A stretch of DNA of 64,000 nt from Utricularia gibba (Eukaryota > Streptophyta > Magnoliopsida > Lamiales > Lentibulariaceae), in assembly GCA_002189035.1 (NCBI GenBank), contig CM007989.1:3472001-3536000 (forward strand). The letters are read 5' to 3'. The notes under the pieces were generated by a model. That model made no database searches. It was not told where the DNA came from and saw only the letters and a program-made list of their open reading frames with translations. The translations under genes were made by a program, and so were the position numbers. Positions 1 through 64,000 of the stretch are shown here, piece by piece (position 1 is the first letter of the stretch; every line of letters starts with the position of its first letter).

Positions 1-336
1 CATTGAGTCCATTTTCGCCCCAACTCCATCCTTCCCACGAACCTCATGAATCTCATGGATCCTTCCCGTGTAAAACAACACCCGCTCTGTCAACGTCGTC
101 TTCCCGGAATCAATATGTGCCGATATCCCAATGTTTCGGACTCTGTGTAAGGAATCCTTCCACACTGCCTCCTTCTCCTCCCTAATCCGTGCCGCCGCAG
201 CACTTCCTGCTGAGAAATGGCGGAGATTCACCTTCCCAGCTATCAGGGCCGCCACCGGCGTGGGTTGTGGGGTTGCTCCAACACAAAGAGAGTAGAGAAC
301 TCGCGCACAATGCGATCGGGCGGTTCGAGCCGCCAT
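1..336 (-). CDS. MEFG1: Mitochondrial translation elongation factor G, 5' exon (partial)
   Basis: The first 112 codons of a GTPase that translocates the mitochondrial ribosome along mRNA; the gene continues past the left window edge. The start is the ATG at 336-334 ([10 protein letters not shown]...). Residues 1-55 are rich in Ala/Arg/Ser with almost no acidic residues, as expected for a mitochondrial presequence. The mature domain follows with [20 protein letters not shown], whose AHIDSGKT is the G1 P-loop of translational GTPases, then [20 protein letters not shown] and KMDSM leading into switch I. The [13 protein letters not shown] stretch is typical of mtEF-G1 rather than of plastid EF-G. 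No frame break is seen. The DUO1-like gene upstream lies on the same strand and ends 415 bp before this start. Confidence 0.93.
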
Positions 337-750
337 CTTGATATGTATGCTCACTCAATCACTACCTAGCACCCCAACACTGTAATGTCGAGGAAGAATA
401 TGGAATCAATAAATTGTTCGGCAAAAATTCAACCTTTTCAACAAAACCCGACGCCCTTGTCGTCTGCAAGGGTTTTGTTCAAGAGTTAAAGACTAGGGAT
501 TTCTCTCCACTTCCATAAACCCTGAACCAGGACTAGGAAAAGGTCCCTTTTTTAATAATAACAAATCGCAGATTTTTATTGTATATAAAACTGAAGTGCT
601 ATAGATTGAGCTTTGCAGACAAACTGCACAAAAGAATGTGCGCCAACAATACCTGAACACACAGTGCACAAACATCTTGTTAGTTTCAGTACAAGTAATG
701 GTAGCAAACAGCAAATGAGTAGTGGCTGGTGTGAATGAAGTGATCAATCT
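337..750. other. Intergenic: EF-G promoter and MYB 3' flank
   Basis: A 414 bp gap between the EF-G start codon and the stop codon of the upstream same-strand MYB gene. It must hold the EF-G promoter/5' UTR and the MYB 3' UTR. I see no repeat and no convincing coding potential. Confidence 0.6.
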
Positions 751-2216
751 CTAAGACCATTTTGATGGGCTTGGAAGAGGCTCAATCTCATCAAACATAT
801 CCATAGGAGGGAAGTCATCTATGAAGCTGTCTATCGACACCAGGTCGAAGCTCTCGATCTTCACTTCATTGGCTCGAGTGTTCATGTTGATGTCGTAAAG
901 AGGCTGTCCGAAGGGGATGTGAACACCAGAAGTCGGTTCAACCAAATGATTAAAAACATCCATGAAACATGGATCTCCAAGTCTGGTTGTGGCATCTTGG
1001 CTTCCTAGGAAATCCTGTTGCACATGGAAGGACGAAGGGAATGGGAGACCAGCTTGCGACTCTGAGAACATCTTCTTTTCGTCGAAGAAGTCAAAGTGGA
1101 ATGCGGTGTTTCCGCAGAAGCAGCTGATTGGTCGGACGAGCCCTGGTAAGGGAGCATCTTCAAGTGTTCCTGATTCTGATGAGTTCAAACTCATGGCCTG
1201 CAAAAACACATGCTTAGCACTCCTCCCGGTTAATCGGATCCATTTCAACAAAAGAGGAAAAACCAAGAGAATAAAAACGGTAGCATAGAACTTCATTTGA
1301 ACCGCATCATTTTTAGCTTCTCTGGCATACATACAGATCTAGGATAGAAGAATCCTTTTGCAAAAATAGGAAACGGGCTCTTTTCACCTGTGCGCAAGGA
1401 GCAACGGGAAAAGCAGGGGCTTTTACTTCATGGATGCTACTCGAAGCCTTGTTTGGTCGCATCAGTGATGCCCCCTGCAATCGTGAGAGCCTCTTCTGCC
1501 TGCTACTCCAAAAGTTCTTGACATCATTGTCAGTTCTTCCAGTCAAGTAAGTTGCAATCTTCGCCCATTTGTTCCCAAATTGTGCTTGCAAATCAAGCAC
1601 AATTCTCTCTTCACTGGGTGAGAACTTCACCCCACTGTAGCAACATCAATCAAGAAGAATCCGTCAAACATCTGCATTACCTTATATTGTGATCAACACC
1701 ATATACACTTAACATAACAGGAACAGGATTACTCAGGCATTTCGTCATACACATGACCAACAGAACAAACACCTAAACAAAAAGCATCTGAGCTTTGTCG
1801 TAGATGAATCTCAAGCAGGTCAACGCACTTGATAAAGAACACAAAAATCACATTTCTTCTCCAACAGCAAAAACCATAACGAACTACATCAAGAAAACAA
1901 CGGGCAGAGAGTGCACAATCAGGGTAAAAAGAAGCATCAACATCAAAAAATTAACCAAAACAAACCAGGTAAAAAGAACAATTTTCACTTCATACTTCTT
2001 CAGATTGGGGCGGAGTTTGTTCACCCATCGGAGACGACAAGATTTCCCCGTCCTGTTCAACAGGCCTTTGGATCGAATGGAGCTCCAGTCCCTCGGTCCA
2101 TTCTTCTTGACATGATTGATCAAAATTTGATCCTCTTCAGGTTTCCATGGACCTTTCTTCACCTCCTCCATTTCACCATACTTCACCATCTTCCTCTTTC
2201 CTCGTTCCATTACCAC
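751..2216 (-). CDS. DUO1: DUO1-like R2R3-MYB transcription factor
   Basis: Three exons: 1996-2216, 1388-1634 and 751-1197, giving 304 residues. In the family, DUO1 is the male-germline MYB needed for generative-cell division and sperm gene expression. R2 runs from KKGPWKPEEDQ through DWSSIRSKG to CRLRWVNKLRPNLK. R3 follows with NGVKFSPSEERIVLDLQ, FGNKWAKIATYLTGRTDNDV and KNFWSSRQKRL. Splicing after NLK gives NLKNGVKF, matching the NLKNGCKF linker with its extra Lys that marks DUO1 and separates it from ordinary R2R3-MYBs. The C-terminus is acidic (SIDSFIDDFPPMDMFDEIEP), like the DUO1 activation region. Exon 1 contains a miR159-type site. The start could also be one of three further in-frame ATGs within the next 16 codons; all keep R2. 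Confidence 0.88.
2067..2087 (-). promoter_or_regulatory. Predicted miR159 target site in MYB exon 1
   Basis: A 21-nt window encoding WSSIRSK of R2. Its antisense matches miR159a, as I recall that sequence, at 18 of 21 positions. Counting from the miRNA 5' end, the differences are at 8 and 20 (both G:U wobbles) and 12 (one mismatch). miR159 regulation of DUO1 is reported in Arabidopsis and its site lies in the same R2 codons. Confidence 0.75.
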
Positions 2217-5173
2217 TCGTTCACCAACCTCACTCTAAAAACCAAAATATACAGAAAAGTGGAACTCAAGAGTAGCTTCATGCATCCGAGAATTTAGCGA
2301 TCGTGCTAGATAGTCTCTGCATGTTCTCGCAGCATATTAACCATTTTTACTCCCTTTTTGTATCATGAAGGTGACGACGGTTAACAAGACGGTTATCTTT
2401 CCCCCACTTATCCAATTTTCTCTCGTGGAGTGCAATTACGTAAGTACCCTCCTCTTTCCCGGAACAGGCCCAATGGGCTTTCCCGGACCCATCCCCAGCC
2501 CGTTGATAATGAATGCTACTTGATATAACTGTATTTAATAACATAATACACTACCCACTATATATATATATATTTTTTTCTTTCTAATTAATAAAACTAT
2601 TTAAACACATGGCAATTTGCATATAACAAAATAATACTTTTCTCATTTAATCTAAATAATAGAGGACAAGGGAGCAACTGAACTGGTGGGGATGTTGGAG
2701 ACTCAATAAAAATCTTAAAGCACTTGCCTCACCACATCTCATTATTTACTTGATATGTTATCCACATTCAGCGTTTATGGTTTTGAGTTTAGGTTTTTGG
2801 AATAATGTATTGATCATTTCTATCACCCCATATGAGATGGAATGAAAGGGGGTTCATCTCTCACAAATAATAAGAATAATAAAAAAAAAGGACAATTGTA
2901 AAGAAAAAAAAAAGGCAAATGGGAGTTCAGAGGGACAGAAATGGAGACACAGAAAGAGACAGGATGGTGGATGGAGTTGCTGCAATTATTACCTCCCAAT
3001 GAATGAGAGGTGGGGCCCCCCAAATGTTGTAATGATTTGCTAGGGAATTAAATGACCTATACTGCTCTCATCAGGCCATGCCATATCCCTATCATTTCTC
3101 AATCACCACTCTCTCCCTTTGGTCAATTTAAAAAATAAACAAAGTTCTTGAAAATGTGTCTTTACAATTTTTATCAAATCAATCCCTATTTTGAGCTTTT
3201 AAAAATTATAGTTGAAATTTTTTAACTCACATAATATTTATAATAAATATTGCATTAATTTCAAGAAAATCATGAAACTAATTCACAATTTTTATTATAT
3301 TTATTTGATTACTACTAAGTCTAAAATTATTTACAAAAGCGATCATTGTATTTTTTTTTACATACTATATCTAAAATTTTACATATGCAATAACTACTTA
3401 TGTCACACACTTAAAATAAGGTGATCGTTTTTATAATACACCCATTAAATCCACCCACCCTTCTCATCGTTAGTTCTACACATTTATTTTCTCCCTGAAC
3501 TTGTATTTCTGAAAAATTATTAAAAAAATATTTTTTTATCAAATATCAATAACTTTTACTTAATAAAACATAAATATAGTATAAATTATTATCTTAGGAA
3601 GTGTTACAACCTTTGTGGAAGTTATTTTTGAAAAATGGGACCGAATAAAGATTTAATTTGGTTGCAAAACACGTGGTTTATTGGTTTATTAATATTAAAA
3701 ATTGATAGACTGTGGACCAAATATGGACTCCCATGACTAGGGTGGCAGAGTGAATGGGGTTGGTATCTTGAATTTAAATGCACAGTGAGACCATCCACAT
3801 TGAACGCACCTCAAATTGTATTTAATAAGTGTCACATTTATTTTATATTATGCTCTTTTATTTTATTGTACTTGGTTTTGGCCTCTACATCCACCCCATA
3901 TCATTTAACCATCATCCTTACCCACACAGGCATGTATGTATGTCAACACTACACTGCACTGCAATTATTATTATTTTTTTTATGGACTGGGTTGGGAAAC
4001 TGGGGTGGTTGGGTAAATATGTCGAAATAGGGGGAGGATTTGAGATTTACACAAGTCGATAAAGCAATTTGAAAAAGGTTGACCCAAGCATTTATCTAAT
4101 GATTGCGAGAGGATTGGATTTGTGGGTGTGAAGGGAGACAGGCAATAAAAATTGTGGGCACTATGGTTTCTTCCCTCTTTCTCATTGGTTTATTTTGAAA
4201 ATTTAATAATAATAATCATATTTTTCAAAAAATAAAAATAAAAGAGAATGTCCGGGGCCCACTTCTGGGTTCACTTTCATTCCCACGTGATCATCACCCC
4301 CATCCACTTCCCCACCTGTCCCTCTCCCCTTCATCATTGTAGACAACTGAGTTTTCAAATCCTCCTTATTAAATAAATTATTCTGTTTTATCACGTCAGA
4401 TAACCATTTTTCTCCAGTAAATAAATTATTTTTTTATTGAAATAGTTTTTAATTTAATTCGAAAATTACAGAAACCCAATTTTTAATTTTTTAATAATTC
4501 GCACGGATTAAAAAAAACGTAAATTTTAGTAAAAGGCAACAGGCGGGCGGGCAGGCAGCCAGCCAATGATGATGATGATTGCCTCCACGTGAAGGTGAAC
4601 CCGGCGCTGGTCATCCACGTGATCTGACCCCTCTTTGTAGCTACTGCTTGTCCATGGACTTTAATTCCGGCATCCCACCACGGAGCGAAACTCACCCGAA
4701 GCAGCAACCCTAAAAAGAACATTGGTTGCAGGTTTAATGGGAGGTGGGGAGGAGTCAAGTCAAAAGGAATTTACTCACAAGAGGCCATGGGAGGTGATAA
4801 ATGTATGGTTAGAGTTAGAGGAGGAGATCATAAATGCGGGGGGGGAAAGGTTAGGAAGCCCCATCATTTATGTTTGGCTTTGGCTGCACAGACGCATCAT
4901 TGGACATCTGCATTGTGTCTATCTATCTCTGTATCCGCCTAGGTGCCTGCCTGCCTCTGCCTCTGCCTCTGCCTCCCCTCTCCCTCTATACAATACAAGA
5001 CCTTCCTTCCCTCCCTCCGGAATCCCATTAAACCACCATCATCCTTGTATTGGCTCTGCGCTTCCCTCTAAAAAGCTGCTCTGGGGAAAAAGAGCATCCC
5101 CATTTCTTCCCATCTTGTCTCCGATTCTAATCTTTGGTTTTTCCCCTGTTTCGAGCTTGCGGGTTGAGGTAGA
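2217..5173. other. Long intergenic region, upstream of HD-Zip II gene
   Basis: About 3 kb, strongly AT-rich from 2540 to 4520, with poly-A/T tracts and no conserved ORF. The last ~250 bp before 5174 are CT-rich, including several CTGCCT-like units near 4935-4980, typical of a plant 5' UTR/core promoter. Three G-boxes in it are listed separately. Confidence 0.6.
4284..4621. promoter_or_regulatory. Three CACGTG G-boxes upstream of HD-Zip II gene
   Basis: Perfect palindromic CACGTG occurs at 4284-4289, 4586-4591 and 4616-4621, that is ~890, 588 and 558 bp before the HD-Zip II start. G-boxes bind bHLH (PIF) and bZIP factors, and HD-Zip II genes of this clade are established shade/PIF targets. 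The functional link here is inference. Confidence 0.45.
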
Positions 5174-6383
5174 ATGGCGGAGGAGGTTGGATTAGGGCTT
5201 AGTTTGAGTTTGGGGTTCCCGGAGAAGGCGCCGCCGCCGCCTGCGGCTGGCCCCTTTCCCTTGAATCTGTTCAGATCTCCGTTGCAGATGGGGCAGCAGG
5301 GGAAGTCTGGGAGAGGGGAGCAGTTTCGTACCAGTGGTGCGGGTAAAATCGTGTTTATTGGGTGAGAAAGTTTGGTTCTTTTGCAGATGGGGTTCTTAGA
5401 TTTTTATTGATTTGCAGATGGGAGTTTGGAGAATCGATCGGTGTTTCGAGGGATCGACATGAATAGGGCTGCGACGTCAGTGATCGATTGCGATGAGGAC
5501 GCGATGGCTTCGTCTCCGAACAGTACGGTTTCCAGTCTTAGCGGGAAGAGGAGCGAGAGGGAGGAGAACGACGGCGAGAGGGCTTGTAGTTCCCTTGAGA
5601 TTGACGACGACGGCGGCGACCCCTCAGCCAAGAAGAAGCTCCGGTTGTCCAAGGAGCAAGCGGCGGTCCTCGAAGAGACGTTCAAGGAGCACAATACGCT
5701 CAATCCTGTAACGTCCCTCTCGCAGAGTCACCTGTCAGGGCTGTCTTCCTCATTTCACCTAATAACCGTTGTCTTCTTCTGGTCGTTGCAGAAGCAAAAG
5801 AAGGAGTTGGCGATTCAGTTGAAGCTTCAGCCCAGACAAGTCGAGGTTTGGTTTCAGAACCGAAGGGCAAGGTTAGTAATTTTTCGCTTTCCGAAGGGCA
5901 TTCTCGTCTTTCTCGCATTCAAAAAGAACTCGTCGGAGTCAAACCTTTTGTTAGCTTTACAGCAGCAAAACGCTGTGAATCTACTGATGAGTTTGTTTAT
6001 CTTTATCCAAGTTTGACACGTTCAGCAATGCACTCGATGAATGCAGGACGAAACTGAAGCAGACGGAAGTGGACTGCGAGTATCTCCGGCGTTGTTGCGA
6101 TAACCTGACTGAGGAAAACCGCCGGCTGCAGAAGGAGTTGACGGAGCTACGGGCCTTGAAGCTTTCACCGCAATTCTACATGAACATGAGCCCTCCGACG
6201 ACTCTCATCATGTGCCCACAATGCGAGCGCGTCAACGTCTCATCGACCACGGCATCTTCCGCCGTTGGTGCTGTTACGCCCCCCCGGCAGGCGGCGCACC
6301 ATCAGCGGACATTGCCAGTCAACTCATGGGCGGCAGCCATTTTTGCATCACAGCCTCCCGATGCAAACCGCCCCAGAACATAG
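5174..6383 (+). CDS. HAT3: HD-Zip class II transcription factor (HAT3/ATHB4 clade)
   Basis: Four exons: 5174-5342, 5418-5707, 5792-5871 and 6047-6383, giving 291 residues. The N-terminus carries an EAR-type repressor motif, LGLSLSLGF, and the clade motifs FRGIDMNR and [18 protein letters not shown]. The homeodomain begins [20 protein letters not shown]; the third helix [12 protein letters not shown] is split by an intron between Ala and Arg, as in other HD-Zip genes. A leucine zipper follows directly ([20 protein letters not shown]). The class II redox motif appears as CPQCE after MSPPTTLIM. Such factors repress transcription in shade avoidance, leaf polarity and auxin response. [20 protein letters not shown] places it with HAT3/ATHB4 rather than the HAT22 group. 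All splice sites are GT-AG and the frame is intact. Confidence 0.92.
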
Positions 6384-6831
6384 TCGATCACCTTCCTTGA
6401 ATGATCAGCCTTTTTCATTCCTTGGAGTTGTGGAAATTAGTTGGTTGCTTTATTTGTTTTGGGTTTCCAACTTGAGATTCATTAGCTCATAAGCTTGTTG
6501 TTTGATCATCCAAGTGAGGTTATGTTTTGAAAAATGCTTGTGTATTGAGGATTAGGGCAACCATTCCCATAGCCATGTGAATCATTCCCCAATCTCAAAT
6601 ATTTCATTATCTGACATAACTACACATGCAGAAGGAAATCATCAACAGCTTACAGTGTTCTTCTATCAAACACACATACAGTGCTCTTCAGCATGCATGA
6701 ACACAGTGCATGGCTTGTCATCATTACCATGTGCAGGAAAAAATGAGACTTGACTGCTCACATGGAAGTGATGAGCAATTTGTATTTCGCTACTAGGATG
6801 ACCACTTTATGAGAATAATGGAATAAGACGT
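6384..6831. other. Convergent intergenic region
   Basis: A 448 bp gap between the convergent 3' ends of the HD-Zip II gene (+) and ARPC5 (-). It holds both 3' UTRs. I see no other feature. Confidence 0.6.
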
Positions 6832-7951
6832 TTATACCGTATTGGCCTTGTCCGCCAGCGACCGGAGTATGCATCCTAGGCCGGCGCGCTGTGTCAACTT
6901 CTCGTGAATTCGCAGACATTGATCGCAGGTGGGTCTGTCTCCTGTTGATAAGCCCCTGTACAAGTACCTGTTCAACGAATTCAAATGTTTCCTTCATGGA
7001 TCCAGACATCAAGGAACTAATAATACTGAGGAAATATACACAAAACAAGCCTCTAAAAGATGGCAGTGGAGTTCTGCCACGAACACATAAGTACAAGAAC
7101 AAGGACTATCTCGTATATTTAGTTGTGTTCAGATTCTGGATCTGAATTAAGATCACAAGTTAACCGACATATGAAACCATATTTCAAATATAAATTACAA
7201 AACAAGCACTTTTGGAACTCCATAGATGGAGTTAAATTCAGCAACGAAGAGAGGGCTTCGCATCACACCAAAGGATCAAGTCAAGAGACATAAAAAATCT
7301 TGTGAGGTTAAGCATCGAATTATCAACCATAATTCGCTAATTCAAGAGAAATAATGAGGTGCCGAAGATATCAGCGTGATCTGAAGATAGTGGAAAACCC
7401 ATGAAAAAAACTCTAGTGCAGGCAAAGTGGTCATAACAATGAAATCCCTTTTCAAAGGGATCAAAAGGAAACTTAAGCATACAATTTCATACCCAAAGAA
7501 ACACCAACAATGAATGGACTTACTTCATTAGAACATCATAGTACTCCGGATCAAGAGAAGACAGCAAGCTATCCACATCCTTAATCGCCATTATCGCCCT
7601 ATGCACCACAATCCAGTTTGCCGACTAGGAAACAAAATAGACATCAAATAAATCAGCAACCCAATAAAACCCTGATTGAAAAGGAGAAAACTTTACCCAC
7701 GATCATTACCTTACAACGCTCGTCCTTGGTAAGAGGAGGAGATCCTTCAAGAGATGTCTTCAGGGCTTCCACTGGCTTGTACCTGAACCGATTCAAGAAT
7801 CAAATTAGAACTCTCAAGTGAAAGAGACCGATTGCGACGTGGGTTCAGGATCACCATACTGCTTGAGCAAGCTCTCGATTTTGCGGGACTTGTGCTCGAT
7901 TCTACTGAAAATAGCCTCTGCATTTTCGGCTTCTTCGAATTCTGCAGCCAT
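6832..7951 (-). CDS. ARPC5: ARP2/3 complex subunit 5 (p16)
   Basis: Four exons: 7860-7951, 7710-7782, 7524-7624 and 6832-6967, giving 133 residues. ARPC5 is the small alpha-helical subunit of the ARP2/3 complex, which nucleates branched actin; plant mutants show the crooked/distorted trichome class. Diagnostic stretches in order: FEEAENAEAIFSRIEHKSRK, IESLLKQYKPVEALKTSLEG, KDERCKSANWIVVHRAIMAI, DPEYYDVLMKYLYRGLSTGD, RPTCDQCLRIHEKLTQRAGL and the end GCILRSLADKANTV. Each junction restores a conserved codon, and the length matches plant orthologues (~132 aa). It is head-to-head with the phosphatase gene starting at 8429, with 477 bp between start codons. Confidence 0.93.
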
Positions 7952-8428
7952 TGAACAATTACAATTTCACAATTGATCCCGGAAAATACACACAAACGCT
8001 TTACCCCTTTTTCCCCAATTTTGTAAAATATAATATATTTTTTCTAATTTCTGACTTTATTAATATTATTACAATTTACAAACGTACAATGGAAAAAGTG
8101 TCTAATTTTAGGGGAAAATGTTATTACAAAACTCTGAAATATTTTGCTAAAATTAGTCAATTCGATTTCAATCGAGACGCGAAACACGATAAATCCTGAT
8201 TCTGCGATAGATTGTGCATAAAAGTTGGGTAAGGATTCTGGAGTGGGTTTCCGTCGTGGGGTGTTGAAGGTGAGATTGTGTGTATATGAATTGGGAATTT
8301 GCTTTCCTTTTGGGATTGTTTCTGGGTAGGGTTCCGCTGGCGGGTTTCTATTGTTCTTGTTGCTGGATCATTCGTGGGCAAAATTCGATCTTAACATATC
8401 CCTAAAAAACTGGTCGGGTTCTATTGAA
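7952..8428. promoter_or_regulatory. Shared bidirectional promoter region (ARPC5 / PTPMT)
   Basis: A 477 bp interval between two divergent start codons. It must contain both promoters and 5' UTRs. The half near ARPC5 is AT-rich, the half near the phosphatase less so. No clear TATA box decides either transcription start. Confidence 0.5.
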
Positions 8429-10283
8429 ATGCGTATCGAAGAGCTGAAAGAAGGGGACGCTGAATCAAATGGGCAGCAAAAGCACAGCGGTTTCTCTGGA
8501 GGTGCTACTGTTGTCTTTGATGCGAAAGTGATGCTGGTTGGAGTTGGTGCTCGCGCTCTTTTTTATCCCACTTTGCTCTATAACGTTGTCAGATACGTAA
8601 TGGAGCCTGAGTTTCATTGGTGGGATAGGGTTGATGAGGTAATTTTGGGTAATTTCATTGTAGTGATCTCAATTCCTTCCAAGCTGTTTTTTGAATGATG
8701 AAGCACCAGGAGTGTCTCCTCCAATTCTTTTGGTTGATCCTGTACCAACCCAAGATTGTCACTTGGTCTTTTTTTTTTTCGAATTTCGTTTAAAAATTGT
8801 TTTTTTATATCAAACGACTCAAATTTGTTGTGGCACTTTTGCTCAGAACATGGTATGTTGCCATTGCTGCCATGCTTTTGGTGAAGTATGTGTCATCAGG
8901 CTGACAAACGTGTTACTGTATACATTGTCATGCATCTTTATCTACTTGTGCTGGGTGCTGTTGATTAACTTGAGGCTTTTCGTAGCACCTTTTGCTCGGG
9001 GCTGTTCCATTTCCCAATGATGTTCCTCGCCTGAAGGCTCTTGGGGTATGTGGAGTTGTTACCTTGAATGAACCGTACGAGACCCTAGTTCCAACATCTT
9101 TGTATCATGTAAGATTTAGTTTATGCAACTACCCGTTCCAAATGATGTTTTTCTTGTTGAACTGGGTCATTTCTTGGTAATCTCATCTGATTTTATCCCC
9201 CTGTGTTTTCTGGATTTTGGTATCAATGAGGGGCAAGGATGTCCATTGAAAATGGGATTTTTTATTGCTATCATCCAGTCAACTTTATTGATGTGCCTGC
9301 ATTAACCATAAGCTGATCAACTTTTGCTTATACTGTAGCATCACGGCATTGATCACCTCGTTATTCCCACAAGAGATTATCTCTTCGCTCCAGTGCTGCA
9401 GGCTATTCACCAAGCTGTTGAATTTATTCATAGTAAGTAACGTGAACATGCTCATAATGTGCAATTGGCTTGCACCCTTGATCTCTCTCTCTCTTAACTC
9501 AGATGGCATTCAATAAACCAATTCTTCTCTATATTACCGTCTTCTATTGTGCTTGTCAGGGAATTCACTTTCAGGTGGAACTACTTATGTGCATTGTAAG
9601 GCTGGCCGTGGACGTAGCACTACTGTTGTGCTTTGTTATCTGGTAAGTTTCACTGAATAACAGAAAAATTTCTTACTGATCTGGTAACGTTTTTTCCCAT
9701 GAATGTCTTGCTTGAGATTATTGGTCCATCTCTAAATCTATTATTCTCAGATTAAGCACAAGCAAATGACCCCAGAGAATGCGTATGAATACGTGAGGTC
9801 CATCAGACCAAGGGTCCTGCTAGCTCCCACCCAATGGAAGGTACAATTAAGATTTTTGGACACCAGGAATTTTTTGCATAATCAAATGTTGGACACTGGG
9901 AAGACTTAAGCTTCTTCTTCTTTTTCACAATTCAATAGGCTGTTCAAGATTATTACACTAGGTTGAATAGTGCCAAGTCTGCTAGTACGATCGATAGCAG
10001 TTCGTCTAGTAAAGCTCTAACTTTTCCAGAAAAGGCTATCTCAGATGACCTGGATTACAGTTCTTTGGTTTTGGTTACGGAGTCTGACCTTGTGGGTTAC
10101 GAAGAAGAGATCCGTGGTTCAATTGCGAGATTCGTTGAAGCAAACCTTGCTTGCAGGGTCCATTTCGCTCGTCAGGCAGTTATGTCCAAACTGTCTTTCC
10201 TATGGCCTTTGCAGAAATCACCAAGTCAACCAGCCCCCATCCATGTTACCATCAACATGGGTGTTGACATCCATGTTTGCTGA
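8429..10283 (+). CDS. PTPMT1: PTPMT-type phosphatidylglycerophosphate phosphatase
   Basis: Six exons: 8429-8638, 8986-9108, 9339-9432, 9560-9642, 9751-9840 and 9939-10283, giving 314 residues. The active-site loop is HCKAGRGRST (Cys-x5-Arg, with Lys-Ala-Gly-Arg-Gly as in PTPMT1 proteins). The N-terminal block ALFYPTLLYNVVRYVMEP and FHWWDRVDEHLLLGAVPFP, then LNEPYETLVPTSLY and IPTRDYLFAP, match plant PTPMT/DSP8. PTPMT1 dephosphorylates PGP to phosphatidylglycerol in mitochondrial cardiolipin synthesis; plant proteins were first called dual-specificity phosphatases. YVRSIRPRVLLAPTQWKAVQ closes the domain. Residues past ~220 form a low-conservation tail whose start (STIDSSSSSKAL) is Ser-rich. 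The start MRIEELKEGD is the first ATG with family-like sequence; a 26-residue in-frame extension looks unconserved. Confidence 0.87.
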
Positions 10284-10694
10284 ACTGACCAACACTCGTC
10301 GGAGATGATGTTTCCGTTCGTTGGAGACATGCAATCGAGAAGTTTGCAAGTGGAGATGATGTTTTTCTCTTCCGCACACACATACTTGCCACAGAAGTGA
10401 TGATTATACATCCTGGGTTTCCATTCCATATGGTCGTCGTAAAGTTATAGAGTCTATACTAAAATTTATTGCACGATGTCATGCTTGTAAATACATCGAT
10501 TTGCTATGTATATCATTTACAAACATTCTCCATCTCTATTCTGGTTGGTACAGGCGATTCGTAACGTTTGGATCGTCTCTCTGAAAAATTTCCCCGAATT
10601 AAGATATACAGTTGCATCAATTTAGCGATGATTGTTCAGACCTCATGGGGGTTTGGATCATCTCTCCGATACATTGCTCCGACCTGACTGATAT
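10284..10694. other. Intergenic, 3' flank of PTPMT gene
   Basis: A 411 bp stretch containing the presumed 3' UTR. No conserved coding sequence is seen. Confidence 0.5.
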
Positions 10695-11242
10695 TAGAGA
10701 TGAAAGTTGGGCCGGGTCGGGCCGGTCCAACCCTATTTCAACGAGCCTCGTCGACTTTCGGGTTAGGGTCGGCCTAAAGCCCGATTATATAAAAGTATGA
10801 TTCATATGGCTCTAGCCCGATTATTCATTGAGCCGGGCTGGCCCTACCCGGCCCACGCGCCTATCATATTATAAATAAAAAATTATAAATATTAATATAC
10901 ATTTTAATATTATTTAAATAATTTATAGACAAGAATTAAAATTATTATATAAATTATTAATTCATAGTATATATCCTAAAAATAAATTAGTGTATATAAA
11001 ATAACTTTAAATTATTTAAAATTAAATATAATTATAATTATTATACATAAAAACCATATTTTTAAATTGGCTCTAGGCCCGTCCGGTTTTAAGTCTCGAA
11101 GCCCAATCGATCCTAAGGGCTTAGGGCTTTGGGCCAGAAAACCCGATATGTTTTCGGGTCATCAATATTTAGGTTCAAACCCGATGTTTTTTAGGGTCGG
11201 GCCGGGCCGACCCACGGGCTTGGGCTTCAACTTTCATCCCTA
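10695..11242. mobile_element. MITE-like element with GGGCC-rich inverted ends
   Basis: A 548 bp block whose left end (tagagatgaaagttgggcc) matches the reverse complement of its right end (tagggatgaaagttgaagcc). Both ends continue into GGGCCGG-rich subterminal arrays. The core, ~10861-11070, is nearly pure A/T. There is no ORF. This architecture resembles non-autonomous hAT-type MITEs of plants. I could not settle an exact 8 bp target duplication, so the class is tentative. Confidence 0.5.
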
Positions 11243-11568
11243 ATCTTAACACTTGTTTTACCTGGGCCTTATCTGTTTGAGTTGCGGTGGTGTTGGCCCT
11301 GATTATTAATCTAGCCCATAAAAATCAGTTATCCATTTAGATCCTGGTGTTCCACAAATCCCTAGCGACGTCGACTCTGCATCTGCCACCGTGAAGGCCG
11401 CCGCCGTGGCTCAGAGAGGATTTTCGCATGAGTGTTTCTCCAAGTATTGATTGGAAGTGATTTTTTTCTCGTGTTTATTGATCAATTGGATTCTTTTATT
11501 TATATTTGCGTTCCACAGTATCATAGTGGCCCTAAACGACTCTTTACCCTCCTCCAATCTGAGCAAAC

Positions 11569-14500
11569 ATGGCGGAAGTCATTTCGCTGCCGGAGGAGAT
11601 TCGAGCTACAGCCACTCGTCTGAATGTTGATTTGGCTTCGCTTGATCTCGACTCCATTAAGCTGCCTCCGGATGAGGATTTCGGCATCATTAGGTGCGTA
11701 TTTTCATGCGAATTGGTTTGGGCTGATTTTCGTTCCCTCTGTTATGATGTTGTCTCATTTTTTCCAAACTGTGGCAGTGACGACGAGGATTTGAAGGAGG
11801 GGGAACCATTGGAGTCTGAAGAGGGTTTTGCAAACATTATTGTCGTAGACAATCTGCCGGTGGTGCCAAAAGAGAAATTTGAGAAATTGGAAGGCGTTGT
11901 TCGAAAACTTTACAGTCAGATTGGGGTTATCAAAGATGATGGACTTTGGATGCCTGTTGACCCGGAAACAGGAAAAACATTGGGATATTGCTTCATCGCG
12001 TACAACACTCCGCAGGTAGCTTTTGACAAATTTTGGCTTCAAAATTTGTCTGTTTTATAAATGTTTAATGCATATGCCGGATTTTAGGAGGCTGAATTGG
12101 CTAAGGAAAAGACCCATCTGTACAAGCTTGATAGAGCTCACGTATTCGCAGTTAATATGTTCGAAGACATTGACAAGTTTATGAAAGTTCCAGAGGAGTG
12201 GGCACCCCCAGAAACTAAGCCATATGTTCCAGGGGTCGATACCTTCTTCCTGCTCAGTCCTCTACTCAACATATAATTTTTTTTTTTATCACACCTCTGT
12301 TTGTTACAGGAGAATTTGCAAAAGTGGCTTATGGATGAGAAAGCTAGAGATCAGTTCGTGATCCGCTCTGGATCAGACACTGAGGTTTTCTGGAATGATG
12401 CAAGACACATGAAACCTGAGCCAGTTTATAAAAGGGCGGTAAGTAAACACAAAATCTACTGGACAGAAATATGGTGTTGTCTTAGCTAATGCTCCATTGC
12501 AGTTTATAATATGGTCATTTGTGTTCATCATCTAATTAACTGAATTTGGTATCTTTGTATTGCAGTACTGGACAGAAAAATTCGTGCAGTGGTCACCACT
12601 TGGAACATACTTGGCCACCGTGCATAGACAGGGTGCTGCAATTTGGGGTGGTGCGACAACCTTTAACCGCCTGATGAGATATGCTCACCCCCAGGTTTTT
12701 TTTTTGGATGGTTACGTCCTATAAACAATATTCTCATTCACAGAATTATTGATTTAATGGTGCGGTTTTTCAGGTAAACTTGATTGATTTTTCCCCTGGT
12801 GAAAAGTATCTGGTGACATACAGTAGCCATGAACCCAGCAATCCTCGTGATACTCATGTACGGAGCCTCTATATGAATTTTGATGTTGTTTTAGATTATT
12901 GACTTGTGGAGGCTTTAATGGAGCTTACTTGCAGAGGGTTGTCATAAATCTGTTTGATGCTAGAACTGGGAAAGTTATGAGAGATTTCAAGGGGAGTGCT
13001 GATGAATTTGCCGTTGGGGGTACCGGTGGAGTCAGTGGTGTGTCTTGGCCTGTGTTTAGGTGATTTATGACACTTTTTCTTGGTTCGGTTAGCTCATCAA
13101 GCGCTTTCTTTCAATAATTTAGGTTTTCTTTCTTCTGATAAAAAACAAAATCGAGGGTTGCTTTCTGATTCGTATAGCTATTATTTTTTGCAGATGGGGT
13201 GGTGGAAAAGATGACAAGTACTTTGCAAGAATTGGAAAGAATGCCATATCGGTTTATGAAACACAGACTTTTGGTCTGATTGACAAGAAATCTGTGAAGG
13301 TTGATAATGTTGTTGATTTCAGCTGGTCACCTACTGATCCCATTATTGCCCTCTTTGTTCCAGAACTTGGAGGAGGAAATCAACCTGCAAGGGTAAGTAT
13401 ATTTACCAGGGCTTTTAGGCATATGAAAATTATAAATTATTTATTAATTTTTTGCATTTCATATGGCAGGTGAGTCTTATGGAAATCCCAAGCAAAAGTG
13501 AGTTAAGGCAGAAAAATCTATTCAGCGTCAGTGATTGTAAAATGTACTGGCAAAGTAATGGGGAATACCTTGCTGTTAAGGTCGATCGGTACACCAAAAC
13601 CAAGAAAAGTACGTATACTGGATTTGAGCTCTTCAGAATCAAGGAACGGGATATTCCTATAGAGGTTCTGGAGCTTGAAAATAAGAATGACAAGATCATT
13701 GCCTTTGCTTGGGAGCCCAAGGGTCACAGGTTTGCTGTTATCCATGGTGACAACCCAAGGCCTGATGTTAGTTTCTACTCGATGCGGAGTGGCAGCAATA
13801 CACTGAAGGTTTCCAAGCTGACCACTCTCAAGGCAAAGCAGGCAAACGCTCTTTACTGGTCCCCGTCTGGCCGCTTTATCATACTGGCTGGATTAAAGGG
13901 TTTCAACGGGCAGCTGGAGTTTTACAATGTTGATGATCTTGAGACAATGGCACAGGCTGAGCATTTCATGGCTACAGACGTTGAATGGGATCCTACTGGA
14001 AGGTGAGGTTTGATCCCTTTTATGTGTTACCTCTGAACCACTCTGTGCCCGTAGGTTTTTGGAGGAATGTTAACCGTTATGCTGATCTTTTGTACATTCC
14101 CGCAGGTATGTAGTGACGGCGGTGACATCCGTCCATGAGATGGAAAATGGATTCAACGTATGGTCCTTCAATGGAAAACCTCTGTACAGAATACTCAAGG
14201 ACCATTTCTTCCAAGTAAGTGCTGCTTCCATTTGGAGATTCAATTTGGAATCGGTTGTACCTAGCAAGCACACTTGGCTGACTTTTCCAACTGCAGTTTT
14301 TGTGGCGGCCGAGGCCTCCATCCTTCTTGAGCCCTGAAAAGGAGGAGGAGATTTCAAAGAACTTGAAAAAGTACAGCAAGAAGTACGAGGCCGAGGATCA
14401 AGACGTTTCTCTGTTGTTAAGTGAACAGGACCGCGAGAAGAGGAAGATGCTGAAGGAAGAGTGGGCACGGTGGATCGGAGAGTGGAGGCGATTCCACGAA

Positions 14501-14629
14501 GAAGAGAAGCTCATCCGCCAGAAACTGCGAGACGACGAGGCTAGCGATGAAGAAGAGGAGTACGAAGCAAAGGAAGTGGAGATCGAGGAGGTGGTGGATG
14601 TTACAGAAGAAGTCATCTCCTTCGACTGA
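11569..14629 (+). CDS. EIF3B: Translation initiation factor eIF3 subunit b
   Basis: Eleven exons: 11569-11693, 11778-12015, 12088-12234, 12310-12438, 12566-12694, 12774-12857, 12935-13059, 13194-13392, 13470-14002, 14106-14214 and 14297-14629, giving 716 residues, the usual plant length. eIF3b is the scaffold of eIF3, which binds the 40S subunit during initiation. Order of parts: an acidic N-terminus (DEDFGI...DDEDLKEGEP), an RRM (ANIIVVDNLPVVP to GYCFIAYNTPQEAELAKE), WD40-like beta-propeller blades (FVQWSPLGTYLATVHRQGAA, NLIDFSPGEKYLVTYSSHEP, VDFSWSPTDPIIALFVPELG, ALYWSPSGRFIILAGLKGF, DVEWDPTGRYVVTAVTSVHE), then FLWRPRPPSFLSPEKEEEIS and a charged helical tail (REKRKMLKEEWARWIGEWRR) that binds other subunits. 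The donor after exon 3 (GTCGAT) is weak. The frame is intact throughout. Confidence 0.95.
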
Positions 14630-14779
14630 CCACAACTTTTCCGAGCAACAACCAACTATTTAGTTCTTTTCTGTTGTAAAATTTTCCGGTATGAGCCCAT
14701 GACCGAATGCTTGCTTAATGGAGTTGTAACTTCTTATCCAGTTTTTCTGGATTTTCTTGTCTTGGATTAATTTTTTAAA

Positions 14780-15515
14780 TCTGTGCTTCGTAAGGGTTTT
14801 TTTTAATGGTTTCTTCTTATTTTCCCTGGTGCCCCTTGATTCCTCGTAATTGCTCTCCGACACCGCATTGCTTTTTGGTTTGGTATCAGCCTGCCGCACA
14901 ATTTGTTCGACGAAATGCCCGAGCAGAAACGCTACCTGGAAATTTTTCTAGTATGGAAGACCGTTGTTCTGTTAACAGCCCACGAAGGATCCTGAGCTTC
15001 TCCAAGAATCGGAAGGCGAATCCCGGTTTTTCTCAAGTCGATGACTACAAAAATACGGCAGGTTTCGGTGTCTCCGGCGAGCATGGCCCCAAACTTTCTG
15101 AGGTTTATGGGTTCGTGGCTCCATAACCACCGTGGTGTTCACAGGTTTGGCTCCAATTGACTCATTGCATTCCCGCTTAAGTTCATGATCTTGGGCATCC
15201 ATCTGAATCTCCGTGAAAGCTATTGAATTGTTGCTATTTGATGCCGGATTAGAGGATTAAAGTTCACATCAGGATTGAACACGGGGGGGTCGTCGGTCTG
15301 TTGGGTTTGAAGTGTACTCACACATCCAAATTGGGTTATTTTTTTGTGATCAATGCAGAATAATTTGTTAGAACATCTCTGATCTACATGTCTAAGCCTT
15401 TTTTGCTTATCCAACAGCCATTTTCCTCATATGGGCATATATCCCAGATGAATGGTTACATTCTTTAGGGATCTACTACTATCCAAGCAGGTCAGATACA
15501 ACGTTTACATCCACA
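14780..15515 (+). repeat. Duplicated block, PIG-P copy 1 side
   Basis: This stretch (5' flank, exon 1, intron 1, exon 2 and the first bases of intron 2 of PIG-P) is clearly homologous to 20447-21085. Shared runs include ttattttccctggtgcccct upstream and gaataatttgttagaacatc in intron 1. Similarity stops shortly after exon 2. Confidence 0.8.
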
Positions 15516-15893
15516 AACTCTTACACAGTCCTTGATGCCGCAAATTGTGATCCATGTCAGGCACTGGGCACTGGTCGTACCTACTTATTTGATGGTTTCA
15601 GTTGCATTGGGTATTGTCTTCTACATTGGCATCAACTTCATGGCAACTCCTCCTCCTACTTCCTTGAACACCATGCTTGGTAGGTGATCGGCAGTGAGCA
15701 ATTACTCACCCTGCCATTTTACTGAAATTGTCCTGATGTGTCGTCCTATCTTATAGATGAGTTCAGTAGGGAACCAGAACCCTTTAGTGCCATCATTTCC
15801 ACAGAGGACGACGGCGACCAGCCCATCCGGCCGATATCAGACATCGGCGTCGATCAGGTGAACAAGATAATGTTCAGAAATGCAAAGGCATAG
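14953..15893 (+). CDS. PIGP: GPI-GlcNAc transferase subunit P, full-length copy with a frame break
   Basis: Exons 14953-15144, 15418-15490, 15561-15679 and 15757-15893. PIG-P is a small two-pass ER membrane subunit of the complex that starts GPI-anchor synthesis by moving GlcNAc to phosphatidylinositol. Exon 1 has NSPRRILSFSKNRKA and GFGVSGEHGPKLSEVYGFV; exons 2-3 give IWAYIPDEWLHSLGIYYYPS and HWALVVPTYLMVSVALGIVF; exon 4 ends QPIRPISDIGVDQVNKIMF. The second copy reads GTGGGCTCC where this one reads GTGGCTCC (near 15115-15119). The missing G shifts the frame just before the first membrane segment and creates a stop at once. All four splice pairs and every other exon are well preserved, so I lean towards sequence error rather than a dead gene. 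Confidence 0.82.
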
Positions 15894-16426
15894 GCACCAG
15901 CGGTACCTCTTTCTTCCAATTAAAAAAAACCCCTTGTTAAAAACAAGATAATCGTAAAATTATTATTTTTGTTAAATACAAAACTTTAGAAGGAATTATT
16001 TTTAAAAATTATTTCTATTTCTAAAATTTAAAATATAAATGATTTGAAAATTAAAAATGATGGAGCCAACCATGGCTTGATCGATGGGCCTTGGTGGGCT
16101 TCTTTGCTCCTAAAGCCCACACGAAGCATCTGACCATCATACTCATCTGGCACAGACACAAGTGAATTAAAATAAAATAAGAAATAGGGGATAAATGTGA
16201 AGTATGGTTTGGTGGGAGTCACATTTACTCTCTTCACATGGAGAATAGACTTTTCACGGCATTTAAAAATAATAAAAAAAATAGGGTTGCAGCTCACTAG
16301 TCCCCAAATAGGAGTTGCCTCCAAGATGTGAGAAATGGGATTTTGAGTGCAAAGCGACATGCCACCAAACCTTGTGCTCCTGTGCGCCGGAAGCATCTAG
16401 GCCACGAGTATTAAGCAAATAAAACT

Positions 16427-16794
16427 CTAAGTTTGTGTTTGATAGGTAATTTAAGATTTCGATAATATGGTTTAAGATAAAATGTATTTTAGGGTTTCAG
16501 GTTTGGTATGTGTTTAGTAGATGAATTTAGATGCGTTATATTTGGTAATGAAAAAATATTTGGATTGTAGTTTTAAATTTATTTGTAAGTGAATGAGATT
16601 AAGGATAAATTAGAAGTAAATATATAATTTAATATAAAACATAACATTTCCTCAATTTTCAATTGAAAACTGTATATATATTTTTAATTTATCTTAAATT
16701 AGTTAAGTTTTTTAAAAAAAATTTCACCAAACACACAAGTTAAATAAACATATTTTGAAACCAACATTAAACCAGTTATCAAACAACACCTAAG
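16427..16794. mobile_element. Small MITE-like inverted-repeat element
   Basis: The left end (ctaagtttgtgtttgatag) resembles the reverse complement of the right end (cttaggtgttgtttgataa); the 330 bp between are almost all A/T and non-coding. Ends reading taggtgttgtttga are common in plant hAT-type MITEs. No clear target duplication was resolved. Confidence 0.4.
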
Positions 16795-17596
16795 GATGAA
16801 TGTGGATGATAGTTTTAGATTGATTTTAAGGGAGTTTTATTTAATATAAATGTATGGTAATAAATTTTAATTTAATTTTGGTATTAGAAATTTTTAAAAC
16901 TTATAAATTATGTTTTATCTTTAACCATAAAACTATAATTTAGATAAAAAAAAATATAATGAAATTAGATTTATATAATGTTTAGTTATTAAGTAAAACA
17001 TTCACTGCTAAGTAAAAAAATGAAGTATAGCTTATATAGATCACCTTCTATATAATTAAATACAACTCTCTCTATCCAGATATTATTTAAACCTCTGATG
17101 TAAAATATGATATAATTTTATAAAACTTTGTTAAGCCATCTTAATCTTATCAATCAAATGCAAAAAATACATAACCATTTGATACAATAGTGTAATGAAT
17201 AGCATATCTAAATTATTTGTACATACAGCATACATAATGAACTTAAATTTGAAATAACATGTTAAAATGATAATTTCATTTAATAGATGTATTTAGAATA
17301 TGTGTTTTATTAATAAAATATATGATGTAAAAGAATTTTAAAAAAAAATGATTAAAATGTTCATATAAGGATGTGTTTTGTTGGTGTGTATGATGCTAAA
17401 CTGAGTTTAATTTATTTGAATTTAAATTTATACACTTTATTGATTTAAAAGATAATTCTATTGTACTCAAACTTATGCACTTATAACACATATCTCTAGT
17501 CAAAGCATTGGCCGCCACACCAATCCACAACCCTTACTTCCTAATCCTAAATTAATCACCATTAGATTCGATTAGCTTCTAATTAATCACTATAGG

Positions 17597-17619
17597 ACAC
17601 ACACACACACACACACACA
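17597..17619. repeat. (AC)n microsatellite
   Basis: An uninterrupted AC dinucleotide run of 23 bp in intergenic DNA. Confidence 0.95.
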
Positions 17620-18370
17620 TAGATACAGCGTATGTGTTACGTGCCTAAATGTTGTGTCTGGGGCGCCCCCGATGGTGCTATTAAGAGGGGGGTGAAGTTT
17701 GAAATTTGGTATCTATGTGTTGTGTTGCTTTTAGTGTGGCCTTCCCTTCGCTTCCCTTCCCTTTCCATTTCAATAATAAATGGATCTATTACACATTAGA
17801 CTATGGCTGTCCAACATCATAATGCACCATCATTAGAACAAAGCCGACCTCCACCCATTTAATGCGATTCCACCCTTTTTATTAAATAAATAATTCCCCT
17901 TTATTAATATTAATTATCTCCAAAACCCTAAACTCTAAAGTCGTAATTACTATTGATAACATATTTCGATATGCGATATTGATTTCAAAAATATATACAT
18001 TCGAATGAATTTAAAGACGCCTGGGTCTGTAGCTTCAATGTGCTCTTGTTCCCGTGCCAAATAATTGTGGAAATTAAAGCCGATTTTTTTTATTATTTCG
18101 GTGTTAATATAAATTATTATCGCGTACTTAATTTAATAAAAATAATGGTGGAAATAATAAAGAGGTAATAATAAATAAATAATAAATGCTTGCGCGAGAC
18201 TTATTTGGTCACTTCGTCGTGCTTCTGGATTTTAGAAGCAGCGCCTCGGATAACTTGACTCCTGGCGGATTCTGTGATTGAGATTCACGGAGGTGGGAAT
18301 CGACGGCGGCTTCGTTTGGATAAGGAGAAGAGCGGTTGCATTCTTCGGATTCTGGGTCGTTGGTGTTTGT

Positions 18371-19253
18371 ATGGGAATGAGGTGCAAAAAGCACCCCGGC
18401 GACCTAAGCAGCGATGTCGGCGTCTGCGCTTCGTGCCTCCGGGAGCGCCTTTTCTCTGTAATGGTGGCGCAAGCGGAGCTGAGGCAGGACTGCAGGAAAA
18501 AGGAAATCCCGCAACAGGATTTTCCGGCTTTTCCGCGCTCCGTCTCGCCGTACATTTCGCGGACGGTGAGCCGCCACCAGATGTTTTTCAGTACGCCTCA
18601 GGTGAGGGCGACGGCGATGACTGTGGCGGTGGGGATTAGGGAGGAGGAGGAGGACGGGAAGGGGAGGAAGGGAAGGGTGGGAAATTGTCGTCGTTGTTTC
18701 TTAGGATCTTCAGACGGAAATCAGATAAGACGGATCCGGGTCGGGTAACGCATCCGCCGGAATGCTCGACGGCTTCATCGTCGTGGTTTTCTACAATAGT
18801 CCCAGGACGGACGAAGAAGCCGAATCAAACGTTTTCCGCAGACGATCGGCCGATAAAGTCGAAGCGAAAGCCGTACCGGCGTTTTGACCGGGGAATGTCC
18901 CCGGTAAGGAATCCTTACGAGGAAGAAAACGGCGGTTCAAGCGGTTACTCATCCGACTCATCCCATCAGACGCCTCGAAGGTCTCCGGCAGTTCCCCGCC
19001 GCGTCGGAGGCAAAGTTCCGGCAGCGCACAACGTACACGTCTCCGGCGTGTCCTTGTGCTTAAGTCCTCTAATCCGTCCCAGCCCCAGCCGACAATGGAA
19101 TCCAAAAGGCCTTCTAGTTCCCGACGTGCCCGCTGGCACCGAATCCAGAACCCCGTCCACTCTCCCCGGCTGTCCTCCGCCGCGTCGTTCTGCAAGAGCC
19201 GGTCCCGGAAACTCGCGGACTTCGGTAGGAGCAACTACTACCGCGACGACTAG
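18371..19253 (+). CDS. Uncharacterised plant protein with CKKH/CASC motif, frame-broken
   Basis: The start is ATG 18371 (MGMRCKKHPGDLSSDVGVCA). A Cys-x2-His-x10-Cys-x2-Cys pattern (CKKH...CASC) followed by LRERL suggests a small metal-binding N-terminus; I know of no assigned function. Then SVSPYISRTVSRHQMFFSTP, a basic SSLFLRIFRRKSDKTD, FDRGMSPVRN, HVSGVSLCLSPLIRPSPSRQ and the C-terminal SRKLADFGRSNYYRDD. These blocks recur in one plant family as I remember it, but here they lie in three frames. The first shift is in the G-rich tract 18640-18684, the second around 19105-19150. Each is repaired by one added base. It is one exon if so read. A 102-nt intron from the GTGAGG at 18602 was considered but leads to a stop. 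Confidence 0.6.
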
Positions 19254-20446
19254 TTCTCCGGTGACGTTCATTTACCGTTATGCCCTTCTCCCTCTTCCCC
19301 CCACATTAAATTCGCGCCTCTACTCACAAAAATCGGTTGGGTTTGGTTGTATATTTACACCACAGATTAACATACATTACCGTACAGCCGTCCTGCCCAA
19401 TAATAATATTTTAAAATTAAAACCATTTTAATTAATTCATCTACAATTTTTTTAAAAAAAATTAAAATATTTTTGGGTGTCTTACGTTCGTCCTGGGACG
19501 ATGAGAGCGAGAGCATCGACGGCTGGCATCGGTCCACGGCGGACGTCCTGATGAATTCCGGGATTCATTGATTGCAGAAGGGCGGGTGATGGGAATCGCC
19601 CACTCCACACCACTCGCTGCGGCTGCCTCCAACTGACCTTTGGGTCACTATTCAATTCATTCCGACCCCATTCACCTCTCCCTCCCCAACATCTTTTTCT
19701 TCTGCTGCATCTCCATCCCTTCTTCTGCATCTTGTGTCTAGGGAACTCACGACGCTTCAGATCAGTAGCATGTTTGGTGAGACCAAGCTGATGGTCATAA
19801 AAGCTCTCTGCTTGAAAATGGGAGGCCGCTTCTTCTTCTGTTCCTCGGTTTTCACCTAGTTGTAGTGCTTCAGTCATCCCTCGTACGTATCAGGGAAGTT
19901 GGGATCATCCTCCACCTCCGACTCATCGCACTTGAACCGAACAGGGGAGTGGATGAAAGACATCTTTCCTGAGTGCACCAGGGAACAAAGCTCGATGATG
20001 AAACAGAAAACTCAATGTATAGACAAGAAAAACCAGGGTGATTTTGCAGAAATTACCAGGCTCTCATCATCCACGACGATGGGAACCGGATTCTGCAAAG
20101 TATGTCCACAACAAACGATGATTACAAAATCGAATTTTTATCATACTGTGTGTAAAAACAAGTATCGTGAATAGGAAACCAGGTTCTTCGATGGACGCCA
20201 TCTACGTTACACAAAACAGAGAGAGAACCGATCGAAAGCGCATACAAAGTAGAGATCCGACAGAAATGGGCAAGAATTTGGGGAAGAGAAACGTGGCTTC
20301 CGCAGTTATCTTCTCATCCCATTACGAACTTGTCGTATTGGGTAACGACAAAAAGCTCAACAAGATACCTCAGCCACCATGTACCAAAAAATCACCAGTC
20401 GCAATCCAAGGGACGGTTTACCCAACAGGGCGGAGGTCATTTCGGC
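19254..20446. other. Intergenic, with unassigned coding-like minus-strand pieces
   Basis: On the minus strand, ATG at ~20203 gives MASIEEP before a GT. Further on come an AG-flanked exon reading NPVPIVVDDESL (20062-20098) and, near 19980-19880, MSFIHSPVRFKCDESEVEDD then PNFPDTYEG. They look like exons, but the stop after YEG and the loss of frame after it leave no complete product. I do not recognise the family. It may be a decayed or unrecognised short gene divergent from the truncated PIG-P copy. Confidence 0.3.
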
Positions 20447-21085
20447 TTTCTGTGCTTGTCAGGGTTTTTTTATCGATTTCTTGTTATTTTCCCTGGTGCC
20501 CCTTCATTTCTCGTAATTGTGCTCCAACATCGCATTGCTCATTCAGTTTCATATCAGCCTCGCGCACACTTTGTTCGATGAAATGCCGAGCAGAAACGCT
20601 ATCTGGAGGAAATTTTTCATCTAGTTATGAAAGACTGTTGTTCTGTTAACTGCCCACGAAAGATCCTGAGCTTCTCCAAGAATCGGAAGGCGAATCCCTG
20701 TTTTTCCCAAGTCGACGACCACAAAAATACGACAGGTTTCGGTGTCTCCGGCAAAAATGGCCCCAAACTTTCGGAGGTTAATGGGTTCGTGGGCTCCATA
20801 ACCACCGCGGTATTCACAGATTTGGTTCCAACTGACTCATTAGATTCCCACTTAGTTTCATTGCGCATCCTTTTGTTCTCCAAGTTCACACTTCCAAAAT
20901 TGGCTTTTTTGTTTCCTGAGTGTGATCGAAACAGAATAATTTGTTAGAACATCTTTGATCTTCATGTCTAAAGCTCTTTCGCTTACTCAACAGCCATTCT
21001 CCTCATATGGGCATATCTTCCAGATGAAAGGTCGCATTCTGTGGGGATCTATTACTACTACCCAACCAGGTCAGTAACAACGTTT
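20447..21085 (+). pseudogene. Truncated second copy of PIG-P
   Basis: Homologous to 14780-15515. Exon 1 reads DCCSVNCPRKILSFSKNRKA, GFGVSGKNGPKLSEVNGFVG and SITTAVFT in one frame from the ATG at 20627. The exon 1 donor, GT in copy 1 (15145), is AT here, so the normal splice is lost and translation runs into the old intron. Exon 2 (from ~20993) gives AILLIWAYLPDERSHSVGIY with one extra Tyr codon. Homology ends just after the exon 2 donor; exons 3 and 4 (second membrane segment and C-terminal tail) are absent. At best a short single-pass protein could be made, so I call it a pseudogene. Confidence 0.8.
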
Positions 21086-22873
21086 ACATACATTGTTCAC
21101 TTCCCTTCAGCAACTCACAATAAACAGCCTCAACAATCCATGCTTAATCCCACATAAGTTTTGCCTGTAGGTCCGACTTTGTATCTGTGACTTGGTTAGG
21201 CATCCAAGAACGCACAGCAAAACAACAATATGAATGCAAAACCTTTTGATCAACTTACAGTCGCTTTGGCCAAAGCCATGTTATCAGTTTGGGAGCCACT
21301 GACTAACCATGTTCAAGAAGTGGCCAAGAGACACTCATATGAAAGAAGGTAAGCAAATTACGAATATGGTATCAGTGGTTTGAAATTTCAAATTCATATG
21401 GCTATAGCAACAACCATAGTGCTAGAAGGAAAGATGATCCACGAAGGACAACTAGTTTAGTATTCTTTCTTGGTGAATCAGCACTAGTCCAGAATTCAAT
21501 AAATCAACCCATTGCCATATTTTCCCAGTTTGTTGCAGCGAATGCTTGTGTCTGTCATGGGCGTTGAATGTGATACGTGTTGGAAAATCTTGGCTTTTGT
21601 GGTGGAGCCACAATGATCCATATACAGTATTGCCTCTGAACAAGAATCCTCCATTTCATACAGGAGCTAGCTGAGCACATGGAAACAAGATTTTCACTTC
21701 ATTAGGGAAATATGTTAATAACAGGAAAGTGGAGTTGCACCGTGTCAAAGGAAAAGATCTGATATTCTACAAAACCATTGAATGACCCACCCAGCATTCA
21801 TTCACTCAAGAAGAATTCCAGGTTGAGGGAGGATGCTGGAAGTCAAGCATGAACCCTCTCTCCTATTTATGTGATATCTGGTGTTGACATAGCTCATCAA
21901 TAAGTTACCAAAAACTGTTTAGTGCAAGTATGAACCCTACACGCTTGGTGGTCTCTGGATTTCCTTCCAAATGTATATATACCCTCTTCTTTGGGTACTT
22001 TACTCACTATTCAAAAAATTTGGGATCTAATATCTTTTGACTCTTTAAATTGTTTATGATAAAAATTGAATTAATTTTATGTAATTCTAATTTAATAATT
22101 TATACATGTGATTAAATGTAAAACCAAAATGATAGTGATACTATGTCATATTGATTACAAATTATACAACATATATGCTTAAATTGAGTAATACTACTAA
22201 TTTTATATGAACTATTTTTTTAAAAGTAAAGAACATAAAATTATAAAAACTTAATATTCAAAACGAATAATATCATATAAATATATGATAGTTATATCAT
22301 CTAATATGTCAATTTTTTATATTAAAATATTATAAAATTGAATTTCCATTTTATTTATTTTACATACATTTGAAAACATAAGCGTTCCTAGATCAGGTTA
22401 GGTTACCGAGGAAAAAATGAAGGTCCCATGAGGCTTCAGTGTTGATCAAGAAAGGGAGGAGTCCTCCTCGCTGCTATGGTTTTTATTTATGAATATCCAC
22501 CAACCATTTAATGAATGGAAGGAGAGGGCACCTACCACTTACGTGAACTGAACGGAATTGATAGCATAGGGTAGGGTTGGATGTTAGTCTCCACCACAGT
22601 CACCTCTCACTGACTGCTGGATAATAAACTTTGGAAAGTAATGTCATTCTTCAAAAGAAAGCACCATATAATAAGGGATTTGTCACCTTCATTTCGGTAA
22701 CTGAAAATAGGGTTTGAAAAAGACAAAAAAAAAAAGAAAAAGAAAAGAAACAATCGTGACAGTGAAGTGGGATATGGAAATGGCATGGGATGGCACGGCC
22801 TGGACTAGACTAGGAGTATGGCGGTGCGATTACCGTGTGAGCGAGCCCTGGAGGGTGGAGTTTAATTTACACG
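21086..22873. other. Intergenic region
   Basis: About 1.8 kb. 21086-21990 has mixed composition and no conserved reading frame; 21990-22390 is very A/T-rich; the end holds the 3' flank of the ATL4-like gene. No repeat structure was resolved. Confidence 0.5.
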
Positions 22874-23956
22874 CTAGATTCCGGTGAGCCACCGGAAGAG
22901 TTCGCTGATTTCTTGGCCGACGCGGCTGGGGTCGGGATCCTCGGCTTCGATGCGGCGGCTGCTGTTGGAGAAGAATCTTCCGGAGCCGCGAAAGGAGAGG
23001 GCGCGGGAGGAGCGGGAGATGGAGGGGAGTCTGTCAAAGTAGTCGCGCAGCCAGTTTCTAGTGGTGGAGACTTCGGCGGCGAGGGATTCCGCCGGGGGGT
23101 CGGGTATGGGGATGCCGAGGGATGATTCCTTGTCAGCGGATGTGGAGTCTGAGGGACCACGGCGGTGATTGGTGGACGCGACGGAGACCTCGTAGCCGCT
23201 ATCGTCTACGATGTAATCGAAGGAACCAATAGAGTACGCCCTCCGGCCTCCGTCCCCTGCCGCCGCCGCCCCTGCCTCGACGGGGATTCCATGTCTGCGG
23301 CTAATACTACCGATTTCGACACGGAAACTGCCGCTGTGCGGATTCCTGGTACTCCCGACGGCGCCACGATTGTCAGCGGAGAGGATTTTCCCGAGTAAAT
23401 CGGATTCCGACGCAATAACGGAGGACCTGCAGAGAGGACAGCTTTGATTCGACACGATCCACGCATCGATACACCCAGCGTGAAACGCGTGACAGCAGAG
23501 AGGCAACAATCGCAGTTGATCATCCACTTCGAACTTCGACAAACATACGGCACAATCGCCGGCGGAGAGATTCCCGGACACCGAACCGAAAGTAAATAAA
23601 GGCAGAGAATCGAGTAAACTAGCAGTCGCCACATCGTATTCCTGTTGCCCGCCAGAATCCCCACGGAATGAACCGTACCTCGGAACGACGTCGTCTGCCG
23701 CGGAAAACGCGCGGAAAGAGCCATTGAAGCGTTTCGACAGGAGGCGGAGGAGGATTAAAACTAATGCAGAGACGACGACGGCGGAAGCCACAACTATCAC
23801 AACTACGACTACAGAAGTCGATGAAGGCGGCCCCGGCGCGGAGGAGTAGGCGGCCTCAGAGTAAGGCGGAGGAAGCAGAGGGATGTTCCTAGCCGGAGCG
23901 TCGGATACGCCGCCAGAACTGTTCCCCGGAGACGGCGTAAGAAATGGAGTTGACAT
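22874..23956 (-). CDS. ATL4: ATL4-like RING-H2 E3 ubiquitin ligase
   Basis: A single exon of 360 residues from MSTPFLTPSPGNSSG; an upstream in-frame ATG at 24034 adds 26 unconserved residues. There is one membrane segment (SVVVVVIVVASAVVVSALVL, ~residues 47-68). The RING-H2 domain starts CAVCLSKFEVDDQLRLLPLC, then CHAFHAGCIDAWIVSNQSCP and LCRSS, with the Pro-x-Cys spacing of the ATL family. The C-terminal region has YSIGSFDYIVDDSGYEVSVA, STNHRRG, FRGSGRFFSNSSRR and the ending EISELFRWLTGI, a set shared with Arabidopsis ATL4. ATL proteins are membrane-anchored E3s in defence and carbon/nitrogen signalling; the substrate is not predictable. Intronless, as is usual for ATLs. The frame is intact. 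Confidence 0.92.
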   Translation of the reverse strand: MSTPFLTPSPGNSSGGVSDAPARNIPLLPPPYSEAAYSSAPGPPSSTSVVVVVIVVASAVVVSALVLILLRLLSKRFNGSFRAFSAADDVVPRYGSFRGDSGGQQEYDVATASLLDSLPLFTFGSVSGNLSAGDCAVCLSKFEVDDQLRLLPLCCHAFHAGCIDAWIVSNQSCPLCRSSVIASESDLLGKILSADNRGAVGSTRNPHSGSFRVEIGSISRRHGIPVEAGAAAAGDGGRRAYSIGSFDYIVDDSGYEVSVASTNHRRGPSDSTSADKESSLGIPIPDPPAESLAAEVSTTRNWLRDYFDRLPSISRSSRALSFRGSGRFFSNSSRRIEAEDPDPSRVGQEISELFRWLTGI

Positions 23957-24660
23957 GGTGAAGACTCCGGGAGGGAGGAAGGAAATGGAGTTGGCCGGAA
24001 GAAGCCAGTGGCCGTATTTATTGCCCGCCTGCACCTGTAAAATAAATGCCCTGTTATTTTTTCAGTACATAAAAAAGGTAACAGAAATCGATCAGAAGAC
24101 AATGCTTTACCAAATTTCATTGCAATTTATTCGACTGCTCGCTTTCGGGATCCTCTTTTTCTTTTTCCAAAATACATTTTTCTATTTATTTCTAAAATAA
24201 TAATAATAAATTGAATACAAATTTGGTCAACTAATCTGGATATTTTTCGAATAAAAAATTAGAATTAGGAAAATCATGGAGATTGGCTACAAAATTCAAT
24301 GCATTGGACTTCCGATATCAACTCTCCTGGGTCAATATCCACATGCTGGAATGCATTTTTTCCATATTAAATACAAATAACCAGTTCCACAGCATAGACT
24401 CGGGCCTCTTGGATAAAAACATCATTGGGCCCATGACGCAGACGCACTTGGGCCAGTGACAACACATTATTGGGCTTTCCCCAGCCTCAGCCCAGTAGTT
24501 TGAAACCCAGTCCCAAGAAAAAAGCGGATAGCGACACGCGAAGGCAATCATTCCCCTGAGCCCAATAATTGACTCTGAGACACGGATGGTTGAAATCTGT
24601 CCAAATGTCAGTTGATCTCAGCCGTCCATCTAGTCACAGCAGTACGCTTTTCATTCTATT

Positions 24661-24690
24661 ATATATATATAAGAGAGAGAGAGAGAGAGA
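24661..24690. repeat. Compound (AT)n(AG)n microsatellite
   Basis: An AT dinucleotide run passes directly into an AG run, ~30 bp in total. Confidence 0.9.
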
Positions 24691-25310
24691 TATTACCTTC
24701 TATTTCTTTTAAATAAAAAGAATGTAATATTGATTAATTATATTGCAATGTATTAAATTGATGTTCATTGTATCGACTCATTCTTGCGTGCAATCATGTC
24801 CAGTCCACGTCCACATCTAGTCTTCATGATACAATATTATGTTCAACTCATGAGAGGGATGAATCTGTGACGTGTTATTTTTAACAAACTGCTACGTAGA
24901 ATATGTGTGGTTCTAATTATTAATCATTGGGATGGGCGATAAGTACCTGATCTAAGAATATCGAGGGGGTCCTTTTCATGAGCTCATCGTGTGTTGGAGA
25001 ATGGCAAATGAGTAATTAAATAACTACGGGGGTGGATGCCCGCGGGCAGCGGGCAACGGCAGTACCGGACAAAGGCCTTTGGAATCTGCTGCCCATGATG
25101 TGTTCTTGTTTTAGTTGGTTGTGGGCCCCGATCCTACGCAGCTCCACTGTGGCGTGATGCGCACAGGGACAAAACCGTGGGGACTCCGATGCAATTATTG
25201 GTTTTTAGTTGCACCTTTGGCCAATAGAATGATGGATACAGCCACTGGTTTTTTATGCCCCATGCACCCACACCGCAGGGGATCAGAAAGAAACCGCCTC
25301 TTTCGTTGTC

Positions 25311-25318
25311 TATAAAAT
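25311..25318 (+). promoter_or_regulatory. TATA box of FLZ gene
   Basis: TATAAAAT in the sequence tctataaaatcatcc lies 67-74 bp before the FLZ start codon, a suitable distance for a plant core promoter with a short leader. Confidence 0.55.
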
Positions 25319-25384
25319 CATCCGGCCTTCACTACCTCGAGCACCCTTCCACCTTCCACAACCACCGCGAAGGTAACCGGAAAT

Positions 25385-25791
25385 ATGAGAACAGCCGTTG
25401 CGTACATCTCCGGCCGCGGATTTGACGTCAACCAGCCTCATTTTCTCGATTCCTGCTTTCTCTGCCATAAGTCACTCGGTCGGGAAAAGCGATATTTTCA
25501 TGTACAGGTGAGAATATTCGCAGCCTCCTCTTTTGTCTTCCGCAGGCACCATTGCCGGAGGTGAATTCTGAGGCGATTGCTGATTTTAGTTGTTGCCCTA
25601 TTTTTTGCAGAGGAAATACGCCGTTCTGTAGTCAGGAGTGTAGACAAGAACAGATCGATATGGACGAAGCCGGCGAGAATAGATGGCGGATGACGGCCGC
25701 CAAGAGACCGACTAACCCTCAAACATCTGAGACTTCCGGCGAATCCAACGGCAAGAGATCCGTGAGAACAGGGACCCTTGTCGTCGCCTGA
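25385..25791 (+). CDS. FLZ zinc-finger protein (DUF581), frame break in exon 1
   Basis: Two exons, 25385-25507 and 25611-25791. FLZ proteins are small adaptors that bind the SnRK1 kinase. The FLZ finger spans the intron: HFLDSCFLCHKSLGREK in exon 1, then (D)IFMYRGNTPFCSQECRQEQI and DMDEA. The four zinc-ligand cysteines are in CFLC and FCSQEC. In-frame translation of exon 1 ends KRYFHVQ, whereas the conserved DIFMYR lies one frame over. The break is at about 25490, where one extra C (or two missing bases) separates GREK from DIFMYR. The exon 2 tail is unconserved and Ser/Thr-rich. Splice sites are canonical. A TATA box lies 67 bp upstream. Confidence 0.8.
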
Positions 25792-27046
25792 AACGCCCAA
25801 TTAAAACTCCGATTCCGACTATTTCCGGAATAAAATTGTAAAAAATGAAAAAAAAAAGCAATTTTGAATTTTGGGCCATTTTAATTTAATTCCCTTTTAC
25901 CCCTCTCCATTGTTTCAACTGGTGCAGAAGATTTGGCTGTCACAACTTGTGACTTTCTTTTTTTACCTCATCCTTATATATTTTGAAAACAAATTCAATT
26001 TACTACAATTAACTTCTTATTTGTTAAATAATTTGTACCTTTCAAGAGTATAACAAATTCTTTTAAAAATCAATGCAATTATATCATCAGTATGAAAGTG
26101 TACATTTTCAGTCAAAATAATTTCTAATAATTAATTTTAAAAATTAAATTTACATTTATGTCCATTTTATAATTATCTACAATAATTATTATTTATATTA
26201 TATAAATAATTTATAAAACATATTTTTGAATTTTTATATAACTGTGAAACTTTAATGGGCTTTCTAAATTAGGATATATCAAACTTTTTAAATAAGATTC
26301 AAATGTTATCTAATTAAATATCATTTTGGCTGATTATTTCTCTAGATAAATTAATCTTCATATTTATTAAGATCATCTTTAGTTTTTTAAATTTAGATTG
26401 AAATCATTTTGAAAAATTACAAAACACATTTTTTGTTCAAAAAGATGAAATTTATAAAAAAATATATGTAAAATAATTTAAAAAATTATGAAAAATCACA
26501 AATATAAATGTCAATTTTTCACATATCAATTCTCAATATCCAAACCAACATAATTATAGGTATTGGGTGGGGTTGGTTATTGACAAAAGATGGTGATAAA
26601 AAAGTGTAACCTTTTAGAGTTCAATTTTAAAATTTAAGGTAAGAGATAAAAACCAATTATTTACAAAAACATCAGATTTCAATAATCTTATAAATAATAT
26701 TATTATTTTTAAATAAGAAAGATGCTAGACACAAGGAAGAACCGCTTAAGATGCAGATGAGCAAGGGAGATACACTGGTAAGGCAGGATGGATAGAACAG
26801 CGTCTACAAAGGTGAATCAAAACTTAAAATTTTCTTGACATGGACAGAGAGTAAGCTGCTATGCATGGGATCAAGGATTTCCCTTTTTCTCATACTCTCA
26901 CCACATACGCTACTTACCAGACCACCCGCATCTTCTTTACACACACAACTGCGAAAGCGGAGAAACGAGAACCGAAAACGACCGCCGGCGAGATGGAGTC
27001 CTCTCTTCATCTCTCTCAGAAACCCAGACCATGGGGGGGAAGCTAC
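25792..27046. other. Convergent AT-rich intergenic region
   Basis: About 1.25 kb between the 3' ends of the FLZ gene and the MORN gene. 25860-26720 is very A/T-rich. No gene or clear repeat boundary is seen. Confidence 0.5.
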
Positions 27047-28961
27047 TTACGGAAGCTGGTTGGAGAAAACTTGTGGCAACTCTGGACGAGGGGGGTTGGA
27101 GTCACTATCGTGTCTATGATGCATCTGCCTCTGCACTGCTTTCACCGCTGCCACTCGTGCGGCATTGGCTGCTCGGTTTGCTGCTGCGACTGCCCGGCTC
27201 ACTCTTTCGTCTACTTTGGTTACGTCGTAGGCTTTATCTGCTGCCCGGCGAGCTTCCTGAATAGTAAACATGGTGTAAGAAGGGAACACTCGGGTAACCA
27301 GAGAGTGCACGCAAAGGGACTACCTGAACGACATTCAGAACTTTGGAGTGGTTCACAGCAACAGGCGAAACTGGAGAGTCAATGCTCTGAGTGCTGGGAA
27401 CATCGAGGATGCCGCCTTGCCAATGGCCTGAATGGGCTTCTCCATTCCTGAAAATGTAGGTTCCAAGACCCTGCCTTTTCCCCTCATGCCATGCACCTTC
27501 ATATCGATGGCCATTCGCAAAGGAATAGACACCGAAACCATGCATCTTGTCAGCGAAATACTCACCGGCATACCTATCCCCATTCCTGAAAGTACAGAAC
27601 GAGTAAATTAGCAAAACTCAGGAGCTCTTTCTCATTATCTTGATCTGAACTTAGTAAATACTCCCATCATCAACTCTACATCTTAGTTCTGAAAATTGGA
27701 CTATGCGGATCCATGAATCTGGTAGGAAAAGATCAAGAACTAGCACAATGTAATGCATAAAAGACAGGCAAGATGTATCTAATCCTTGGTGATCAACATG
27801 TCCCGTATCAAGCAAAAAAGTAAGTAACAAAACAAACAAGTAAAAGCATTGCCTTGATCACTTGATGAAAACCACTCACCTGAAGTGGTAATGCCCAAGG
27901 CCATGCTTAACACCCCACTTGAATTCTCCCGCATACCGACTACCATCATCACAGGTATGGATTCCACAGCCATGACTTTGGCCACTAGACCATTCCCGGC
28001 ATACACATCACCTGTATAGAATCTATACACACCAAAACCATGCCTCAGACCTTGCCTATACTGCCCTCTGTAACGACTGCCCCTCGCCCATGTCTCTACA
28101 CCATAACCATCATACTTACCATCAACCCAATCTCCCTCGTACCTTCCACTCATATAGTAATAATACACACCACTTCCACTACATTTCCCTTGATGAAATT
28201 CACCTTCATACACATCACCGTTGCTATATGCCTGCACATAATACCCGGAGATAGCCCTTTTGTCTGTTTTCTGACGAGAGCCTATAGACCAGAAAACCGG
28301 TAGGTGAGGCCGAGATACTTGGCTCTTGGAACATAGCTTAAGCGGCAAATTCTTGGCAAGAAACAGTCTTATTGTGGTAACCTCGGGATGGCAAGATTCA
28401 ACGAGAACAGAAGTACAGATACGAAAGCAAATGCAGATAGAAAATCGAGGAGGAAGGAGGTGGAAGGGTGGGAAACTAAAAAGTAAAAAAAGGGCAAACT
28501 GAGCAGAAGAATTAACCGGAGATGGAGACGCACACGGCGGCGAAGGTACCGGAGGTGGTGATGGAAATGGGTGAAAATCTTCTGCGACCTGTTGTACAAG
28601 TAATCGTATTTCGACGGTGGAGTAGTATTCTGGTTCTGCACGGAAACACCATATCTATCGAGGGAAGTAGGTAAGGTTGGGGCTTTTGTGAGAGAACCGG
28701 AAAGCTGTTGCTGAAGATGCGGCCGCTTAAATGGGCGTTTGAAAGCAACGGAATCATTCTGCTCCGGCAGCTGTTGACCCTCCCGCCGATGAGAATTTTA
28801 AGGTCCGAACTGTTCAGCAATTGAGGGGCAATCGAATTGAAATTGAAATTCTGATGCTTCTGCGTCAAAGAAGACGGGGTAAAAGGCGGTGTAGGATTAA
28901 AATCGGAAGAGACGCCGCTGCTTTCTTTTCCGATTTGTACTTCAGATTTCTTCTGATGCAT
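27047..28961 (-). CDS. Membrane-associated MORN-repeat protein, with three frame breaks
   Basis: Three exons: 27880-28961, 27324-27585 and 27047-27256. The start MHQKKSEVQIGKESSGVSSD matches Arabidopsis MORN proteins annotated as SET7/9-like (At1g77660 type). After a proline-rich region come RYLRRRVRLHLRLILLLSLP and FFYFLVSHPSTSFLLDFLSA, a strongly hydrophobic segment; then at least seven MORN units (YSNGDVYEGEFHQGKCSGSG, MSGRYEGDWVDGKYDGYGVE, GSRYRGQYRQGLRHGFGVYR and so on). The last exon is an Ala-rich helix (VSRAVAAANRAANAARVAAV). MORN repeats bind acidic phospholipids; the role here is unknown. In exon 1 the frame breaks at 28796-28799 (T run), 28376-28377 (GG) and 27995-27997 (CCC). Each is fixed by one added base in that run. 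No SET domain is present. Confidence 0.82.
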
Positions 28962-30569
28962 TACATACGTGAAACCGAAACAGAACCCAGAACAAAAACC
29001 GCCTTTCCAAGTTGAAAACTTGAAATCGCCCCCTTCCTCCCCAATAACCAGTGCCCAATCGTCTTCTCTTCCGGGAAATGGGTAGCTATTTTTACGGTCA
29101 GCCTTCAAAACACACGAACGGAAACCAACCCTCGCAGCACAAATTGCAAACCGGAAACCACAAAAACCAAACCCACCCAACAAACACAAAGAAATCCGCT
29201 AATTGGATTCGACGATGGAGAATTTCTTGAAAACCAGAGGCGACCAGTACCCGAAGCCGACTCCCTTGAAAAGCAAAAAAGATAAGGAATTAGTCTCCCT
29301 TCCCTATTTTTAAACCTTCCCCTCTCTCTCTCCCTCTCACAAAAAAAAAAAATCATACACACACTTTTTTTGTTTTAACCCCAGAAATATGTGACATCGC
29401 TAACAGACACTATTCACTTAGGTTAATATCATTTTTCCTGTCTGAAGTAAATCATCCCATTGTCAAGCACCTCCACATGTTATGTTCATTTCAGTTAACA
29501 TCATATTGTAAATTTCAAAATACCCGAAATCCGATCTTTAAAAAATCGTATTTGCGGTTTTTTTTTATGATTGAAAATACTTGGAAAACTTGCTCCCATT
29601 CAATTGTTGTTCTCCTTTCTTGATGGCCAAGGGAAGTGGTCTGGTGGTAGGATGGGGAGGGACTTGTCCCATGCTCAGTCAAGGGATAGCAGCACCAAAC
29701 ACCATGACTTTCCTTATAGGTGATGGATAATATATAATTATTATGTTTTTTTATAAAAAAATAATGGTTATTGCCTAGGTGCAGAATAGTTATGGGCATT
29801 TATTGATACAAAAAAATTAAGTATATTTATTGCCTCCACTGAAGTGGATGTAAATCCAACCACGTCTCGCCGTCTAGAAGAAGGGGAGTGCGTCGACCAT
29901 CCAGAGATCTCATTGATGGGGTGGAATCAGATGCGGGCGAGTCCACCAACTCCATCTTATGAAGACTAGCTTCGTGCTCGTGGTGGCACAGGATAGATGG
30001 AGTGGATGGGGTGAGTGAGCAATGAAGGGGATGCACCTGCATTATTACATACTTGGCATTGCCTCTGACAGTAGTATCCCCTGTTGTGGCTGTGCCATGT
30101 GACCCTCTGAAATCCCCTTTCCGCATATCTTGTTATACACAACAACACCCTTCACAGAAGGAGGAGGGAGGGGTCAAAAAGGATGGGGGAGTGGGAATCT
30201 GCCTTTTTTCCACACTTGGGGCTTGGTTTTTGGTTAACCGAGTCTGGAATACCATATCCTGTGAATGAATGAATCTGTTGTTGAGGTACGAAGAGGGTTC
30301 TGTCTGAGGGTGAGAAAAAGGTGCAATAGTCACTCAATACATGTCATGTAATGGTGAATACGTTTTCTTCTTTTGTCAAACATGAAACAATAACCGTACA
30401 CCTGTAATGCTGAATCTGGCTTGTGTGTTGGGAGGGGGATGATCCTGGATTCCTCAAGGCATGTCTTTGTACTCCGTGATTAGTATGCACGGGGTTCTAC
30501 ATTCTACACCATGGATAGATGAGCACCACGTCAAGGCAGGATCAGAAGATTGTGTGGGCGCCTGTTTCT
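28962..30569. other. Intergenic: MORN 5' flank and CK2 beta 3' flank
   Basis: About 1.6 kb. The first ~400 bp hold the MORN 5' UTR/promoter with a CT-rich tract near 29318-29340. ORFs at 29827-30126 (minus) have no recognisable family. The end near 30570 is the CK2 beta 3' UTR. Confidence 0.5.
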
Positions 30570-32140
<1,571 letters not shown>

Positions 32141-32611
32141 TTTCCGGCCGATTCCCCGAAATCCACAGCTCTGCCCTCAAAATCCCTCGCCCATAAATCC
32201 AATTACAAAGTACAACTGCTAGATTCCCACCCAATAAGAGACGAAGTGAGACCAAGGCTATGGGCTTCCTGAATTCTTGAAATTAGAAAAAAAAAAAAAA
32301 AAAAAGAACCAAATTTTGGAAATCCATGACATATTATATTTTAAGATAAATAAATAAAATCTAAAATATTAGATTATTCAACCGGACATCCTAACCATTT
32401 TCTATTTGTTTGCAATAATTAATTCAATTTTCCACTTTAAAAAAAAAAAACAGAGCTGGTTAGAACGTCTTCTCATCGACAAGATTTCAATCATGGAGCA
32501 GAGCAAAAGGTTATGCTGTACATAACAATGGCATGCTCAAGCAGCGGTTAATGGTGGTAACTCAACCCGGAGTCAAGTATACAAAAGCAATAACACGGTG
32601 GAGGCCCGATC

Positions 32612-33456
32612 CTATCCCGATTCCAAGCTGCAAAGCTGCTGCTGCTGCTGCTGATGGGGAGTTTCCTCCTTCAAATGCAGTAGTGATGTTGATGAGAAGC
32701 GCTTCTCAGCGTTGATCCGGGGCTCGTTTATCATCATTTCTGTGTGCAGGTACGAAGAATACTTCTGGAACACCGACGGGGTGACGTTCAAATGGAAGCC
32801 CAGGCCAAAGAGGAAGTCGGTCTCCAGGAAATTCATCTCCGTCGTGGAGATCCCTCCGATCTTCGCGTAGTAGGCGTTGTTGAAGTACCTGCGTTTGGCA
32901 TCAGGAGTTGAGGGCGATGACCCTTTTACAGAATATTCCACATCTCGAGAGCATATGATAGAAATGGCAGCATGCTATGTCACATCTCCGGTTTATATCA
33001 AAATGATCAAGCAAAAAACATGTCGGGGTTCATGATCTACTGTTGGATTGTCCGGAAATGCAAGGGGAAAGCAGAAGCAAGAATGTTGATCTACGGATCG
33101 AATCGGAAGCAACCGAAGGGGGGAACTCACATATCGTCCATGAATTTGGCGGAGACCATGACGCTGGTGATGAGGAGGCGGTGGACGTTGAAGGAGTTGA
33201 TCGGAATCGCCGGCTGCCGCTGCGTGAACCGGTCGAGGTACACGAACGCGACGACGTAGCAGGAAGGACTGCAGTTGGCGTAGAGGAAGATTCGCTCGAG
33301 GTAGCTTTGGACGGAGATGGTGGGGCGGGTGAGGCCGTGGAAGACAGAGATCTTCTCCGGGCGACGCCCCCGGGTGAGATCGTTCCGCTCCGCCGTCCGT
33401 TGGAGCAGCGCCGACAGAAGCCCGATCACTTTCGGCGTTTCTTTCGCTTCACCCAT
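32612..33456 (-). CDS. CYCU4-1: U-type (P4) cyclin
   Basis: Two exons, 33131-33456 and 32612-32888, giving 200 residues. Plant P/U cyclins are PHO80-like partners of CDKA. The cyclin fold is clear: TISVQSYLERIFLYANCSPS, CYVVAFVYLDRFTQRQPAIP, INSFNVHRLLITSVMVSAKF, then after the intron YFNNAYYAKIGGISTTEMNF and LETDFLFGLGFHLNVTP. Exon 2 ends in a polyglutamine stretch encoded by a CTG/CAG repeat (32637-32655), also seen in Arabidopsis CYCU4-1. The intron position within MYFNNAY is the family's usual one. The frame is intact. A (TA)n run lies 57 bp upstream of the start. Its 3' end is 471 bp upstream of the same-strand CK2 beta start. Confidence 0.93.
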
Positions 33457-33512
33457 TCTCGCTCACAGCTCAGACTCTGCTGTGCTTATGCTGGGATTTG
33501 GAACCTCCTCTT

Positions 33513-33532
33513 TATATATATATATATATATA
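33513..33532. repeat. (TA)n microsatellite upstream of cyclin gene
   Basis: A run of ~10 TA units, 57-76 bp upstream of the CYCU start codon; it could serve as, or overlap, the TATA element. Confidence 0.85.
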
Positions 33533-36500
33533 CATACAATCCTCCCTTTCCTTTGCACCCCTAACAAGGCAGAGCGAGAAATTCCCCAAATGCCCTTCAT
33601 CCCATCTCACCACTCTGGTGCCAAATTTCAATTACAAAGATTTCCAACAGTCCACTGTCATTTATCGTTGCAAAAATTCGGGAAATAATAATACTAATAA
33701 TAATAAGGCAGGAATAAACCAGCAGTTGCAGTGTTGGTTTGCAAATGTAATAAATAATATTAACGGTCACGACAACTAAGCCACATGTGCCCCTCGGGCA
33801 TTAACTGCAACCAGCTGGACAAATCACTTGCATTGTCGGCATCCCTATTTTTAGCAAATGATAAACAAAAAAGATTTAACCAAATCTCATCACTTTCCCA
33901 CCACATTATGTAATAATTTTTACTCCTCCCAAAATTCAAGTAACCATCATTATTTTAGTGTGTTAGAAAAATAAATATCGTATATCTAAAAAGTTAATTT
34001 TACTATCTGAGAGAGAATCATGATGATTAATTTTAAAAAAATGGCTCAAAAAATAACTTAAATTTATGTCTTTGTTTTTATTTGTAGAAGAATCTTTGGA
34101 CAAGCTAATGCGAAATAAATCAGTAACTAAATATTAATGTTTTTAATGGAATATTATAAAAAAAGAAAAGAAATATTTGCATAGCAAGCAACATTTGATA
34201 ATCATTAATATTTAATATTATAGATCAAATACTCAAATAATTGTGTATTTACTATTTAATTAATGATTAACAATAAATTCATATATGAGTTTAATGAATA
34301 CCATAATGTTAAAATACAATATCTCATTTAAAGTTTATACTTGAACTATTTATTATGAACATTTTAATAATAATACATATAAATTTATAATTTATATCAA
34401 ATAATAGATTCGTTATATTTATATTAAGTATGGAATAAATTGCAAAGGAGTTTGGCTGGGGAGGAGGCGTGAGGGTGAAGTGTTGGGGGGAGGATGGTCC
34501 CCTTATCACCCCGGGGCGAAGGCAGGAGCGTCCCGTATCATTTACCCGCGTTAACCAAAGTTAATTGTGTCATAAGTGCGATAGGACCAATGCTCTAAAC
34601 TACCCCCGTATCAAGATAATCACTATCCAGATCCGATCCTATAACACTGCACAACATAGCTTCCAAAGTGTTTGATAGAATAGTAATAAGATTTATACGT
34701 AAGTTTACATATAAATCGTTGTTTAATAATATATTATCAAACGATATATTTATAACTTATGGGGCAATGGGCGTGCACTTAAGCCCTCGTAGAAATTGTG
34801 ACACCAGGGAGTGAGGGCGGGCTTTCAGAGGTGGTTGGATCACCAACTTGAAGCACGAGTTGGCGTAGTGGGCTCGCTTATGTCGCCTGCCCAAGACAGT
34901 GATGTGATCGTGAAGCTTAACTGGTACAAACTACAAACCTCTCCACTGTACACGTCGGACGCAGGAACCATTTCGGATCCCACATCCTTCAATTCTTGCC
35001 AACTATAGGAGCTCTTCGATTTCCATGTCGTTTGCTTATTATTAGTATAGATTTTTCAAAAAAAAAAAAAAAACACTTTTCTGGAAGTGTTGTTTAACAA
35101 GTATAAATTGTGTTGTAATCGAAAATCGACACTAAAATAGAGACTGATTTTTAGGTCACGAATACAATTGGATGTGTCGTATCCGATTTAGATACCAGCG
35201 CTTTTAGTGGTACAATGCTGTTGATAGGATTAAAGAAAAATGAGGATTTTAATATGGAAATCATCAGAAAACGAAAAAATTATGAAATTATCGGAATTCA
35301 TCGAAAAATAATTTTACTAGATAGAGGTGGAAAGAAGATACAAGTTAGAAAGCTCAATATTCAATCCCTTCTTATTGAGAGTTTCTTGTATTTATAGAAA
35401 AAATTAGTCTGATCGAATTCTAGATTATGTAAATGTCGTTTATTTATATAAACACCTTTTGATTCCTTTTCATTAACTCCAATATGATTTGGATCCCATC
35501 AAATTGATATTTTGCAAATTCTTAAAAATAAAATTGATTCTAAATTTTGAATTTTTAAATAAAAATTATTTATATTTGATATCAAAGCTAATTTTGAAAT
35601 GTATTTATATAATTAGATGATGCTATACAAAATAGAACATTAGTTTTTGATTTAGTTCTATATCAAATGCAAATAACTTTTGTTCTGGTACTTATTATTT
35701 AAAAAAAATTATAAAAACCCAATTTGTGTTTTATTAACATTATCTTTTAGAAAAGATACAACAACTTTGTAAATTATTAACAAAATAATTTGTCCAGGTT
35801 AGGGACATGTTCGTAGCAGCTGTTGGCAGCTGTCACAAATTATGTCCAGATATTTGATAGGGAAAATGGGGAAGGTTTTCCCTAATTGCGGTCTTATTTT
35901 CATCCAGCCCCAAAATTACTAGATATTTAAAGATCGAGACCTTAAAAAGCGGGTAATTGCTGTAGTGACTACGAAACGTCGAAAACACTTGCTGAGTTGA
36001 TGCCCGACCCATGTGCAAAACTCGAATCACAAATCCAATGCCTGCGGCCGCGTCGGCGACGGAAGGGAGACACCACCTCCTCCGGCTGCATAATTGCCTG
36101 CGAATCCACGCATTCGATTGTAGCCGGCGATTGCCGCGGCGCAATTTGTTTTGGGACTCAAGAAAATTTTCGGCAGTCGGAGATAAAATCGGTTACCGTT
36201 TGAGAGAAATGGGGGAATCAGAAATTCGAATCGACCTCGATGAGGAGCCTTTATAGAAAAAAATGTCGGATCCTCTTTCTGACGCCGTGGAGAGCCGCCG
36301 ACGGCGCTGAGAAGATTTTTCTGGGAAGGTGATTTGAGAAGTTACTCTTTCGTTAGAATTTACTTTGAAAAATAATTTAATTTTTATTGTGAGATGGATA
36401 AATAAAAACATAAACTGTGAAAATTTTTTGAAATTTATTTTTATTTTTTAAAATTATTTTAGAAAAATAAAATGAGAATTAAAAATAACCTATTCATTAA

Positions 36501-36857
36501 TTTTCCAAAAGTAACTTTTATAATATAATTTTAAAAATATTTTTTGATAAAATTAATTTTACAATTATTAATGTTTTAGTTATTTTTAAAAAATAGAAAT
36601 ATGATTCAAAAATTTTCCATAACACTATTATATTAATATTCCAAATGATTTCTCCATTTTATCACAGAAGATGAGTTTTTGAAGGCAGAGATTTTATTGG
36701 GTTTATTACAAAAAAAAAAAGTTGAGGGGGAGAAGAGATGACGTTGGTATCCCCAAGTGGAGTGGAAAACGGAAGCTAGAGTGAAACCAAACGGAATATT
36801 CCAAAGGGGGAATGGGGATCTAGGTTAGGGTGGGAATCACCCTTTTGTTTTCTCGTT
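33533..36857. other. Long intergenic region
   Basis: About 3.3 kb, mostly A/T-rich (33850-34440, 35400-35800, 36350-36700) with G/C-richer islands at 34440-35010 and 35990-36310. Small ORFs in the islands (for example 36011-36256) show no family signature, and no splice-linked partner was found. Could include remnants of genes or repeats I do not recognise. Confidence 0.5.
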
Positions 36858-36864
36858 TATATAG
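36858..36864 (+). promoter_or_regulatory. TATA box of NDPK1
   Basis: TATATAG, 76-82 bp before the NDPK1 ATG and followed by a C-rich leader; typical plant core promoter spacing. Confidence 0.6.
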
Positions 36865-36939
36865 CCCCGGCCCCCGCCGCTACTGCACTGCACTGCACTC
36901 TACTCCCATTTGCTTTGGTTGCTCATCGAATCTGAGAGC

Positions 36940-38111
36940 ATGGAGCAGACCTTCATCATGATCAAGCCCGACGGCGTCCAGAGAGGCCTGGTTTGTTGTT
37001 CCCTGTTGGAGTTCGTTTTTGTGTGTGTGTGTGTGTGTTTTCGCGTTACTGGAGTGGGTCACCCAGATCCAGGTTTCTAATTGCTGGCGGTGCCTTGAAT
37101 TGATTACGTGTGTTTCAGGTCGGCGAAATCATCGGCAGATTTGAGAAGAAGGGCTTCACTCTGAAAGGTGACGTTCACAGTTTTTGGTTTTTTTTCACTT
37201 GTTCTGTAGGTTTTGGATTCAGGTGTCTATGAAACTACCCCGTTTATGTTGTTGTGCGGTTATGCTTTACACTTGCTTTAAGCATGTCCCATGTAAAGCT
37301 TTCATTTTTTTAAGGTGCTGTCTATCCTCTTCTGTAACATGTTCAATTTAGCGAGCATGTATTCTTATCATCTTGCTTACCTTACCCACTGTTAGTGTAT
37401 TCCTAGCACCAATGATATTCTTTTTGCCTCTATGCTTCAGCAACGCTTGTTGTGAAAACAAAACGCTATCTTGCAGAACAGAAGGCATTATTAATGTTTT
37501 AATGGCTATTTTGACAACAAAAAAAAAATCATCTTTAAGCAGTTGAGATCCATATTCGGCTGATAATTTCAGGGTTGTTTGGGATTTCAATCCTTGATTG
37601 GTCATACTTTTTTCATCATCAAAGTTGTTTCTTGGTCTCATTTAGTGTCTCGTATAGCCAAATGGTGTAAGTTATAATTTCTTGCAACAGGCCTCAAGCT
37701 CATTACCGTCGACCGTCATTTCGCTGAGCAGCACTACGCTGATCTCTCCGCGAAGCCCTTCTTCAGCAAGCTGGTGGACTACATCATCTCTGGCCCTGTT
37801 GTGGCCATGGTGTGGGAAGGAAAGAATGTGGTAGTCACTGGAAGAAAGATCATCGGTGCCACTAACCCTTCTGATTCTGCACCAGGGACCATCCGTGGTG
37901 ACTATGCCATTGACATTGGCAGGTAAGATAGAATCTGTATAACTCATTCGCAAGTGTTTGGGTCATGTCAGCTTGTTTACGAGCCAATTCTTGCAGGAAT
38001 GTCATTCATGGTAGCGATGCTGTGGAGAGCGCTAGGAAGGAGATTGCCCTTTGGTTCCCGGAGGGGATTGCAGAGTGGAGGAGCAACCTCCACCCTTGGA
38101 TCTATGAGTGA
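36940..38111 (+). CDS. NDPK1: Nucleoside diphosphate kinase 1 (cytosolic)
   Basis: Four exons: 36940-36990, 37119-37167, 37691-37922 and 37997-38111, giving 148 residues. NDPK moves the gamma-phosphate of ATP to other NDPs through a phosphohistidine. Conserved blocks: [76 protein letters not shown], and the active-site [20 protein letters not shown] with catalytic His in NVIHGSD. The end is [12 protein letters not shown]. There is no transit peptide, so the cytosolic NDPK1 type fits. Intron phases are canonical and the frame is intact. A (GT)n tract sits in intron 1 (37021-37038). Convergent with the ELMO gene, 313 bp between stops. Confidence 0.96.
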
Positions 38112-38424
38112 AGTCTCCTTTCTTGAACTTGTCAAAGAGTCTTGAACCCTGCATTTTGCTTGCCATGTTATGGTTTCAAGCCGGTGTGTGACAATGCATT
38201 TTGTACGCTAATAATTCTATGGCCATTTGAGTGGTTTTGCTCATAGAAGCAGAAGCGACATCCATGGTTATTCTGTGTCTTCCTCACAAAAGTTACATTC
38301 CAAGTCAGAATGTTCAATATTCATTGGCAAAAACAATTGAGAACACCAGGCCTAGCGAGATTCTCAACGTTGTGCTTCGACTTGCTTCGAAGCAACAACA
38401 ATCCAGTCCAAAATGTGGAAAAAA

Positions 38425-40412
38425 CTACCTCGTGAGGAGATGGTAAGAGGGCAGATCCTCGAGCCGAGAGATATCTTCTTGCAAAAGCTCCTGCTCTAAC
38501 TGCCGCCGTGTTGCTCTCATCACGTCCTGAATGCGAAGTTCATGAGCCAGCCATGTGAGGAAATTCCACTATTTCACTATCAGCAACTGCGTAGGTGGAG
38601 TTAGTGGAAGCCGAGGTAATAATACTCACGTTGAAGTCCATATAGGAGGCGCGCATAGCCAACCACTGACGGTCCATTAGCTTGAACGCGATGCAGTAAA
38701 GAAGATCAAATGCTGATTCATTTTCTGTAGAGTGGGAAGAATGAGACTACGGAACTTCCTCAAGAGAACAAGTGTAGTGCTTACCAGTGAGAAACTTCAA
38801 GAAGGTTGCTCCTGCTAGACTTCTCGGCTTACCTGCAAAACATAGGATCAGGCAAAGCACAGGCACCTCTCAACACCGAAGAAAGTTACACTCAACATAG
38901 AAAGAAGAGAGTAAAAGAGTAGAATCTGTGTGAAAGAAATAGAAACTTAAAAATACTTCCTACCAGCCTCAAGGTAAAGCATCTGAATAAGCATAAATGT
39001 AATGTTGACACCAGCTACAGCAAAGGGGTATTCCCACGACGCCCTATCACCTTCCCTTTTAAGAAGAAGGTCCTGAAACGACATCTGTGCACCAAGCATC
39101 ATGGAGTTCAGTGCAGAAAAAGAGACGTAACACTAAGGGCCAGTGAATGATAATAATCAAGATTAGCAGATCAATTTTAAACAGGGACATCCAATAGAAC
39201 ACCCTAATTTATCAGCTTTAGATGGAAGAGATAAACCAAGTACAAACCGGGAAGTTCCTGGCAAAGTATAGCAAATTTTCCAATGATATCAAGCCACCAC
39301 CCCTGAATTCATACATTGAAGGTGCCAATGAGATGTTGAAAACTTAAGCCTGTTTGGTTCAGTAGTCCAATAAAAATAATGATTACCGGAAATCTGTAGA
39401 GGGATCTTTTCCCTGCCAACCCATTTCTTTCCACTGCTCAGATATAAGACCATGGAGCTCTTCACCCGGAAAAGCAGCATACCACAATGCTCTAAGAGTT
39501 TCCTACATAAGGAGGAGGCATGAGGGGAATGGAGTTCGTTAAGCCTCTATCACTCGGTCCTTCAGTAAACTATACCTGGTGCGCGGGGACTGAGCCATCA
39601 TACGCAATTTCTATCCGATTCTGTAACCTCTGCAAATATTCCTCCTAATAGCAAGATTCATATTTAAAGCATCATAATCTGGTGGCAAGTATGAGTTCAA
39701 AAATCAAGGTAGTAACAAAAGAAACTCCTCCACGAGCCTATGACAAATGATACAGCACAAATGTACCATGGCTTAAAGACATCATATACAGTTAATCAGG
39801 AAGGTGATTCCAGAGAGCATCATAGATTATAAAACCTGTAAAATGGTCAAAGAAAATGATGGGCCATCATCACAACCTCTTCCTTGAACGCACACACATG
39901 AGAGGCCCCTGCCTAGCCATGCAGCAGATCCGGCCAAAGCCTCTGCTGCAACAGCAAAAAAATTAGAAAATATTAGCAAGCAGTTCTCAAGAATGTTGAA
40001 CCAGGACTTGAAATTTCCATCTAGTTCATGGTTGAACCAGAAAAATGTGTTCCCGAAAATTCGAAAAATAATTGATTAATGCCACTTGGCCTAGATTCTA
40101 CATCATGATCAGAAGGTAGAAAAACCATTGGTTCAACGACTACAGAGTCAATTAAACTAACCACAGAGCTCAATACAATTAGGCATCGTTTCGCGACCCT
40201 CTCTCTTTCAAAAAAACACCGCCACACTTTTTTCCAGACACTATACCCCTAAAAAAACGGATGAAAATGAGCGAGCGGATACAGTAATCGAATACAACAG
40301 AAAACGCATCTAAAGGTAATTTACCAGAAGTAGAATGACACGCAGTTCCTCGATCAATCCCATGTGAAATCCGCCTCACCGCCACAAACGATCCTCCTCC
40401 TCTTTCAACCAT
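38425..40412 (-). CDS. ELMO/CED-12 domain protein
   Basis: Nine exons: 40325-40412, 39836-39945, 39576-39644, 39387-39502, 39248-39302, 38964-39072, 38785-38832, 38630-38724 and 38425-38526, giving 263 residues. The N-terminus reads GSFVAVRRISHGIDRGTACH, then AEALAGSAAWLGRGLSCVCV. The ELMO domain follows: LQNRIEIAYDGSVPAHQETL, ISEQWKEMGWQGKDPSTDFR, GGGLISLENLLYFARNFP, WEYPFAVAGVNITFMLIQML, GKPRSLAGATFLKFLT, ENESAFDLLYCIAFKLMDRQ and ATRRQLEQELLQEDISRLED. Animal ELMO proteins regulate Rac with DOCK180 or act as Arf GAPs; plant single-domain members have no settled role. Every junction keeps the reading frame. An in-frame ATG six codons upstream (40430) is a possible alternative start. Confidence 0.9.
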
Positions 40413-41113
40413 TTCGCAGCCGTAACTCAAACAGAAAAACAGTAGCGCGAAAAGAATCTCCGTTTACCGGGAGGCGTAAAGCCTATTGAAGACGCACAGA
40501 AACTAGATTATTGAGCGATTAACAAACTACAGCTGTGGCGGCGCAACGTACGAGTGTAATGTGCATATAATGGATGTGTGACACGGTTTAGTTTCAGTAA
40601 TGGCCGGCCGCCAGAGTGTGGACGGCGATTCTCATGTTCCGATTCTCTGACAGCGGCCGACATATTTTCCGGAACATTAATTAATTTCGTTGGTCTCACC
40701 AAATGAAAAAAAAATAAAAAATCTGTGTCCGAATGCTTTGAACCGGTCCAATCATGAAAAGGGTGCGGTTTGAAGACGGAGATAATGCTTTTGATCTTTT
40801 TAAGAGATGAAATAACACGTGTCCCACGTGGGATGTTGGGACATATTTCTGACGTCAATAATGTATTTAATTGAATTTTAATTGGTTCATGATCCTGTGA
40901 TGGGGTTTGTTCACATTATCCTCATATCTAGTTTTCAGCTCCAGAAAAGATGGGCAATGAGCAACAAATAAGAGTAGCGAGACCAGGATTCCAAAGGCAC
41001 CCAAAGATGGTTACGACATAGAGATAGAATGGAACCCAAACTTGTATAGTTAGGAAGGGAAGCTAGAGCACATATTATACTGCAACCAGACCTGCTCAGA
41101 TTGGCGAGTTGGC
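40413..41113. other. Intergenic: ELMO promoter and UBC 3' flank
   Basis: A 701 bp gap between two same-strand genes. It includes CACGTG at ~40818-40832 (two nearby ACGTG cores) and no coding sequence I can support. Confidence 0.5.
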
Positions 41114-42522
<1,409 letters not shown>

Positions 42523-42806
42523 GGTAATCAAATCAACTGCGTGGGATAGATCCCGATCGTTTCGTTGATTCCGGCACAAAGAAGAAAACGGAGGCGGCCA
42601 AGAAATCACGCACCACGGTGAGAGAAACCGTTTCCGGTGAATAAACAAATGATATACCCCTTTTTGTTGCGTCTATCTTACGAAAGGTACCCCTCACTAG
42701 CCTCGACCCACTCTCCTCACAAAGTATAATTTTCTATCTTTTTATTAAATAAATAAAAAATCATGTTTTAATTTTTAAATAATTTATAATTAAAAAAATA
42801 GTATCT

Positions 42807-44406
42807 TCAAGGTTGAAGCTTTAGCTCCTTGTTGCTGCAATTGGCCTGAGATATGGGGTGCCTGATCCAGTGGACCCTTTCGCCGAATAAACCCTTCAGG
42901 CGCATCCATTCCGGATGATCAGCCGGAGAGCAGCCGCCGGCAGGGGCATCCTCCCTGAACCTTGATTCCACCAGCGTCAAGCTCTTTAGCTCGCTCGTCG
43001 ACGTCGCAGCGAAGAAGGAAGCCAGCAACATGTGGCATTCCGAGAAAGTCATCCCCTCGATCCTGACGTAATTCAGTTTTTGAAATATGGTCGGCGTCGC
43101 CATGGCCTCCTTCACCCCGTCGACGAACTTCTCCAACGGTGACTCGCCGGAGCATCCATCAATCTGCAGACAGAGGAGCTTTTCAAGAGCTCTGTCTCTG
43201 ATATCGTGTAATAAATAGAGCACTCACATTGATGAAGACTCGTTTAACCATGGGGCAGGTCTGAAGAAACAGGGGAAGGCAGAGGATCTCAGCGGTGGGG
43301 CGTCTGGTGTGGAAATGGACCTCCTCCACGTCCCATAAAATACCTCTACCGGGGAATATCCGCGTCCCCGGAAACATATCCTGCAGGTTGCAGAGAAAGC
43401 GGGTGGTTTATAAATAAGAGCAGTGTTGGGGTTTAAGGTACCGGCGTACCTCAATGCCAGGAATATTGGTGATCAGTGACATGGCGGAAGCGCAGGCGAC
43501 GCAGCGGCGCAGCCCCGAGTAGGCTATGATGTTCTGGTGGCGAGAATGAGTATCACTCAATGACGAAGGGACAGATGCTCGAAGCAGGAGAGACGTTTCC
43601 TTGCCAGTGAACTCAAACGTCTTCACGCAAGGGGCAACGACCTCCAACCAGATGATGTTGCAGCTATCCACCACCACCTCGCTTAACAGCGGATGCGCGC
43701 CAATTAGAATGGTATCGCCGCTCTCGCACTTGACAAGCTTCAGCACCTTCAGAAACCAGCAACTGTTAAAAACAGCATTCATGGCATCGGAAGTAAGGTA
43801 GGTGCATCGGATGGTCAAGTCATGGAGATGGGGCAGGGATTGGAATGGCGCCAGAGGCAACATGGAGGTGCATCCCGACAAGGTGAGACTCCTTAATCTG
43901 TTCGAAACCAAGAAGACTTCACTACGCAGTTCAAAAGGTTTCACTGGAGGAGAATTCTCACGCAGACAAAAGTCGAGGCAGATTTCTTCAAAACCAAGAC
44001 CAATTACTCTCTTCACCCATGTATTCACCAGCTCATTCTGGTAATCTGTAGTGGCGTTGAAATATAGAGAAAAACGTCGAGCCCCAACACCGGAATGCCT
44101 CATGATAATATCCCCAACTATCTTTGTCCTCAAGTCATCATCACCGATCCCTGTGACAAATTTTCTGTCCACTAAAACATCACGACAGAACCGACAGAAC
44201 CGCCATGAATCACTGAATGTCTTTGAAACTTTACCAATATCATAAACTTGGGTTGCAGGCAAAAAGGTGAAAATTTTTTCTACCAACTCAACAGGCAAAA
44301 ATTGGAAATCTGAAGAGAAAGCCATCGACACGAACCGCCCATTCCCCTCTCTCGATGATTCCTCATAACGAGCAGGCAATATAGTGGTGACATAATCATG
44401 CGCCAT
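42807..44406 (-). CDS. F-box/LRR-like protein, tandem copy A (5' end degraded)
   Basis: Exons 43451-44406 (to be read from the first usable ATG), 43228-43380 and 42807-43163; the exon 1 donor is at 43450. The F-box is FQFLPVELVEKIFTFLPATQ with VYDIGKVSKTFSDSWRFC. Leucine-rich stretches follow (VSNRLRSLTLSGCTSMLPLA, SLPHLHDLTIRCTYLTSDAM). The final exon resembles an FBD-like end: LNYVRIEGMTFSECHMLLAS, FFAATSTSELKSLTLVESRF. It aligns with copies B and C along its length but is diverged. Upstream of 44406 homology continues in frame (KDFRLIHEVFGYTYLVKC), but a stop (44530-44532) sits where B and C read FFGPG and the usual ATG is replaced by AAG. So this copy either starts at MAHDYVTTI, losing the first ~65 residues, or is decaying. 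F-box proteins are SCF ubiquitin-ligase receptors. Confidence 0.75.
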
Positions 44407-44532
44407 GGTAACCAGATCTTTCACAACTTCTGCTTTATAGTCGTTCGGATACACTTGTTCAATACACTTCACCAGATAAGTGTATCCGAACACTTCATGA
44501 ATGAGACGAAAGTCTTTCTCTGTGCCGGATTA

Positions 44533-44854
44533 GAAGAAGGGACATGCCACGCAATTAGGAGCACAACAGTGTCTGTGTGCGCTGGAGGAGATGCAGGGAG
44601 CCTTCACCGTCTCCAAGAAAAAGAAACAACAGAGGCAGGTCTAATGTGGAGAACAAGAGCCGAAGAATGTTTCCTTATTGGATGACTATTAGGAAATAAA
44701 AGATACGATTCATGAAGATTATATTTAGAGCATGATAATTAAATCAAATATTTTAAACTGATTTTATTTAATTTTTATACATTCAAATCTTATCTTATTT
44801 GATGATAAAATTAGAAATTCAAATAATCGATTCACTTAAAAAATTATTTTTTTA
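44533..44854. other. Intergenic: former 5' end of F-box copy A
   Basis: 44533-44600 is still alignable to the first codons of copies B and C (APC...S, PFF) but without a start codon. The rest is the presumed promoter of copy A and the beginning of A/T-rich spacer. Confidence 0.55.
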
Positions 44855-47580
44855 AATCTGCATTTCATATTAAATAAGAAATTACTTTAAAAATTATACT
44901 ATTCAATTTTTATATATTTTAAAAAATGCATTATATTATTACATTAAGATATAATAATTTAATTTATTAAATTTTATAATACATAATTTAATATATTATA
45001 ATATATAATATAATGTCATATTATCTTACAAAACAGCTTTACAAAAAATGTTTAGTATATTCAAAAGAAAAACTTAAAACAGATTCTATTTTACATAATT
45101 TAAATTATTAGCTTTGATTTTAATCAAATATATGATGCGTATTTTTTTTCTTGACGAAATATATGATGTGCATATTATTCTGTTTTATGTATATTCAAAT
45201 ATTTGATACATATATGTAAAATTGTATTAAAAAAATATAAAACATATTCTCATTAAATAACTTCTTTCGTTTTTCCTTTAGTTCTAGTTTCATTTTCTCC
45301 TACTAATTATTGTGTATATTAACTTTTTCTATCTAACTTTGCATCTAACATTTATTATCATAATATAAGACTTTATTATTTTATTATTAAAATTTATATT
45401 TATATTTTAAATTGTTTTATTTTTTTATTGTATAATTTTTAATTTTTTATTTTCTTAATACAGATAAATTTAAATTTCGTGAATCACGTTCGTATAGTGC
45501 ATCATAAAGCCTCAAAAAAGTTAATTAAGTAATAATTAATAAAAAATAGTTGTTTTTCAGAAATGACACGTGGCTACATTGTAATGTAGTATGTGATGTC
45601 AAGCATCTCGTAACTCCCAATCGGCCTGGCAGTGCTGGTGGGTGAGCCAGTGGATCTTTCCTGGGCACAAATCCTTCCAAAGTTTCCAGCTTTTCTGCGG
45701 CTGAGCCCAGAAACCGTTGAGAAGCGCGTCAGGGCTGAAGCTTGATCCAACCAGCGTTAAGCTCTTCAGCTCACTGGTCGATGTCGCCGCGAAGAACTTC
45801 ACCAGCAGATCGTGATCCTCTGAAAATGTCATTCCCTCGATCATCACGTAGCTCAGTTTTGGTAGCCTGATGGGCGTCGCCATGGCCATTCTCACCCCGG
45901 CGGCGCTCCCCTGTGAGGGGACACGGCATCCGTCAATCTGTGGATCAATGGGCAGCAGTAGGCGTTAGGATCAACTGCGTGTTCAAGATTGTGGTGTTTG
46001 GAGTGAATACTCACGTTCATGAACACTCTCCTCAGCAATGGGCACCTCAGGAGAAATAGGGGAATGGAGAGAAAGTCGACTGAAGATATTCTGGGATGGA
46101 GGTGGAACTCCTGGACGTTCCCAAAACCGCTGCCGCCATTCCAAAGCCCCAGCTCCTGAACGGGATCCTGCACATTCCAAGAAGACGAATCAGCATATTT
46201 TCTGATACTAGGCAAAAATGGAAGCTCCATGTGGTGTAAGTGCATATTCTCAAAAAAGTGACCAACCCCAAATGCTGCAAAACGGCTTCCCAATAAAAAG
46301 GCGGAGGCGCGTGAGATGTGGCGGCTGAGCTCCATGGAGTTCACTAGAGTTAGGTGATGGTCACGGCAATCTTCAGACGTATCAGTCGACGGTTCTGATG
46401 TTTTGAGCTGCGCTTGCATACAGCCACTGCTAAACTCGAAGGTTTTCACAGAAGGGGCGTTGATATGATAACCGATGAAGTTGCATGCATCGAACGCTAT
46501 TTCTGTCAACCCATTCAGGCTCCGGGCATCGAGGAGCACTGTCTTGACGCTCGCGCACTTCACGAACTTCAATACCTGAAGAGATCTGCAACAGATGAAA
46601 ACACCCTCAGCATCGGGGATTCAATAAAGATGCCCTCCAGAGTAAGAGAAAGCAGATGGGGTAGCGAGTTGCGTGGCGCCAGAGACATCATGGGAGTGCA
46701 TCCCGACAAGTGGAGACTCCTTAATCTGTTCGAAACCATGAAGGTTTCATTACCAAGAACAACAGGCCCCCTCCTTGGATCCGAATCCGAAAAGTCGAGG
46801 AAGATATCTTCAAACCCAAGATTAATTACTCTTTTCACCCACGTCTCCACCAGCTTCCTATTGTCAACCTTGAAATACAGTGAAAATCGTCGAGCGCCTA
46901 CTCCAGAATGCCCCATGATGATGTCCCCCACAATGGCTTTCCTCGAGCGATCATCACCAAGCTCTCTGACATACTCTTTGTCCAAGGAAACATCACTGCA
47001 ATACCTCCAAGTGTCTCGAAACGTCTTGGAAGATTTAGAGATGTCATAAACTGTGGTTACAGGCAAGAGCGTCAATATTTTATCAATGATTTCATCCGGC
47101 AAATCTCCAGACCCTTCTGAAGACAAAATTGTTTCCCCAGATAACCCTCTGTAAAAATCAGGCAATTCCTTAGTGATATGATCACGAGCCATATTGACGA
47201 GATTCCTCACAGTTTCTTCCTTGAAATCAGGAGGCGCAGCAGCGATACACTCCACCAAGTAACCGTATCCATACACTCTGTCAACAAGACAAAAGTCCTG
47301 TTCTTTCCCAGGCCCGAAGTAGGGGCGCAGTATGGAATCAAGAGCTGCTTGTTGTCGACTACAGGGGAAGCAGGGAGCCATGGGGACGTTTTCGAAACCT
47401 CAAAGAGCGGGAGAGATAGAACTTTCGAATGTTGAATGTGAAGATCGAAGGAAGGAATTTATAGAAGAACTCCACCGCATTCGTATCTAAATATGGAAAC
47501 AAAATATTTTTTATCTATCTTAATATCCAAAATTCGATTCGTTAGCTCAGTTATAGATATTATCTCAAATCTAATTACAA
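44855..47580 (-). repeat. Tandem duplication unit 1 (F-box copy B)
   Basis: A ~2.7 kb unit: A/T-rich 3' spacer, F-box copy B, and ~200 bp of promoter. It aligns with 47755-50460 end to end, including spacer motifs such as tttaatttattaaattttat and promoter motifs such as atatggaaacaaaatatttt. Confidence 0.85.
45599..47381 (-). CDS. F-box/LRR-like protein, tandem copy B (one frame break)
   Basis: Exons 46015-47381 and 45599-45937. It starts MAPCFPCSRQQAALDSILRP, then a ~95-residue N-terminal region (VDRVYGYGYLVECIAAAPPD, VRNLVNMARDHITKELPDFY) before the F-box LPDEIIDKILTLLPVTTVYD. Leucine-rich units follow (NRLRSLHLSGCTPMMSLAPR, LPHLLSLTLEGIFIESP) and the FBD-like end MIEGMTFSEDHDLLVKFFAA. The frame breaks at the CCC run 46604-46606, where copy C has CCCC (49462-49465). 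One base more restores MLRGVFICCRSLQVLKFVKC and continuity to the end. Very close to copy C in coding, intron and promoter sequence, so a recent duplicate. Whether the lost base is real is open. Confidence 0.82.
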
Positions 47581-47754
47581 AAAGCGAATTTAATCGTTTA
47601 TCACAATTTTTCGGATAAATTAGAATTTTGGTCTGAAAAAAATGATTATCTCATATGTATTTTTTTTTAACCAAGTGTGATAAAGAATGTGAGATTCGAT
47701 AATTTTTTAAATAATTCTAATTTTTTCTGAAGGAAAAATATGGAGTTTTTTTTT

Positions 47755-50460
47755 CTTAAATCTATATTTCAATTATTAAATAATAAATTAATTAAAAATT
47801 ATACTATTCAATTTACATACATTTCAAAAATACATTATATTATTACCTTACGATATAATAGTTTAATTTATTAAATTTTATAATACATAATTTAATATAT
47901 GACAATATATAATATAATTTCATATTGTCTTACAAAAAAATTTTAAAATCTAAAAATTTAGCATATTCAAAAAAAAAAAAACTTAAATCATATTCTATTT
48001 TACATAATTTTAAATTAGTAGATTGGATTTTAATCAAATATATGATGCGTATTTTTTTTCTTGACGAAACATATGGTGTGCATATTATTCTGTTTTATGT
48101 ATATTCAAATATTTGATACATACTTGTAAAATTGTATTAAAAATATATTTTCATTAATAAATTCTTTTGTTTTTTTTTTTTAGTTCTAATTTCATTTTCT
48201 CCAACTAATTATTGTGTATATTGATTTTTTTTTATATCTACATTTGCATCTAATATTTATTATCACATTGAGAGAGATTTATTATTTTATTCTTAAAATT
48301 TATATTTTAAATACATATAAATTTAAATTTCATGAATCACGTTTGTATTATGCATCATAGGGTCTGAAACAAGATAATTAAGTAATAATACATAAAAAGA
48401 GTTGTTTTTCAGAATTGGCACGTGGGTACTTGTAATGTGGTACTTCAAATTTTGAGGTGGAGCAACTGGTAACTCCAATCGGCCTGGCAGTGCGGATGGT
48501 TGAGCCAGTGGATCTTCCCCGGGAGCAAACCCTTCCAACGGTTCCAGGTATTCTCCGGCCGAGCCCAGAAACAGTTGGGAAGTACGTCAGGGGTGAGGCT
48601 TGATCCAACCAGCGTTAAGCTCTTCAGCTCACTGGTCGATGTCGCCGCGAAGAACTGCACCAGCAGATCGTGATCCTCTGAAAAACTCATTCCCTCGATC
48701 ATCACGTAGTGCAGTTTTCGTAGCCTGATGGGCGACGACATGGCCATCCTCACTCCGGCGGCGCTCCCCTGTGAGGGGACACGGCATCCGTCAATCTGTG
48801 GAACAATGGGCAGCACTAGGTGTTAGTATCAACTGCGTGTTCGAAATTGTGGTGTATGGAGTGAATACTCACGTTCATGAACACTCTCCTCAGCAATGGG
48901 CACCTCAGGAGAAACAGGGGAATGGAGAGAAAGTCGACTGAAGATATTCTGGCATGGAGGTGGAACTCCTGGACGTTCGCAAAACCCCTGCCGCCATTCC
49001 AAAGTCCCAGCTCCTGAACGGGATTCTGCACATTCCAAGAAGATGAATCAGCATATGTTCTGATACTGGACAAAAATGGAAGCTCCATGTGGTGTAAGTG
49101 CATATTCTCAAAAAAGTGACCAACCCCAAATGCTGCAAAACGGCTTCCCAATAAGAAGGCGGAGGCGCGTGAGATGTGGCGGCAGAGCTCCAGGGAGTTC
49201 ATTAGATTTAGGTGATGGTCACGGCAATCTTCAGACGTATCAGTCGACGGTTCTGATGTTTTGAGCTGCGCTTGCATACAGCCACTGCTAAACTCGAAGG
49301 TTTTCACAGAAGGGGCGTTGATATGATAACCGATGAAGTCGCATGCATCGAACGCCATTTCTGTCAACCCATTCAGGCTCCGGGCATCGAGGAGCACTAC
49401 CTCGACGCTCGTGCACTTCACGAACTTCAATACCTGAAGAGATCTGCAACAGAAGGAAACACCCCTCAGCATGGGGGATTCAATAAGGATGCCCTCCAGA
49501 GTAAGAGAAAGCAGATGGGGTAGCGAGTTGCGTGGCGCCAGACACATCATGGGAGTGCATCCCGACAAGTGGAGACTCCTTAATCTGTTCGAAACCATGA
49601 AGGTTTCATTACCAAGAACAACAGGCCCCCTCCTTGGATCCGAATCCGAAAAGTCGAGGAAGATATCTTCAAACCCAAGATTAATTACTCTTTTCACCCA
49701 CGTCTCCACCAGCTTCCTATTGTCAACCTTGAAATACAGTGAAAATGTTCGAGCGCCTACTCCAGAATGCCCCATAATGATGTCCCGCACAATGGCTTTC
49801 CTCAAGCAATCATCACCAAGCCCTGTGACATACCTTTTGTCCAAGGAAAAATCACTGCAATACCTCCAAGTGTCTCGAAACGTCTTCGAAGATTTAGAGA
49901 TTTCATAAACTGTGGTTACAGGCAACAAGGTCAATATTTTATCGATGATTTCATCCGGCAAATCTCGAGACTCTTGTGAAGGCAAAATTGTTTCCCCAGA
50001 ATGATCATCCCCAGATAACCCCAAGTAGAAGCCAGGCAATTCCTTAGTGATATGATCACGAGCCATATTGACGAGACTCCTCACCGTTGCTTTCTTGAAA
50101 TCAGCAGGCGCAGCAACGATACAATCCACCAAGTAACCGGATCCATACACTATGTCGACAAGACGAAGGTCTTTTTCTTTCCCAGGCCCGAAGAAGGGGC
50201 GCAGCATGGAATCAAGAGCAGCTTGTTGTGACTGTTGGCGACTACAGGGGAAGCAGGGAGCCATGGGGACGTTTTCGAAACCTCAAAGAGCGGGAGAGAT
50301 ACAACTGTCGAATGTTGAATGTGAGGATCGAAGGAAGGAATTTATAGAAGAACTCAACCGCATTCGTCTGTAAATATGGAAACAAAATATTTTTTATATA
50401 TCTTAGTATCCGAAATTCGATTCGTTAATTCAGTTCTAGATATTATCTCAAATCTAATTA
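47755..50460 (-). repeat. Tandem duplication unit 2 (F-box copy C)
   Basis: The second ~2.7 kb unit, homologous throughout to 44855-47580. The two units lie head to tail on the same strand with ~170 bp between the aligned parts. Confidence 0.85.
48445..50264 (-). CDS. F-box/LRR-like protein, tandem copy C (intact)
   Basis: Exons 48873-50264 and 48445-48795, giving 580 residues: the only unbroken member of the array. It starts MAPCFPCSRQQSQQAALDSM. Residues ~1-98 form a conserved helical-looking region not typical of F-box proteins, where the F-box is usually at the very N-terminus. The F-box (RDLPDEIIDKILTLLPVTTV, YEISKSSKTFRDTWRYCSDF) starts near residue 100, followed by leucine-rich stretches (LRSLHLSGCTPMMCLAPRNS, HLLSLTLEGILIESPMLRGV, SLQVLKFVKCTSVEVVLLDA, FLLRCPLLRRVFMN) and a terminal FBD-like segment (VMIEGMSFSEDHDLLVQFFA, ATSTSELKSLTLVGSSLTPD). 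Probable SCF substrate receptor; the target is unknown. It is divergent from the plastid-protein gene at 50797. Confidence 0.88.
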
Positions 50461-50502
50461 ACTCAAATAACAACCTGGATTTTAATTAAAAAATGATTAT
50501 CT

Positions 50503-50535
<33 letters not shown>

Positions 50536-50796
50536 TTAATCTGAATGAACCTAAGTTTCAAGAATGAAAAATATGGAGTTTTTTTTTTATTTTTTTGATT
50601 GGCGAAAAAGAATGGGGTTGACAGAGAGCCAGGTGATCAGATTCTTCTGGTTCCAAAGCTCTGTAATCAACAACAATTCCCGATTGTTGTTGAAGAAAGT
50701 CCGCAATTGTTCCCTTGGAGAAGAGGAGAAGGGGGCTTCTGGATTGTCAATTGCAAACCCATGCTCTCCAGTCTCCCGAGTATCAAACAGTGAGCG
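50265..50796. promoter_or_regulatory. Divergent promoter region with (TA)n
   Basis: A 532 bp interval between two divergent start codons. It holds a pure TA run at 50503-50529 and, on the left, ~200 bp shared with the promoter of F-box copy B. Confidence 0.55.
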
Positions 50797-52916
50797 ATGC
50801 AGTTGGCATGTGTTAGCAGTTCTCGTGGAACCTTTCAGAGCAGCATCTTGCAGCATTTTTCCGGAAGTCGAATCAATAATTTCTCTAATCGTCGTGTTTC
50901 ATTGATTGGCGGGAGTTTCTATCCCTTTACTTCGTGTGATTACGCTGAGAAGAGAGCCTTCAATGTCGTTAGGTGTGGGAAATCACCTGGGACCTCTATG
51001 CCTGATCGTGGAAGAGGTAAGGTAGGGGCAAAGGGGAAGCATAATGTGTGGAGTATCGATAATGCGAAGGCTAAAGAAGAGAAGGAGCGGGAAAAGTTGA
51101 GAATCAGGGGGAGGAGGAAAAAGAGGGAAGGGAAGAGAATAAGGAGTGTTAATAGGAAGGGTGACAGAATTACAGTCTCTGGCTTGATGCTGGTGGAAGT
51201 TGAAAACGTTCTACAAACACAGGTTTGCCTCGGTTACATTGTTAATGATTTTGCTGCTTGGATTTTTGGGGCAGGCTGTTATTTCCTTTAGTGTGTGGTT
51301 TAATAAGGCATTCATTTTGAGTGTGTTGTTTGTGAAGTCATCACTTTCCCCATTTTTATGTTTATAAAGTTAAATGAATATATGATGACCTGATGAAACT
51401 TTTGTTTCTTGCTGCTTGCAGGAGCCGGTGATTCGCCCAGCATGGTATACATTTTCTAGTAGTGTCAGTGGGATATGGAAGGGAGTGGGAGCTGTATATT
51501 CTTCCACAACAGCAGAAATGGAGCCAGTTGATGTTGGGAGCAAAAATGACAACTTATTCGACTGTTATTTGGTCTCCTGCGTAGAGGCACTTCCATCTGC
51601 CGCCGACACACAAATTTCTCAAATAAAAAGAAAAACAAATTGGGTTACACTGAATCCGTATGGTGAATTAAGGAAGGGTGGTGGTGGTGGTGGTGGCGTA
51701 GAATATAAATTTCAGGACCCATTATCTGTTTCAAATGTCTCATTGCCAAATATTGAGTCTTTTGATTTTGGTCGAAGTGATGTCATGGAAGAAGATGTGA
51801 TGGGGATGGAGCCCGGTCTTGTTTTCTTTGAGGTAACATTTTTGAACTGTTGAACTTACACGAGGATCACTGACTTTATGCTGTGGTGGCCACTTCAGAG
51901 ATTGCTATCGGCACTGTAGGACATTGCAAACACATGCATACTTTATGTTTACAGCTGAATGTGTATTTCATTTTAAGCGCCAGCAACAATTTTCAGGATG
52001 GATCTTATTCCAGAGGTCCAGTGGAAATTCCAGTTGGTGAATATGATGAGTCTGAATACTACCTTTCACCCACATTCAAGTTTGAACAAGTATGTTGTCT
52101 TTCATTAGTTTATCCACTTGCTTCATCACCTTGGATGGCCAAAATTTTTCCTAGCACATTTGTTATTCCCCTCCAATTCTGCGGCCAGTCTTAAAAATAT
52201 TTAATCCAGTCTTTTGTGTTTCTTGCTAGTGTTTGGTCAAAGGTTGCCACAAGCGGTTGCGTGTTGTTCACACAATAGAATTCAGCAGTGGAGGTTCAGA
52301 TATACAGATTCTAAGGGTTGCTGTTTATGAGGAAGTATGGGTTAGCCCTGCCAGTATACCTGATACCAGGTTCCATGTTCTTTTCATTATGTGATGAGTT
52401 GCTCTCAACAACGTTCAAGTCAGGAATATAACTGAAAGCTGATTGCTTAGACAATGGTTTTTATGGAATTTCAGTGAATTGGAACTGGACTTGAAGCCAT
52501 TCTCCCAGAGGAGGAGAGTACAGCCTTCAGAGCTGACTGGTTCATGGAAGGTGTTCGAGGTGAGTGCCTCACCAATATATGGCAAGGACACCTTGGTGGA
52601 AGAAGGTACCACCGTCCCTTACGTCTATCTTTGCATGGAGAATCTTAAAAATCGAAGTTTTCCCGAAAACCTCGCCTACTTTGGGGAGGAAGAAGTTCTG
52701 GAGATGCAAGACGTTGCTGTCCTTTGGCTCCCCGGTGGTGTTACTGCATATGTTGATATAAGCAAGGATGGCACTCTCTGCATTGGCGCCGGATGGTATT
52801 CAGATGAAGGCATCAACCTCGTAATGGAACGAGATTATGGTTTAGATGGGAAACTTAAGGAAGTCAGGTCGAAGTCTGAGATGAAAAGGAGGTGGAACAA
52901 CCCTCCCCCGATGTAA
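50797..52916 (+). CDS. Probable plastid protein, DUF3598-like, function unknown
   Basis: Five exons: 50797-51222, 51422-51832, 51997-52089, 52230-52369 and 52475-52916, giving 503 residues. The first ~65 residues are Ser/Arg-rich with few acids (MQLACVSSSRGTFQSSILQH), fitting a chloroplast transit peptide. A very basic block follows (KEEKEREKLRIRGRRKKREG). The rest is beta-rich: PAWYTFSSSVSGIWKGVGAV, STTAEMEPVDVGSKNDNLFD, TNWVTLNPYGELRKGG, CLVKGCHKRLRVVHTIEFSS, ELTGSWKVFEVSASPIYG, DVAVLWLPGGVTAYVDISKD, TLCIGAGWYSDEGINLVMER. The two WKG/GSWKVFE units resemble paired lipocalin-like repeats as in DUF3598 proteins; that assignment is from memory and tentative. All junctions are canonical and the frame is intact. 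Confidence 0.82.
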
Positions 52917-53510
52917 CTTTATGTCCATTTCCGCATTTTGAGCCAGATTTTAACATGGGATGGTAGAACTAGTGCGAGTGCCCTGCCTCTTTCTGTGAGA
53001 TACCAACAGGATTTCTAGTAAAAACTAAACAGTGGATTATTTGAGCCTGACTACCAAAACGTTGACATTTTTGTGATACAGTTTTTCCTTATCTCTTTAG
53101 TAGTTGCAAGGTTGTTACTGGAGTAGGTGCTCATCTTAGCGGAAGGCCAGGTCCCTACCCAAGTCGCTTTTTCAGGTCAGTTATTTTATAATACTTATTT
53201 TTAGAGAGAACCACGGCAGGTTTTATAATAGAGTTCACCTTGTCTTTATTCCTGGACACCTTATTTGGAGACTGGTTTGTTTACCCGAAGTTATCTTAGA
53301 TACCATTAATCTTACCTCTGTGCCTTGAAAATGCGAGGAGTCCAAGTTTATATGAGGTAAAATCGCATGGAACTAGGTAAAAATCAAAGACAGGGTTCTC
53401 AAAAGCAAATAGGAGCAACACTAACAGCTGCACTGGTACACATCGGAATCTGGGATAAAAAGAATTGAGGAGATGAATTAGGTAATCAGCACTGCCTCTT
53501 GCCTAGCCCA
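52917..53510. other. Convergent intergenic region
   Basis: 594 bp between the convergent stop codons of the DUF3598-like gene and the phytocyanin gene; both 3' UTRs, nothing else seen. Confidence 0.55.
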
Positions 53511-54121
53511 TCAAGCCAAAATGGCTGCCAAAGCAAGTGAACTTGCAGCTGCCAGCCCGCTCCAGCCGCCTACTGCAGATGCTGCATTTCCAGCAGGGGG
53601 AGGAGTGGATGGAGTTGGGGAAGGCAGCGATGCTGGAGACCCTGGAGGTGTTGATGGGGCAGAGTCACCGCTGCCTCCCGACACCGTCACCGCCACCCTC
53701 ATCCCCTGATCACAGTGACCAGGTACCGGACATATGAAGTACCTCGTGCCGGTTGTCAGAGTGACCCTAGTGGGGCTGTTGGCGGGGAAGGAGTTTATGG
53801 GACTCCCGGAGTTGCAGTTATTATAATCACTCTGACTCACTTCAGCCACCGCATGAGAAGGACCGTAGTTGAACACTGCGACCACCGTGAAGCACCACAC
53901 CATTAGAACCAAACAGAGGTGAATGATAGTTCAGAGCAGTTTGAAAAGAAGCAGCTGCTATTACCAAGTGTGTCACCATTTGAAAAGGTTTGGCGGCTCG
54001 CCCAGTTCGCATAGTCGACGTTGAAGCCCCAGCCACGGGAGTCACCAACGGTAATCGTCGCCGCCGAGATGAGCGCCGGAGATGCGAGGAGAAGAACAAG
54101 GAACGCAATAGCTCTGGCCAT
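53511..54121 (-). CDS. Phytocyanin (uclacyanin-type blue copper protein), GPI-anchored
   Basis: Two exons, 53965-54121 and 53511-53875, giving 173 residues. A signal peptide MARAIAFLVLLLASPALISA is followed by the plastocyanin-like domain ATITVGDSRGWGFNVDYANW. The copper ligands are all visible: His in FNYGPSHAVAEV, then Cys, His and Met in FICPVPGHCDQGMRVAV. A Met axial ligand marks the uclacyanin class. Two further Cys (NNCNSG and CPVPGHC) form the usual disulphide. A Pro/Ser-rich arabinogalactan-like tail (STPPGSPASLPSPTPSTPPP) precedes a hydrophobic end LAAASSLALAAILA, a GPI-anchor signal. It acts at the outer plasma membrane/cell wall; the redox partner is unknown. The single intron after DTLV is the family's conserved position. 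Confidence 0.92.
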
Positions 54122-55067
54122 CTCTTTATCTCTCTCTATCTCTCTGTGTTTTCCCACCAAGGATGTTCTTTGTAGGAACAACCCCGGATCCTTAAATAGA
54201 AGGAACTCCCTCAAAGTCAGACGTCAGATCAAGGACAAGTCTCCATTCGTCCAGCAAACTTCTACCTTTCAGGCAGCTTTTGAAAATCTTAAGGTTGTGG
54301 ATACGCGTTTCAAAAGTCTAACCTTCCCACTTTAGCCTACCAATTACGATACTACTCCATCCTTTTAACAACTCCATCTATCTCTCAAAACCTATAGAAA
54401 TCGAAAAAGAGCACATGTCTGCATATTGTTACAGATCAAGGGATGCAAGAAAGTCGGTGACTTGAGTAAAAGAGACATGATTCACGTGTACATACAACAG
54501 TTATTCATAAGAATGGCTGCAAACAAAGACAAAAATATAAATTTTCAGACACGTGTTAAGGTGCCAATGTATTGCGGCCCTTCCCATTGCTGATTCCTTT
54601 CATGCAGAAAAGCCACAACCGTTTCCATTATTTGACCCGCTTTGAAACGGTCAACCCGTAACGCGATGTTTTGCAAGAGTATGCAGGGAATCGAAACCGA
54701 ATGATTTTTTTAAAACAATAATTTAAATGATCAAAAAACCATATATGATATTTGAACAATTCAATCGTGATTTAAATTATAATTATTTAAAAAAACATCT
54801 TTTGATATTTTCGTTATAAAAAATATTAAGTATGATTGAATCATAATAATTCAATTTAATCATAAATGATTAATATTCAAAAGCATAAACTAATTATTGG
54901 TTTGTTTTTTTAAAAAAATGCATGTAACTCAAATGAGGGTGGGGTACAAAAAAATTAGATGATAAATGTGAGGAATATGTATACAATAAGTATTGAATTT
55001 CTATGGATTTTCTACATGTATACCGGTTTATTTTCACCCCAGGGTCCAGAAGAGCACATTTCTACGA
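54122..55067. other. Intergenic: phytocyanin promoter and XTH 3' flank
   Basis: 946 bp. The 5' end has a CT-rich leader (TCTCTCTATCTCTCT near 54123-54146). 54690-54960 is A/T-rich and repetitive in style. No coding sequence is supported. Confidence 0.5.
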
Positions 55068-57441
55068 TCAATCTTCGTCTTGAGTGTCATCGTTCTTCGC
55101 CTCCATAGCTTGAGCTCCATTCTTGAACCGGCGCCGGCGGCCGCGTCTCTGGTCGAAATTCGCCCTGCCGTTCTGATTCATCATCTGCCGCAGCTCCGCG
55201 TCGATCACGCACTCCGGCAACGGCGTCTCGTACCTACGCCTGTCGTAGCAATACGAGTAGTACATGTATTTCGCCCGGAAGCGTCGCATCGCCCACCTCT
55301 GCTTTTCACTGATCGTCGCTAAATCAGAAGCGGCCAACTGATCGCGCTGCGCACCACAATCCTCTGCCACCACCTCCTCCAAGGGATCCGCCTTGCACCC
55401 CTGGAGGACTAGATCCGTGAACTCGACGACGAAGGGGGCGTACTTGTAATTCGCCTTATACTTCCCGCCGGAAGTGGCCCAATCGGAGGCGTCCCATATC
55501 GTCGCATACAGAGCCATCGGCTTCGCCGGGAAGTCGCCGCCCATCTCCCCCCTCTTCACTATTTCCCGAATCGGAACATCATCCACGTAAAATCTACAAT
55601 AAACAAAACACGATCAAATATCTCGGCATTTGAACCCGGTTCGAACCGGTAACCACCCGGTCTAGTTACAATAGTGAAAGTGACGTGTCCTAACGGCATC
55701 CCATTAGTTTCGTCATTATTGCTAGCTTATCCCCCAGCTTAATAGCGCCAAAGGGTCGAAAACGACCATTTTTTGGCTCACCTTCACATACACTTGACCA
55801 ACTAATTATTGCTTAACAAACCAATTATGCACCTAATGCAATCATTAGGCTATACACCCACATCACACAATGGGAAAAAACGTAAAACCATGACATGATA
55901 ACATATACTTTTTGGGAGAAGAAGCATCAAAACTAGTGCATCATGGCCACAATTTGGCAATCAAGTGCGTGGCCGTCCATGTGACACATTCCAATTTCCT
56001 TAATGGTCATTTTCCCTGCTCATGTGACATTTGAAAACTACGTGCCCGTCATTATCCTAAATTAAATATTTTCAAAACTACTTTCTACTCCCCATCTTCA
56101 CCAAAATATCATTTTGCACCCTCCCCCTTCTAAAAAGCCTACAACTCTGTGTTACTTGGTCTGTTAGCCTTTCCACATCGATCCTCTTAAATGTCGCAAC
56201 CTAAACACGTATAGGCCATCTTTCAGTCTCATCGCCAGCCGAGTGGAGACTGGAGAGGGCACCACACCAATCCAACTGGAAAATAATTGGTAAGAAGGCT
56301 TACATGATGGTCTGGTTGGTCCACAGTATGCTGTAAGAATGGGGGCTCTTGGTGGGATCGAACCAGAGGTAGTACCTCTCCTCCCTGCCCCGGCTGGTGC
56401 TCCCGTTTCCGTACACGTTCGTCTGAAACCTCCATGGCTTCCCCTTTATGTTGCCCAGGAACTCGATGTCCAGCTCGTCGTGCGCTTTGGGAAACACGTC
56501 CTGGTTCGTCGTCTACACGTGAGGATCCCCAAGGAGAAACCGAGACATGTGAGTTGGTAGGTCAAAGAAAGATAAAGATCATCAACTACAGACTAAAAAA
56601 CATATGTTTAGGTGAGGGGGAAGACAAGGGTTCACTAATTACCATCCGACCGACAGTCAAAAAGCTTGGTTACGGTGAAAAATGGAGTATTTAATTACAT
56701 AATTCGTTATTTAATTAAGTAAATAAGATAGTGATTTGGGGTTGACTAGTCAAATTCGTTACCATGCCTTTAAAAACCTAAGACGGTAAAAAAAAAAGGG
56801 GGGGGGGGGGGGGGGGGGTGGAATTTAGGTTAAATTTCTGCTTACGTAAAAGGCGACGACTATTCCGGCGGAATAATCCGCCGGCAGCTTGATTTTGGCG
56901 CTAAAGAAGCCGTGATCGTAGAGTTCCGAGGACTTGAAGCCGGCGCCTGAAGAAAAAATCAACTAATCAATAAACAAATAAACAAATAAATAAATAAACC
57001 TCCTTTTTCTAATGATTCCACCGAATTCAAAGCTTCGAATCTATACATACACGATACATACAGACAGGCGCATGATCATCACCATGATCATTCCAGAAGC
57101 CTTTTCAAAAAGAACGGCCATCATGAAAACGAAAGCTTTCACACGCATATACATACATACAAACAAACACGCCTCTGTATCTATCTACAGTTCCAGGGCA
57201 GATCGAAGAGTCGGTTACAATCCAACAAACCTGTGTACTGATTGAGGTGAAGCTGCAGCGTCCGATCATCGCTGAATCGGACGATGTTCGATTCGCCGAA
57301 GAGAGTAGAGACGCCGGCGGAGAACGGAATCGTCGATACATCGAAGGCCGAAGCCGGGAGCAGCCGGAGAAGGAGGAGAAGAAGAAGAAGAAGAAGACGA
57401 AGACGGAAGGTGAAACGACGATGGCTGAGTTCATCATCCAT
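55068..57441 (-). CDS. XTH30: Xyloglucan endotransglucosylase/hydrolase, XTH30-like
   Basis: Four exons: 57231-57441, 56846-56946, 56304-56512 and 55068-55593, giving 348 residues. XTHs cut and rejoin or hydrolyse xyloglucan in the wall. The signal peptide is a Leu-rich stretch before [13 protein letters not shown]. The GH16 active site reads [20 protein letters not shown] with the nucleophile and acid/base Glu in DELDIE, next to the conserved N-glycosylation site in [16 protein letters not shown]. Substrate-binding parts follow ([51 protein letters not shown]), then the XET C-terminal region ([20 protein letters not shown]). DELDIE and [11 protein letters not shown] place it with group III XTH27-30, closest to XTH30. 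It ends in a basic then acidic tail ([19 protein letters not shown]). Intron 2 contains a long A/G homopolymer tract. The frame is intact. Confidence 0.93.
56788..56818 (+). repeat. A10-G21 homopolymer tract in XTH intron 2
   Basis: Ten A followed by a pure run of 21 G (56798-56818) on the + strand, 28 bp from the exon 2 donor. On the transcribed gene this reads as C21 then T10. Confidence 0.95.
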
Positions 57442-58918
57442 ACTCTCCCTATTCCACGCCCCTGCCTGTACACGTATCTTATATATATATATATATCCAT
57501 AACTATTGAATACCATTATTTTAATCGAAAATAATTATTAATAATATATCCTTGTTAAATAAGTGATTTCTTTCCGGTTTTGTGCAGCACCGAGTTGTCT
57601 GATTGTTACTTTTTAGGATTACCCGAACTACCCTAAGGAGTGTTTATTCTTTAAATATGAAGCTATGAGTATTTTGGGGAAAAGGGAAAATAGGAAGAAA
57701 CAGCTTTTGTTTAGTGGCGAAGCCGCGTGGATTATTGACTTTTTTAGGGGAATATTAATTGAATTAGACTAAAAAAAGAATCTTTCACCCTTGTCTAAAA
57801 AATTGATTCCAATCCTAGCTTTTGATTTTTGGGAAAGATCCAAGGGGTTTCATATTCCAAGATTACGATTTTTTTCGTTGTGTTTTCTTTCCCAAAGTTA
57901 ATACATTTTTCTACATTTTTAAATCGAAACTAATTCGATCAATGGTTTAAATCGTCGAAAAAATAATGAATCATTTATGCAAACGATTCAATATTTGAGA
58001 TATTCAATTGGTTTTATTATGAAAAAAATATTAAATCATAATTAAATCGATTCATTTTTTATTTTAAAAAAGATTCAAATTTAATCTAATCATTTTAATT
58101 AACGAGAGTATAGGTTTTTAAAAGATATGATCAGAAATAGTAGGAAGGAGGAGGTCGTTTATAAAGTAGTCACTGTCACATTTTCTCGTACACACTCGAA
58201 CAAAAATTTTCAATTAAAGATCGACCAATTTAATCTCACATTAAAATTACCAATGAAGAAATCAATTAGCACTAGACGAGTGGCGGTTGATGATTGGTTT
58301 AGAGTCCTCATCTTGTAACTTGAGAAGGAATGGGGGTGCTTTCATGGTTTGGTTAGAAATTATAAAGACATAGGGGGTGTACGGTAGAAATCATAAAAGA
58401 GCAAATTATATTCCGAATAATTTATCTCATGAATATTAAATAAAAGAATGAGATTAAATAAATTGAAATAAAATTATAGTATGACATACCTTCTCTTCAT
58501 ATATCCCTCAATTCGAAATGAAATCGGAATTGAAAGTCAAGATCGAATCGAATTGGGTTTGCAAGTGTTTGTTGGTTTTTTGTTGGAAGTTGATCACACC
58601 ATTGGGATGGAAGGAGGGGCAAGATGTTAAACATGGCCTAGATTTTGAATATGGTCTCCACACCCTTATGGTGTTACATGAGAATGCAGGAAATCGAACA
58701 GTGCATCGCATTCCGTACACTCCTGTGCAGGATAGGGGACAAGTACGAAATGTGATGCAGAATCGATTTCATAGCAACAAGCTTCACTTCAAGCATTCTG
58801 GGAGTGATGGGTTCTTGCCCCTTTTGTTGTTGCATCAGAAATCATGAGCAATGGGAGCTTCTTGTTCCTGCTCCGCCTTGGCTTCCTATCTTCCCTCGAA
58901 ATCTCCTTTGGTGATCTG
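57442..58918. other. Intergenic: XTH promoter and ATL 3' flank
   Basis: About 1.5 kb. A pure AT run at 57481-57496 lies 40-55 bp upstream of the XTH ATG. 57880-58110 is A/T-rich. A 109-codon ORF at 58518-58847 (+) has no family features and is not called. Confidence 0.55.
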
Positions 58919-59763
58919 TTAACCCCTCTGGAAAACGTTGTGATTCGCCTTCTGCACGTTCGCTGATCTCTTCAAGACTGAGAATTTCAGAGACCAAGAG
59001 GCGGCCCCCGGCTGCGAGGACACTGTGCTGCTAAGCAGCATCCCATCTCTGTTGTGGTCATCATCATTACCGGATTCTTCTCCACGGGTTGCAACCAAAC
59101 CTTGCTGGGAAGGTGCATCTTGATCCACAACGAGGATCAGATCATCGGAGCTGTGGAAGTCGCGTCGACTCACATCGACGGTAGGCGGCGGTTGAGGACC
59201 GGGGAGAAGGGTTGAGGGAGCTGGATGGATCCAGATAGCAACATTTGCACGACAGAGGGGGCAACTGGACTGAGATGTCAACCAGGTATCGATGCAGGGA
59301 ATATGGAAAGCATGGCTGCAATTTGGCATAAGCCTGAGGGACTCATTCTCTTCAAATTCACTCAAACAAACAGCGCAATCTGTTCCTTCGATCAACCCAT
59401 CACCCTTCTGATACTTACAAACTGTAATCCTCTTGATGAAGGATTCATCCAGTCCTGCGACGGAAACAGCCCACTGATCCGGCAGTGGTTCCTCCGCAGT
59501 GCTGCGATTCTCCGGCGGGGGGTCCCCCGGCAGAATCTGGTGACGAGGGTGTAGTAGCCGACAAGGAGAGAACCGCTGACCAACACGCCGATGACGGCGA
59601 TGATCAGAGGTGAAAGCCCGGCGGTGGAATCATCAGGTGGGGGCGGCGGAGAGAACAAAATACAGAACTGTTGGCAGTCAAAGCTACAAACAGCTTGTGA
59701 GCAATCGCCGGGGCTAGAGCTGGAATTGGGAGCCCATAGATTCTGACTTCCTGGGGATCCCAT
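58919..59763 (-). CDS. ATL-type RING-H2 E3 ubiquitin ligase (ATL51/52-like), one frame break
   Basis: A single exon. The N-terminus is extracytoplasmic and Cys-rich ([18 protein letters not shown]), followed by PPPPPDD and a membrane segment [20 protein letters not shown]. The GLD-type motif ([10 protein letters not shown]) and the RING-H2 [46 protein letters not shown] lie in a second frame. The break is at the CC pair 59479-59480 (GG on the coding strand): one more base gives [20 protein letters not shown] and joins the two halves. The tail ([40 protein letters not shown]) is poorly conserved. Membrane-bound E3; the substrate is unknown. About 280 residues in total, usual for the subgroup. 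Confidence 0.87.
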
Positions 59764-60433
59764 GAACGGAAGAGAAGAGATTCATAAACCTGCTTAGATT
59801 TTGCAAGATTTGAACTTTATCCCTAGATCAACGCATGAACAGTGTCCCAGAAGATTGAAGCTGCAAAGACAGCCAAGAACAGAAGAAGACAAGACAAATA
59901 AAGAAAAACGAGATAACTGCCCTTTGCCTACTTTGCTCAAAGATATTCCCCAATTTTGGTCAGCAGATAATCAAGAATCCCTTTACCTTTTCGAACGCAG
60001 AAGCTGTCTTCTTACAGCAAAGATAGCGAGAAATACCAGTTATTACAACCTAACGAGATATTTGGGTTATTCTGTAACCATACAAAGATTGACCATCTTC
60101 ACTCACAGCTCCTGTCATGGCTTCTCGCGGTAATAGTAGTCTGTTTGTTTGTTTACAGTATTCCAGGCAAAGAAAATGCACTTCTTTCTTGTGTCTTAAA
60201 CAACATATGAACCGGACCATCTTTTGTACATTCCACAGACACTCCCACACCTGGGGCTACACATATGTTAGTGAGCAGACGACTGTACATCGTGCAATGA
60301 ATCTGCAAGCTATTACAACGAGTATTTGTCTGGAACCATGAAGCAAAAACTTGGTGTAGCTCTTCTCCCATGAAAGAATCAAGAATAGGTCTGAAAAAGA
60401 ATGCGTTTATGCATCTACAGGAACCTCACACTG
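59764..60433. other. Intergenic: ATL promoter and 3' flank of A9-domain gene
   Basis: 670 bp between two same-strand genes. Short ORFs lack family features. Confidence 0.5.
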
Positions 60434-63400
60434 TCACCCTCTTCGACCATCCAAAGCCTGATGTTTAAACCAACAGATGATGGGAATCAACCAGATTACA
60501 TTGTCGCACACAAATGCGAGTAATGAAAGGAAATCTGACGAAGCATCCATAAATTCCAATGCAGGCATACCTTGCTTTGAAAGATTCTCATGGTCAGGAC
60601 AAGCGTATCACGCATTCTAGAAAGAAATGGAAAGTGCATTGTTAGATAGACAGCCTTTTTACAGGCACAAAAAGCAACCCCCGAGTCTGTTATGAACTTA
60701 TAAGCTAAACTGGAAAGGTTTTTTTCAACCTGTGGCGTAAATAAAATATGTTTTCCAGGTAGCATATGAGTATATGACAAAGAATAATCAACATGTAAAA
60801 AGCAAATATCGTTGAGAAAATTGCTTGTCGAATGGCAATGTTAAAGAGAGGAAAACTGCCTTTACCTGAAACCATCGTTTGTTTTCAAAGGATATGAGAT
60901 TCCATTTGAACAAGTTAGGACAAACTGTGCTGAGAGGCCAGTCGGTATTTTGATCTGGAGGAAATGAAAGATGTGACCAAGTGATAATTCCAAATGATTA
61001 GTGGAGAGCAAAATATGGAGAAAATAAGATCATACCGAAAATTCCCTGGTATATTTCTCTGATATCAAGAGCTCTTGATTTTTCTCAACCTTGACCAGAA
61101 AGCCAGACCGTCGCAAAACAAGAGTTGCATGCTCCCAAACGTCAGGGGATTCTACCTGTGAAGATACACAGGGAATCCATGAGCAAGCAAAGCACATCAG
61201 TACACTTGGACGACAAATGAGTTATTCCTCAGAAGCAGTCTTTCTTACAAGAATTAGGACACTAAATGTCGCTGAACCTTTTGATACATATGCATCGATC
61301 TCCTCTTGCATTTCATCATCTTCATACATTGATTGTATCATTCATCCAAAAAGGAAAATACATAAGTATGGTGAATAAAAAGAAAGGGTAATCAAATATA
61401 GGTCTGGCATCCGAGTTGAAATAGAATAGTGAAGCAAATGAGCACATTCATGGCTAAACTGAGAAAGGATCCAGGCTCCCATGAATAAGCATCATGGTTG
61501 TCAGATGCAAAGTAAAATACAACTCACCACACGTAATCTTCTTGTTGTCATTGGCAAACATCCTGACTATAACCCCTGAAAGTGATGCAGAATAGAGATA
61601 GTAAGTGATTTGCCATTTCACCATACTGAAACCACTGACAAAAATTCAAGCCTTGCTGCATAGTAAATAAGTGGCAAGAAAAAGAATGTGCAAGTTACAT
61701 GTCTTCCATGGTCATCCATCGGTATGCACTCAACTGCAATGAGTTTATCAACATCATCTGCTGTCACAGCGTAAGTTGGATAAGTGGCTCCTGAAACAAC
61801 ACAAGCCATAGATACATCAATATATGCTCAGAAAAAAAAAAAAAAGGCTCCTGCAAGCGCATCAGGGCAGGCAACTAAAAGATGAAGTCACACAAGGAAG
61901 CGCCCATTTTTAGACGAGATTATTCATGAAGTACCTTCAATAAACTCTGTTGTTCCATCGGGATAGTAACGAACCCACTAGTATATAAGAAAGACAATCA
62001 TCAAATGCTCACTTCGTCATTACAACTGATCCATAAATAAAACACCATTGACAGGAGTACTCCAACCTGAAACATGCAGAGCGAAGTTCCACCTCTGGGA
62101 TATCCAGCACCAGAAATTTCACATCCTGGATTGGCATTTCCTACAATCTGAAAGTTTTCTATCCATGGATAATCATCATCTGAAACAGTTATCATAAAAG
62201 TCTGTAATTTGATGGATCGTTTCAATAAGCTATAAAAGAGAAGGAAGCAGACGAACCAGCTATATCGTTCATCATTGGCTGAGGATGGAATTGATTACCA
62301 GTCATCTGATCAGACTCATGGGAGAACTCGTTTCTCTCGAGCATATTTTCCCCATTGTAACCTGAAACACTTCTGTAATTGGGATCTCTCAGAACGAGCG
62401 AATCTCTTGTTGATATACACAAAACAGTAACCAGAAAATGTTAACATGCTTGAATGGGTTATCCTTGACTAGGGGATGCAATGAAGGGTTTATATGATAA
62501 ACAATAATCCTCAAATACATGAACTGTGAATGTGGAAGTCCATTTTGAGCCTACGACAAGAAACATATGCATGGTGATTCTCTTGATAGTACAATAAATC
62601 TAGCCAGACCTTGAGATGAGCTCTTCATTTCATTTAAGTACATTGTAAGGCAGAAGACAAAAGTTTGATATTTGAAAAATGGGAAGAAATAAGTTGATTC
62701 TTCAATTTCAGATAGTCACCTCATGGGGGTTCCATTATTTGCTAGATGGCGCATATCAATGCCTTCCATAAAGACTTTCACTTGATTCGAACCTCCACAA
62801 TGCTTTCACGTGCATTGTCTCTTGTTTCAGTATTTTGTCTATAATGAGAAAATCCTCCGATTTCCTATAGACGAATTATCAACATCACATCATAATCACA
62901 TTTTTTTCTTGGGTTCAACTGAAAGACGTTAGAAAGCAATGATGAAAGATCTATGTCTGCGAAAAAAACCATACAATCAATTGAAAAACCGTCAACTTTA
63001 AGAGATCAAAGAATTCATCTAAAATGATCAAGTTAGAAGCCATTACATTGGAGCTGCCAGAAAATTGAGCATTAGTGTGCCCTAAACCCAGGGCCCCACA
63101 GTGGGGCTATTTCCAGTCATGGCAGCCAACTCTGCAAGTTTGGCCTATGTAAAAGTGGTCATCATGAGCTTCATACTAAAACTGAGACTGGAAAATTGAA
63201 GATAATGTATCTAGAATCTCAAATTTGGATGAATACTAAAATACTGATTGAAATAAGTATCTGAAAAAGGGGTATGGCTTGATACTATGTAGAGGAAACA
63301 AGCAGCAACATGAGCACTTAAAATACTAGAAAAAGCTTCAGGCTTACACGGAGACCTCTTATATTCGACTGTAGTTGATCATGCAGGTTCTGGAAAGAAA

Positions 63401-64000
63401 AAAGGAGAATAAATGAATACACGCTGTGATAAAGAAATCATTAGCACTGAACGAACACAAGACAAGTATGAAGAGTGTGAAGACATGGTGATGAAAATCT
63501 GACAGATAATCAATGAGTTCAATCGCCATAGTATAAAATTCATTGAGTTAGTTAAGATTCACATTCTTTAATACGACTGAAAGTAGATTCAAAAATCAGA
63601 ACACCGCCCAAGTACCACTGCAGGCATTAGCTATTTTTTTCTTAGGCCATACCTTGATAGCATTTGTTAAAGCAGAGGCATTAGTTGCATGTGGTAAAGA
63701 GCAAAATTCATCCAGTATCTCCAGTAAAGATGTTGTAAAAATATGTCTCTCATGTTCTGTAGCCTATAACAAGAAGAATGACTTGACAAAAAAACATAAA
63801 AAGCTAATTTGAAGACGGAAAAAATAACAAAATAGCCCTAGGAAATTGATGACTTCTGCCTTTCATCTCAGTGTCCAAAACACCTCGGAAATTACCTTTA
63901 GTTCAGAGAGCAAGTTCAAATTTTGGTCAAGGTCACCTTTCCTTCGATCCAATTCATTAGATGCTGAAGTTACAATTTCCCTTTGCTTTTCGTCTAGGGC
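60434..64000 (-). CDS. Coiled-coil protein with AIR9-like (A9) domain, 3' part of gene
   Basis: The gene enters from the right edge. Exons: 63896-64000, 63653-63763, 63348-63389, 63047-63144, 62720-62864, 62257-62405, 62067-62179, 61935-61977, 61699-61790, 61528-61575, 61249-61319, 61036-61155, 60866-60954, 60571-60616 and 60434-60457 (stop). The first exons are charged and helical (ALDEKQREIVTSASNELDRR, KGDLDQNLNLLSELK, ATEHERHIFTTSLLEILDEF), likely a coiled coil. The second half matches the microtubule protein AIR9: FQIVGNANPGCEISGAGYPR, WVRYYPDGTTEFIEGATYP, TYAVTADDVDKLIAVECIPM, VESPDVWEHATLVLRRSGFL, IKIPTGLSAQFVLTCSNGIS, MRDTLVLTMRIFQSK. Microtubule association is inference from that likeness. 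Frame breaks at C runs 63094-63097 and 61573-61576, and at CC 62792-62793, are each mended by one base. Confidence 0.83.

What the first reader, a model, noticed from the sequence alone, without database searches (positions are those of the whole stretch)
1..64000. Recurrent single-base frame breaks at homopolymers across at least eight genes
Seen directly: genes that are otherwise well conserved and have correct splice sites are out of frame at short runs, and one added base repairs each. Sites: 15115-15119 (PIG-P), 27995-27997, 28376-28377 and 28796-28799 (MORN), 31099-31102 (CK2 beta), 42471-42474 (UBC), 46604-46606 (F-box B), 59479-59480 (ATL), 61573-61576, 62792-62793 and 63094-63097 (A9 gene), plus two shifts in the gene at 18371. 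Ten or more independent deletions, nearly all missing one base in a G/C run, in essential single-copy genes such as CK2 beta and UBC are very unlikely to be true mutations. The likeliest cause is consensus error in a long-read assembly. Genes with no such break (eIF3b, NDPK1, ELMO, XTH30) show it is sporadic.
Basis: partly seen in the sequence, partly recalled or inferred. Interest (0 to 1): 0.7.

Follow-up and report, generated by a model that had tools for sequence, protein, structure and literature searches.

The report
Missing-base sequencing errors in plant assembly
Many genes in this plant genome look broken only because the assembly dropped single bases, mostly in short runs of G or C, so the breaks are sequencing artefacts and not mutations; this is ordinary for a long-read assembly but can mislead anyone counting lost genes.

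Summary
Ten of the 13 listed breaks are supported by frame continuity, and most also by intact relatives in the same genome: PIG-P, MORN (three), CK2 beta, UBC, F-box B, ATL, and two in the gene at 18371. The three A9 sites look plausible but were not tested against a relative. Each break is a missing base. The interpretation, consensus error in a long-read assembly, is supported and extends genome-wide. In 41 GRAS genes (43.7 kb coding) I found 23 breaks: 21 miss one base, two miss two, none has an extra base, with only two in-frame stops. Of these, 43% sit at G/C runs of 4 or more, against 7.5% of background positions. Duplicate contigs differ by 9 substitutions but 48 indels in 9.8 kb, 45 of them missing from one partner of each pair. 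F-box B differs from its intact tandem twin by 70 substitutions and three indels (9, 15 and 1 bases); only the listed site breaks frame. The genome matches the published PacBio assembly of Utricularia gibba in size and contig sizes; that identity is an inference. Not a biological feature.

The parts
14953..15144 (+). PIG-P exon with break at 15115-15119 (one base fewer than the second copy)
18371..19253 (+). Uncharacterised single-exon gene read in three frames, two breaks (about 18676-18690 and 19110-19190)
   Evidence: intact relative C416:18253-19080
27995..27997 (-). MORN gene break 1
   Evidence: intact paralogs L089, L090
28376..28377 (-). MORN gene break 2 (frame continuity only)
28796..28799 (-). 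MORN gene break 3 (frame continuity only; an A/T run)
31099..31102 (-). CK2 beta break, one of three copies in the genome
42471..42474 (-). UBC (E2) exon 1 break, C run one shorter than in intact paralogs
46604..46606 (-). F-box B break, the only non-triplet indel against its tandem twin
48819..50282 (-). Intact tandem paralog of F-box B (488 aa open frame), internal control
59479..59480 (-). ATL RING-finger gene break between membrane segment and RING
61573..61576 (-). A9 gene, proposed break 1 (not proved)
   Evidence: splice phase read by eye
62792..62793 (-). A9 gene, proposed break 2 (not proved)
63094..63097 (-). A9 gene, proposed break 3 (not proved)

Best explanation
The frame breaks are residual base-calling errors left in the consensus of a long-read assembly. 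Raw long reads (most likely PacBio continuous long reads) lose bases in short G/C runs, the consensus step keeps some of these losses, and no complete short-read correction removed them. The genes themselves are intact in the plant. Shown: direction, run bias, genome-wide spread and disagreement between duplicate contigs. Inferred: the platform, the species and the missing polishing step.
For: GRAS control: 41 genes, 43,734 bp, 23 breaks (21 lose one base, 2 lose two, 0 gain), two in-frame stops; 10 of 23 at G/C runs of 4 or more against 7.5% of background positions, and 0 of 5000 resamplings reached the observed mean run length; A/T runs show no enrichment. Duplicate contigs C316/C412, C343/C328, C422/C414-end: 9 substitutions and 48 indels in 9.8 kb; 39 are single bases, 24 of them G/C; 45 are missing from the same partner of each pair (C316, C343, C414 end). 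Paralogs break independently at the same G/C-rich spot: five GRAS genes at or near PGGPP, the UBC on C3 (L055) reads the same short C run as the window, and the relative of the 18371 gene on C3 splits at the same place. F-box B: 70 substitutions, indels of 9, 15 and 1. PIG-P coding exon identical to its second copy except one G. The BAHD family (PF02458) shows about seven more one-base losses, counted by hand from the coordinates. Assembly size, contig sizes and the absence of a fourth Dicer_dimer hit fit the published U. gibba PacBio assembly.
Against: No raw or short reads could be inspected, so no single site is proved wrong in the assembly. The published assembly had about 88x coverage (PMC5793159), at which a good consensus should have fewer errors than about one per 1.9 kb of coding sequence. 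The duplicate contigs are small, or in one case a contig end, and may have lower coverage than the window, so they show the error type better than its rate here.
Confidence: 0.95

Rival explanations
1. The genes are real, recent pseudogenes: redundant copies left by whole-genome duplication that have begun to decay.
For: CK2 beta, UBC, PIG-P, MORN, F-box and ATL all have relatives elsewhere, so loss of one copy could be tolerated.
Against: Decay should also give inserted bases and stop codons: none of the 23 GRAS breaks is an insertion and only two in-frame stops were seen. Sequence stays conserved on both sides of each break; GRAS genes with breaks keep up to 91% identity to a paralog, leaving aside the C414 copy that duplicates C422. 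Several family members break at the same G/C-rich motif. Duplicate contigs of nearly the same sequence show the same one-base losses.
Confidence: 0.03
2. True germline or somatic instability of G/C runs in a lineage with a high mutation rate.
For: Lentibulariaceae are reported to have some of the highest substitution rates among angiosperms in all genome compartments (abstract of PMC5749785), and the losses sit at runs.
Against: Slippage gains as well as loses bases, and would hit the longer A/T runs at least as hard; A/T runs at breaks are not enriched. About one break per 1.9 kb of conserved coding sequence could not persist under selection.
Confidence: 0.01
3. Programmed ribosomal frameshifting repairs the reading at these sites.
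For: The breaks are confined to single points with coding sequence on both sides.
Against: Sites lie in unrelated genes with no shared slippery heptamer seen by eye; most paralogs of the same genes carry no shift.
Confidence: 0.003
4. Consensus error from another platform (nanopore or 454) or a hybrid assembly.
For: Run-length loss is also typical of those platforms.
Confidence: 0.05

Closest known systems
Residual homopolymer indels in PacBio or nanopore consensus sequences
   Same: Single-base losses, concentrated at runs, indels far exceeding substitutions, sporadic across genes; in a Plasmodium PacBio assembly 25,352 indels against 1,798 single-base differences before Illumina correction (PMC5964635).
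   Different: In Plasmodium, 98% of homopolymer errors lay in runs longer than 14 bp; here the runs are short (2-6 as assembled) and mostly G/C.
Pseudogene decay after polyploidy (fractionation)
   Same: Broken reading frames in members of duplicated families.
   Different: No inserted bases, few stops, conserved sequence on both sides, recurrence at the same motif in several paralogs.

Membership tests
Long-read consensus error | Indels greatly outnumber substitutions between copies of the same sequence | tested here: met
   48 indels against 9 substitutions in 9.8 kb of duplicate contigs
Long-read consensus error | Errors are mostly losses, not gains | tested here: met
   23 losses, 0 gains in GRAS genes; 45 of 48 gaps in one partner of each contig pair
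Long-read consensus error | Enrichment at homopolymer runs | tested here: met
   10 of 23 at G/C runs of 4 or more against 7.5% background; not met for A/T runs in coding sequence
Long-read consensus error | Spread through the genome, not confined to one locus | tested here: met
   GRAS breaks on about ten contigs; BAHD splits
Long-read consensus error | Independent short reads show the longer run | not testable with these tools
   no reads held
Pseudogene | Mixed disabling changes (stops, insertions, deletions, lost splice sites) | tested here: not met
   23 losses, 0 insertions, 2 stops in 41 GRAS genes; in F-box B no other frame-breaking indel in 1.4 kb
Pseudogene | Relaxed constraint after the break | tested here: inconclusive
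   Sequence is conserved after the break, but a very recent pseudogene would look alike

The most novel reading that the evidence does not exclude
A minority of the breaks are true frame losses, for example in extra copies left by genome duplication, hidden among the errors.
Probability: 0.1. Interest if true: 0.2.

Novelty: not a real feature. Interest (0 to 1): 0.15.

Why it matters
At about one false break per 1.9 kb of conserved coding sequence, more than a third of the GRAS genes examined carry at least one apparent break in the domain. Counts of lost or truncated genes and of pseudogenes from this assembly need cDNA or short-read checks first. The published claim of a truncated DCL3 in Utricularia gibba was checked by 5' RACE by its authors (PMC8333044), and only three Dicer-dimer matches were found here, so I have no reason to doubt that one.

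Tried and rejected
Looked for a near-identical second copy of window 25500-45400: only diverged paralogs were found, so there is no direct allelic test of the window itself. Two apparent GRAS frame changes (C4 and C1:1229xxx) are an intron and very likely an intron, and were excluded. A run-length census of the window and about 279 kb showed no clear cliff in G/C runs and is not decisive. Pfam scans gave nothing useful for the A9 and 18371 genes. The paper describing the U. gibba PacBio assembly is not in the library, so species and platform stay inferred.

Full report
The window is part of contig C1 (positions 3472001-3536000) of a plant genome of 100.09 Mb in 516 contigs. Its size, and a 6.82 Mb contig (C451), fit the published PacBio assembly of the bladderwort Utricularia gibba, which has four putatively complete chromosomes and a 6.8 Mb Unitig_8 (PMC8333044) and was assembled with HGAP at about 88x (PMC5793159). 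The finding of only three Dicer-dimer matches fits the reported truncated DCL3. The species is an inference; nothing below depends on it.

Check of the sites. CK2 beta: Pfam pieces lie in three frames and a frame-aware alignment to the C2 paralog shows exactly one lost base at the stated place. UBC: the window reads GATCCCCG where several paralogs read GATCCCCC; the C3 paralog L055 has the same short run and the same broken frame. ATL: a relative on C3 spans the break in one frame. The gene at 18371 is in three pieces, while a relative on C416 is in one frame. MORN: the first break is proved by two intact paralogs, the other two by frame continuity only. The A9 sites remain unproved.

Is it artefact or biology? 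I tested an unrelated family outside the window. GRAS genes are long and mostly without introns, so frame breaks are easy to see. A frame-aware alignment to the closest intact paralog, after leaving out two intron cases and one duplicate, gave 23 breaks in 41 genes and 43,734 aligned bases: 21 lost one base, two lost two, none gained one. Only two in-frame stops were found. The longest G/C run near each break averaged 3.5 against 2.2 in the background (none of 5000 resamplings as high), with no such effect for A/T runs. Five GRAS genes break at, or within a few codons of, the conserved PGGPP stretch, which is encoded by G/C-rich runs. Mutation would not pick the same codons in separate genes; a run-length reading error would.

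A second test needs no genes at all. Three pairs of duplicate contig stretches (C316/C412, C343/C328, C422/C414 end) agree to within 9 substitutions over 9.8 kb but differ by 48 indels, and 45 of these are missing from one partner of each pair: the small contigs C316 and C343, and the end of C414. Allelic or duplicate DNA that had really diverged would be expected to show more substitutions than indels. This is the signature of consensus error, probably worse where coverage is low; coverage itself was not seen.

Literature. PacBio assemblies before short-read correction carry far more indels than substitutions, mainly at homopolymers (PMC5964635). The present case differs in having short G/C runs.

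CK2 beta has three copies, PIG-P two, and UBC is a family, so the argument from single-copy essential genes fails. Not every run is G/C (MORN 28796 is T), and some are only two bases long. The statement that four named genes are free of breaks was not checked. The verdict is unchanged.

Limits. No reads were available. The rate in the window cannot be separated from local coverage. The BAHD count (about seven one-base losses) was made by hand from match coordinates and is approximate. For the joined queries, single broken plant proteins were read through for a search; no corrected sequence is offered.

Noticed in passing
L091 (C1:4203100-4203800) and window 15041-15754: A second PIG-P copy about 0.7 Mb away on the same contig, first exon identical apart from one base, introns diverged: a fairly recent duplication.
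   Followed up: partly
window 46000-50282: Two tandem F-box genes about 95% identical in DNA; a third, more diverged relative lies at about 43606-43923 (C1:3515606-3515923).
   Followed up: partly
C316 (38 kb), C343 (30 kb), C422 (60 kb), possibly C151, C159, C187: Small contigs that duplicate, or give the same hits as, stretches of large contigs, so gene counts from this assembly may be inflated.
   Followed up: partly
C1, C2, C505, C507: Contig lengths as held are round multiples of 2,500 (8,500,000; 6,192,500; 3,452,500; 642,500), as if ends had been cut.
   Followed up: no
C3:202851-203665: A relative of the window's 18371 gene is itself split at the same position, about residue 91-97.
   Followed up: no
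L049 (C413), about position 2827: A further UBC-like first exon reading KDSRNLLQCR, which looks frame-broken at the same motif.
   Followed up: no
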